DNA of 64,000 nucleotides, taken from assembly GCA_032358255.1 (NCBI GenBank), contig JAULBX010007774.1, forward strand, positions 55,809 through 119,808. Direction: 5' to 3'. Shown piece after piece: positions 1 through 64,000 of this stretch. The notes beneath the pieces were generated by a model, which had not been told where the DNA came from, made no database searches, and saw only the letters and a list, made by a program, of their open reading frames with translations. The DNA is from Heterotrichella gracilis. Its lineage: Eukaryota; Sar; Xanthophyceae; Tribonematales; Xanthonemataceae. Each line of letters opens with the position of its first letter. The first letter of the stretch is position 1. The translations under genes were made by a program, and so were the position numbers.

Positions 1-145
1 GGTCGGAATTCCCAAAAACAACTGGGATACGTAGCAGTGGGGAGGGGAGAGTCGGGCAGGGGAGACAGTTGTACGGTCAAATTTTGGCGTAAATGGTTGT
101 AGAGGCCGTCATTCCACACTCTGTCATGTGTGCTGTGCCTTGCAG

Positions 146-3100
146 GCACCCTGGCGTCCTGGGACCCTACAACCAGGGCCAGCAAGGTCTCAAGGAGGCA
201 GAAGCAGCGGGTGCAAAAGCAGGCGGGCATCTCCTCAGGGCCCCAAGCCCCAATGCCCAATCAGGTGCAGCCTCCTGAGATGGGGCATGCCACGTGTCAG
301 CCCATGGCTGCGCCACGGCAAGGGGGTGCAGCAGCATCGGGAACACAGCCATTGGGATTGGGGGATGACCCCCGGGATGGGACACATTCTGGAGATCAAT
401 TGGGTGATCGCCCAGGCAGTGGGTCTATGCTTGAAAGTGTATTTGGACCTCCAGCGACGACCTCCTCCCTGAACCCCGCCCGCACCCCCACCCCCTTCTC
501 CTCCCCAGTGCCAGCGTTTACCCTAGGCCAGCAGCCGCAACCTCTGGCTAGGGTTTCACCGCAGCCGCAGTGGGGCAGGGGCGAGCCGTACCCTAGCGGA
601 ACCCTCCACCCCAGGGAAACCATACCGGAGCTTGGGTTTGGACCCGTTTCCCCACTGCCTTCACCGCTGCAAATGAGGAGCAATCTACCTGTGGGGCTCC
701 CGTTTTCGTCTCAGCCCTATGGACTTCCAAACCCTCCTTCCATGGGCAGCCATCAGGTGTTTAGCATGGGCTCTCACCCCTCCAATCTGGTGCTCTCCAT
801 GAGCAGCCCCGCTGCTGACGTCAGCATCCACTTCAGCAACCCAGCCAACCAGGCGGCGACAAGTGGCACAGGTCGGTGCTTGCATCTGCCTCAAAACTGG
901 GTGCCCGTTTTGCTGGGCATAATCATGACTTGGAAGGTTATACGCTGTGACGGACCCAAAGACGAAAGTACACTTTGAGTAAGGTCCCAATTGGCCTGAA
1001 TCCTGTGATCAAGTAAGACAACATCGAAGTAAAATCTTTATATATTGCGCAGGTCTGCCAACCTCTGGAGGAACGTTCGTGGTCTCGCGTGGGCTCCCCA
1101 CAGCCCCCCTGGCGCCCCACCACACACCCCACCACCAGCCCGCACCCGCCTCCTCCGCGCCAAATGACGACATCTGCCGCAGCCTTGCTGATGTCACCAG
1201 CAAGCTTGCAGCCATCGCACAGCAGCTGGCGGGTGGGGGTGGGGGTGGGAATGGTGGGGGTGGGGGTGCTCACTCCCCCCAACCTGGGCTGAGGGGGGTG
1301 ATGGGGATGGATTTGGGGCGGCCGCCGCCGCCACCGCCCCCACCATTGGCACCCATGGCGCAGGGGGTGGCGCTGGGTGCGCCACAGAAACCAGGCAACA
1401 CATATATGGGGCTGGGTGAGGCGGTGGGAGGTGGCGGTTATGGGTCGGGTGGCGATGGGTGGAGGGGCGGCCAAGGGGGGCAGCAGCAGTGGGTGGAGAG
1501 GGGAGGGAAGAGGCAGGGGGACAAGGGGAGGTGGACTGGCCAACGCAACAGGTGCGGTGCCGGTGTTGTCTGCCAATTAAAAGCATTTATTTTTTGGTAC
1601 AAGATGGATTCCAAGTAAAAAGCTGTATTGCCTGATTCATCAATGAGCTGCATGGTTGGAGCCTGTGTTACATTATGGATTATAATGATGTGTTAAATTT
1701 CTGGCGATCAGCATGTGCAAGCCCACAGCATTGATAAAACCGTCAGCAACTGCAAAGCCAATCGCACATTGTGTTTTTTGTTGCCATTCACTCACTGTTT
1801 TCTCCCCGATTTGCCCCACACAGGTCTGGCGCAGCCCCCTTGTCTGAAGAGAACCGTGATGAGAAGGAGCGCATGAAGCTGGAGGCGGATGGAGAGCGAG
1901 AGACATTCAACCTGCACATCCAGGCGCAAAAGATGTTCCAAAATGTAAGATGTGGCATTTGTTCACCTTGGAACATTGTCAATTGCAAAAAATGGCAATT
2001 TTGAACGGTTCTTCCCACACTGTTGGTCATTGTCTTGGGATGCCTGTCTGTGGTCGGCTGGTGGGAGTGTGCGCCATTGTTGGATACGGCTGTTGTTGGC
2101 CTGCATGTCGTGCTTCCCATCTCAATTCCTGCGCCCATGGCCCCCTTACGCACCTGCCCACCGCCTCAGGCAGCCAACGCCAGCTTTGCGCGTGCTGAAC
2201 TTAGGCCTATCCACTATCCCTAATGTGGCCCCCAAGCTTTCCGTGTGCAGGCCGCCAACGCCGCCTTTGAGCGCGGCGATGCTGGCGCAGGCAAGGAGAT
2301 GGTGCGCAAGGCCAAGGAGCACGCGCAGCTGGCACAGGACTCCAAGCGCAAGGCCAACGAGGCGGCCTACACCAGCAGCAATATAGGGCTGCAGAACAGG
2401 CTGACGGTGCGTTTTGGTGGGGTATGGGGGGGTGGGTGGGATGCATGCTATGTTGGTGTGAGCGCCGGCGGCCCAGAGTGTAATGGGCAAGTGTGTGTGG
2501 CACAGGCATGGCTATTCGTGTACTTGGTATGCTGTGCTTGCATTCCGAAATTGCATTCCATTGGCTGCATCATGCGCAGACGGTTTTTAGGGTTTAGGGT
2601 TTACCCTAAACCCTAAACCCTGACCCCTGCATCATGCGCAGACGCGACAATGAACTCCTGAGCACCATCCTCAGTTCCTTTCGCATGCAAAACTTCCCTG
2701 GATCTCCTCCCTAATCCTGTTCCCAACCTTTTGTTCTTATGTCTGAAAGTTTGTAAAATTCCTCCCCTGATATATGTTTCAACCCCTTCTCCGCGTCCAG
2801 GTTGACCTGCACGGCATGCATGTTGACGAGGCACTGCAGGCATTGATTAAAATGATTATGCAATTCCTCCCCTGACATGTGTTTAACCCTACTCCCTCTC
2901 CCCTTGCAGGTTGACCTGCACGGTATGCACGTTGACGAGGCGCTGCAGGCACTTGACCGCCACCTGGTGCACCTGGCGGGGCTGGGCCATCCTGACGGCA
3001 TCATCCTGCAGATCATCGTGGGTAAGGGTACTGTAGGCTGTACAGGGTGCAAGAACGTAGACAGTACAGGGACTGAAGCAGGGACAGGGGTAGGGACGGG

Positions 3101-3470
3101 GACAGGAAGAGACACTTAGGCAAGGTCCTGGGTTCTGAAAGGGTCAAAATTGAACAAAATGCACGTTATAATCATGTGCAAGTGAGTCTGTATGCCTTCC
3201 CCATTGCAAGGGTGAACCAAATGCAACTGGGTGAAGTAAGTACGGAACTGGACTCGCATTTGTGAAACCCTAAACCCTAAACCCTCCCTTACAGGTGTGG
3301 GCAAGCACAGCGAGGGGGGCCGTGCTCGCATCCAGCCTGCAGTGGTGCGCGATCTGGAGGAGCGGGGGGTCAATTCCTGGGAGGAGCCGGGCAACCCGGG
3401 TCAGCTAAATGTGCTCATTGCGGGGCCTGGGAATGTGGGCAAGGGGGACGAAGGGGGGCTGGAGGCGTGA
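146..3470 (+). CDS. DUF1771-Smr domain protein, CID5/6/7-like (5' partial)
   Basis: Six exons join in phase: 146-871, 1053-1551, 1824-1944, 2251-2406, 2910-3021 and 3295-3470, giving 595 residues plus TGA. The first visible exon follows an acceptor at 144-145, so the true start lies left of the window, and positions 1-145 look like intron. The N-terminal two thirds is low-complexity Pro/Gly/Met/Ser. It holds SSLNPARTPTPF near 470-505, which resembles a PAM2 motif (binding site for the poly(A)-binding protein MLLE domain), as in plant CID proteins. Exons 3-4 encode a helical DUF1771 (AANAAFERGDAGAGKEMVRK). Exons 5-6 encode the Smr domain with VDLHGMHVDEAL and a GKHSEGG-type loop. Smr domains bind or cut RNA and act in ribosome rescue or mRNA decay; here a link to poly(A) mRNA is inferred. 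The family call is firm and the PAM2 call tentative. The intron before exon 5 carries a broken copy of that exon. Confidence 0.88.
2565..2644. repeat. Head-to-head telomeric repeat between 18-bp direct repeats
   Basis: Inside the intron 2407-2909, CTGCATCATGCGCAGACG occurs exactly at 2565-2582 and again at 2627-2644. Between the copies lie 44 bp made of TTTAGGG units followed by CCCTAAA units, an inverted telomeric array. The layout looks like telomeric DNA inserted at a staggered break, with the break ends duplicated. The sequence is direct observation; the mechanism is inference. Confidence 0.9.
2757..2956 (+). repeat. Tandem partial duplication of the Smr exon 5 start
   Basis: The acceptor region and the first 42 nt of exon 5 (2910-2951) are preceded by a copy at 2801-2842 with three mismatches. 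The match extends into the intron (CCTCCCCTGA at 2761 and again at about 2866). The upstream copy keeps a CAG acceptor and encodes VDLHGMHVDEALQAL, but then loses homology and reaches a TGA, so it is a pseudoexon. Use of its acceptor would truncate the Smr domain. Confidence 0.9.
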
Positions 3471-4067
3471 GGGGGTGTTACAGCTGCCCAGGATGCGTTT
3501 GTTGCGGCAGTGTTGGATGTCGCACTGTAAGGGTTTCGGGTTTGGCTGCAGCGCACCCCCCCTCGAGGTTTTGCGCCTCTCGAGGCCCCCCTCAAGATCG
3601 ATGTGACGTAATGCAATGGTCCTCGAGTGCGATGATGACGTGAACCATAAAATGGTTCCTTGTAATGACTGCACATGGAAATTGGCACACGGAAAGCCTT
3701 AGGCTGAGCCATGTCTCACTGAGGACCGGTCAGAGCCTGACGTCACAAAACGCCTGGCAGTGCGCATGCAGCCGCTGACTTGGAAACGTGCAAATTTTTC
3801 GATAAAAAAATAGAGAAAAGAAGACACGAGAAAAGAGAAGAGATATTCGTAAGGCACTGTAAGGCGGCGTATCAAATGTGACATAAAACTTGAAGAATGT
3901 GGAGGTGTTGAAATTCAATCACCAATGCAATGCAACACCAAACACTTGGTGCCTGGAGCATCTCCAGCACCAACGCAGCACTTGTGGGACCAGTTATGAC
4001 TCAAAAGCGCACCCATGACAAATACTCATATCCATTCATTATTTGACATTTCCGCCAACTTTAGCCC
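3471..4067. other. Convergent intergenic region
   Basis: This stretch lies between the Smr stop and the stop of the minus-strand kinase gene. TGTAA, the usual chlorophyte polyadenylation signal, occurs near 3527 and 3661 and could serve the Smr transcript. The short open frames show no recognisable domain, and I see nothing else in it. Confidence 0.6.
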
Positions 4068-7000
4068 TCAGCACCACCCATCGACCTCCCTGTCTGCGTG
4101 GCACGCCACCTGGTCATGGCTCTCCAGCAGCACTGTGAAGTAGGCATGCCTCAGGGCCTGGAGGGCAGTGGGGCGGTGGCCAGGGATCCAGTCCAGCAGG
4201 CTCCTCAGCAGGCGCACAGCCACCCTGCTGTGCAGCCCCTGGTGGGTGGGGTCCTTCTTCTTCAGGAGCTGCAGCAGCACAGCAGGGATGGGTTTCAGTG
4301 GGGTCTCAATAAACCCCTAAGACCTAAACCCTGAGACCCTACAGCAACCCTACTGCATATGTGCACACCTTGGTGGGTTTCAGGAAAACCCCAGAATCCT
4401 ATATCCTGACGTTGTAAAACATGACTAGCTGAGCTAAATGCCATGCCAAAGCCATGCCGAATCATTATGCTGGCATCGAGTATGGATCACCATGCAGCGC
4501 ACACAGCACGCTCACCTCCATGATGGCATCATCTGAGCAGCTCCAAGACACCGGCACGTCACCGCCATCCCCGCACTCCACCCTGCCCCTGCCATGGGGC
4601 ACTTCAGAGGTCACATTGACTCCCTCACTCGAGCCACATGGACCCGCGCTGGGTTTTGGTTTGCCCCTTGGTGGATACACACACAGCTCCATCAGGCCAC
4701 GCAGCAGGTAAGCCAGCTGCTGCTCCTCCTCTGTTTTGTCACCCAGCTTGAGGTTGTGATGCAGGAGTGCGCGTGTGTGGTGGCTGATCTCAAACACGTG
4801 GGGGGTCCCAAGTACCAGCTCCAGCCACACCACACCCACGCTCCAGATGTCATAGGACCACGTGTTGGCTGCAGTTTGCTTGCCGTACCAGTACCTACAT
4901 GGCATGGCAGCAGACCGCTTCAGTGGAATTTCACAACTGCAAGTTCTGTCACCTGGCAGCTTCAACTTCATTTGATGTATCAAAACCGCACCATGTTGAG
5001 TGCTATTTTACTCCAGAGATTCTTTGTCAAAAAATACAAACAGGCAGAACTTACCTGCCAAAAACGGCTTCCGGCGGTGCATACTCCTGAGTTTGTTCTG
5101 CCTCTGAAGGTCCTTGACTGCCATACAACTGGTCAATTGTCGTCCCATCCACAGCAGATCCAAAGTCAATCAACCTCAAGTGAACTGGGCTCTTACTTGG
5201 GTTTTGAATCAGCAAGTTTTCAGGTTTGACATCCCTGCGGCAACAACACAATTTCGATCACTATCATGGGGCAGGCATGCAGAGAGCCAGGTCACTCTGC
5301 AAATTTGCAGATTCGTGCAATTATTGTCGGGCGTGAGATATAATGTGTATGGTGGTGTAATGGCAATGGAGCATGCAGTCATGCCAATGGCCCATCTGAT
5401 TGCCAAAAAATACCCTGGATGGCTCAGTCAGGCCTCCACAAGCCATTCCCGATCAATGTTCAATACCAGCTCCAAGGATAACAGCCTCATCAGCTTTTAA
5501 CTTTGGCAGCATCAAATATGGAGCATACCTGTGGGTCACGTTGACTGCATGTGTTGCTGCGAGCCCCATCAGCAGCTGTCCCAACATGTCTCGGATGATC
5601 CCCTCCCCGCGCTCACTCTGCCGCAACTCCAGCCACCATCCGCTTGGCCGCATGATCTGCACCTCCCCAATCACGTTGCTCTCTTGTGCATTGCCAGCTG
5701 CTGGCTGTGGCGCAGCAGGGTTTGTGCCTAGTTCCTCCACTGGGAATTGAGTGGTCGACGTGGTGTACATTAATGAATGGATGGATGTGCCCTCATCTTG
5801 GAACACAAGCCACAGATCCATCCCCACACGAAACCTCTCCACAAAGCGCACCTGTTGCATCAAGTACACTACTATATCAAGAATATTTGTATGTAGTTGA
5901 AAAAAACAAAAAAGGATAGAAAAAAAGCAATCGACAAAAAGCAATAGAAAGAAAAAACCAATATTGGCCCGAAATCATATTCAGTGGGACACCAAACGTA
6001 ACGCACTTACCAGATGATCATACCCATCAAGGGTGGGGCAATTTGCTTGCGCATCAGAGCACAATGACAGCGTTTTCCCCGCCTGCAGCAGGCTGCCGAA
6101 ATACGCCTCTCGCAAACCGCTCAACTTGTAGTTCTCGCCCTTTTCCACAAATATGCGTTTCATAACAACAGCTTCGTGACCTGGAAAGATGAGAAACGAT
6201 GAGCATACTAGTACGAGCCAGAATGCAAAAGAAATGGTTTGATCAACACACATTGCTTGATTCACTGAATACCTACCGGCCTGCGTTCCAGCCTTCTGTT
6301 GCGCCCGGTATGAGAGGGGCTTCCTGAACGCTTTCCACACCTCACCAAAACCACCTGAAAAATGGTCGATTATTCATGTTGGTTATATGTAAACAAATCC
6401 ATGGTGTGCTCACCTACAACAGATAGAGCTCTCACCTTTGGCAAATTGCTGTTTGAGCTTGTAACCCTGCTTGCTGCTCGCATCACTGTCTGCCCTGCTG
6501 TATGCTTTCAAGCCTCTTCCTGACTGTGAGCGATGAATGTTGGACGCCATGCCTGGCAGCATGTCAAGCAGCAGAGGTATGGTAGCAAGAGACTTGATCA
6601 AAGCGGTGGACAGTGGAAGTGCGTACTCCTGTTGTTGAGCTGAACAATATCCCTGATCGTCCCACGGCTGCACTGCGCAGGATTTGAGATCAAACTTTAT
6701 GACTTCTTTCGACCTGCCACCACTGGCTATCACCTCCTCCTCCTGTGACAAAGTTGCTACACTGCTAGACTGTGAGGCAGCTGCATCTGTCCTATCTGTC
6801 CTGTCTGTCCTGCCCTGGGAGTCAGACGTCCCTGGACCAGGCTGAACCACTGACACAGCTGTGTCAACGTAGCTGGCATACATTTCAGACAGCTGCAGGT
6901 GGTCGGGGAACACATTCTGGCTGCTGGGTACTAACGTGAAACCATCCTCAGGCTCAAACAATGTGTTGCTGTGCCAGTGGTCAACGTCTCCTGGCAACAC

Positions 7001-9610
7001 CTCCACCAGCTCAAAGCTGTATTTGCTGTCTGCACACCCCAAGGTAGTGCCTGCCACATATCCGACGCTGGTAGGAGACACTGATTGACTCCATGAAGGT
7101 TCTGGTAAAGTGGCATGGCACGGCATGTGCGGCAATGTCCCAAACGCCAGCACTTCTTCCACTAGATGACTTCTGTAGCCTGTTGGTAGAGCTGCTGGCT
7201 GCAATGCATTATTATCATCCTCGGCGTTGAGCTGAGGGGCCACAGTAGGCTGTAGATCAACAGCAATCACAGCAATGTTATCAAATGATCTACGATTATA
7301 AGCCTCTTGTGCAATCCTGCAAGCAAACGCAGCAGGAAGTTAATTCAGCGTGCAGGATGCCCATTGTTTACTAAAAATATTGGAGGCTTACATGCCAAAT
7401 CCCAGGAATTTGGCACAAACACTGAGATCCCTTACATTTTACTTCTACTAACCCACATGGGTGCCTGCATCCATGCTTATGTTTGTTGGTACGTATGCGA
7501 TATTGATTGTTTCCTCACCTGACAGCAACAGTCTGCTGCAAGGATGTCGCTGCGCACACCAATGGGGCTTTAGAGTCCATGACCTGGTCGCCACATACTC
7601 CCCAACTGTTGGTGGTCTGCTCAAGTATGCCTGCAGGCACAACCCAGGAATTGAATCAAGAACTTAATTTATCTAACATCATGTTCCAGAAGCTTGCTGT
7701 GTTTCAACCAGTACCAACCGCACCTGCTTGTTGCGCTTCATTCCCAGAGGCTCCTGCCTCTATTGGGCCCAAAGCAATGACCGAAACTGTTTTCGGCTCT
7801 GTGGGCACAAAGGTTCCTGGTCTTGATTCCTCAGCCACTTGACATACTTCCTCATCGCTCATACTCTCAGTAACCCCGTCGGTCAACAAAATCAAATATG
7901 TATCCCCTGCAATTAACCACATGAGAGGTCAGCCAAAACGATGTTGTGATGCAATGCAATCAAAGCTGCTCCTTCAACCTTCTTTTCTTCCAAGCTACTT
8001 TTCTTTCAAGCTACTCACCAGCTGTGATGTTGTAAATCAGTGTCTCTGGTTCTGCGATGAGACCGTGTGGCCTCAGCTCTACATCACCTATTGACCTGGA
8101 GATTGCCAAATCCCCCTGCAACCTTGGCTGGTCACCTGTGTACACCCACCCGCCTATCGCGTCATAAATGCTGTGAAATACATTGGACCGTGCGCAATGT
8201 CATTCAACTACCGATTAATGACCAATTTGTATCACGCAAAGGACCTGATTTATACGCGCCAGAAGCCACGACCAAGCAAGCCACGCACCTTTGTCGTTGC
8301 TGACAAATCCACCCTGTTCAACAATTCTCTGATATTCGTCCTCTCTGAGAGGTTTGTGGTCTACCGTCAGTGCTCTTGCATGCAGCCCCCCACCAGGCAG
8401 CACTTGGCAAATCAAAACCCTGCAAGTTGGAGCAAAACGCAACTTAGTACCCCGGCGACCATATCTGATCCACCAAGAGGGCATCTGCTTTCCTTCATGC
8501 AATTGCAGATCATCTGATCATCATGACCACATTCCATGGTGTCACCTTGAATCCCCAACATGGGCAATCACGGCTTGATCATTGACAACCACAGCAGCTG
8601 CAACAGTGCTTCCTGCTTCCACTGATCTGTGCCTTGCCGACTGACAAAACTCTGTGTCGACTGCCCGGATGCTGTTCTCAAGTGCCTTTCTCACCATTTC
8701 TGGCGTGAAATTTTCACTGCAATCCATGCATTTATTGTCCTTAGTTTATTTTATCATTAATAATTCGGGAAATATTTACTTGCAAAAAATAGCAGTTCGA
8801 TCCATGTAGCGCAACAGTAAGTTGGCACTGGCATTTGAACATGCACTACCAGGTGCAGTGAAGAGAACTGGTGGCTTATGCAGTGCAAGGCGATCAATCG
8901 GCGCACCTCGTCTGCAGTGCGCCGTCCAGGTGGGAGTGCAGCGTGTCTAGCAAGAACTGGCTTGCATCTGGTCCATCATGGCCATCATACACTGCGTAAA
9001 AGCTGCACATCAAGTGAGTATATATGCTCAGCCAGCTCAGGCTTACTCCTGGTCAAAGAATCCAGACCTATTGTGCTGGAGCTTAGGGTAGACGTGGGAA
9101 CTCCGCAACACAGGTCAGCAAGAGTGCCGGTGCAACCTTGTAACCGTCCACCAGGAAACAAACACCCTTATTTGAATATGTATGTATGCAGCAGGTATGG
9201 CAAGCCTTAACGTAGGTGTTTGGTATAGCGTTGGCACACCTGGCTTTCTGCGCCTCGCCCACTGTCTCCCCAGTCCGGTTGGAATAGAGGTGGACACACA
9301 CTGCCCGGTCCTCCATCTGCCATGCAAGGCAAGAGCTGTCACATGTTCTCATCAGAAGATAAGACAGCACCCGTGCAACGTTGTGAGCATCTCAGGATCA
9401 CACTGGGCTGGCAAGTCTCCAAACAGCCCACCACCCCCGCGTTGTGCTCACCGTCGCACGTCGCCCTTGCAAGAGAGCAACTCCGCAGGCCGCACAGCAT
9501 CCTGTCACCTTTTGACAGTAGGTCACCCACAGGAGCTTGCTGATCAAAACCACCAGGAGCAGCACGTGTGACACCAGTGATGCACACACTCTGCGAGGTA
9601 CCCCCTTCAT
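4068..9610 (-). CDS. PP2C phosphatase-protein kinase fusion
   Basis: Fifteen exons join in phase to 1,091 residues: 9610-9452, 9316-9240, 9002-8907, 8716-8546, 8419-8289, 8153-8019, 7906-7724, 7630-7519, 7316-6436, 6354-6277, 6180-6011, 5851-5529, 5234-5055, 4894-4516, 4268-4068. The chosen ATG gives MKGVPRR followed by a hydrophobic stretch, so a signal anchor or signal peptide. PP2C motifs follow in order: RRATMEDR (to 57), FYAVYDGHDG (metal Asp85), VIAHVGDSR, LAISRSIGD, LLTDGVTES (Asp266) and RSFDNIAVI (Asp367). A linker leads to the kinase: glycine loop GGFGEV from 649, VVMK (Lys682), HRDVKPEN (Asp840), DFG (Asp862) and YAPPE. The order matches the Arabidopsis PP2C-kinase fusion At3g63330/At3g63340, whose kinase half is annotated as inactive; here all core kinase residues are present. 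Substrates are unknown. The start is the weakest part of the model. Confidence 0.88.
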
Positions 9611-10071
9611 GACATCCTTTACAGGCCTCGATTGGTCCACCGCGAGCCCAGGTGCACAATATTCTGCCAAGGTTAGGTTCCTGTGCTGTACGAGATATAC
9701 AAGCGCGTACTTAACCGGTTTCACAAACCCGCTAGCCCACTCACATGCATGCATGCATAATATTCTCAACAATCAGTGATTGGCCATGGCTTGCATGCAC
9801 AATATGAACACAAATCTGGTTCTTGACTCGAACTGGGCTGCCAATGTGCTCGTCAGGTTACGGGTTGTGCACCAAATGCCTAAGCTTCTAATATCCGTTT
9901 GCATGCATCGCCCGTGTCACCACTCCTATAACTTCCCCTCACAGAACTTTGCGACCACATATCAGCAATATGAAGCTCAGCCAAACATTCTTGTGCAACG
10001 TGCAAATACTTTTGAGCCACTGTTCAACAGAAGCGCGCACTTGCGTATAGTCGCACGTCCAGGAGTGTTTC
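9611..10071. promoter_or_regulatory. Divergent upstream region, PP2C-kinase / START-like
   Basis: About 460 bp separate the two proposed starts and should hold both promoters and 5' leaders. It is rich in CATGCATG-type tracts near 9744-9760. No TATA box or named operator is convincing. An open plus-strand frame from 9780 runs through it without recognisable content. Confidence 0.45.
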
Positions 10072-11330
10072 GTGTCCGGCAGGCCCAAGCTATTTTGCGA
10101 CAAAATGCTGACGAGGTTGGGCACCACTGCTTCTCTCCACCCAGTGCATACACCACGTCCCTTCTTGAGCAACAAAGGCGTCAGTCACTCAAAAAGCACC
10201 TCCTTTCCTTTCAACGCAACACAGCCGGTCTTGAGGCGCACCAACCCGCGATGGAGATGTCAAGGTACTGACAAGCTATATGCATGCATTGGATATTACG
10301 GTTCCATACTGCCACTGATACTTTCCGCCACGCGTTGCCGAACCTACTTCAATATTCATCCCTCCAGTTTGTTTACATTGACGTGGGCGATTGCACTTTG
10401 GCCCGAGTACCATGTACACTGTGCCAGCAAGAAGGCACCTTCATAGTAAGTGTGTGTGCCATAAAGTGCCAATTGGATTGTCGTGATCGCACAGGCACGG
10501 CTCAGATGCAAGGCAGCCAAACTGTGGAGGTGGTGGTGGAGAAAGGTGGAGCCAACAGTAGGCGGTTGTTTGCGTGGACAGACATCCAAGCACCTGTCCA
10601 AAGTGTGTGGGATGCACTGACAGATTACGACAAGCTGGATACCTTCATCCCAGGTGGGTGAATAGTATAGTCTTGTCCATGCCGTTGCACGTGCGCATTC
10701 CATCACAATTCTTGCAGTGCACGCCATCTCATGTGGGCATTCCACTACAAGCGCCGGCATGTACTTAAATTGGTTGAAACGGTTGGTGCCGGTCCTGCAA
10801 GGACTCCAACATTTTGTACAAAGATGGCAGACAGGATTTCCATTGTTATCAGCTTCGTACCTGTTCCATTCCCCATAGGTTTGACTGAGAATCGCTGCCT
10901 GGAGCGCTGGGCGACTGGGTGCACGCTGTATCAAGTGGGCGCGCAGGACATTGCCCTAGGTGCAACCTTCAGGGCGCGCGTCACACTGCGGATACAGGAG
11001 CACGAAACAGGGATCCCCAGGCAGCTGCTGTCCAGTGGGGACAATGAGGAGCTTTACCCTGAGCCAGCCTCGCCGGCGGCAGCAAACAGCTGGAAGGACA
11101 TCTCCTTTGCGCTGATTGAAGGCGATTTCCAGCAGTTCAGGGGGGTATGGCGGCTGAAGACAGGTGTTTCGGGCGCTGGCAGCACGCAACTGGCATATGC
11201 GCTGTACGTACGGCCCCAAGTGTGGCTACCAGTTCGACTGATTCAAGGGCGGATCCAAGGGGAGGTGGCCAACAACTTGACAGCCATCAAAAGGTACACA
11301 GAGGGCAAGCAACGAGCGGTCAGGCGATGA
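10072..11330 (+). CDS. START/polyketide-cyclase-like plastid protein
   Basis: Three exons in phase (10072-10264, 10495-10653, 10879-11330) give 267 residues. The first about 65 are Ser/Thr/Arg-rich with few acids, as in a chloroplast transit peptide; an alternative ATG at 10102 keeps most of it. The rest is one Bet v1-like helix-grip domain: RRLFAWTDIQAPVQSVWDAL, LTDYDKLDTFIPG, then LERW, GAQDIALGATFRARVTL, a long insert, DFQQFRGVWRL and a C-terminal helix with VANNLTAIKRY. This is the pattern of plant polyketide cyclase/dehydrase (PF03364) proteins such as At4g01650 and of COQ10-type lipid carriers. A hydrophobic ligand in the plastid is expected from the family; which one cannot be read from sequence. 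It is divergent from the PP2C-kinase gene and convergent with BLD10. Confidence 0.82.
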
Positions 11331-11603
11331 GCAGCCATGAGCGGGATAACAAGAAATGACCAGTAACGAGTGAGCGGCAGTGGGAACAAAATCAGAGTTG
11401 CGTAGGAGAGACAAGATCCGTACAGTTCTGGTCGACCAAGGGCATGTCAGCAAAACAAATCAAATGCGGTGTGCTCAATTGCTTTTGGAAGTAGCCAGTG
11501 TTGCATTGTGACTTGGGTCAAACACGGTCCAACAGTTTATATACGGCCCTGAAGTTGCGTATGCTGTTTAATTCTCAATTGCCCTAATGGCATTTATCAG
11601 CAC

Positions 11604-14600
11604 TCATGTGGTGGTACCAGTGGCGTTGGATGATGAGGCCCCAGTGTACATTATTGGTTCTAGGGAGCTTCCAGATGAGATGTACGTGTTTGGTGTGAGC
11701 ATGGGGGTGAGCATGGACCCCTTGTCACTGGTGGTCTGTGTGTCGAGTTGGTAGCTGAACGTTGCAGTAGTTCCAGAAGTTGCAGTGTTTGAGGTACCGC
11801 TGGATGCCATGCCAGAGTACGGAGAACTCGTGCGCAGTTTGGAGAGCTCGTCTCGCATCGTTGCCATTAACCGGGTTGTTTTGCTAAGGTTGTCTTTCAG
11901 CTGGCGGTTTTCTCTCTCCAGCTTTTCAACGGTGCCCTGCATGAAGAGCATTTCAGGCATTGGCAGGATCTGATATGTTTGTCATGTCATTTGCTTTAGA
12001 TTCTGGGAGTCTTGTTTAAGGGATTAAACATACCATAGCTGTCGGGTTTGAGCAATCTTGTATTGATTCATATAGGCATTTGTTGTTGTGCAAAGTGCTG
12101 AGCAGATACATGCAAATGTAGCATTGCAATTTTCAAGCATACAATCACAATGAATTACAATTTAGCTTAGCGTTTAGGTATCTCAGACTGGCCATGCATT
12201 CTGCAACCCGGCGGTTTTATAGGCCCTGGGGGATTCTGATGCGAAGGTTGCTAGTCAGCCAGGCACAATACTTCTACTTATACCTTATTGCCATACAGGC
12301 AAGTCTTGAAGGCGCTATAAACTGTACAATGACATTGGATTGTAACCTACATTCAAGCATTTCTCATAACGATAATGACGACTGCCACGCTGACCCATAA
12401 TGATTGGTGGATGCTGACCTCTTTGACAAGGGGATCAGCATTGGCAATGCAGCATGCACGAAGAGTGATGTGATGCAACCATGACGCATTAGCTTGTTGA
12501 CAACGGTTTTTACTGTATCGTGTGCAAATGAGCCTTAGAGACCAGGACATCCTGCCTGACAAACCAGTGCGAATAGCCATTGACTCACCTGCAGAGTCGA
12601 CAGCCGCGCACCGCTGCTACTGGGCGATTCGCGCTCGGCACCCCCGTTTTCCATGCTTTCCATCAGCTCTTGAAAATCGCGCTCTGCTTGCCGCCTGCCT
12701 GCTTGCTCAGCTTGTAGCTCGGTTTCAAGGCCAGCAATTTCGGCTGCAACAGCTGCTGATGTTGACGCCTGCTCTGCTGAAACATGCGCTGGTCCAGGCC
12801 CTGGGTGATCTGTTGCAGTCGCAGAGTCAGAACCAGAACCAGACACGCTGGCTTGTTGCTGGAAGCTGTCAATCCGCGATGTGAGCTCAGCATTGCTTCT
12901 TTGCAGCTGCATTTTCTCCATGTCAACCTTGCCAAGCATGTCGAGAAGCCTCTCATTGTCCTGCGCAAATGGCATATGAAACATACGTCCATAGCTGATC
13001 AAAATAAGAAAACCGGGATGCTTCTGTGGTTTTCCAAATGGGCTGAGTTCCGAGCGGCTCCAAAAACCATGCAAGGCCAGGTGGTGGCCTATGAATATGA
13101 ATGATTAAGCATTGCTATTCAATATTATGAATTAAAAAACAATTATATTCTTGCCATGGTCTAAGCGACTCTCTGCTGCAGCACCAACACCATGCAGCTG
13201 CCAGCTCATATATGATGCTTAATCAGATGCTATGACTGTATTCAAAAGCCAAAATCACCTGTTTGAGGTCATGGAGATCGTTCTTTGCACGGTGTAACAA
13301 CTCCTCGCAATCCGTTCTTTGGGTTGACAACTTCTCAATTTCCTTCTGCAGGGCGGTGCATCGCTCTTCTGCAACATTCAGCGCTGCGCGGGTGGCAGCA
13401 TGGTCCTCAGCCATCTGAGAAGCGGCGCCTTCCTTCCCACAGGCGCCCTCTGCAATGCTGCATAAAATGAAGAAAATAATCAGAAATTAAATCAGAAATT
13501 ATCAAGAGTGAGATTACATGTCGACAATGTATTAAATTGCTAGACACCACGCACTGCAAACGTTGGTTGACAGTATATGATCAGGTTACCTGAGCGATAG
13601 TTTGAGAGACTTTATTTCCATCCTGGCATCCTTGAGGGCATGCTCTGCCGCTTGCTTCCCAGCCTTGAGCTGCTGCAGGGCTGAATGCATGTTGGCTGTG
13701 CTCACATCCTGCTTGCGCACCCGTGCCTCGAGCTCAGTCAGCTGGGAAGCCAACTCGATCCTGCAGGTTGGATCAGCCCTTGATGCTGCATGCTTTCCAT
13801 GGGTTTTCTGATACAATGCGCAAAACCTTCTAGCGGGTAGTCCAAATGGACCTACTGCCATAAAGGTTCGAATCCAGAATCATTTGAACTTGCACAAATT
13901 TATTTGCACGATAGCATATGGCATACCTTTCTTGCTGCAGCTGCTGTAGCATTTTGCCTTGGACAGCAGCACTGCTTGTGTTTTCTTCTGCCCCACTGGA
14001 TTCAGCAATTGCTTTCATCTTTTGTTCTGCTGAAGACTTGCTTTGCCCTTTGGGTGCTTTGCGTGACAACTCTGCCTTGAGGCGGAGCACCTCCAGGTCC
14101 TGCATTTCCTTGCTGTGCTTTAACCGCTGGAGGCTCTGCTGGAGGATGGCTACCTGGAAAGTAGGAAGATAGTTTTTATTTATATTCATTTTCAGAGATA
14201 TTCATAAATAGTTTTTTACTTCACCACAATGTTCTGACATTTTATCCAGTGCGCCAGGAGGACTTTAATATATCACGTGATATAATAAAGTCCTCCTGAG
14301 TGCGCGGCTTGAGAGCTGTTGTATTTGTCACAGAGGGCCTAGAATCCAGTCCCCTGATTTCCCCCAAACAATGTAATTTATTTGTTTAAGTGCTGCAAAG
14401 CACAGGGTACACTGGCAGTGCCGCACCTGAAAAGAACCCAGGCATGAGTTTATGCCTTGCAAGGTACTTACAAAGAGGGCCTCTTTGCAAAACCCTCGGG
14501 TGCTGACAAACCAACGCAAGTACCTTGTACGGCATACGCTCATGCATCCACGCTTCACATACGCACATACCTTTTGCTCCAGCGCCATGTTCCTTTCCTG

Positions 14601-17600
14601 CAGTCCACCTGCACGGGCGTCGCTGTGCTGCGTGTCCAGCCGGGACTTGTACTGCTCCGCCCGCATATTTGTCAGAAGCCGTTCCAGTTCCTCAACTCGA
14701 CTGCCCTCCAGCTGCAGCCGGTGCTGCAGCGTGGTGACCTCCGCTTGCGCATCCTCAAGCCGAGCGCTGCCCACATGCATCTTGCTGTCAAGCGCGGCCA
14801 GCTGGCGCTGCAGGCCTTCGCGCTGCCGCTCCAGCTCAAACCTCACCTACAAAATGCATTGATTGAAAGGGTTCAATTCGGAGGCATTGAGGGGGGACAC
14901 CATGCTTTCAATATTTGGATGCATTGTGTTACATCAGCTTCACATTATCTGGCAATTCTATGCTCCTCTGATGCAGAGTCAGGCTAGTGTTCCAACTATT
15001 TGCAGTCCACTGGTGCTATGAGATACCTGTTCTGCAGCATGAAGCTTCTCAAGGAGTAGTTTCCGGTCTTTGGCCACAGCTGCCAACTCTTGCTCAGCAT
15101 GATGCAATTGCCGAGCAAGGCCGTCCATTTGCTGCTCGTACGCCTACGAATGAAACAGACACACAGCATGATGAATCATTGATGATCATAAAGGCCGGAG
15201 CAACCATTGCAAGTAAAGTGTGCACGCGCACGTCAAGCGTGTCATCAATGATGCAATACAAAAATAAGGAAGTTAGTGTCAGATGGATGACCACTTGCAA
15301 ATCAGGACAATTTTGCGGTGCAAAAATCACTACAAATCACTACAAATATATCAATCGAATGCAGCTTATGTCACCTGCAGATCCATCAGATACTGGTTGT
15401 TCAAGTTGTGTGCTTCCCGCTGTGCTTCCTGCAGCTCAGCTATTTCTTCACGCGCAACTGTCAACTCTGTTTCTCGTACAGACCCATCACGCTCCAGACC
15501 CGCTGCTGCACTCTGGAAGCGCCTGTGCTCCAGTGCCAGGTTCTGCACAGAAATGACAATTTTTGGGGTCAATATTGCTGCCAGCTACTGCACATTATAT
15601 CAAGCATACCATGATCAACGGTTTCTTGAAGATGACAGAGAAATTGTACACGAGATTGTATCCACCGTGGGTGGACTGTGGCACATTGTCATTTGGAAAG
15701 CACCATGCCATCCCGCAACCCACTGTCTGGGAGTGCTTTAAGATGACCTGCTTACCTCATACACTTTGCGCAGGTCCTCAAACTCCAACTCCCTTGATCT
15801 CAATGCATGTTGTAGGGCATCCACCTTGAGCTGCAGTGCTGCAAGGTCGTCCTGTGCTTGATCCCTTTCACTGCATGTTGCAGTGAGTTGAGAGCTGATG
15901 ACCTGGTTCTCACGAACCATGACTTGCAAATCCTCATTGAGCGCACGGTAATCCAACTTCAGCGAGGAATACTCCTCCTGCAGGGCCTGCAATGGCACAC
16001 ATTTTATGATGATTAGTTGGTAGAAGCTATGCAAATGCGCATCTGCCACTTGTCCCTGTGCTTTCCTGAAGTGGGGATTGGGGCTGTTGGACAAAACAGG
16101 TGGCAACCCTGACATCCTTGGCAAATGTAGGGACAGCAGATACTGATGTGTAAACAACAGGCACACCATGCACAAAAGTAATGTGCACATAATGTGTTAC
16201 ATGCATATCAGCAATACGACCAGGTTAGCAGTCGGTCAGCACATGCGGCACCACACAGTTCTCTCCTGGCAACCTTTAAACCATCTATTGACCTTGCACA
16301 TAAAGATGATGAATACCTGCAGGTCTTTGCTTGTGCTTTCTAGCTGGGACTGAAGCTGCTTTGCATGGCCAGCCCTGTCCTGGATCTCACCATCAACCTG
16401 TGCGTTCTTTCCTTCTGCCTCTGCCAGTGCCCTGCGCATAGCAAAAATGGTGACCATGTGTTGAGGCCATGGACTTGCGATCTGCTAGTCAGCTGACGGC
16501 AACCAGCCTTGATATTTATTGTGGACAGTCGACACCTTTGGGGTTGCATGCTGCTAAGATGAGGCAGAAGGCAATCGAACTTTCAGAACACACGCAACAT
16601 CAATGCATGCAATCCACAACGTGCCTGGTAGCTTCATCCATCTGGCGATGACCAATGTCCACGTCCTGCATCAGCTGCGCAATGTGCTCATCCTTGCTGT
16701 CCAGCTCCTCACGCATTGTGTCCCTGACATTATCCAAGGACCTGATGACATCTTGCAATGCATCCAAATCATGGGTTTGCTGCATAATGATGTGCTGCTG
16801 TTTCTCAAGCTGAGCCTCATCCTGTTGCACTTTTGCCTGAGTGGCTTTCAGCTCCGCACTGGTGGCCTGCACAGCCACAATCACGATCATAGGATGATAG
16901 GTGATGACCAAGAAGGAATCCTGGCTTCACAAATGCGTTGTGTCTTTGCCTAATGCAATGAAGTGACTCCTGTATCTGCAGCCTCGAGTTGTTTCCCATT
17001 TGAGACAAAATCGACTGTGTAAATCATGTAAATGATAATTTTGTCAAAGACGGGTGCTCACCTTCAGTTGAGCCATGAACTCTTGAATGGTGGAGTCTCC
17101 CTTCAGTGTCAGCACTGTCAGTTGATCAATCTCATGCTGATGCACATCCAGCTCGTCCCTCAGTTTTCTGATGTAGCCCTCAAGTTTCCGATTCTTCCTC
17201 TGTTCATCCTCGTGATTGGACCTGGGCAGGATTACACAACATGCATTTCATTGACCTTGTAGTGTGAATAAGCATTCAATGCTTACATGGATAATAAAGC
17301 ATTAATCTGTTGCGATGGCTGTCAAATCATGCACAGCAAAGCGCTTTCCGTTATGCAGGTGGTTCATGCTGTACGCCTCCGCCTAGGCTTAGTTTAACTC
17401 ACTTTATTTCCAAAATATCTGCCTGCAGGGAGTCTGCAACCATTTTAGCAGCACGTGCTTTCCCAGCAAATTCCTCTGCCTGCTGACGGGCCTCCTCCTC
17501 TCGTTCCCGCAACACCTTGGATGAATTCTGCATACCCCGGACTTCCTGCTCCATCCGTTGAATTTCCTCATCCTGCAGTTGGCAGAAAATCGTGAATGTC

Positions 17601-20600
17601 ATGACAACACGGAGTTGACAGCAACTTACACAGCTGCTAGACATGATTCATTGTTGAGATGATTAAAAATATATATATATATATATATACCTTTGCCAGC
17701 ATCTGTTTGTTCAAGCTTGCGATCTTCTTCTCAGCATTCTTCAAAAGCACATCAAACTCTTGGTTTGAAGAGACCTTGCTGCTCAGCACCACCCGCAGCT
17801 CCCTGGCTTGCTCTTCCAGTACTTCTTTGTCCTCTCGCTGTGACGACAAGTCAGCAACTCAGCACAGTGGTGCATGTACTTGGCAAACTGCGCCGTGCAT
17901 ACGGTACAAAATTGTCCACAAAATGCAACTAGATCCATTTCCCTTCGTTTCCATGTATGGAATATGCGGTCCCCCATGGGGAAGTCTTCGATGCGAGTAT
18001 TGTGAAGCACAACTCACTCTGAGTTTTGAGTCAAGCATGCAGTGCATTATTACCTGGCTGGCAGCATCATTCTCAAACCTCTTCACCAATCCCTGGAGGA
18101 TCCTGACTTCATGCTGTGCATCAGCCAGCTCCATTTGAGAGTCTGCACGCTGCTTGTTTGCTTCATCCAGCAGACGCCTCAGCTCATCCAAATCGTTTTC
18201 AGCCTGCCTTCTGCTTGTGTCAATCCTCTGTAGCTCTGTGCGCTGCTTGGCCAGCTGAGCCTCATTTTCAGCACGCTGATCCATGTGCTCATGCACCTGC
18301 AATTTGCACAAAATGCAGAGTAACTGACGGGTCCAGGGCATTGAGCTGGCAACCTGCCACTTCGCATCATCAACAAGACAAAACATGCCTTATTATTGTA
18401 CATAGAGTTGAGCATGAAAACCGGTTTCCCTTTAACCAAACGCACCATGCACCATGCACAGTCAGTTTCCCACCTGCTGCTGTAGATCCTCTACTCTCCT
18501 CTGCAGGTATTGCAGCTGCGCCAATTCTCTGCTGGCATCATTCAGCTTTGTCTGGCGGTCTTCCAACCGTGCAGAGCTCATCTCCAGTCCCTCACTGAGC
18601 GCTGCACGCTCACGTGTCAGTGACATTGCCTGTATGCCACAGCAGTGAGGTGAGTTGTGCACGCCTGACGACACACAGTGCAACCAGTCGGCAATAATTT
18701 GCCTTTGCATGTCATCAGTATCTTACCTCAGCCCTCAGCTTTGATACATCTGATTGTATGTGCTGATGCTCCAAGAGAAGCTGATCAAATCGCTCTTGTG
18801 TCTCGCGCAACTGCACAGACAGGGTTGCAGTCTCGTTCTGCAGCTCTGCTTTCTCCTTCTCCGTAGCACACAGCATGTCCTCAGCCTCCTTCAAGCTAAT
18901 CTTTGCCTCCTGCACAGCGCCTTTGGAGTGAATAAAAGACCAAAGCTATTTGTGCAGTCACTGTGCAGATTGGTGAGCAGCGTCATGTCACAGCACCACA
19001 TCACATCATCACTAATTAGGTTATAACCACCCCACCTGCAACCGGGTCATCAATGCTCCCTTTGATGATTGAGCAGCGGTCAATTCAGATTGCAGCTGCT
19101 TTTGATTGGCTTCCAGATGAATGATCTGTTTTCGCAGTTCCAGGACTGATTCCCCTTCAGAATCGCTGGGGGATTCTGTGGAAGCCCTTGCCAGCTTGGC
19201 AGTGATGTCATTTATCTGCAAGACATAAAACAACATTACCACAACCTGCAAAACATTGTATTACATACCATGAGGTTCCCTTGTGAAGTGTGTCGCATGG
19301 CTGTACTGGCCAATATGCGGTGCGAATGACCATAGTGGGGATGATCATCACCAATGCAAGGATCCATACCTCTGCTTGGAAGTCAGCTGCTTCTCGTGTT
19401 TTGCTTTCCAGCTCCACATTGCAGGCCTCAAGATTCTTGTTGACCTCCACCAGACTCATTTCCAGCTCCTCCAACTCGCTGCACTTGTCAGCCAATGCAT
19501 TGCGCAGAGCGGCCATCTCCTTCTGGGATGCGTCCAATCTGCTTTGTATGGAAGTGCGACTGGATGAGGCGGTGACCAGTTCCGCTTGCGATGCCTTCAG
19601 TTCTTTCTGCAAAAACCATATTAGGGCTTGTGATGCACACTTAATTGTTGGCTTAAGCTTTGAACGAATCATATGCAGCGGTAAAGATGACAAAATGCAT
19701 TACTCCACTACTAGCCAGTAATTTGATGCATAAATGTATTGGCCAAGACATATTTGTTGGCATCCCATTTTGGAATAGACGTGCTCTCTCACCTTGAGGC
19801 TCAGCTCCCGGTCAGCAGCTGCCGTTCGCTCCTTGCTCAGAGCAGACTCCAATGCTCTCAGTCTCCCCTGCGCCGCCTTGCTTTGCAGGACATCAGTCTT
19901 GAGTTGCTGTATCTGCAAAATGGAGCAAAGCGTTCCATTGCTGATCATTGCCAGGCAACTAGCCTACCGTATGATACACGCCTATGCGTCTGATTAAAAG
20001 TCAATTGATAGACGATCAATCTTGACATGCAAACGCACCTTTTGCCAAGGAATGTCCACCTCGGATGCCTTGATCAGCACCTCACTACCTGCACCCTGGG
20101 AGAGAATCTGCCTGTCCTTTTGCAGCCGCACAAATTCCGACTTGACATTGGACAGCTCCTTTTGAATGTGCTTGACCTCAGCCTCAGCTGTTCTCAACCT
20201 TCCTTCAGCATCCTCCTTCTGCCTGGTAGTAAACGTGGTAGAGTGAAGATCGAAAGGTGTAACACAGGAAACGTATCAATTGATATGACTGCAACACTGC
20301 AACACAGGTTTGCGCACCAACTCCAATCCAGAGAACTAAAATTAATAGTATACATGGCAAGTTGTATTGCATCAAGCACGGTGCCAGGATTCTAGCTGCA
20401 AAGCACCGGGCAATCGAAACATGTTATACCAATGCGCCATCCTGATGTCATTGCACCCCATACCTGGTAGCTTCTTCTACATTGCTGTTCAACAAGTCCC
20501 AGTTTGACTGTCGCTTGTCCAGCTCACTCTGGAGCTGGTCAACCTGTTTTGTGAGGGCTTCCACCTGTGTGTGCATCGTTCATACTCCTTAGCTTGTGAA

Positions 20601-22039
20601 ACCCGCATGGGCATGTGTCATGCAAAGTGCAAATACCCATTGGACTACTGTCCCCACCACTAGGCACCCCTGCCTACGTTGCGCACTGCCAGCAATGCAG
20701 GCCACACCTGCTCATTCAGGTTCACAATGATGGTCTCGTTGGCCTGAGCGCGGTATTCCATTGTCAATTTGTCCATATCAGGGCCCTTCTCAAGCACAGA
20801 TCCCAGCCTCTGGATCTCTGCATCACGATTCTGCACCTTCCCTTGCAAAGCGTGCATTGTCTCTTGCAGGTTGTCCAGCTGAGCCTGCTTTCGCATCACT
20901 TGCTCTTCCAGAGATGATATTCTGCGCACCAGCCATAACTTCATGCAAAGGATAGATATGATAGTGCATTACCAAGTCATGACATGCCATCTGGAAATTC
21001 GTTTTTTTGCCCAAGTTTGCATGTCAAGGTGAGGCAGTGATACAAACCCATACCGATTGCCAGCCAAGGTAAGGACATCAGTAGTTGACTTAGCAGCTTC
21101 TCTGTGGACCTCATGGGCAGGGACGTCTGCCACAACACACAGTCACAAGGTCAGTCAAATCTGTAGCAATACGTGCAGGGTCGTAGACACAGCTTGGATG
21201 CTGATAGCGTGCGTTCTGGCAGTTGCTTTGCAACACTGTGAGGTACCTGAAGGATGTGGCATGGACACCTTTGCCGCCACTTCTTGCGCGACGCCAGAGT
21301 TGCCTGCAACATGGCCACGCACAGCTGGTTGTGAGGAGCCGGGTCCCCAGTTTTTCTCCTAGACCAACCCTCCATATATTAACTCAGACCCTTACCTTGT
21401 TTCAGTTTGCTGTCCAGCCTCAGAACCTCACTCAGCCTGCTCTTCAGGTGGGCATTCTCCTTCTCCAGCGCACCAATCTTTTCTGCATTGCGCTGCTTCC
21501 AGAACGTCAATTCTGAGACAGTGCCTTCCAGAGCCTTGGTAGCTGTGTACTGCTCTCGCTGCACCTCATCAAACTGCTCCTTCTGCTCTACAATCTGCAG
21601 GTGCAGATAGTTGTTCTCCCCTGTCAGCCTGGTGCAATCCTTCTTCAGGACTTCCACCTGCAAACCAGGCATCCACCCACCTGTTTGTAAGCTATGCGGA
21701 AACTGCAAGCCAAAGCAAATCCCACACGAGGTTTGCAAGTTGACAGGTGCACCACACTGTATGTTAGATGGCCCAAGTTTTAAAGATGGCCAAGGTTTCA
21801 AGATGGTTGCAAAGCAATCCCCATGCAAGCCGTGGGACACGCACCTGGCTTTTGTAAATCTCCTCCTGCTGAACCTGTTTGTCTGCAACATCCTTGAGGT
21901 CTCTGTAGGTTTCTGAAACGTGCACGAGGTCATCTACCAGCTTCTCAACCAGTGGGGCGCTGCCTTCCAAAGGCTCCGTATAGCTGAGGGCTTCCAGCTT
22001 GCGCTTGAGAGCCCTGAGCCTCGCGTCATTTGAGGCCAT
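11604..22039 (-). CDS. BLD10: Centriole cartwheel protein BLD10/CEP135
   Basis: Twenty-seven exons join in phase to 1,721 residues: 22039-21845, 21657-21396, 21303-21247, 21126-21054, 20921-20708, 20564-20464, 20222-20039, 19912-19793, 19606-19370, 19215-19036, 18909-18727, 18629-18474, 18296-18054, 17837-17691, 17572-17403, 17221-17062, 16866-16625, 16431-16317, 15986-15756, 15542-15375, 15143-15027, 14846-14571, 14153-13927, 13760-13590, 13457-13259, 12960-12589, 11969-11604. The N-terminus (RLRALKRKLEALSY, SAPLVEKLVDDLVHVSE) matches the tubulin-binding start of CEP135. SLDNVRDTMREELDSK and the DLQVMVRENQ region match later conserved blocks. Almost the whole protein is predicted coiled coil, with a Ser/Thr/Gly-rich tail. 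Chlamydomonas BLD10 is about 1,640 residues. It links cartwheel spokes to the microtubule wall and is needed for basal-body assembly. The exon at 16625 needs a GC-AG intron to stay in frame. Confidence 0.9.
14248..14305. repeat. 44-bp palindrome flanked by 7-bp direct repeats
   Basis: In the BLD10 intron 14154-14570, positions 14255-14298 form a palindrome centred on CACGTG (14274-14279). Each arm is 22 nt, with a single mismatch (arm ends CAGGAGGACTTTA / TAAAGTCCTCCTG). AGTGCGC directly abuts both ends (14248-14254 and 14299-14305) as a direct repeat. This is the structure of a very short foldback or MITE-like insertion with target-site duplication. Confidence 0.85.
17668..17690. repeat. TA microsatellite at a 5' splice site
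   Basis: About ten AT/TA units end directly on the donor of the BLD10 exon 17837-17691. On the minus strand the donor reads AAG/GTATATAT, so the repeat is part of the splice-site context. Confidence 0.85.
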
Positions 22040-22688
22040 TGGGTTCACGTCCGCGAAGTTTGCGAGGAAACCATATGCATGCACTGCAGTTCAGCCGCGA
22101 GGGTACCAGGTAGAGGGATGCAAAAGGGTCACCGCATCACATGTCACCAATGCCGAGAAAAATGGGTAACGCAGATGGATGTGTTGTTCAGCGCTGACTG
22201 GGAACGCAAATGTTCACAGTTGTGTACAACAGCGAAATGGGTTTCTAAGGAGGCAGCACCCATCTCAAACCGTTTGGTGTACTACAGGCCCTGAGTCTTT
22301 GTTCCGAGTCCGACTACACCCTAAACCCTAAATCCTAAACCCCAAAACAGTGCCACTTTCCGGGAAATGAATATTCGTATATGCATGCGTTCGATGCATG
22401 CCGACACAAAACGCACAAATCGTTGCACGTCAAGTGCTGTTTATGTCCGTGGAAGCTTGCCATTTTGTGTAGCAGCTACTCTATCTGGTGGCAAGGTACA
22501 CTCCAGCACGTACAGCGTTTTGACAGCTGGCCATAGATGTACCGATTCAAAACGATACTTGAAAAACACTCGCAGGTAGCCTAGGTTTTGACCAGTATCC
22601 ATCTCTGTAACTGTATTCTTACACTAAGAGGCAAAACAGCATCCGTCTCTGTAACCGTATCGTGGTTTTGTGACAGCGACTGCCACCG
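22040..22688. promoter_or_regulatory. Divergent upstream region, BLD10 / OTU protease
   Basis: The region is 649 bp between two start codons and should hold both promoters. It contains a degenerate CCCTAAA array at about 22319-22346. No TATA box or named factor site is clear. Short open frames here show no domain. Confidence 0.5.
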
Positions 22689-24965
22689 ATGGCGTTCTGC
22701 TGTGGCACAGGGGAAACCCACCCCCGTGCTCAAATGAACGCCTCTGAAATCCCAGAACTGTGCTTGGACAACGACAAGTTTGGCAGGGACCTTTACCAGA
22801 GGCTATCAACTTTTGTCAGCCCCACTTTGGTAGGCCGCGATGCCGAGGAAGCCACCGTGAACATGAGTTTTTCAGTGCCACTTGGAGCCACTAGGAGACC
22901 CAGCACCTCCCCAGCAGATGGGCTAGTGAAGAGACAATCCATAGCATTGCATCCTGGTAAGTGCCTGAAGTCACTGCTCATCCTCACAGAATATGGTAGT
23001 GTTTCTGTTGAGCCCTGACTGGGTTAGCCAACTAGTCAGCCTTGGTACCGCATGGGCAGGGCCTTGCCTGCCACCTGGCAGTATTGCTGGAACGCTGTAA
23101 CCAACCAACCAAGCCTTGCAACTGCAGGTGCCAAGTTGCAATGGACTGAGAGCAGACGGGTGCTGGAGCAAGAGCTTGAGCAGGTGCAGGAGAGCTCGCG
23201 CAGCAACTGGCAAAACGACCTGCTGACCCAGGAGCAGAGCTTGGATAACCGACTGACCAAGCTAAAACTGGACATGTATGTCATGGAGGGGGACGGCAAC
23301 TGTCAGGTAATCCTGGTTTCCAGACTAGTGCTTGGGGTATGTGCAAAGTGCTGTTTAAAATAATCAGGACTGGCTGGGTACTGCAGGCTGCAAGAACACA
23401 TGCTCACACATTTTGACGTGCCCCAAATGCAGTTTCGGTCAGTCTCGTTTGGGTTGTATGGCGTGCAAGATCATCACTTGTATGTGCGCAAGAAGGCCGT
23501 GGAGTACATCAAGTAAGTGCTAAATTGGGAATCCACAATCTACGCAATATGGGACTATTTGGATGGTTGCATTTCATTCACACCATCCCTGCACCACTGC
23601 AGGTCACATCGGGCGGACTTTGAGGTGTTTTTGGGCGAGGACTTTGATTCATACCTTCGGGGAATGAGTCGGTCACGGACATGGGGAGATGAGCTGACCC
23701 TGGTAAGTCAAAATGCAGCATGCATAGTTTGGATGGCGTGAAGGGTGCATGTGCCACTCACATCATTCCTGCGATGACCTGCATACACGACCTGATTGGG
23801 CATAGTTTGTTCCCGCAAAAACCAGCTGCATGGCCTGATCGTGCGTTGATTCCACCCATCCATGGAGGTCTTGAATATGAGGTGCAAGTGGAAATGGCGT
23901 TGCCGCAGTTCGTCACATGGGTTGCTGACAGTGGCTGTGTGTGCAGCGGGCCATCTGTGAAGCCTATGGCATCATGCTCAACGTGATCACCAGCGACCAA
24001 CAGCACTGGTGAGTGTGGTGGGTGGCGTTGCATGGAGTGCACCCGCTCTGCAGCACATGGACACTTTGCAAGTGGGTGTGGCTGGTGGACATCCTACAAT
24101 GTTTTCATCACCATGATGCGAACTGAGCATAAACACAGTTCAGTCACATGCGTGCCCCATGCGGGTTGCACGGATGGGAATTGCACACCATGTACCCCAG
24201 CCCTTTGCAGACCGCAGCTGCCAAGTGCTAGCCTCAATTTAATGGCTTAGTAAGATCGTCTTTGGAGGGATCCACGCATCAAAAGCCTCTGTGCTGTGCA
24301 GGTTCCTCCGATACGTGCCAGAGAACGTGCAGCTTCCAAACAAGGAGATCTTCCTTACATACATTGCTCCTGTGCACTACAACGCTGTCAAGTATGTGCT
24401 GCTTGGTTGCAGCGGGGCTTGTACTTTAGAACGCGCATCCTGTACTCACTCATTAATACATGCAATTGAGTACAAAACAATTATTACATATTTACTCTAA
24501 TTATAATACATATATAAAAAACGCTCATCATCTTGAGCATGGGGGCATTGATGGAGAAAGAGACAAAGTGAGAGAGGGCAAATTTCGGAGCTTGTTTATT
24601 CCCTCGTGTGTTCCTACCACATCCATTGCCTGTATATTCCCATTTTGAAAGGTTTGTCATGCAGCTGAAACGCTTGTTCCCGTATAAATGTGCTTTTTGA
24701 CCCCAACCTCCAAACTCAGAACCCATAATTTTGTTACCATGCTGCCATGGCCCCCTCCTCCCAGAAAGAAAAGAAATTTTACTACCTGTTTTGTCTCATG
24801 AGCACGTGCCTTGGCATGCGCAGGCGCCGCCCCCGCACAGCCGCACTCCAGCAGTCATTCAGCATCCAGCGGCGCAAGTCCTCCAAGATCATGGATGCCC
24901 TCGACAAGTTCGACATGATGCAGTTCATCTCAGAGGAGGAAGCGCAGCAGGTTGTCCGAGTCTGA
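22689..24965 (+). CDS. OTU-family cysteine protease (deubiquitinase)
   Basis: Seven exons in phase (22689-22956, 23128-23306, 23433-23512, 23603-23702, 23947-24008, 24302-24391, 24824-24965) give 306 residues. The start ACCGATGGCG is a good chlorophyte context. After about 140 less conserved residues, partly predicted coiled coil, comes the OTU core: MEGDGNCQFRSVS with catalytic Asp145 and Cys148, YGVQDHHLYVRKKAVEYIK, EDFDSYLRGMSRSRTWGDELTL, YGIMLNVITSD, and IFLTYIAPVHYNAV with catalytic His255. All three catalytic positions are present. The pattern follows plant OTU proteins of the At5g04250/At3g22260 type. A basic tail (KRRPRTAALQQSFSIQRRK) follows and could direct nuclear localisation. It should cleave ubiquitin chains; linkage preference is unknown. 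Confidence 0.9.
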
Positions 24966-26004
24966 CGATGCAATGCTGACAGATGAGGCAGGGCTGCCAG
25001 CGCGCGGGGGCCTGGACAACGTGCACCACAATGGCGCCATTGCAGTAATGGGAAGGAGCTGCAAGCTCGACCTATGCCCATCTGCTGGGGATGCCCCTTC
25101 ATGACTTCTGCGCGGATGATTTCCAGTGCAAGATGGAGGCTGTTTAATTCACGTGTGCAGTACAGCACTCGAATATCTCGATACGGTGCTTGCTATTAGG
25201 AGACAGAAGTGTGGATTCTGATAGTTCTTGTGTGTGTTCATTAGACGCGAGGCTGATTCGCGGCGTTCAGTCACCTGCTCCAAAATTTGCCCGTCTGGTT
25301 TCCTTTGTTGAAGCATTGATATCCACTATTTTGTGTCAGGACAAGCATCTACCATTTTTCATCTTCACCACAGTGACTGCAAACCAATGCAATTTACAGG
25401 AAACCAATTCATTAGAGCAAATCCAATACCGCTACATAGTATGGCTGCCGATTGACATGTCCAACGTTTCATAGCATGTGTTATATTACACATGCCCATG
25501 TAAAGAGGATCGTGTTTTCTAAAAATGATCATGGTTCAACTAGTTGCCTTCCAAGTTGACTAGAGTAGTAGTTGACGTGCTGCTGCAGAACAACAACGCA
25601 AAAGAAAGGGGGTCGTGACCGAATTCATGACCATACAGAAATAAAGTGGGAGGATACGATGAAGGCTACCATAAATGGGCATACTCGAAAGTTTTGCAAA
25701 ATGTGTTGTCAGGCCAGACTCGGGCACCTGCAGCTGCATGCACCTGGATGACAGACTCTGAGTTCCTCTCAATCGCTGTAGAGGCAGACTGTACCTGGCC
25801 TTCAGGCTGGCTTCACATTTTAAAAGGAGCAAGCGAAAAAGTCGATGTTGCCAACAGTCCAATGGATTATAATCCCATGGCCTACACAATGCATCAGCAG
25901 CACCCGCCAATAGCACACATTAACATGTGATATCCTGTAACTACGTATGGTGGGTTCCGGGAGAAGACCCTTCTTCTTCCCTCTCATTTTCCTTCCTGTA
26001 TGCA
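24966..26004. other. Convergent intergenic region
   Basis: About 1 kb lies between the stops of the OTU and HEAT-repeat genes. It should hold both 3' UTRs. I see no coding exon, RNA gene or strong repeat in it; the short open frames are unremarkable. Confidence 0.5.
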
Positions 26005-29000
26005 TCATGCAGCGGCGCGTGGTAGGGGCGCGCCAGGCATCCTCCCCAGCGCCCCTGCCCCGGGTGCGGTGCTGTACACTCCTGCTGGTGCCGGGATGTC
26101 TGGGTTGCTGTTCAGCTCGCGGGTCTGGTCGTCTGTTAGCCGGCCAGCAAATATCCCGGGGCCAATGAGGTCCCGCATTGAAGCGATGCAGTGGCCGGCC
26201 GACACTTGGCAGTTGCGGTGCGGGGCGTGCAGGGAAGTGAACAGAGAGGGGAGGAACAGCTCCAGGGAGGGCTTGAATCCCTGGCAGGCAGCGGGGCAAG
26301 ATGAGGACACAGATGCAATGCTGATCAGTACGAAAACAAAGGCATCCCTCTGGTCTACTGAGGGCCCAGGAACAGAAGAGTGCACTACTTTTACAGGTCC
26401 CTCACCATGCTGGTGCAATGTCCATCGACAACCGCCAGCACCACAGCCCACACACCACAGCCAATCACATCACACTGCCAACCCTACCACACCACCACCA
26501 GCCACTCACCCGCTTGCCCACATGCTTGGCAATGGCAGGCAGCTCCTTGAACACAGTCTGGCGCAGGTTGTAGCAGTGGCCAAAGCCCTCCAGGCGCGCC
26601 AGCTCCGCCAGCTCAGGGAGGAACTCCTGCGCAGACGCAGGCGCCACCTGCGCCAGCTCCCGCACCATGTACACCGCGCCATCGGAGGCCTCCCAGGGCT
26701 CCCGCTGGCGCGAGAAGCCGTGGTCCATGCAGCCGCCGCCGCGCTGCAGCTTGGGCGCCAGGCTGCCGCAAGAGAACATGACCTGCAGGAGCGAGTTGCG
26801 GTAGGGTTTTATGTTAGGGTTATGCGCTAGGGCTTTGTGTTAGGGTTATGCGCTAAGGTTCCTGTAGGGTTCAGCAACGGGGACAAGTATTTGTGCAAGG
26901 CATCCATTGTCCTTGACACAGCTATGACTACAGTCGAATTTGTTGCCTGCATGCTATCATGTCCAGTTGCATCTCAAGGGATGTACCACTGCGCCAGCCA
27001 AAGGCAACCTCACCTGATCAGAGAACGCCTTGCGGCTGCCGTGATGCGCTAGGGTTTTCTGTTAGGGTTATGGGCTAAGGTTTTGCTATGGTTTCTGGTA
27101 GGGTTGACCAGCGGGGGCAGGCTCACCTGATCAGAGAACGCCTTGCGGCTGCCGTCGCTGTCTGGCACGCGCTTGTATGCCGCCACACCAAACAGGGTGG
27201 TGTTCTCCAGGCTGCCAAACTGCTCGCTGTCTGGCGGCTGCTCCCGAGCCTTGGGCAGCATTTCCCTGCGAAGAGTGAAACAAAGTGCATCGGTACGGTA
27301 GCCTCATGAAACAGATTGTACAACCCCATTTGCGGCAAGGTTTTGGCTCCATCACATGTATGCTTCTGATCGGTCTCAGCAACGCCAACAAGGACCCTCA
27401 GGCTTCAGCTCTGGCAACAAAGCACTACCGGCCATCGCAATAGCACATATCTTGTGAGCCACAACCGCATCCAGTCCTGCCTGGCTGCAAATCCAGTCCA
27501 GTTTTGCATGGCTGCAACCCACCTGACCACCGGCAGGATCTTGTCCAGCGCCTCCTGGCCATATGCCCGCACCGCGTCGCCCAGCGCCACAGCTGAGTCC
27601 TCGCGCACCGAGTAGATGTTGTCCCACAGGTGCGCAAACCACAGCTCGTACAGCTCGTCAAGAACCTCGCGTGACTCCTCAGGGAAGGCGCGCACGCACT
27701 TGCCGCACGCAAGGCACGCGGCGTCCCGCACCTGGTGGAGCAATTGCTGGTCAGCTAGCCAGTGGCATGCGTTACATGGTTCAAATGGGAGGTACATGTT
27801 TTTCCACAGGTGCGACTTGCCCGGCAGTGTTGGTCAGCTAGCTAGCTACATGCACACATGGTTCAAGGGACCGGTCAATAGCACATTACATCTCTGCACG
27901 TGATTGCAATCCATTTGCCTACCAAGAGCTCTGCATATCATTACAGCCCATTCTCCTATCACCCTGGGAATTTCTGCAGGATTGGCCATCCCAAATGAAT
28001 CACTGGGCAGGTATTACAAGCCAGCATGTAAGTAGCTAACTAGCAAAAAACAAAAAAAAAAAACCCACCGGCCAGCTGGCATCCTTGAAGCAGTTGACCA
28101 GCGCGCGCAGCATGCGCGGCACAAATGGGCTGACCGCCAGCGCATCCACCTTGCTCATCAGCTCGGCGAGGCACGCGCAGGCCGCCTCGCGCACCGCGTG
28201 GTTGGCCGCCTTGCTCTGCATGATATAGTAGTCCACCACCTGGCAGACAGAGGTTTGGAATGTGGAATGTGGCGCGGATCTGTTGACCCAGTGGAATAGT
28301 GTTATAAATTATTTTGCCACTTGAAAGCAAAGACACAGGCGACGCTTGTGCTGGTAGCTCGTTTGGCCGTATAGCTGGAAAGCAGGTACATGTTGATGTG
28401 AAATAGATAGGAAAGCACACTGCATGATACACAATCCTCATCATCATTTGTGCATTTCCCAAACACTAACATATTGTGTATCCAGAAAATACAACGCCAT
28501 GCAATCCATTTGGAATTGCATATCACCTGCCATGATTTATTTAATTATTGCGAGTTGATTACGATTGCTCAGCATACCTGCGCCGCGCACTTTGCCACCC
28601 ACTCCCGCCCGCTGCTGCCCATGACCAGCTGCCAGGTCTGCTGCGAGTAGAGCCGCACGCCCTCCGCCACGTAGTAGCGGTTGAGGCACATCTGGGCCAA
28701 CAGAGTGGGAAAATACTCCTGCTTGGCATCGCCAGCCGCCTCCATGAAGGCGCGGGTGCCAACTGACGCAGCAAAGCGCACCTGTTGCGTGCCCAATGAT
28801 GCACGTGGTTAGGACAACAAAGGTGTACCCTGTGATTTATTGGCCTTTCAAACGATAATACCCTAGGATAAAACGCCAATGAATCATAGCTTATTATTTC
28901 ATCTCATGGTTGCGCCATGGTGGCATTGGTAAAAAGTGCCTACACCTACACCTACACCTACACCTACCCATGCTATCAACTGCAATTTTAAATTATACGC

Positions 29001-30738
29001 ACCTGGCTCCAGTTGTCGCTCAGCCCATCCCCCAGGTTCTTGGCCAGCTCCATGCCGATGCTGTGCAGGTCAGGCCCCTTGTACATCTGGGCAACTGTCA
29101 CCGTGATGTAGAACCCAGTCTCCCGAACAAACCTGCCACCCAGGGGAGTAATCAGGTGCCGTGTGTAACACATGGAATCAAGCGTAATCAGCTGCCACGC
29201 ATGATCATGCCGTGATGGCGCCCATGGGCGATGGCCATTAGGTGCTATGGGATGCAACAGGCATGTCGCGATTGGCAGGTGCCAAAAGCACACAAACCAA
29301 ATGCGCCGCATGTGCAGCTGCCATCGCTGTTGAAAGGCACCGTTCCAACACACAAGCCAGCGCAATTCACCAACCAAGACTGACGAGTGCACGTGTACCT
29401 GTTGGGGTGGTGCAGGGAATGGTACAGCAGCTCGCGCAGCTCCGGGGTGAAGAAGGGCTTGAACTCCTCTCCAATGCCCTCCATGACCTGCTGCAGAGCC
29501 TGCAGCACCAAGCGAGGACACATTAGGCATTGCATGAGCTATAGTTACACTCACATGCGTGCCCCCAAACGGATGCATTCACCAACAGTGCATGACATAC
29601 GCGTGGTTGCTATTCCGCCAAAATCACACCCCTTTGGCGGTACAGCAATCTTCTTCCCCTTTAACATTACATACCGCTACAGCAGCTTTACAAAACTATT
29701 GACCAACCTTGAAAGACGTCTCCAGGCACTTCCAGCCCTCAGTGCCGTGTCGCATCTCGCCTGTTCCCGGCACAACTGGCCTATACGAGGACTGCAGCAA
29801 GGATGACACAAAGTCGTTTGCTTGGGCAGCTGCTGCTTGGGTGTCCTCCCTGTCATCCTGATTCGCCTCGCGCTCCTGGAAATACAGGAACAGAGCACTG
29901 GTTAGGGTGTAGGGTTTACCAAATGCGTGGAGGTCATAGTACACAGTGGTCAACATTGTCATAGGTATGGGGCTGGCAATTGGCAGAGGCTCGCATAGTA
30001 CAGGAGTGCATGGCGCGTGGGCCACTGTTGGTGGGTGCAGAGCGGCTGAGGTTGTGCATATGTGTGGAACCGGAAGTGTGGCGGCCTGCACTTACAAAGT
30101 TGTATTCGATGCTGTTGAGCAGCTTCTCGCTACACCTCTCATACAGCGTCACTCCCAGCTGCTTGGCCAACACCCCAAGGCAGTCCCCAACCGCAAGCCT
30201 CACGCGCACTTCCCTGTCCTCGAGGAGCCCCATGCACGCCTCAGTCATGCCTTCCGCAAACGCCTCGTCACGCGTGTTTTCCAAGATGAACTGCAAAATA
30301 CACAGCACTTACTATCACTTGTACTGCACACTTGCAGCGAAGTGTGGAGTGCCGTCTCACACTCACACCAACAGCCAGCTCATCAATACCAACTCTGTAC
30401 ACATACCTTGCTGATCAGCAAGCCACCCAGCCTCTCCTCCCATACTGAAGACCCCAACAGTTGGTGGGCACCAGCTTTGAGCTCAGTCCAAAACTCCGGA
30501 ACGTCAGCCAGACCTGCAAGCAGCAGATGAAGCCGTATTACGTGAGGGTATTGCCATATTGTCATCCTTATGCATGCATCGGGCATGCAATGTATGCGAG
30601 GCGCAGGTACTGTGAGCAACGAAGCATACCAGAATGTGCAATGCTCCCTTGCAGCTTCTCCATCCCCTTTTGCCGCTCCAAGTGGAGCCTGTGTCCTATG
30701 CTGGCCACCGCCTGACTGACTACTGTATGCACATCCAT
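26005..30738 (-). CDS. HEAT/ARM-repeat protein of unknown function
   Basis: Twelve exons join in phase to 693 residues: 30738-30630, 30513-30407, 30290-30096, 29875-29708, 29499-29399, 29132-29003, 28781-28578, 28239-28069, 27731-27523, 27265-27127, 26782-26510, 26280-26005. ATG at 30738 (MDVHTVV) is chosen over an in-frame GTG 15 nt upstream. The whole protein is alpha-helical, with repeated HEAT-like units, for example NHAVREAACACLAELMSKVD, FKDASWPVRDAACLACGKCV, SVREDSAVALGDAVRAYG and DREVRVRLAVGDCLGVLAKQ. A highly specific stretch, MFSCGSLAPK followed by GGGCMDHGF and REPWEASDGAVYM, interrupts the repeats and looks like a family signature. I believe related proteins occur across plants and protists, but I cannot attach a name. 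HEAT arrays are scaffolds, so a role in complex assembly or transport is only a guess. No signal peptide or transit peptide is visible. Confidence 0.8.
27009..27155. repeat. Copy of the end of HEAT exon 10 with its donor site
   Basis: An exact 34-bp match links 27122-27155 with 27009-27042, 113 bp apart. On the minus strand it covers the last 29 nt of exon 10 and the donor GTGAG. The second copy lies downstream in the same intron and offers a duplicate 5' splice site. Degenerate TTAGGG-like units (TTAGGGTTATG) fill the space between the copies and also follow at about 26813-26870. Confidence 0.9.
28938..28967. repeat. CCTACA microsatellite
   Basis: About five tandem copies of the hexamer CCTACA lie in the intron 28782-29002 of the HEAT-repeat gene. 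Such hexamers are close to CCCTAAA but are not a telomeric array. Confidence 0.85.
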
Positions 30739-31173
30739 CGTGCAACAACCCACGATGCCAGGCCACCCGGGTTTGTGTATGGTAACGTCTGCAGCACTTT
30801 CTCAAGTAAGGACTACGACAAACCACTAGGAACAGTAGCTTGGAAAAGAAGACAAAACATACACCGGTTTCTTATAACAATTTTCTGTTTCCGCCGCAAG
30901 GCAGTCCCTCGAGTGGACAAAAGACAGCAAAGGATGTTAAAACCCGCGACAGGTTGCAGCATACGCTACTTGACAGTTTGTGTATAAAACTTAAGCTGTG
31001 CACGCGTTCAGCTGGTGGCACTTGTAGCGTGTCCCCGGGTTTTTACCTTGTGCTGACCCTTCGGATGCATGTGCCAACACCCTCCGCGACCAAATTGAGT
31101 ATTGTTGACGTCCAGAAGGGTGGCTTGTTAGCATAGCTTGTCCTATTCTGTTGCTTTTGTCCCGCTTGTGACC
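30739..31173. promoter_or_regulatory. Divergent upstream region, HEAT / RlmN-like
   Basis: The region is 435 bp between two start codons and should carry both promoters and leaders. I see no clear TATA box and no repeat. Confidence 0.45.
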
Positions 31174-34100
31174 ATGAAGCTTCAACTTTTGGGTAGCAAG
31201 GGTCAAGCCACCGCCCCTGCCCACCAAAGCCACACAGGGATTGCCAGGCCCTTTCACCAGCAAACCCGCAGCCCTTTGCCTTTTGTGGCACCTCTAAAGC
31301 TCTCCCAGCAAAATAAACGCGACTGGGCAGCTTCCGTAGCTAGCGAAATCGACGCAACCACTGCAGCCTTGGACAGTCTTGGCGATGCCAGCACCCGTAA
31401 CACACAGCTGCTTGCTTCTACCTCAGGCAGAACATTCCCCGACCGGCAAAACCTGCACGACTCCAAGGCCAGGCTGATGCTCAAGAACCTGACGTACCCG
31501 GAGCTCGTGGAGTGGGTCTCCTCCCTGGGTGAGCACCAGTCCCTCGTGTTCCAATGGTTAGCCCACCATATGCATGCATATGCGCAGAATTCACTTCCTA
31601 GTTTACCAGAGTGGATTTGCTCGCTAATTTCCCAGACTGGAACACACCGGCCATAAAGCACTACTCACATTTTATGCATGGACCTTGCATACATACACGC
31701 AAATTGTGTGCACTGCCATGGCTAAGTTTAACCCTAAACCCTACATGCTAGATTGATCAACTTGACCTGACATCAAAGTATGTTTGAGATGGCTCAATGG
31801 AGGTTCTCGTGTTCAGGTGAACGTGACCAGCGAGCCATGCAGCTCTGGCGGTGGATGTACTACGACGACAAGTGGGTGCAAGACATAGACCACGCCGCAG
31901 GGCCCCCTAACGGCTTTGGCCAAGCATTCAGGTGACATATTGCAGCCGCACAATGTATCTGACTCTCAAGTTTGTATGGCACACCAGGTACTGCTAAGGT
32001 GATCGACCATCTGTCACATTGGGGACACTGAGTAATTTTCATGACCTTTGTTGTTTTAGTTAACCCTCTTGAGAGATTTACTTTTACCATCATTTCAGGG
32101 ACAAGGTCCGCAGCATCGCAACAGTCGATGGCGGGCTTGAGCTGGAGAGCATGCAGACAGCCTCCGACGGCACCCGCAAGCTTGTGTTTACCCTAACGGA
32201 GGGTGAGGCCAAAGGTGGCAGTGTGGAAACCGTGCTCATACCCATCGTCAGGGAGCAAGGCCAGAAACCCCGGACCACTATCTGCGTGTCTTCTCAGGTA
32301 CGTGCTGGACATAAATAATAAAATATTAAATGGAATGTATTCAATTGATAATAAACTAGTAAGTTGGTTAAGTATACGGTAACCTTGAGTGTGCGCCGCA
32401 TGTTAAGTACGATGGCGTTGGTTGGGGTAGGGACAGAGTGGTAGAGAGCCAGCCTTAGAGTTTGTTGTGTCACAATATGTCTCTACCATGTGCTGGACCT
32501 AGGCCGCATGAAAGCTGGCAGCTGCGCCACTGAGTGCACCACAAGGTGGACCACACGCTCGTGTTGCCCCATGCGCCGGCCACTTTTTCCACATGGATTG
32601 GGAAACCAGCCATCGCCACGTGCTGGCCCCACCAAACCCCAACACTGCCCCGAAGCGCCCATCCAATGCCCCTCGTCTCTTTCCAGGTTGGCTGCGCCAT
32701 GAACTGCCAGTTCTGCTACACGGGGCGCATGGGGCTGCTGGGTAACCTCAGTGCCGCACAGATAGTGGAACAGCTGGTCCAGGTGCGCAGGCAAAATATC
32801 GGGGGGGAAATAGTTGGACAGGAGGGCAATGCCTTTCCATTTGCCAATTCCCTGTGCGTGCCTGCTCAAGGACTGGTTCAATGGCTGCACAGTCCTTGAT
32901 TATCTCAGTCAATAATACAAAATACAGCAATTACAACGATTTTAATCCAGAATGATCGTCAATTGAGACTGTAGTAATGGTGTAGTTTCAATGCGTAATC
33001 CGAACAGTTGTAAATGAATCAATAACCTCTCTGAAATATTTGTCCATTTTTCTGTCCAGGTGCGCAGGCTGCTGGCAGCCGAGGTGGCTGCAGGCGGCCC
33101 CGGCATGTCCCCCGTCACCAACGTGGTCTTCATGGGCATGGGCGAGCCGATGCACAACCTGGAGGCGGTGCTGGCGGCGGTGGACATCATGTGCAACCCA
33201 TGGGGGCTCCACATGTCGCACAACAAGGTGAGGCGGGGGTGCTGGTGGGTGGGGGCACATTTTCGCCCGATTGGGCATCATGCGTCACTCGTGGGAACTG
33301 CGCATGTGGCACAGCTAGGTGAGGTGGGGGTCAGCGGGCACTGGCGGGGGGGGTGCTGGTGGGGGGGGCTCTTTGATATGTCACCCACCCCTGGGGCCTG
33401 CTCACTTCTCAATGATTGTACATTTAGCAATTGGTGTGAATAATAACACGTACTAAATCATATCTGGGTGCAGATCTCGGTGTCTACGGTGGGTCTGGTG
33501 CCGCAGCTGCGGACCTTCCTGGAGCGCAGCCGCGCGCAGCTGGCGGTGTCGCTGCACGCAACCACAGACGAGACGCGCGACTGGATCGCGCCGGTCAACC
33601 GCAGGTGGAACCTGAGCCAGCTCATGGGGGCGCTGCGGGAGTACTTCCCCAGGGGCTCGACCACTGGGCCACATGGCCGCCATGTGCTGATCGAGTGAGT
33701 GGGGTCAGCAAGGGTATACACGCATGTGCAGCCCACATTGCCACTGGTGAATGGTCGATGGGTTATTGTGTGTAGCCAGCCAGAATCATTGGGCGAAACA
33801 TTGGGCTCGCCTCTGCATATTGCCGTGAATTTCCTTTGTGGCTGTGGCTTCTCCGGCAAATAGACAATAAATGGAAGGGGATGGGCAGCGTGTCACTGAT
33901 GCTGGTGGGTTGCTCACAATTCCCTTGCTGTTGCTGCTTGCATGCCATGCTGGTATTGAATCAATCCTATGTATATTACTGGTTGGATCAAATACTGTAT
34001 TGATGTTTAAATTAATATTTGTGATTCTATAGTCCATGTGCTGTGGTTGCAGGTATGTGATGCTGGAGGGCGTGAATGACAGCCTGGAGGATGCTCATCG

Positions 34101-34678
34101 CCTGGTGGACATGTTTGGGGATGTGGAGGCAAAGTTCAACCTCATTGTGTTCAACCCTCACAAGGGCACGCAGTTCACTGCCTCGGGGAAAGAGCAGGTG
34201 GGCAGCAGCTTGCATGCCATGTCAACAACTGTAGGGTTTAGAATTTAGGGTTCTGTCTGAGCATCGAACCTGAGTTGTGGCTAGCCCATGGCTTGCATGG
34301 TGGGTCACAGGGCAAGGGCAAGCGTTAGTTACAAGCGTTCCAGCAGTGCAGCCAGACGAGCATTCACCCTGGGTTGCACGCGTGGATAGTGGGTTTGCAA
34401 TTAATTAAGACTTGAATGTGCTTGTTGACACGTGCTTGCCGTTTTATCCATTGCTGTTAATGTTGGGCAACAATTTTCCGCAGGTGAAATATCAACTAAA
34501 TACTAAACAAACATTTTGCCCGCAGGTGATGGCGTTCCGGTCCATTGTCATCCAGGCAGGCAGGGTGTGCACTGTGCGCGACAGCAGAGGGGATGATGAG
34601 ATGGCAGCGTGTGGGCAGCTTGGAAACCCTATCGCATCTGCAAAATCGCCGCCCATCCTCAAACCAGTCTCCGCCTAG
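31174..34678 (+). CDS. RlmN/Cfr-type radical-SAM rRNA methyltransferase, probably plastid
   Basis: Eight exons in phase (31174-31528, 31817-31931, 32099-32297, 32687-32782, 33060-33227, 33474-33694, 34053-34197, 34526-34678) give 483 residues. The first about 60 are basic and rich in Ser, Thr, Gln and His, as in an organelle transit peptide. RlmN hallmarks follow: ICVSSQVGCAMNCQFC with cluster cysteines 226, 230 and 233 and the upstream Cys219, FMGMGEP near 279-285, VSLHATTDETRDWIAPVNRRW, YVMLEGVNDS, and VCTVRDSRGDDEMAACGQL with Cys448. Cys448 corresponds to the methyl-carrying Cys355 of E. coli RlmN and Cys219 to Cys118. RlmN methylates C2 of an adenosine in 23S rRNA and also some tRNAs; a bacterial-type target in the plastid is inferred. 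The intron 32783-33059 has exact direct repeats at its ends. Confidence 0.92.
32777..33069 (+). repeat. RlmN intron bounded by exact 16-bp direct repeats
   Basis: GTCCAGGTGCGCAGGC occurs at 32777-32792 across the donor and at 33054-33069 across the acceptor. The splice cut falls at the same place in each copy (CAG/GTGCGC), giving a 277-bp intron equal to the repeat spacing. This is what tandem duplication of an AGGT-bearing exon segment would leave. Confidence 0.92.
33210..33330 (+). repeat. Degenerate echo of the RlmN exon 5 donor region
   Basis: Positions 33210-33239 (end of exon 5 plus donor, AAGGTGAGGCGGGGG) match 33301-33330 in 25 of 30 bases, 91 bp downstream in the next intron. The second copy includes a GTGAGG donor. 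The region is G-rich, so part of the match could be low complexity. Confidence 0.6.
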
Positions 34679-35619
34679 GACTCTCAGTTTTGGTGCATGT
34701 TTCCATGTACAGTGGGCAGTGGATATCCATGGTCTGAGCATTGTGCAAGCGTTCCAGAAGCATGGCAGCATTCTCCCCGTGTCCTTGTCTAATATTCAGG
34801 CAGCGTACTCTGAAACTAGCAGCAACACGCATGCATTCGCTGTCCACTGAATGTGAATGGGACACTCATGCATGGACTGCAAGGACATTGACTCAATGCA
34901 CTTCATAATGTTACGGCTGCTGGTGGATCTCAGGGCATGGTATAACTTTTTTAAAATCCTTGCTGGGCATGCCATTTTGGTAACATCAGCATGACCTGGG
35001 GCTGCCAATATGGCAGCGAATGGTGATCAGAAAATGGCTGTCACTGCAGTTTCATTTCATCAATGCTAAATTGAGGCTTGACACCAGACTCTTGACTTCA
35101 GCCTCTAGGTTAAAGTCTTAGAGTCAGACTCTGCGTACTGTTTAACATCCGAATCGGCCTGATGCCGCCATGTGATACCGTATACTATACTGCCATACAT
35201 GAGTCATACTGTGGGATTCAAAGTTGTGATTTTTTATCAGAACTTCTCATTGCCGCAATCAACGGGCACTAAACTGCTGGAAACGCATTGTCAAAGGATA
35301 GTGGGAAAAGGAAAAAAATGCAGAATGCGCGCAAATCAAGTAGCGCTACGTATAGCTCGGCTATGAAAACCCAACCAGGAAAATCATTACCGCCCTCCCT
35401 AGCATTGCGCAAGCGCTGACCATAACATGCCAGGCTCTGAAACAGGTAAGACTGCATTTAATCCAATTTGTGCACTCAGTCTGATACAGTCCAGTTGCGT
35501 GTCGCATGTGCAAAACTTGGGCAAGTTGGCGAGGCCTTTAAGAGTGTAGTATGAAAGACCTCAAAGGACCTGGACACAATGTAAAAATCTAGCTGATGCA
35601 CCATGTACAGCGCACAATT
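34679..35619. other. Convergent intergenic region
   Basis: About 940 bp lie between the RlmN-like stop and the stop of the orphan membrane protein. Both 3' UTRs are expected here. I see no coding exon, RNA gene or repeat of note. Confidence 0.5.
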
Positions 35620-38330
35620 TTACCTGCCGCCCCCTTCCCCATCAAAGCTGCCCCCTGCCACCGCATCGTGTGACTCAACAGCACAGGACACGTCATTCCC
35701 CGGACCAACCACCACAATGGGGGCCTGAGAGGTGCGCGCCAGCTGTACTCCAGGGCCCCCACCGCTCCCTGCACCACCGTATGATTGCCCCCTGGGGCTG
35801 TCTTCGGCCCTAGGTCCAGCAGGATCCATGCTGTCAACGTCGACGGTGGCTGCCCACATGCTGGGGGGCGGGTGCTGCGACCTGGAGGGGTCCTGGTCCG
35901 CTGGTGTCACGTGCACAGAGGCGATGATGATGGGCCCCACTCGGGAGTGCTCCTCGCCGCCTGCAGAAGAATTTTAATTTGAATGTGTGTGCAAGGTTGG
36001 GGTGGAAGTGGTGTAATTCAAAATGAATGTATCTAGGACATTTTTTGGGGAATGGTAAGTTATCAAGCTGTGCAGGGGCCTCCAGGAAAGTTATTGACAA
36101 GCAGCACGTTGAGGGTTCATGTGCAGCATGCTGCAAGAAATGTAATGTTATCATCTAGGTACTAAGAAGATATTTATTGCAGGTAAGTATTACCTGCAGG
36201 TGGGTGCCAATGGGGGTGACCTCCACCCCCGTCCTCCACCCAGGTAGCCATGGGGACTGTTGCACTTTGAGGGCCCATGGCGCGCATCTGCCGCTGCCGT
36301 CGCCGCCGGTAGCATTCTGCCAGAGCTCCCAGAGGGATCACGATCGCAATGACGATCACACCTGTGATCATCGCGACTGCACGGCAGCACACCAGCACTT
36401 CTCTGAGGGACACACGTAAATCATGGCCACAATCACATAAGAAAGCAGTAATGGTGTGCCAGTGGAATGAGCACCATGGTTTGCTTATTGACTTATAGGC
36501 ACACATGTGATTGTAGAGCAGCTCCTCACAGCCCAAACTTGAAAGCGCTTTCAAGTTTGCAACCGCATGTGCTGGTTTGTGTGTGTCCCTCCAGTGGACA
36601 GGGAGAGCGCTACTCACTGCTGAGGACACTGTGTTGATTGTTACACAACTACACTGTGTCCTTAGCAGTGATCAGCAGTGCCCCTGGGCACTGGAGGGAC
36701 ACACACAAAGTTTAGCCATGGCATATTTAACTACCAAGTATACAGCTGCTGGCATCCAAATTACACTGTGGCTCAGGTTGCGCTTGGCAAGTAAACAGAC
36801 GCCAACCCTCATCTGCGCAAGCAGAAGTTGCTGGCATTCATATCTCAGCCTTGTTCAACATCACAGCCACAGTAACTGGCTCACCACTGCACCCAATCCA
36901 GGTGCACGCAGTCATGCGCAGTGTACTTCCTTTGTCATTACCTTGGGTGCATGTCCCTATTCACTACGGTAACCCCAAAATTGCGTCGTCATGGTACGCA
37001 CTCACGCACCCACTGTGTACCCCTACGCACTTGCTGCAGCAAGATCATCAATGAAAAGGCAAGCATGGCAATCGGTTTGGTAGCCTCTCCCCATAAGCTG
37101 TGACTGCGTCGCTATGCAGGGCACCCCTTAATTGCGCACGCACCTGTCCCCACCCGGAAGGCAGCGGCCGCCACTGTCGCTGCGTCCCTCGTCCTGCACA
37201 CCCCATCCATCATCACCCCATTGCACACAGGGGGGGGCGCCGGGGAAGGGGCTGCCAAGGGCGGCTGGTTGGTCAGGTTTGCATACAGCGGGTCCTGTTT
37301 GGCAATGGCAGCAGACAGCTGCTCCGCCTGCGCGTCGGTGACGTTTGGCCCAGTCCCGTAGAGCACTGCGGTCCCAGTAGGGATTTCCGTTGCATCGCTT
37401 GCCGGGTTGTTGTCACCATCCTGCATGGAATGGGCGCGGTGTAACATGCGGGTGGTGTACGCCTGCCTGGCGGCATATGTAGGTACTGCCTAGGGTTTTG
37501 GGTTTCAGTGCTAAAGTTTGGTGGCAATATGGGGCAACTTGAGATACACAGGAAAAAACACAACTCAGATACAATTTTTGGTTTGCCTCAAGAGGATTAA
37601 TATTGCTTGATGTAAAAAGATAAATAACCTCTGTGGCATGCAATGCAAAGTACAAGAGGTGAACCAAACAGACCCTGAGGCCACTGCCTCATGTGTTCCT
37701 ACCGTTGAGGTGTCGTTTCCTGCGGCGAGTGCAGTGAACGCCTGGTTGAGTGAGTAGCGCGCGTGGGGCGCCAGAGTCTGCAGCGGGGCATTGCTGAAGA
37801 CGGTAGGCCCATCGGGGTAGCGGCGCACCTCGATGTCAGATTGGTTGATCTGGGTGTGGGAATCAGGTGGCGTCAGGGACTCCCTCCGAGGTGTTCTGGG
37901 TGCTGTGTGGTTGTGGTGGGTGGCAGAAAAATGAACCACATGTGTTAAACCATATGCAGTGAATACCAGATGACATGTTACCCACATACGTCAATGCATC
38001 TACAAGTACTCATCTTGCATATGCACTCCGAAACGTTGGTGCTGGCATACCAAGGCCACTTGCAGCACAATGCCCAGCAGAAGCACCCAGGGATGCATAA
38101 TGCTTCCCAACCTGCAATTCTTACCATTATGGTCTGGGACACAGTTTGTGATCCCTGGGGCTGTGGGGCCTGCACAGGCAGTATGACTGTGTGCGCAGTC
38201 ACTGTGCCATTGTCACGGGGGCCAAGCTGGAAGGTGCTGTATGTTGCCATGCCCTGTGTGCTGTTGTTGTTTGCCGCATATTCATTCAGCTGGGAACTAG
38301 AGCCGCCTGACGTCATGTTGTCAGATGTCC
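35620..38330 (-). CDS. Orphan single-pass membrane protein (5' end unresolved)
   Basis: Exons 38330-38125, 37849-37703, 37420-37144, 36402-36194 and 35960-35620 carry one open frame. Phase between 37144 and 36402 needs a small extra exon; 36963-36942 (22 nt) with proper splice signals restores it, but this is a guess. From ATG 38316 the model gives 395 residues. That ATG has no signal peptide, and an acceptor lies just upstream, so an earlier exon with one is likely. The proposed outer part is Ser/Thr/Asn/Ala-rich with N-glycosylation sites (NNST, NGT, NLT) and a short CNGVMMDGVC loop. AVAMITGVIVIAIVIPLGAL is a clear membrane segment, followed by the stop-transfer ECYRRRRQRQMR and a Gly/Pro/Ser-rich cytoplasmic tail. 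I recognise no family. A surface receptor or wall-anchoring protein is possible. Confidence 0.62.
36534..36559. repeat. Perfect 26-bp palindrome
   Basis: Two 13-nt arms, CAAACTTGAAAGC and its reverse complement, meet without a spacer in an intron of the orphan membrane gene. It lies 16 bp from the 134-bp foldback element. Confidence 0.9.
36576..36709. mobile_element. 134-bp MITE-like foldback element
   Basis: Perfect 21-bp terminal inverted repeats, beginning TTTGTGTGTGTCCCTCCAGT, lie at 36576-36596 and 36689-36709. Homology between the arms continues imperfectly inward (CACTGCTGAGGACAC against CACTGCTAAGGACAC), so most of the element can fold on itself. No coding capacity. I see no convincing target-site duplication, so the class is open. 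Confidence 0.7.
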
Positions 38331-41300
38331 TGCGGTTGCCGTTGAAGATTTGAAATCACGTTTGTTGTCGCAGCATTGAAAGTAAATATCTGTTGGCTAT
38401 ATCAACATTGCACCTATGAAAGCACGCTTTTGCAGTTGTCAGAATTCGTGGCATGATGCAGCAGTATGGCCTTGTCATGGGGGGTTAATCAGTGCATGGG
38501 ATGCGCAAAGGTTTCATTTGCGAACTGTAGGGAACTTGGCCCATGCAAACATGATGTAGACGCAGCAATGCAAGGTGCAATCAGCTGTCAATATACTACA
38601 TACAATATGACTCGTGGATGAGTCCACGCATCAGTTGCTTGATCCGGCGCAGGTCGCAAGGCCACTCCTAGCATAAACGCAATACAAATTGCCAGGCACA
38701 GCAACAATCCTGTGCGAGCGGCGCATAGATGGTCCCATGGAAAGTATTGGGGTTACACCCTTCACTGATGGGGGAACCTGGGGCCATGGCAAAGCACTGA
38801 TCCTCAAAAACTTTGTTTCAGATGACACCAGGGGGTTCCCTTGCCAAGGCATGTATGTTGCATGCTGGATATTGAGGTTCCATACGCTTTGCCAATGATT
38901 GTCTCCCCTCCCGTCTCCAAGGTGTGAGATTGAGAAAGCTCAGTGATTGCAAGTTTAACAGGCTCATCATGCGTGAGAGTGTCACAAATGGTCATAACTT
39001 GCCTGATGCAACCAACTTCTTCAAGCCAGTGGCCCCTCTGTGAGGGGTTCCCCCAGGCTGGCCCCTGGGCCCACTGGAGTTACTATGCAGTTAGCAGCAG
39101 ACGTTTATGGCCCTCACTGAGTCTGGTTGACGACCGGGACTTATCTGGGTCCGGTTGAAAGGCCCAAGGGAGATAAAGCACCTTGTATGTGGGCACCTTT
39201 CAGGTCCTGGAGGATGCTGCAAAGATGCTCAGCCTGGCAGGACTTGAGATACTATCTGGCAAGCAGCTGAGGAAGCCACAAAGCCTTTGCGACCAACTGA
39301 GTAAGCGTTCACAAGTGACTTTAACGGCGAGCACTGCTATATGAGATGCTCCTACATACTGCGGCTTGAGCCTGTCAGGCTCAGTGAGGCTGTGTATCAA
39401 ACAGTCACAGTGTCAGCCCACACGTAGTGACACCATTACGCAATCCGAGGATAGGGTCCAAACTGAGGGCTTACGCACAAGGGTTGTATCCCTGCAAGGT
39501 GTTCAGCAAACGACGGAGATACGTAGTCCCGTAGTCCGCTGTTGTAGTGGCTTGGGGCTGAAAGTTGGCCCAACCGATTCTTGTTGAACAACTGTTCTAA
39601 ATTTTAGTTTGCATGGGTACCATGCTTAGTCCCAGGGCCCAGAGCCTTGGCAACAGCCCAACTTGAAAGTGAGGTGGATTTCTTATCAGGAAGTCACTTT
39701 TTGTGGTCTACTCATGGCAGATTCTGATGCCACATTTATGTTGTTTTGGCAAAACAACGGGGGCGCGATACAACGATTTTATAGAAATGATCCCGGGATA
39801 ATGGCACACCTGGTACAAAAGCGTCAGCCACGCTGTAGATCACAGCGCATGAAAGACCAAGAAATGCCAGATTGCTAGGATGTGAGGTCCCAAAAAACAA
39901 TCAATTGCTGTAGTACACTGTTGATAAGGTTATGGATCCATCGTGGCTATGTGGCAGGCTGCCATATATAGGTTCAAGCTCCTAGGATTTGCTGGGTGAT
40001 CATTCCTGTACATGATTCCGGTACATCTGTAAATGTACAGATCCATAGGACCACAATGCGCCTGCCATGGTGTTGGCGCGTGAGCATGCAGCACCGACAC
40101 CATCGCACAGTATAATTTGGAGGCAATCTATGATGAGGGGGAATGCGCAGCAAGGATTTATGGCAAGCGCAACCCAGAAGGCTCACATGAGCACAGAGGG
40201 CACTGGCATCAGCATTGATCTTGGGAGGAGATGCTAGCATGCTTAGCAGGATGTCAGCACGCATTGAACCTAAAAACCTTTTTGGAGCCGATCAGGGAGA
40301 TTGTTTACATACCATGGGAGGTATGCATACAGCATATGTGGTTGAAAACTGCAAGCTTGAGGCCTGTTTTAGTATAACCTTGAGGATGCTGCATGTGGCA
40401 AAGATTTGACACAGATAGCGCTGGTTGCAATCCTGTCATCCACCTCTGCGAATTCAGAGGTGCTCTATTGGCTTTTCCAGAAACTTGTCTAGTTTTTTGG
40501 GTATAAAATATGGGGCCATTGTGGCTCCATTAATTCACAGATTTTTTATCAAGCGGGGTGAATTTTGCAAGTACTTCCAACAGTCTTGTGAGCCTGGGTT
40601 GCCTCCCTGAACTCCAATTGAGATTGTCAAGTAATTGAGTTGTGGGTGACACTCACCTTGTACAGTTTAAAAAGCACCTATTGGCAATATGAAACGCTAA
40701 TGCTGGAGCACTGTTGGTGATCTAAAAGAGGTGCCAGCAGGCGCTGGTTACTGGGGGGCGCAGTGATGCATGGGGTGGCGCCACAAAGGGCATAACCCCG
40801 CTGGTGTGCACTTTCAAGCACATTGTGGACCCTAAACCCTAAAGCCCAAACCCCAAAGCCTAACGCTGGCTAATATAGGAGCTCCACGTCAGTGTCTGTC
40901 TGTCTTTGGTGCACTTGTTGGTAAATCTGACTGTTGTGTGTCATTTGCAGCGCCCTGGCATGTGCACATTGCAACATCTCGTCCTCAATTTGCCTTCATG
41001 CTACTTTCCTGAATACATCAATTTATTTTACAGACGATTCAAACAATGGCTGTGGAGCCTTAACCGGCCAAAGCTGCTTGTGCTTAGGAAAGCAGCCTAC
41101 TGTCTGTGAACCACTGGCATGGGCTAGGGTTGGCTAGGGTTGGCCCCTGCAAAGCTGTCAGCAGGCACGGGAGTCTGCCTAGATGGGGATAAGGATGGGT
41201 TGTTGGGAACGATGCATAGCCACACCAAAGTACATCGGAAGCAGCATATACACGATCGATAGCCCAGAAGTGTTTTGTTATCAGTACGCAGTAGGTTGTT

Positions 41301-41496
41301 GCCGTTTGTGGTGCGTTGCAAGCTTGGTGCACGGGTTGGTGAACTTGACTGCCGCCTTGCAAATAGATTGTGGTTCAAGAACATCGTCAACCGTGGTCCT
41401 TGCGGCCTTATAACAGGTTTAACCTCAAGGTTACTACTTCTGTTTTCGACACCTCATTTTCTGCATAGTCAGGACCTGTACGGCCTCTTTTGAAGC
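38331..41496. other. Three-kilobase region without a supportable gene
   Basis: No chain of exons with matching phases can be built on either strand. Isolated stop-free stretches look protein-like on the plus strand at 38689-38895, 39204-39310, 39663-39875, 40215-40406 and 40425-40607, but stops and frame changes separate them. The missing first exon of the orphan membrane protein could lie near 38400-39400. A CCCTAAA-type patch occurs at about 40830-40862. Decayed transposon or old gene remnants are possible; I recognise no transposase or reverse-transcriptase motif. Confidence 0.4.
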
Positions 41497-41505
41497 ATGC
41501 AAACC

Positions 41506-42479
41506 ATGGCTCAAGCAGTGTGTTCAAGCAGTGGCTCTGCGTTGTCTGTGGCTCGCCTGGAGGGCAGGCCTTGCTTTGGTGCGAAGCAGACCCGGATAGC
41601 AAGGCAGCCACGTGCTACTAAGCACATCGTTCAGGTAAGCCAAGCTTAATGTGTTCAGCAGTACCTCCTGCAAGGTTGTGTGGCTAAGCATGTGTCCTGG
41701 CATGTAGGCAACGCTGGACCCAAGTGCTGTCCTGGCTATCACACAGCAGGGTATTGCTTATGGTAAGTGGTGGGAGTACTGACTTGGAACAGTATCCTTG
41801 ACAGGTTGTAGACAACTTGTAGTTAGCAGGTGTAAATCCTTCTCATGCATCACCCTCCGCGTGTGTTTGCAGGCGCAGTAATAGCTGGCGAGGGGTACCT
41901 TTCTATGCGGAACCGTGCAGACATGCCAGGCAGGGCACAGCTGCCAGTCGTCATTATTGGAACAGCAGCTTCCCTCGTGGTGCGTGACCTTGTTGCCTGC
42001 ATTCCACACAGCCCCACCAGGAGTGGGTGGCAGTGAGCAACAGCAACACAATGCTCTCAATATTCAGAAACACATGATGCCACTGCACTGTGCCGTTTAC
42101 GTGGAAAAACTGCACACTTGACACAAAGGCTGCACCTCGCAGGCTGTGGGCTTGCTCAATGCTGGTGAGGGGCTGAACCAAATCGCCCCGTTCGTGGGCA
42201 TGGGTGTGTCGGGGCTGCTGCTGGCGGTGTACGTGAAGAGGGCGATCGATGCAGGTGAGTGCCAGCTATCTCTATTGATCCACAGTGTGCCCCTGCACAC
42301 GGTTTACCATGCAACGAATTCAGTGGAGTTTTATCTGCACCTGGTTGTTTTCCCTGAAGTGTTTGTTGCTGTGCGCAGTTGACGACCCTGCTGACTGGCC
42401 CGGGTTGAAGACACCACCAGCCATCATGGCGCTGATCAGCTACTTCATGTTCAGTGGGTACCTGACAATCCTCAAGTGA
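41506..42479 (+). CDS. Small plastid membrane protein, family not recognised
   Basis: Five exons in phase (41506-41634, 41708-41762, 41873-41979, 42143-42254, 42379-42479) give 167 residues; an in-frame ATG at 41497 adds three. ATG 41506 (AAACCATGGCT) has the better context. The first about 45 residues are Ala/Ser/Arg/Lys-rich and nearly free of acids, as in a chloroplast transit peptide. Then come hydrophobic stretches: GAVIAGEGYL, LPVVIIGTAASLVAVGLLNA, FVGMGVSGLLLAVYV and IMALISYFMFSGYLTIL, so three or four membrane passes. VDDPADWPGLKTPPAIMAL before the last helix looks conserved. No catalytic motif is visible. A thylakoid or envelope protein is inferred; the function is unknown. Confidence 0.75.
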
Positions 42480-43240
42480 GGACTCCACTTCTCTGCGCCT
42501 TCTAAGCAGCAGCGAGAGGGCGTCGCCCACTGCGTTTGGTGGCTACCAAATAGGGACACCAACGGGCCAGACGCAAAGGGGATTGCATGCAATCTGTTCA
42601 AACCGCAGCGGACAGACTGGTGACGCGTGCATCTGGTCTGGATCACTGTGGCAGAGGATGGGATGTGGACCAAGCTCCTAGACTGAAGTGGGCAGTGAAG
42701 AACGTCGGAAGCAGGCAGCATGAATGTGCACAGTTTGGACCAGCTTCTGCAGCAGCGGGATGCGTGCTCAAGCCTGGCGTGGTAGCAATGCAGTTGCCAA
42801 TGCAGCCCCAAAAGCCAATCAGTTGTGACGACGGTGTTACACAGATGCAAGCGTGCAGACCTTATTGCATGCCCTTTGCTTCCCACGTTGGCAGTTGCAG
42901 CTGTGGTGTGCAGCTGACCACCAGCATGCCGGCCAGTTACTTCACTGGATGCTTCTCATCTTGCGACCAGTATGCTCAGTTGCACACTGCAGCCATGCAT
43001 GGCTGCAATTTCCGAACAGAAAAGTTGCATGTCATGCCTGATGTGGCGATGAACTGTTGCAACTGTTTTCCTGTAAGCTGTCAGCAAGGTTGGCATATGT
43101 ACGGATGAGCACTGCACTGCAGCCTTGGGTATATCTGCAGCCTTGCCCTTTCTAGACCACTGGAGGTGCATGGTGGGCACCACAACCCTTGTTGAGGGTA
43201 TTAACAGGGGGAGAATTACCCGAAATGCAAAACGGGTAGA
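42480..43240. other. Intergenic region between plastid protein and HSP90
   Basis: This holds the 3' UTR of the small plastid protein and the distal upstream region of HSP90. A 173-codon frame at 42587-43108 is open but Cys/His/Gln-rich, has no family signature and no splice partners; I treat it as chance. Nothing else is seen. Confidence 0.45.
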
Positions 43241-43354
43241 TTCCAGAAGTCTCCAGATGGCCGCCTACTGTCCGCCTATTCCACTGAATTTTGCAGCGCC
43301 GTCGGCAGCGGCGGGATGGCCCTCGAGTCGAGTGCTGTTTGCAAGTTTCTAGAG
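43241..43354 (+). promoter_or_regulatory. Candidate heat-shock elements upstream of HSP90
   Basis: TTCCAGAAGTCTC at 43241-43253 fits TTCnnGAAnnTTC with one changed base. TTCTAGAG at 43347-43354 is a second near match. They lie about 300 and 190 bp before the ATG, a plausible promoter distance for a heat-shock gene. Such short sites also arise by chance. Confidence 0.45.
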
Positions 43355-43540
43355 CCATCCGGCGCTTGGCTGCTGCGGTTCAAAACAACGAGTTCGCGGG
43401 TTGTGGCCACATACATCAACTGACGCTTTGATTGCACACTTGTGGGTTTTTTGTTTCCTACTTGTGATCGCGCCTGGCCATCGCACAACCGCTATACACC
43501 TTTGTTATTGAGTTTGCCTGGCGGCCATACACTTGCAAGC

Positions 43541-46500
43541 ATGGCTGAGGGCGATGTGGAAACCTATGCATTCCAGGCTGAAATCAACCAGCTGCTGTCC
43601 CTGATCATCAACACCTTTTACAGCAACAAGGAAATCTTCCTGCGTGAGCTTATTTCCAATGCATCCGATGCTATTGACAAGGTCCGCTTCATGTCCCTCA
43701 CGGACAAGTCTGTGCTTGACTCCAACCCCGAGCTGTATATCCACATCATTCCAGACAAGACCAACAACACCCTCACCATCGTGGACTCTGGCATCGGCAT
43801 GACCAAGCCCGACCTCGTCAACAACCTGGGCACCATCGCCCGCTCGGGCACCAAGGCCTTCATGGAGGCCCTGTCTGCTGGCGCTGACATCTCTATGATT
43901 GGCCAGTTCGGCGTGGGCTTCTACTCCGCCTACCTGGTGGCCGACCGGGTGACTGTCTACACCAGGCACAACGACGACGACCAGTACGTGTGGGAGTCCC
44001 AGGCCGGTGGCTCCTTCACCATCGCCCGCGACACCTCTGGGGAGGTGCTGGGGCGTGGCACCAAGATCATCCTGCACCTCAAGGAGGACCAGCTCGAGTA
44101 CCTGGAGGAGCGCCGCCTCAAGGACCTCATCAAGAAGCACTCGGAGTTCATCAGCTACCCCATCTCCATCTGGACCGAGAAGACGGTGGAGAAGGAGGTG
44201 GACGACGACGACGAGGTGGAGGAGATCAAGGAGGATGAGGAGGGCAAGGTGGAGGAGATTGAGGAGGACAAGCTGGTGGAGAAGAAGAAGAAGAAGGTCA
44301 AGGAGGTGTCCCACGAGTGGTCCCTGGTCAACAAGCAGAAGCCCATCTGGACCCGCAACCCCGAGGAGATCACCCGGGAGGAGTACAACGCCTTCTACAA
44401 GTCGCTCACCAACGACTGGGAGGACCCACTGTACTACAAGCACTTCAAGGTCGAGGGCCAGCTGGAGTTCACCTCGGTGCTCTTCGTGCCAAAGTAAGTG
44501 ATACAAACAAAACCCATATGCTGTTTTATTGCTTTTGCACCTGATCTTGTCTGCCTTGCTTGCATGGTGCTGCTTTGGGTGTCGTTTCGTTTCGTTTGTT
44601 TTTTCGACAAAGTGCTGAGTGGCTGCTGACCTCTTCCTATGCATGCTTGCAGGCGGGCGCCCTTCGACGCCTTCGATGGCAAGAAGAAGGCCAACAACAT
44701 CAAGCTGTACGTCAGGCGGGTGTTCATCATGGACAACTGTGAGGACCTCATGCCCGAGTACCTCAGCTTCGTCAAGGGCATCGTCGACTCTGAGGACCTG
44801 CCCCTCAACATCTCCCGTGAGATGCTCCAGCAGAACAAGATCCTCAAGGTGATCAAGAAGAACATCGTGAAGAAGTGCCTGGAGGCCTTCAACGAGATTG
44901 CTGAGAACAAGGACGACTTTGCCAAGTTCTATGAGGCCTTCGCCAAGAACCTCAAGCTGGGTAAGTGACACTGACCCCTTGTGCTGCTGCATGCACAGTG
45001 CACATATGCTTACTGCTGGCTGTTCAGTTATCTGCTTTGAACAGTCATTCCACCTCCATGCATTGTGTATGCATGCATACGGCCACCGGCCAGTTGAATG
45101 CATCCTAGTATGGGCACGCATGCACTACTGTTAGTGCCTTAGCATAGCCAGCTTTATTTTACACTTTATTACTATTTTTTCCCCCGTTCATCTGTCTGGG
45201 TATTCTGTCGGAAATTATGGCTCCTGGCACAGTCATGCACACCCTCTGCTGCCCCTGTCCGAGCGTGTTGCCTGTGGCTTGCCATAGCCGCCACGGGTAC
45301 TCAATATTGCACTCATCATCATCCTCAATATTGTACTCCATCTTATTCCTATTCTTGCCTGCAGGTGTGCACGAGGACAGCCAGAACCGGGCCAAGCTGG
45401 CCGAGCTGCTGCGCTACCACTCCACCAAGTCGGGCGAGGAGATGACCTCCTTCAAGGACTACGTCACCCGCATGAAGGAGGGCCAGAAGTACATCTACTA
45501 CATCACCGGCGAGAGCAAGAAGTCGGTGGAGAACTCGCCCTTCATCGAGAAGCTGAAGAAGAAGGGCATCGAGGTGCTGTTCATGGTGGACCCCATTGAC
45601 GAGTATGCAGTGCAGCAGCTGAAGGAGTACGACGGCAAGAAGCTGGTGTCCTGCACCAAGGAGGGCATCGAGTTTGACGAGACCGAGGAGGAGAAGGCCG
45701 CCAAGGAGGAGGTCAAGGCCAAGGTAGGACCCTGGACCCCTGAACCCTAAACATCAAAACCCCAAACCCTAAACCCCTGCAGGTGATGCACCCTAAGGCA
45801 AGCACCTCTGAAACCTGTTTCCTTCTGCTCTGCTGCTGCACTCTGCCACCACATTATATTCATGTGCTGTTGTTGCTTGGACGCCTCACAGCCCAGTGTG
45901 CTGCACTTTCCGTGCTGCTGCTGGCCTTTCACTCTGGTGCACGCTGCTGCTTTTGCTACCTGGTCGTTGCGTGACCCTAAACCCTCAAACCTAAACCTGC
46001 CTTTCCCCCCCGATGCCTCCACCCAGCGCCTCACCCTCCTCCCCCGCCCCGCAGTTTGAGGCCCTGTGCCGGCTGGTGAAGGACATCCTGGGCGACAAGG
46101 TGGAGAAGGTGGTGGTGTCGGACCGCGTGGTGGACTCGCCCTGCGTGCTGGTCACCGGGGAGTACGGCTGGTCCGCCAACATGGAGCGCATCATGAAGGC
46201 GCAGGCGCTGCGGGACAACTCCATGAGCGCCTACATGAGCTCCAAGAAGACGCTGGAGATCAACCCCGAGAACGCCATCATGGAGGAGCTGCGGAAGCGC
46301 GCCGACGCCGACAAGTCCGACAAGACCGTCAAGGACCTGGTGCTGCTGCTGTTTGACTCGGCGCTGCTCACATCAGGTAGAGGAAGAACCCTTAACCCTG
46401 AACCTGAACACGTGGTAGATACATGCATTCCAGTTCGCAGCAACATCAGCAGGCGGTTTTGCTCATGCGCCGCACTTTGATGCTGGCAACGTTGTTCATA

Positions 46501-46940
46501 CCTAGACGTGCCTACCCCGTGTACTCTACCAAACCACAATGCATCAAGGAACCCTAAGCCCTGAACCCTAAATCGCAAACTCCACCCTGGATCTAAACTT
46601 GGACAATCCCACACTGTTTTTGTGCCCCTAAACCCTAACCTCTCAATCCCAAACCCTAACCCTTGCCCCGCTCCCCGCAGGCTTCACGCTGGACAACCCT
46701 CGTTCTATAACCCCACCAAACTCAAAACCCTATATTTTGAACCCCAAACCCGAATTCATTGTGCTCCTTTCTGCAGGCTTCACCCTGGACGACCCCAACA
46801 CCTTTGCCAACCGGATCTTCCGCATGATCAAGCTGGGCCTGTCCATCGACGAGGATGTGGATGTGGAGGGGGCGGACGATGACCTGCCACCCCTGGAGGA
46901 GGATGTGGATGAGGGCTCCCGCATGGAGGAGGTCGACTAA
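43541..46940 (+). CDS. HSP90A: Cytosolic heat-shock protein 90
   Basis: Five exons in phase (43541-44493, 44653-44960, 45365-45723, 46055-46376, 46777-46940) give 701 residues, the usual length. The N-terminal GHKL ATPase domain starts [20 protein letters not shown] and holds [25 protein letters not shown] and [15 protein letters not shown]. An acidic and lysine-rich linker (residues about 215-255) follows. The middle domain has [17 protein letters not shown]. The C-terminus ends in MEEVD, which binds TPR co-chaperones and marks the cytosolic/nuclear paralogue. No transit or signal peptide. It matures kinases, receptors and other clients in an ATP cycle. Codon use is strongly GC-ending, as in a highly expressed gene. 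Introns 3 and 4 contain degenerate CCCTAAA tracts and a partial copy of exon 5. Confidence 0.98.
45740..46755. repeat. Degenerate CCCTAAA tracts in HSP90 introns 3 and 4
   Basis: Imperfect CCCTAAA units occur at about 45743-45776, 45972-46000, 46388-46410, 46549-46575, 46626-46668 and 46706-46752. All lie within introns, and some closely precede acceptors. They match the plant-type telomere unit. Confidence 0.75.
46675..46796 (+). repeat. Partial copy of the HSP90 exon 5 start
   Basis: CCGCAG followed by GCTTCACGCTGGACAACCC at 46675-46699 repeats the true acceptor and exon start at 46771-46795 with two changes in 19 exon bases. The copies are 96 bp apart. The upstream copy loses similarity after about 19 nt and would shift into non-HSP90 sequence if used. 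Confidence 0.85.
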
Positions 46941-48008
46941 GCGACAATGGCAAGGGGCCAGCAGGATGCAGCTAGTTGTAGAGCAGCGAGGGTGTGGGGA
47001 GGGCCTGGTGCGCGGGGGCGCGTTGGGATTCACGCAGCAGCAGTAGTAGCGCAGCAATGCCTGGTGCATCACTGTGTTCATTGGACGCGGTGCATGCGCC
47101 AGGCTGGGATGCATTTGTGATTATGGGCAACTTTCAGAACATTCATTATGTTGGACAAATTTGCAAGCGATTGTGTGGCGCAATGGCCTTTGCAGCAATT
47201 TGCACCACCCAAAGGACATCATACACGCAGATTGACATGTCACCAATTCACTTTCCATCGGGTTTCAGTTTTCCTTGCCCTCAGTACGGGCTTTGTACGC
47301 ATTTCGTCGTAGCAATTGTCACCTGGACTGATATAAGTTGGGCAGTTTGATGGCATGCCTCTGGTTGTTGCTGATGACCTTGATTCAGGCCATCCGCATC
47401 AGATGCAGCAAGATTCTTTGAGACTTCCCTGGGACGTGTGTAATCATTCAACACCATCATCCATGTTGCTCGGCAACTGTTCCAGCGCGATTGATAATAA
47501 ATGTGGCTGCAGCAGCAGCTGTGTCATGCTGCATGGCATGTGCATATGCATGGACCACTGGTGGGCAAGTTGTGCATGTCATGCGGCGGCATTCAGCATA
47601 ATTCCATGGAGTCTAGCCAGCTGTTGGATGGAAAAGAAAGAAAGGGATCGCAGAGTTGAAGGCACAATGCATTTGGAAGTTGTGTCTGCACAGCAGCCCA
47701 CTGTTGGGTGGTGCTGAACAGTTACTGAGCCATTGCGTCACTCTGACTGTAGCAGCCACCGTGCCGCAAACGCACTAGGCGATATGGCAGCCAATCATTG
47801 TGTTGGAAACAATTTTGCGAGTGCCACTACACGGTGTACCCCATGGACAACTCAGCCAAATTTAATCCAAGTAATAATCCCCCCATTTCACTGCACTGGC
47901 AAGCCCATACCCACCCATGACTCAACTCTTTGCTGGTAATATGCTGCCACAGCAGCAAGCACACCCCCAGTGACTGCCACAGGGGGAGTAGGGACGCAGT
48001 CGGTGTCC
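46941..48008. other. Convergent intergenic region
   Basis: About 1.07 kb lies between the HSP90 stop and the GCP5-like stop. It should contain both 3' UTRs; TGTAA at about 47438 could be a polyadenylation signal. Open frames such as 47355-47717 show no domain or exon structure. Confidence 0.5.
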
Positions 48009-51000
48009 CTACTCCTTGTAAAACCCGTTGTAGTTGAGCGCCAGTACCAGGTAGTTCAGCTCAGACAGGCTGCCGGTCTTTGCAGCGCGCAGGCCAAGCA
48101 GCCTCAGTAGGTACCGGTGCTTGTCCTTGAACAATGCTGCCAATGCCTCAACCTTGCGCTCCAGCTCATCAGCCCTTCTGCTTGTGCTCTGTTTGGCATA
48201 AGCCGCATCCTCCTGCACAGCAGCATTCACTTCAATGTCAAGAGTGAACAATTACATGCTTATCTACTCCCCATATCTACAATATGGTTCAATCAGGTAG
48301 GCCGGGTGTGGTTTAACACCCACCCCCTTTCCTGTAATGGGACTAAATCGTGGACACATTGGAGGAACCCCGACTCACACATGTTTCACCATGTAACCAT
48401 TCCTAACCCATGGCAAGCTTTATCGCTATGCTGCCTGCACCAGCGAATGGCTCACCTGCAGCGGTGAAGCCAGGTCGCCATAAGCTGCGCAGAACTGCAG
48501 CACCACATCCAACACGCCGTGCACTGCCCTCTCCAGCACCCTGCACAGCTTGTCCGGCAGCACCATGCAGTGGCGCATGGCGTCAGACAGGAACTGCGCG
48601 TGCGCTGCCGAAGCATCATCCAGCGTGTTTGCAGACTCCAATGCCTGCAAGGGGTGTAGGGTTATGGGCATGTGGCTGGCTTACATGCATTTGGCGATCC
48701 AGCCAGGTTCGGCAGTCAACTAGCACATCCGGCGCCAAGGAGCCTATCCCAGGGTGCACAGCCTTGCGTAGGCTCCTCAGTATTTGCACTAAGGATACCA
48801 TTTAATGGATAAAGAGTGTCAGAGCCCTGTGCGCTTACCTGCTCCAGCCCCTGCCAGGCTGTGTGCAGCACCCTGCTCATCACGTACTGGTGCAGCGTGC
48901 TGACAAAGTGGTGCATCTGGTGGTGCAGGGCGCCCCTGCTGTCCAGGCCAAGCCGCCTGGCCCGCTGCTGTGTACGCTGCTGGGCCTGTTCAAGACCGTG
49001 CTTGGCCCAGCACACCTGCAGGATACATACATACATAAAAATGTACAGTACGAGTACCTGTATTCAATGATATAGGCAAGTAGAAATTGATTTGTTCCCC
49101 TCGTCATACCCCTCCTTGGCGAAACCCTACGACCCAACCACGAACCCTTACCAAAACATCCAGCCCCAAAACCCTAAAACCCAAACCCTACCACATGCGC
49201 TGCGCTCACCTGCAATAGGAACACCAGCACCCTGTTGTAGTCCTGCAGCATTGCGTCATCCACAATGAGCGACAGCGGCCAGCTGACGCGGTAGGCAACA
49301 CTCAGGCCAGACAGCTCTGACACACTCCTGGTGGGGGTGGCGGTGGTGGTTCCAGTGGTGGTGGTGGTGTCCCTGGTGGAGGCGCTTTGACTGGATTGCA
49401 TGCAAGCGGCGCAGGACACTGCAGAGGAGGTGGATGGCGTGTGTGTGGGGAGTGGGTGGTGAATTGTGTGTTTGGGGGAGTGGGAGGGTGTGCCTGAGGT
49501 TGTCATGTCACCAGTGTCGAGGGAGCCATGTAGGTGGTGGGTGAAGGCAGCCTCCCACAGCATAGTGAGCAAGGCAGGAACATATAAAAGGACAGCGCTG
49601 GTTTTCCAGGACGATTACCCCTCACCCCCACCTGATATGCTCTCCGGCGCTGGCAGGGGCACCTCCTCAGTGGACGCCACCAGCGCCTGCTGCAGCATGA
49701 GGTCCAGGTCAAACCCCCTGATGTCGGCCAGGGAGCGCCCCCCCGCCAGGCGCTCCGACAGGCTGTGGCTGAACGCCACCATGGTGGGTGAGCCCATGAG
49801 GAAGATGTTGCGCAGCAGGGCGAGCTCGCGTTGCAGGCCCCAGTGGGTGAGCACACGCTGGAGCAGCGCCTGACTTAGGGCATCAACCTGCAGTGGTGGT
49901 GGTGATGGTGGTGGGGGTGGGAGTGTTGGAATCCTTAGTGGAAGGTTTATAGGTTCATGGAGGAAAGGGTTCCACAGGTGGCGGTGGGTGGGGATTTGTT
50001 TTTATGGGTGAGCCCATGAGGAAGATGTTGCGCAGCAGGGCGAGCTCGCGTTGCAGGCCCCAGTGGGTGAGCACGCGCTGGAGCAGCGTTTGGCCCAAGG
50101 CATCCACCTGCAGTGGCGGTGGTGGTGGGGGTTTTGGTGGAGAGTGAGCGGGTTCAAGGTGGAGAGGGGTTCAAAGGTGTTGGTGGCGGGTTTTCATTCT
50201 GGGCGAGCCCATGCCGGAGCTGTTGCAAGGCGAGTTGCCGCTGCAGGTCCCAGTGGGTGAGCAGTGGCCCTACCGTGGTACATGCCCCCAATGCGGTACA
50301 TGTTTGGGACAAGGGTTTCCAGCGTGGGAGCGGCACCCACCCGCAGCTTGATTGGCTCCACCAGGGTGTGGTTGAGCAGCACAGGCACAGGTGGCAGGCG
50401 GCAGCGCGACATGGTCGCCAGCCAATCAGTGTCCTCGGTGCCATCCTGCCTGGGACCCACATGGGGGAACAGGCCACGCAGCCCGCAGTCTGCACCACAA
50501 GTCATCATCATCCTCAGATGAGGGCCTCATCATTGGGTACATGCATACCAGCCATAAAAGCAGTCAGCCTTGCATCAGCAGCGCCGTGCAGCACTATTGT
50601 CCTAGTTGCACCATTTGACCTTGCCCAATTTGAGATCAATGTCACCACACGCCATGCCTGTCATGAACATGTCATCCACAACCCACGTGCAGGGTGTTAC
50701 TTGTGCACCGCTGGAGTGTATGTGTGGTGGTGAGTGGAGGGCAACACTACCTTTGGAGCTCACATCCACCTCCGCCATTCCCTGGAACACCTGCCACAGC
50801 CGCTGCATCTCATGGCTGCCTGATGCATGTGGTTCAGCGGGGCCCACTGTGCCGCCAGCTGCCTCAAAGGGGGAGTCAAATAACCCCCTGGGCTGAAGCA
50901 TGGCCTGCAACCAACGGAGTACAAGGCCATATGACAAGACAGGTTTAGGGGAGGAGAAACATAAGCAAATATAAGTGAACCTACAGAAAGAAGGAACGGA

Positions 51001-54000
51001 TGCAAACCAGACCGCTGGACAGCGCCCTGCACTGGCAATACCTGGCAACTGCTCTGACAATGCCTGGTACAGAGAGGGTGATTCATGCACCTGCTGACGG
51101 GCATGCCAGGGTGCATCACCATTCATGAGAGTTAGGAGCTTAGGATAATTACCTTGCACATGCGCCTGCCCCACTGCTCCAAGCTGCCTTCAGGCGGGGA
51201 CCCTGCCTCTGATCTACCAGCTGCACTGCCGCCAGGGCTACTGGTAGGTTCATCAGGCACACCGTGTTCAGTCCCGCTGGCTAGTCCTTCCTCAAGTGAA
51301 TCACAAGCACCCTCCGAGCTGGTACCTGCGTCACCGGCGCTGCCAGTGCGTGGGTCATGGCTGCCGTCATGCTGCGTGCCTGCCCTTGACTCCCCTGCCT
51401 GCTCACCTTGCTCAACAGGGGTGTACTGTTGCTCAGTGTCACCAGCAGCATGTGGTGCCATATGCGTCGACCAATCAATTGCGCCTGCACCATGTGGGTC
51501 ATGCGGCACATGAGTTATGGCCACTGAGTGTGACATCCTTGTGGCACACACTTGGGAAGCGCAACATTACCCATTGCTTGCAAGTCATGTGGATTGTGGT
51601 CATATCAATGATGTGGGATATGCGGCACTTTATGTGGTAGCTCGCATGTGGGTCGTGGGTTGTTATTCGTGTGGTATGTGACCATTGTGGGTATGTGGGC
51701 CAAGCGGATTTCTTCACACCTGCACCACGTGGGTCCTGTGGGTGTAGCGCATGCAGCAGGCCCTGCGAGGAGATCCCCTGTTCCAGGTATCCCTGCCAGC
51801 CCTCAGCATCATGCCACTGCGCCTGCGCCAGGCGAGCCATCCTCTCACCCAGCGGCGCTACGGCTTCCGAGGATCCTGGATCTTGGTGGGAGGCTGCTGG
51901 CCCTGACGCCTGAGTGGGCTGCTGTGCAGTGCTGTCATGGGTGCTGGCACAGCTGCTACTCTGTTCGTGCAATGTTTGCTGGAGTCGCGTGAGGAACTGC
52001 TGGTACAGGGTGGACGCAGGGTGGTGGCTAGTTGGACCATGGTCTGTGGCGCCTGCCATGTAGGTGTGACCCGCATCCGGCTGACCTGGCACCACTTCCC
52101 CACTGTCCATACGCCGTGCTGGTTCACCAATAGGTGGTGGGGATGAGGCTGGCTGGATTCTGTCCCAGGCGTTGGGTCGGGTTTGGTCATGGATGGTGGC
52201 TGGTGGCCCTTCCAAGTGGGTGTTGGCGTGGAGCAGGTGCAGCGCTTTGCCTGCGGCCAGGATGCCGTTGGCCAAGCCCTGGAAGGGCTTTGGGCACACG
52301 GGATTGCCCTCGATGTCTGTGCGCATGCAGTAGGCATCGTGCCAGAACTGCGCAGCATCCACTGACAGATCCTCCCCTGCAGGCACGGCAGAAAAAGTGC
52401 TTCAGCTTGAATGGACACAAAGAAAATTTACAAATGGGTAAAACTTATGCAAATTAGTAGAGAGTTTTCGTACTTGCAAAGCAAATTTTTAACTGACAGT
52501 ACATGTTAGAACAAGGGAAGGGGAACTATAAGGGTGCAGGAGGTCACCTGCATATATGAAGAACTCTGCCGCAGCTACATGGGAGGTGGGCAAGCTTGCG
52601 TTGCACAGCCACGCGTGGATGGCGTCCAACATTGGCTTCAACGACTGTGCAAACAGCTGCAGGATGACAGAAGCGCAGTCTTGGCCTGCAAAAAATGGAA
52701 AATTGGGAATTAAATATTACCAAGCTGATAGTGAATGCCAAATACACCATGGGACAATACAGCATTGTCCATCCCAATACCGGAGCTCAAGGCCTACCTT
52801 GAGTGTCTGGTGCCATTGCCTGGCGCTGCAGCATGTCTTGCAGCACTGACAGCACGCGAGATGATGCGTCAGCAGCTGTGCATGCACTGGAAGGGACTGC
52901 ATCATGCAGAACGTCCTCAAGCAGCCCAATTTTACGCATGTCTGGCTGAAGCTGCGCCCCTAGCTGCACCAATGTGGCTACCCCTGCACAGGGACCGTGT
53001 ACAGATTCTTTACAGAGCGGTTATAATATTTTGTAGTCAATTTTTTAGTGTAAATTTAATTCCTTTGGTAGCATCTGGCATTGCATTGGTCAAGCCAGTG
53101 AGCCACCCCAGGGATACCCACACTAAGCAAGCAGATGCGGCCATGTACTGTTGATTGGCACGACCTGACACTTGTCCACCCACCATCACTGGCTTCTGCA
53201 TGCTGTTGTCCAACGTCCAGTAGCCTCCCTCTGAAGGCAGCCAGTTGGTCGGCCAATGCAGAAGCAAGAGCCTTGATAGTGGGTGTCAATGGGACATCGT
53301 TTTCCAAGGTTGCATGCGATTGCAGTGCCAGGCCACTGACCAAATCGACAAAACCTTGAATCCTGCATGTCCACAAAGCACATGCTTGTCAGAATGCTGG
53401 AATTAACTGCTGCTGAAATTCATTGAGAGGGCATGGCACGGCATGCGCACACCTTTTGACTGACTTCGAGGTCTCGAGGAAATCGTCGAGCACGCTTTGA
53501 AGATTGAGATGTGGCAAACTGGCCAGCTGCGCTCCTGGTCGTAAGTGATAGCTATTGACCATTCCGTTGGAAACGATGGTCGAACCAGGATGACACAATC
53601 CTTGAAGCATGTTGATGACCTGGAAACGTGGTGCTGGTCAGGTAGAACGCATGGCATTCACTATGAACAGCATGCAGCAGCAATCAGGAGGGGCACACCG
53701 CATGCCTGTGGCACATTGCGGTGGCTTTGAATTACCTGCTGCACCACAGATAGCTCATCTTCTGGCCCACTGACAGGTTGCCTGTTGCTCAACAGCCTCA
53801 GCCACAGCGGAGCAACGAGTGTGTTGTCTGTATCCACTTCATCATCTACAAGGCAGAACCCAATGATCACACCGCGAGTGGATAACTCCAGTAATAATAT
53901 ATGTGCATGCGGCAACTTGCACACCTCTTGCATCTCTATCATGTGGCGATGTCAGCTCTGGTGGTCCAATGCTATCCTCTTCCTCATCCACCTCCATGCC

Positions 54001-54778
54001 CCAGTCAGACAGGTCAGAGGGGTCGCTGTAGACATCCAGGTCATCATCCCAAGCAGACTGCTCGCTGCTGGTGGTGACAGATGCCGCCTCATTTTCAGAA
54101 GCTGCAAGGAGCCAGCGGTGTTGGTAAAGGAATACAAAAATCTTCAAACGGAAAAAAATGACCCAGGAATCAGTTGCAGATGGGGCGCACCATTCACATC
54201 CTGCTGTGGTTGCTCTTGTTGCTCCTCCTGGACTCCAAAATAGCTGGACTCGAGGGGGTTACGTGCCAGGTAGTACAACATACAGAGCAGCCCGTTCTTG
54301 CTCTCGAGTTCCTCCATGCTGGAAGCTGAAGCAACAATCTGGGAGCGCAGCCTTGCCAGGGCTGCCTGTTTGGGTAGCTGGGCATTAAAGCTGAACCTGT
54401 CCTCCAGACTGCATAAAAAGTTGGAAAGGTCAGGGCCAAGCAGCGGGAACCACAACACCAAGTTGAAGCAGGCAGTGTTGCAACATACTTTGTGTACAGC
54501 CGGTCCACCTCGGATGGGTTGACATCTGGGAACCTGTGGTTGTCAAGCTGCTGCAAGCAGTAGTCTAACACTTTGCCAGGGGCGCCTTGGCCGCTCTGCA
54601 CAGCCATTGGTGCTAGATGAGTGACCAGGAGGGATCTCAGACAAAACAGCTAGAAAAAGAGTGCCCACTGCAACCCAGCACCTACCTGCAAGCCAGCAAC
54701 CTGGCATATTAAACTGTCCAGGAGCTGCTGGCGCTGCAGCTGTTGTGAGTACCCATAATTGGACAGTGAGGTAGACAT
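48009..54778 (-). CDS. Gamma-tubulin complex component, GCP5-like
   Basis: Eighteen exons join in phase to 1,212 residues: 54778-54686, 54595-54489, 54408-54191, 54101-53925, 53845-53736, 53619-53453, 53362-53184, 52983-52798, 52685-52548, 52376-51720, 51523-51153, 50904-50751, 50489-50341, 49887-49632, 49316-49210, 49015-48839, 48644-48456, 48212-48009. The Spc97/Spc98 core is clear late on: LLNHTLVEPIKLRVDAL, LQRELALLRNIFLMG, LSVAYRVSWPLSLIVDD, LHHQMHHFVSTLHQYVMSRV, LDDASAAHAQFL. N-terminal features fit GCP5 best: LYYLARNPLESSYF, an acidic SDWGMEVDEEE stretch and LQSVLDDFLETSKSV. Gamma-tubulin ring complexes nucleate microtubules at spindle poles and basal bodies. Residues about 460-800 contain long Gly/Ser/Gln/His-rich inserts not expected in the family. 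GCP6 is the main alternative. Confidence 0.85.
49785..50272 (-). repeat. Three tandem copies around the GCP5-like exon 14 start
   Basis: The acceptor and first about 100 nt of exon 14 (49785-49903) recur at 50005-50127 with near identity and again, more diverged, at 50200-50272. Spacing is about 220 and 195 bp. Copy 2 still encodes VLTHWGLQRELALLRNIFLM after a CAG acceptor but breaks off after GSP with no donor. Copy 3 has lost frame. G-rich (GGTGGT)n filler joins the copies. Confidence 0.92.
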
Positions 54779-55414
54779 GGTGCTGTAGTTGGGTTGGGAG
54801 AATCACATGGCATCCAGCACACTAGTATCCTGCCAAGATTTCGCCTTGAATGTTGTGCGCAAGGTTGGTCAGGCCGAAAGGACACCCCATTTTGTCAGGG
54901 TGCTACCATGTTGCATGCAGGAGAACAACGGACAGTTGGGTACTAATGCAGATAACCGCCAAAGTAAAGCTGGGAAATAACAGTGCGTCAACAACAAGTG
55001 AGTTGCAACTAACACCTGTAACTCTAGTTGATGGATTGTTGTTGCAAAGTTGGTGCATGCATTGGTTTCGAATTAGCAGCTTGTACTTAGGATATCCTGA
55101 TACAGATTGGTGTTGAGCAACACTAACCAAAGGTTTACAATAACTCACTGACACTTGCTCCTTACACCCATAAAAGCCTTCAATAATAGGTTCTTTGGGT
55201 GACACTCGGACTCGGAGTGCCTATCTTTAAACGACGAACAGTTTATCACAAACTGTTTATAAACACTTCCACTGGAAGTTCCAGCCACAAGGTTGTCGGA
55301 CAAACGTATGCTCCGCGTTGCGACTGGACCGTTAACTACCGCACGATACACCACCACCTTGCCCCCGTACGGCACAAGTATTTGAACTGCGGTTTGCGCT
55401 GACCTCTGCATCCG
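54779..55414. promoter_or_regulatory. Shared upstream region of GCP5-like and SKA2
   Basis: 636 bp separate the two divergent start codons. Both products act in spindle function, so shared cell-cycle control is plausible. I found no convincing E2F or MSA element by eye. No gene or strong repeat lies in it. Confidence 0.5.
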
Positions 55415-56245
55415 ATGGCACAGCTGCTGAGCGCTGCAGACAGCTTGGTGACAGGACTTCAAAAGGCTGCTGCAGAATTGGACACGATTTCGCACAGGTT
55501 GGAAGAAAGCTTCCACAACAGACCGGACGACGGGGGGGTGAGTCCCTGGCATATGCATGCATATGCCATCTTGCTATATGGTTTGAACTGGGCGGGACGA
55601 AAGTTTGCCTGACAAAGGGGCTAGACGTCTCACTTGTGATGGTTGCTTTCTTGTAGGTCAACCCTATGAACATCGTCAAGAGAATCCAGAAACTGAAAAG
55701 GTAAATTCACTGTCCTGCCTGCTCTATTGGTGAGCCAGGGTTGGAACCAACCACTAAGTGTTGCCTGTGTGCAGAGATGTCGACGACACTGCACAGGAAT
55801 GCAACGATCTGATGACCACCAAACAGGTACCTGTTGCTACTGCTTTGCCTGGAATAGGTGACCTTTGGGGCCAAGGGTCATTGACACACTCCTTGCTTGC
55901 AGGAGCTCATTGACGCAGCAAAAAGGCAGCTGATAGGGAACAGGGAACTGTTGCAACAGCTGGAAGCCAAGGCAGGAAAGCGCGTACTAACAGACTCGGA
56001 TGCTTACAGTGGCTTCCAGCAGGCCCTGGATGAATGGGACAGCAAGTGCAGCTTGAGTCAAGGTAAGCATCCTGCATAAGTACCTTGCCACGCTCTGTTG
56101 CTGTGTCCCATTTTCAAACTAGTGGTTCATTTGTTTCACTCTTGCTATGGTTATGTTATTCTGCTCGAATGCAGTCCATGACGATTTGGAAGACTTGTCT
56201 GGGAAGGAGCTCAACCAGGCGCTGATGCGGAGCATGATCAGCTGA
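55415..56245 (+). CDS. SKA2: SKA2-like kinetochore protein
   Basis: Five exons in phase (55415-55537, 55657-55700, 55775-55826, 55903-56062, 56175-56245) give about 149 residues. ATG 55415 (TCCGATGGCA) is in good context. The protein is nearly all helical, with LVTGLQKAAAELDTISHRLE, NPMNIVKRIQKLKRDV, TTKQELIDAAKRQLIGNREL and LQQLEAKAGKR. This pattern (two-helix hairpin, NP-x3-6-RIxKL, KQxLIDxAKxxLxGNR) is that of plant and animal SKA2, which is about 120-150 residues. SKA2 joins SKA1 and SKA3 in a complex that couples kinetochores to depolymerising microtubules. It shares its upstream region with the GCP5-like gene and is convergent with the thiolase-like gene, with only 187 bp between stops. 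Sequence identity in this family is low, so the call rests on pattern. Confidence 0.8.
55547..55568. repeat. Perfect 22-bp palindrome in SKA2 intron 1
   Basis: The arms are TGGCATATGCA and its reverse complement, centred on GCATGC just after the donor. A related 16-bp palindrome (CATATGCATGCATATG) lies near 31567-31582 in the first RlmN intron, also close to a donor. Confidence 0.85.
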
Positions 56246-56432
56246 TGGCTGCTAGCAGGGAATAGACCAGTACAAAAAACACATTTCAATACTAAACACG
56301 GCTTCAGTGCATTTATTGTACAGTCCAGCACACTGAGTGCAGCCTGGTTTCCTCAAATATTTAGGAGCATACCAATTCTGCCAGGAAAAAAGTAGCAGCT
56401 AGGGTAGTGCCCGCTAGTAATCTTCTTCAATG

Positions 56433-58913
56433 CTAGTAGTGCCCACTTCCCAAAATTGCCACTGCTGAGGAACTGAAGATCCCTCCGTTGCCATACACCA
56501 GTGCTCGTCGGGCGTTGCGGATTTGCCGTCCCTTCGCCAAGCCCTTCAGCTGTGCATAGGCCTCAATGATATTGTACATTGCAGGCGCTTCCCAGGGCGC
56601 ACCACAGCAAAGTAGCCCTCCATGTGTATTGATGGGGAACACATCTTGTGGCTCAACTTGGCATTCACCGTTGTTATCATCTCTGTATATCAAAGAAACA
56701 TCCTGTTTCAGTTGGGTGGCCATAATATAACCACCGACGATGCCCAGCCTGGGTAGACAGTGCAAAAGTGCCACAACCCATTCAATCAGTTACAGTAAAT
56801 AATGTTGTTCCAAGGGAATACATGTAGCCATTGACAACATTCCAAGACCTTCAGAACTGCTAGAACAGCAGGTGACTGATGCAAGATTGCAGCAAAAAAC
56901 TCAAACGTGGGCAGTGGCATGGGCAAATAAAGGGCTGCACCAGCCACGTATTTTGTCGTTCATTCTACCTCACCTGACAAGTTGGTTGTACTTGCTTTCA
57001 ATGTAGTCCCCCCCTTTCCCCTTCTCTGCCAGCCCTACTGCCTCAATAGCCCGAATCAAACAAATTGGAAAGCAGTCATACAGGCCAAAAACATCTATGT
57101 CCCGGGGACCCAGCTGCGCCTCTTCATATGCTGCAGCCGCTGCTTCCTCACACGAAAACATGCTTTCGTTGATGTATGTCGGCACCCACAGTGGACCTGA
57201 AGCCTCACCGCCACCTGCAAAAGAAAATGCTTACTCTTTTTATACAGATAAAAACATATTAATTTATATGTTTTACGAGGAGTTGGTTTCAAGGCGTTTT
57301 CTGCATTCTGCAAACTGTCATAGCACCGATCCCAGGCATGATGCATTCTTGTTTAAGCCCAACTGACCCTGCCCCAGAATGTGCAAGGCTGCCAGTTGGC
57401 ACCACTCACCCACGATGACCACGCCTGCCTCTGGATTCAGCCCTTTCTTCTGCATGAATTCGGCAGACGCCACGATCACTGCGGCGCCGCCATCCGCCCG
57501 CCGTGCACACTCCAACTTGGTGGTGACTGGCGCAATTTGTTCCGATGCCAGCACCTGCTCAACTGTGCGCATTTGGCGCGTGAGTGCCCAGGGGTGGCGG
57601 GACGCCTGGAGCGACATGAGGGAGGAGCACATGGCCAGCTGCTCACGCTTCAGGCCATACCTGGCAGGAAAGAACATGCATCAAGGCACTGTAAATTGTC
57701 AACATGCATACATGGGTGGAAGTACGAAAACAGTACATCTGTATGCCTGTACGAATGCATTGGCGCACTACATGCACGATTGTCCCAAATCAACTGTTTA
57801 TCTATAAATTTATCCATGTATTGATGTTGATTCATTTATGTACTCATATTTTGATATCTGACTGCATGGGCAAGATTGATGCTCATGGAAGCAGTGACGT
57901 TGTAGTGCTGACATTGTTTGGCTGTCCCACAGCCGTGTGCACGCTAGCTCACTGAGCACAAGCCGCAGCAGGCTGTGTGACAGCACCCTCACCTGTCCAT
58001 TTGCCATTGGGCGATTTTGTCATAGCCATGCGGGATGACGGGAGACTCAAGGCTGTGATGTGGGTTCTGGCACGCGCCGTCTGCCCGGCTCAGGAACTCT
58101 GCGCGGGACATGGAGGACAGTGCATCGCCAGCCACGACAGCCACCGCATGGCACCCCTCAGCTTGTATCATCCGGCGTGCTTCTAACAGGCCAGTGACCG
58201 GTCCCGCCCCTCCTGTGTCCAGCGTGCGTACAGTCACATTCCTACACAGGCCAGGGACACCGGTCAGTGCCTTTGGGATGAGCACACGAGGTATTGCTGG
58301 CACTTGCAGTCCACACCACGAAGCCTGCAGCAATTCTGTAGCATGCGCCCTCCAATTGCATGCTTCACCATCCAGCAGCTCCAGGAGGGCACACCAAGGT
58401 TGCAAACAAAGCACGAGGAGGATTGTGTAATAGTGTTTTGAATTTTGTTTAAAAAATCTTTAATTCGACAGCACCTTGATTGAAGGTATACATTGTTATT
58501 AAAACTCAGAAACAATAACAAAATGATATCGCAACAGCACTGTGAAGACTTCAGGGTTGGCAACCGCCCGTTGCACAGCTATTCCGACTCGTGCAATGTA
58601 CCCACTTGTTTGGCAGCAGACGTATCTCTGTCGCCAGTGCGTGCGCCTGCATGAAGTGGTTTGGCGCTGCAAGGCTGGGGATCGCCACAAGTCCGTTGAG
58701 GTCCCCAACAGACAGATGTGCATGCTCCAAGGCCAGGTGCAGCGCGTTGATCATCAGCTGCTGCGCGGTCTGTGAAGGCTTGGGGTTGAGGGGGGTGAAA
58801 CCCACACCAATGATCTTGACAAGGTTGCGGAACCGACGCATGGGGACGACTTCACCACCCGCTGGCTCGGGGTGTTGCTGGTGCTGGCGCTGGTGCTGGT
58901 GCTTTTCAGCCAT
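56433..58913 (-). CDS. Thiolase-like protein lacking catalytic residues
   Basis: Five exons join in phase to 454 residues: 58913-58606, 58241-57993, 57660-57410, 57214-56974, 56748-56433. The fold is that of the SCP-x/thiolase-like group: KIIGVGFTPLNPKPSQTAQ, ALEHAHLSVGDLNGLVAIP, VTVRTLDTGGAGPVTGLLEA, HAVAVVAGDALS, ECARRADGGAAVIVAS, DIDVFGLYDCFPICLIRAIE, FPINTHGGLLCCGAPWEAPA and ALVYGNGGIFSSSAVAIL. Where a thiolase has its nucleophilic Cys, this protein reads DTGGAGP (111-117). The C-terminal GHP histidine motif reads GAP (399-401). It should therefore not cleave 3-ketoacyl-CoA by the normal route, although it may bind acyl-CoA or sterol-CoA. There is no PTS1 at the C-terminus (ends SGHY). 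The N-terminus has a His/Gln-rich lead before the fold. Related bacterial and protist thiolase-like proteins share such losses. Confidence 0.8.
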
Positions 58914-58928
58914 GCTGCAGCCTGGAGG

Positions 58929-59096
58929 GTTGAAGGGTGTTGCACACCAGCGCGCGCTGGCGACAAGTGGCCTCACTCATCGGTAGAACGCAATGTGAGC
59001 ACCTGTTGAAGGGTGTTGCAGTGTAAGCAACAGTTCGTTTGTTGAAGGGTGCTGCAGTGCATAAGCACAATTCGAATGCTGAAGGGTGCTGCAGTG
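58929..59096. repeat. 37-bp tandem repeat upstream of the thiolase-like gene
   Basis: The core GTTGAAGGGTGYTGCAGTG begins at 59004, 59041 and 59078, an exact 37-bp period. A detached fourth copy (GTTGAAGGGTGTTGCA) lies at 58929-58944, just before the start codon of the thiolase-like gene. Units differ at a few bases. Confidence 0.85.
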
Positions 59097-59201
59097 TATG
59101 AGCAACAACTCGATTGGTTGCTGTTGCTCCATCTGCCTCAGCTGCAAACAGCGCAGGCTTGCTGTGCAGCGCACCAGTGGGCTTCTGAAAAATACTCAGA
59201 G

Positions 59202-59233
59202 TACAATGCTACATGTTGACATGTAGCATTGTA
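59202..59233. repeat. Perfect 14-bp hairpin with 4-nt loop
   Basis: TACAATGCTACATG, loop TTGA, then the exact reverse complement. It has no poly-T tail or gene around it, so I call it only as an inverted repeat. Confidence 0.9.
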
Positions 59234-60577
59234 GTAATATATATAAGCGCACAAAACTGCAATTCAAAAGCGGCAGACCCATGTTCCGGTTCTGCATGCA
59301 TATTACACTTGCTTGGCATGCCCATAACATCCAATGCATGCCAATGCCGACATGAACCCCACAGTGCCAGGCACTTCAACGCCAACATATACCCCACATC
59401 ACCGAGCTAAAACAAGTTTGGAGACGTCGAAATGGGCTGCTTGCTTTAGATTGGCAAAGCTTGCGGTTGCTCGGAACTTCCGTACCTTTGTTTCATACCA
59501 AGCGCAGCCAAGCTCCCTATCGTGTGGGTTTGCGTAAGGCTATCACAGGCAAGCAGCTGCACCTTTTGTGTGCCACCTTCCGGAGGAGAGGAGAGGCCAG
59601 TCAGTGCGTGTCTTGCCTGCACGGCTCCCCCTCCACTGCCCCCCCCCCCCACTCAAGGGTTTTCACTGTGGTGTAGCTGCCTCCAAGCAAATTTACGTCA
59701 TACTCCAACCTGGCGCACGCGCGCGGTATTGCCGTGTGGTACAAAATGTCTGTACCAAAGTGTCCCAGCAACGCAACTTGTCAGGATATGACAGAATGTA
59801 ATGTACATTTTGACATTTCACGTGGTACCGTTTCCCGCCGCCTCGGTTCTGTCTGTGAAACGTCCGGCAGATTGTACGGACCTCGTGGCAAACGACGGTG
59901 CAAAACCACGTAAATATGTCGTCATCTGGTACAACTCCATCCGGAGCGTTTACGGTGCTCAGACCAAAATTACGCGAAATTACTGACAGGTGGGCAGTCG
60001 TTCGTCCTACTTGTAGGACACATGATGCACATGGGTCCATGTGCTACCGGTCTTGCGCGCCCGACGACAAACCCCTGCAAAAGTTCGCGCTATCGCTGCG
60101 ACCTGGCCAAAGGCTTTACAACGCAGTTTGCAACACTGCATCACCATTCACGCCCAATCCCACACGAGTACAGCACACTAGAACGTCGTTTCTATAGCAA
60201 AACTCAGCGTTTGAGCAACTGTCACAGGATGGAGGTCCAACCGCACTGCAGGTAAGCAGATTGCCGTCACTTGGCGGACTGGCGCCATACCTCTGGGAAC
60301 ACACAATCCACACGGCAGACCACAACTGATAGCACAGCTGCCTCTCAGAAAGCGATACTGCATTGGTTCATAGCTTTGTGTGTGTGACTGGGCCTGATCA
60401 AGCTCTGCGCATTCGCCCATCTGGGTAGCGTTGGTTCCTAAGCGGGAAAGTGCCCTCCACATGAGACTTGGCCCCACACTCGCAGCACTAACCTTCCGTC
60501 GTGCACAGGTCTCAAAGACAATAGTTCTGAACTGTTTGGGCACCCGGATTCGCGGGTAGCCGTAGCACCGAGCAGCC

Positions 60578-63500
60578 ATGGAGCTGTCGGGTGTCGCACT
60601 GGCGCTGGCAGTGCTACTGGCAGTGACTGTAGCACCCACCACAGGTAGGGCGGTAAACCCCATGCTTGCCGCGAACCTGCACCAATCGGGTATTCGTGAG
60701 GCTCTACAGCGTTTGGATGCAGGATATGGGCGGCAATTCCTGGTGATAGCATACATCGTCTGTGCCTTGTCATGCCACGCGGGAAGCAGTGTGGGAGGGG
60801 TGGATGGTCTTTGGAAGGGTGGTCGCACTTGGGTCTGCAGCGGCGCTGGCTTATTAATTGAAGTAGTTCCAAGTGAAGGAACCACGCTGGTGTTGCTGCT
60901 GCTCGTGCTAACCTGGAACTTTGCTTGGCCACAGGACTGCCTGCACCGGCCAACTTCACCAACCTCGTTGCTTCAGTCAGCCAACACGATAGCTCAGGCG
61001 GCGCAGCGACAGCAAACTTCTTGAACAGCCTCCTCGCCACAAAGGGAGGCGTGGGCAACGCAGTGACGTCTGTCAGAACAGCAGACAGCATAATCTTCTA
61101 CAAGAAAACCACCACCATCGAGACCTTCGTGGTGCCAATCAACAGCTCAGCGCTGCACAGCAATGGCACGCTACAAATATACAACAGCGGCTGTGGCTGC
61201 GGCTGTGGCTGCAACTGTGGATGCGGCTGTGGGAACCTCACCGTCCCACCAGCACCCACCATGTCCCCACCCCCACCAGCCCTCCCCTCACCAGCACCAG
61301 CCCCCTTGTCACCAGCACCGGCGCCTGGGCCAGCACAGCCAGTGGCGCCCGCGCCAGCGCCAATGATAGTGCCCACCATCCCCCCCATGCCCTCAGAGGC
61401 GCCCAGCGGTGGCCCACTGGGCCCAACCAGCGGCCCTTCCTCGGGTCCCTCAGCAGGGCCCTCACAGGGACCCACATCGGGCCCATCACAAGGGCCATCC
61501 GGCTTCCCTGACTTCCCCCCACAGCCAGGCTTCTTCCCTCCCGCACCCAGCCCCGGCGATAACCCAACCAATGGGCCTTCACCCGGACCACCCAACGGAG
61601 GCGGCGAGAGCCCAAGCCCCGGCCCAGGTACACACCAACCCACACACCGCCCCTCCCATTCCCACAACCACTGACCGGATAATGCGCACAAACTTGCTGT
61701 CATTCTTGCACTCTCAGCAGGGCATGCAGAGCCGCTTTGACTTCACATTATTCCTGGTGTGCCCCTTGCTGACCCCTTGTGACCTCCCCTGTCATAGGCA
61801 CATCCCCTGGCACATCCCCAGGGGCACCCTCACCTGGGGCCACCATCACACCCAGCCCACCCGGTACTGGACCAGGCGCCGCACCACCCCTCCCAAGCAC
61901 TCCTGGCAGCCCCGGCAGCCCCGGCACACCCGGTACCCCTGGCAGCCCAGGCAGCCCAGGCACCCCCGGTACCCCTGGCAGCCCCGGTACCCCCGGCACC
62001 CCTGGCGCCCCCGGCGCCCCCGGCCCTGAAGGTAATTCCCCTCCCTCACACACCAGTCACCACCCTCGGACAGCACTCACCATGCGGCGACAGTTTCTTT
62101 AGCCCCGCATTGCTGCTTATTGCTAGCTGTGCATACTTAAGCGCATTGCGCCACACAAATGCCCAACTGCCGGTGCTGACCATCGCGCCCTGATTCAGGT
62201 CTATCACCCAGCCCCAATCGGTCGCCAGGCAACCCCCGCAACCGGCCACCCAGCCCCCCCGGGACAACCAACGGCGGCATCTCACCCCCCCCGCTGTCAC
62301 CCCCCGACAACACCACGCCACCGGCACCAGCACCAGGGCCAGGTACCCATTCAAACCCTATACCTTCAATCATCGCTTCCTGCAAGTGTGCCTTGTCTGA
62401 TGCATCTCGACCCCTGGGCATTGCGATGCATGTGGCAAAGCACGTTGCACACTAAACCTACACATGTAGCAAGGTTCATGGTTGGCTTCCGACCTGCTGG
62501 CTAACCTGTATTTTCCCTTTCCGTGGCACAGGGCAGGACACCCCCGGGAGGTCACCTTTCACACCCAGGAAAAGGCCACCACCCGGGACCCCTGGCACCC
62601 CCGAGGCTCCTGGCACCCCAGGGACCCCCGGCACCCCGGGGACCCCGGGGACCCCTGGCACCCCAACCAGGTTCAGGCCTCCCGCGCCACCTGGCGACTT
62701 CTCGGGTGGGGTGTCACCGCCTCCCCCGCCCACCGACAACAACAGCACTGATTTTCCCACACCCCCGCCCCCAAGTAGGCCAGGCGGCGGCGAAGATACA
62801 CCCCCACCACCCGGCGGCGCGGCACTGCCCCCATCCCCTCCTGACATAGGTAAGCAGCCTGGCACAGACCACACAGCTCAGAATTGTCAGTCTGCAGTGT
62901 AAAGATTTGTCAACTTGGGCAGCATGAGTGCCTTCATACTATCATGGGTGCTTCCTAAGGGTCTAAGGTCTATCAATCTGTAAACCCTACACTCTAGCTG
63001 GTGGTCTGCATCTTACCTGCACCAGCCTCTGTACAAGGCTCCCAAGCTGTGCCCTATACATTGCTGATTTGCGTTGGCTGTGTCTCATGCAGAGCGCTCA
63101 CCAGCACCGGAGCGGTCACCCGCCACACCCAGGCATAGGCCACCACCCCCCGGTTTCACCCCTGGGGAGGACTCTCCACCACCACCTGGCGCACCTGGGG
63201 AGGACTTGTCACCACCGCCTCCCCGCAGATTCAGGCCCCCAACCCCACCTGATAACAATGGGGGCGGCGTGACCCCTCCCCCACCCACCAACAACAACGG
63301 GACGGACACTCCCACCCCACCCCCACCCCCTGAGAACAACGGCGGCGGCGGCGATCCCCCTCCACCACCATCCAATGGGGAGCTGTCACCGCCACCACCA
63401 TCCAACGGCGAGCTGTCACCACCACCACCACGCATCAGGATCAGGCCACCCAGCCCACCTGATAACAACGGGGGCGGCGTATTCCCACCACCACCATCCA

Positions 63501-64000
63501 ATGGCGAGGACTCCCCACCCCCCCCATCCAACGGCGAGAAGTCCCCACCACCACCATCAAACGGCGAGGACTCCCCACCACCACCATCCAATGGCGAGAA
63601 GTCCCCACCACCACCCATCAGGATCAGGCCACCCAGCCCACCTGATAACAATGGTGGCGGTCTCTTCCCCCCACCCCCCACCAATGGCGACCAGTCCCCA
63701 CCACCACCAGCAGGGACCCCGGCACCCCCACCACCCACAAACAACAACGGAACGGACACCCCCACCCCACCGCCCCCACCTGGTAACAACGGCGGCGGCG
63801 GCGATCCACCCCCGCCACCAACCAATGGCGAGCTGTCACCACCACCATCACCCAGGAATAGGCCACCCAGCCCACCTGACAACAACGGAGGGGGCCTGTC
63901 ACCACCACCACCATTGGTCATCGAGTCCCCACCACCCTCACCCGGCGGCGGCGCCCAGTCCCCACCACCCTCACCCGGCGGCGGCGCCCAGTCCCCACCA
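60578..64000 (+). CDS. Secreted collagen-like, proline-rich wall protein (3' partial)
   Basis: Exons 60578-60644, 60935-61627, 61798-62031, 62199-62342, 62532-62849 and 63093 onward stay in one frame to the window edge; at least 785 residues are visible. Exon 1 is a signal peptide ([20 protein letters not shown]). Exon 2 gives a small globular part with sites for N-glycosylation (NFT, NSS, NGT, NLT), then the cysteine run CGCGCGCNCGCGCG, then Pro/Ala/Ser-rich sequence and GPS repeats. Exon 3 encodes a collagen-like Gly-X-Y run ([12 protein letters not shown]). Exon 5 adds GTPGTPGTP. Exon 6 is built of SPPPP units with NNNG, NGGG and SNGE spacers, typical of hydroxyproline-rich extensin or pherophorin-type wall proteins. 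Every intron is phase 1 and each complete internal exon is a multiple of three. It should be secreted to the cell wall; a pherophorin domain is not seen in this part. Confidence 0.88.

Follow-up and report, generated by a model that had tools for sequence, protein, structure and literature searches.

Exon edges copied with their splice sites into adjacent introns of Heterotrichella gracilis, a probable product of short local tandem duplication

The window, a 64-kb stretch of the Heterotrichella gracilis genome, includes an Smr-domain gene, a HEAT-repeat gene, RlmN, HSP90 and a gamma-tubulin-complex-like (GCP-like) gene. A preliminary description had reported copies of an exon boundary within adjacent introns of these five genes. 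All five cases could be located, but RlmN proved to be an intron between two repeats, with no copied exon edge. The features are as follows:

2757-2842, plus strand: copy in the Smr-domain gene of the segment at 2862-2951 that holds the real exon start, a tandem duplication with spacing 105-109 (TRF, 1.9 copies; alignment)
27009-27042, minus strand: copied exon tail and donor of the HEAT-repeat gene, within the intron 26783-27126, spacing 113
27043-27121, minus strand: spacer between the two HEAT copies (alignment; 222-nt repeat)
27122-27155, minus strand: real exon tail (27127-27155) and donor GTGAG of the HEAT-repeat gene, matching the copy at 34/34 positions
32777-32792, plus strand: 16-nt direct repeat over the RlmN donor junction (CAG|GTGCGC), 16/16 against 33054-33069
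32783-33059, plus strand: RlmN intron of 277 nt, equal to the repeat spacing; its removal gives a protein that can be aligned with solved RlmN chains
33054-33069, plus strand: the identical 16 nt over the RlmN acceptor junction (16/16)
46677-46699, plus strand: intronic copy of the HSP90 acceptor and 19 nt of the last exon, 21/23 against 46773-46795, spacing 96
46773-46940, plus strand: real HSP90 acceptor and last exon (46777-46940), assigned from HSP90 C-terminal homologues
49785-49920, minus strand: acceptor (49887) and exon start that continue into the GCP-like gene (alignment)
50005-50140, minus strand: first copy of the GCP-like acceptor and exon start, 220 nt away, 90% identical over 136 nt
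50225-50263, minus strand: second, more decayed GCP-like copy, 190 nt beyond the first, 33/39 (alignment)

The duplicated unit of the Smr gene comprises the intron end, the acceptor and 42 nt of exon. The real exon starts at 2910, and reading the exons from there gives a match to PF01713 (E 8.4e-6, 26.3 bits against a cut-off of 25.7). Upstream, a telomere-like filler at 2565-2644 is bracketed by an 18-nt direct repeat. In the HEAT gene, the protein read without the copy agrees with its relatives: three of the four aligned relatives are continuous across the junction and leave no space for a second copy, while the fourth diverges there. Part of the HEAT spacer is similar to the 3' end of the intron in which it lies, and not to what follows the copied donor. 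The HSP90 copy is accompanied by an alignable flank (51 intron nt, 69%), and the gene scores 20.5 bits against PF00183, under the cut-off of 24.4.

The core of the first GCP-like copy is nearly identical to the continuing exon (49785-49868 against 50005-50088, 83/84), and our home-made gene finder read this copy as an exon. A Pfam scan with a longer reading of the gene hit GCP_C_terminal (PF04130, E 1.3e-45), a result that settles the family but does not say how many copies the protein contains. A protein search at E 0.001 with relatives limited by length returned no match for the GCP-like protein, and neither a solved-structure search nor a Pfam scan, each with a fragment as query, gave a match. 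Rfam at the gathering threshold and ARAGORN returned nothing within the window.

Exon-edge copying is real and widespread over the genome sample, which consists of the window and 26 other 10-kb loci (324 kb in total, from a 68.5-Mb assembly). For each exon edge we sought a direct copy on the intron side within 600 nt, at a score cut-off of 16. Outside the window, 73 of 448 exon edges had such a copy, distributed over 19 of the 26 loci, compared with controls of 3/124 for exon-interior pieces and 20/459 for intron pieces. With the window included the count is 82/532, against 0/532 for shuffled targets and 0/2660 for foreign introns. The rate of copying in the 324-kb sample thus differs from the shuffled expectation, and the earlier proposal of short local duplication throughout the genome is supported there.

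The copies are direct: at score 16 there are 82 direct and 0 inverted copies among the 532 edges, and at score 14 there are 89 and 1. Across all of the sequence, non-overlapping local repeats number 125 direct against 15 inverted. The copied edges merge to 64 events in 324 kb, 33 at acceptors and 31 at donors. The excess also holds independently of gene models: a scan of the first 26 sequences (the window and loci L002-L026, including two bacterial sequences and one of N) found 148 direct-repeat pairs of score at least 17 at spacing 20-499, 2 at 500-999 and 3 at 1000-5999, counts that still include protein repeats. The excess is therefore confined to spacings below about 500. Rotating the repeat cores gave a mean of 10.0 splice-site-spanning events (largest rotation 22) against 21 observed; by side, acceptors numbered 18/265 against 5.2 (largest 13) and donors 9/265 against 5.0 (largest 11). 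This rotation test on cores is less decisive than the edge test.

The copies are in various states of decay. They match the real exons at 2305/2586 positions, an average divergence of about 11%, and their exon part is 89% identical and their intron part 83%. Mismatches fall at 86/850, 64/852 and 126/841 of first, second and third codon positions, and this mild third-position excess is what one expects if the copy is free to change and the exon is constrained. Loci L010 and L012 hold clear tandem arrays with periods of 110-121, whose copies decay gradually away from the true exon.

In some cases the intron flank is duplicated together with the edge: similarity exceeds that of random places at the same locus in 34 of 98 long events, 8 of them belonging to one protein-repeat array (L004), and in 26 of 87 when that array is left out. 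Many copies have no detectable intron flank past 5-12 nt. Among acceptor units with spacing 75-136, 21 of 22 include 54 nt of intron or more, where uniform breakpoints would put about 13 of 22 below 54; among donor units, 10 of 17 carry this much (Fisher p 0.013 against acceptors). Acceptor units behave as though their 3' splice site had to stay complete, with the 54-nt rule having been found by inspection of the data; a rank test of acceptor against donor units was not significant (p 0.13), and the two acceptor events spaced more closely than 75 nt include just 8 and 29 intron nt. Edge copies (42 to 60) outnumber intron-only events (12), compared with 1.26 to 1 under simulated random placement, and slower decay accounts for only part of this excess. 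The exon part carried has medians of 33 and 47 nt, against simulated values of 54 and 69.

We consider it about 75% probable that these observations reflect short local tandem duplication, with copies that span a splice site persisting in introns and then decaying. Duplications with units of mostly about 75-230 nt would arise frequently in this genome. A unit lying within an exon would mostly disrupt the protein and be lost, while one spanning a splice site would place an extra copy inside the intron, where it would be nearly neutral and, we propose, survive because splicing removes it. The surviving copies would decay freely while selection holds the real exon. We infer this filter by selection, and with less certainty suggest that the duplications could originate when staggered double-strand breaks are filled in and their ends then joined, a route demonstrated elsewhere for small tandem duplications (PMC8355091).

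Identical exon parts next to unrelated spacers are not what a plain tandem duplication would produce, yet they are seen in the HEAT gene (29/29 nt identical, with 40 of the 113 nt of spacing aligned) and at L026 (25/25, with 30 of 99 nt aligned); the HEAT case would need a compound event. The many copies with little intron flank, the surplus of edge copies over intron-only events, the exon parts shorter than simulated and the two spacing modes also count against the favoured account. Copies with unrelated spacers speak for templated insertion at intronic breaks, in which the edge of a neighbouring exon serves as template for a polymerase and a short copy with unrelated filler results, and the resemblance of the HEAT spacer to another part of its own intron and the direct repeat around the telomere-like filler are in keeping with it. 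We find templated insertion rather improbable, given the lack of inverted edge copies at score 16 and the clear tandem arrays of full units. That the copies are instead alternative or tandem exons maintained by selection is very unlikely: AG or GT is retained in 42 of the 48 copies whose aligned block spans the junction, some exon parts are identical despite differing flanks (a 49/49 core at L021) and the gene finder calls some copies exons, but the third-position excess is mild, the copy at L017 has a frameshift, many copies are cut off after 16-60 nt and the HEAT protein agrees with its relatives when it has one copy. The retained dinucleotides do indicate that there are putative cryptic splice sites among the copies.

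Two further accounts are highly improbable. Introner-like or other mobile elements could explain the direct repeats flanking the RlmN intron, but the copies derive from the exon of their own gene, and in genome searches that skip very common words the sole hit of the Smr region, and likewise of the RlmN intron interior, was the query itself; the RlmN search showed no family of many similar introns, and the GCP region hit itself and one 46-nt partial match. Errors of assembly or gene models might be suspected in a draft of 903 contigs that also contains a bacterial contig, and with a home-made gene finder. However, the divergence of the copies from their exons and the graded decay of the arrays make assembly error unlikely as the main cause, and the excess of repeats is seen without recourse to gene models.

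Tandem duplication as favoured here looks like a known kind of mutation in unusual abundance, and our literature searches listed no report of exon-edge tandem copies this abundant. The closest case described in PMC4974935 (Ma, Lan and Niu 2016) is the potato RdRp gene, where a tandem genomic duplication over an intron-exon boundary created a new intron, with RNA-seq as proof and relatives giving the polarity; the same source mentions a separate 83-bp tandem duplication within an intron. As in potato, the unit comprises the 3' side of an intron with its acceptor and the start of the next exon, with point changes between copies. Unlike the potato case, which concerns one gene, the events here recur throughout the sample and the extra copy, judged from sequence alone, seems to remain intronic. 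In the model where introns arise when an exon segment containing AGGT is duplicated in tandem (Rogers 1989 and Hellsten 2011, as described in PMC4974935), duplication likewise supplies the splice sites, but the units in this genome mostly straddle a splice site that was already present and not an AGGT inside an exon. In Drosophila, regional tandem duplication was similarly proposed as the source of novel introns (Lehmann 2010, PMC2891723); by those authors' account the duplications are no longer supported by the surrounding sequence, whereas the copies here are still readable. PMC8355091 describes small tandem duplications that form when Pol alpha-primase, guided by CST, fills in the ends of breaks.

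Documentation of intron gain is poor, since the sequences of origin can seldom be recognised (PMC4974935). A genome with a readable neighbouring copy at about 1 in 7 exon edges would let the tandem-duplication route be traced through many stages of decay and would reveal how the choice between real and copied sites is made in splicing; it is a favourable setting for studying the possible origins of new introns. It also carries a warning that gene finders can mistake copies for exons, as ours did.

The spacing of the copies peaks near 105 and near 193 nt, two modes that were spotted first and tested afterwards: 14 events lie at 186-195, where a smoothed null gives 3.9 (the observed count reached in 0/5000), 15 at 97-106 against 8.0 (p 0.014) and 10 at 137-185 against 23.3 (p 0.001), but significance was not reached for the largest window overall (p 0.076). 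We saw no preferred sizes near 105 and 193 nt in what PMC8355091 relates of the Pol alpha-primase fill-in system. A chromatin reading would equate the modes with one nucleosome repeat (~193) and about half of one (~105). A broader picture, of a standing high rate of duplication with preferred sizes possibly set by chromatin and duplicated splice sites that feed new introns and shifted exon edges, is speculative and on balance doubtful; if true, splice sites held in introns would be raw material for both.

The suggestion that copying enlarges introns was not upheld: introns with a copy have a median length of 199.5 nt (n=60) and those without one of 206 nt (n=257; p = 0.77), in a comparison where some introns were split because the gene finder read a copy as an exon. 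For the idea that copying feeds intron gain, the main indication comes from RlmN, whose intron is a candidate recent gain. It is flanked by short direct repeats, as expected of intron gain by break repair, and a 16-nt in-register run across both junctions has an expectation of 0.007 among 313 introns. The repeat spans CAG|GT, yet we see no similarity between intron and exon past the 16 nt, a point of difference from the AGGT model (PMC4974935). Beyond RlmN the 313 introns contain just one other long run, of 11 nt, and the overall excess of in-register donor/acceptor runs is modest: 44 of at least 5 nt against 29.2 expected, 10 against 4.7 at 7 nt, 5 against 1.7 at 8 nt and 2 against 0.17 at 10 nt.

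The preliminary description reported copies of exon ends, together with their acceptors or donors, in introns of five genes of the window, and all five could be located in the sequence:

2757-2951, + strand, Smr gene
27009-27155, - strand, HEAT gene
32777-33069, + strand, RlmN gene
46677-46940, + strand, HSP90 gene
49785-50263, - strand, GCP-like gene

The spacings are 105-109 (Smr), 113 (HEAT), 277 (RlmN), 96 (HSP90) and 220 (GCP-like). In Smr, HEAT, HSP90 and GCP the extra copies do sit on the intron side, acceptor copies upstream of the real exon and donor copies downstream; this part of the claim does not extend to RlmN, where the arrangement is different. Homology helps to identify the real copy. 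Read with the extra copy left out, the HEAT protein was compared with four chlorophyte relatives: three continue through the junction, leaving no space for another copy, and the fourth diverges at that point. The three top-scoring matches of this HEAT-repeat protein are from Chlorella ohadii and two Micractinium (62-64% identity), and these matches place the source organism among the green algae. Read from 2910, the Smr exon gives an Smr domain match slightly over the cut-off, the last HSP90 exon matches HSP90 relatives with a Pfam score under the cut-off, and RlmN minus its 277-nt intron encodes a protein that aligns to solved RlmN chains. The single-copy reading of the GCP-like gene contains the GCP C-terminal domain (E 1.3e-45), a match which starts within the repeated piece and settles the family while being silent on copy number in the protein.

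Both junctions of the RlmN intron (32783-33059) are spanned by the same 16 nt; by chance, 313 introns would yield 0.007 runs of this length. In a genome search that skips very common words the intron interior matched only itself, so it is not a recent mobile element copy. It looks like a candidate for an intron gained with target duplication or by break repair, and resembles the repeat-associated new introns of Daphnia mentioned in PMC3488318. Another intron, in sampled stretch L008 (6474-6634, minus strand), shows an in-register match of 11 nt between its two junctions.

Exon edges were scored in 324 kb of the assembly (68.5 Mb, 903 contigs), comprising the window (positions 55809-119808 of contig C80) and 26 other stretches, which remained from 29 of 10 kb after removal of two bacterial ones and one reading N. 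A custom gene finder called 330 introns and 487 exons, and their splice signals looked sensible; exons of at least 30 nt supplied 572 edges, 532 of them scorable once low-complexity queries and short targets were dropped. An edge was taken as copied when a match scoring at least 16 lay no more than 600 nt away on the intron side. Tandem repeats at 61187-64000 of the window (+ strand), read as coding proline-rich stretches, were mostly excluded from the counts. Stretches L002 and L022 of contig C1 (894 kb) both have a GC content of 36%, and L002 carries intron-free bacterial genes; from reading its sequence, C1 appears to be a Bacteroidota-like companion or contaminant.

Copies were found on the intron side of 82/532 edges across all loci. 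The same edges returned 0/532 with shuffled targets, 0/2660 in other introns, 0/532 in a reverse-complement search and 22/526 on the exon side. Beyond the window, in sequence that the preliminary description did not cover, 73/448 edges at 19 of 26 loci have a copy, as compared with 3/124 exon-interior pieces (Fisher p 9e-6) and 20/459 intron pieces (Fisher p 2e-9), which supports the earlier suggestion of genome-wide short local duplication. The gene finder at times calls a copy an exon and some edges are thereby counted twice, which is corrected by merging the 82 edges into 64 events (33 acceptor, 31 donor). The copies are direct, close by and widespread. In the window plus the 25 stretches sampled first, unfiltered local direct-repeat pairs scoring at least 17 number 148 at spacings (the distance between two copies) of 20-499 and 3 at 1000-5999.

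Some copies form tandem arrays, with four acceptor copies in stretch L010 (spacings 121, 110 and 112) and a like array in L012 (117 and 114), which has an additional, older copy at a greater distance. In both, the intron flank is alignable too, decaying away from the true exon. Flank similarity surpasses that at random places of the same locus, a lenient control given the common composition of intron tails, in 34/98 long events, or 26/87 without one L004 protein-repeat array that contributes 8 of the 34. Counted over the three codon positions in the real exon, mismatches (86/850, 64/852 and 126/841) suggest that the copies evolve as if free. Identity is 89% in the exon part (2305/2586) and 83% in the intron part (917/1099), consistent with a free copy paired to a constrained partner in the former and two free partners in the latter. 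AG or GT is kept in 42 of the 48 copies whose aligned block covers the junction.

Among acceptor events with spacings of 75-136, the intron share is at least 54 nt in 21/22, where uniform breakpoints predict about 13 below 54; this pattern was spotted first and tested after. Donor events reach 54 nt in 10/17 (versus acceptors, Fisher p 0.013, rank test p 0.13), and two acceptor events with spacings below 75 have intron shares of 8 and 29 nt. The simplest reading is that duplicated units persist best when they hold the whole 3' splice site.

Most likely, these copies arise by short tandem duplication in repair and are filtered by selection and splicing: DNA repair would generate the duplications, those in exon interiors would, we infer, be purged by selection, and those across a splice site would be masked by splicing. 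The repair route is drawn from other organisms: according to PMC8355091, CST and Pol alpha-primase are required for small tandem duplications at breaks carrying 3' overhangs. The same paper also points to naturally occurring insertions in humans and plants.

Several results are at odds with plain tandem duplication. Identical copies can lack a matching flank (HEAT, 40/113 nt aligned; L026, 30/99), and the HEAT spacer is similar to the opposite end of the same intron, so this case requires a compound or templated event. Edge events number 42 to 60, depending on how unannotated flanks are counted (24/115 events lie wholly outside gene calls), versus 12 intron-only events, where simulated random placement gives 1.26 to 1. 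Slower decay explains only part of this excess, and half of the sequence is without a gene call. The carried exon part is shorter than in simulation. Spacings cluster sharply at 186-195, with few events at 137-185, for which a nucleosome basis would be a guess. Intron growth, proposed earlier as a possible consequence, is not supported: copy-bearing introns are no longer than others.

This kind of event is already known. One potato gene is described as having gained a new intron when a segment spanning an intron-exon boundary was duplicated in tandem (PMC4974935, which also retells Rogers' AGGT model and Hellsten's vertebrate case), and tandem duplication is argued to be an intron source in Drosophila (PMC2891723). 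Literature searches around these subjects showed no genome-wide survey of such copies in the titles and abstract openings of the matches listed. The notable part is the abundance, counted in this genome alone.

Other repeats were also observed. Window 2565-2644 holds an 18-nt direct repeat around a 44-nt insert of head-to-head telomere-like repeats, the core motif of which has 6 genome occurrences at up to 2 mismatches (backward control, 0). On the sense strand of sampled introns, AACCCTA, AAACCCT and ACCCTAA occur at 13-18 times the dinucleotide expectation, and the opposite strand's TAGGGTT and AGGGTTT at 8-10 times. In stretch L016 (8337-8711), an element of about 30 nt is arrayed at about 69-nt spacing in sequence without a gene call.
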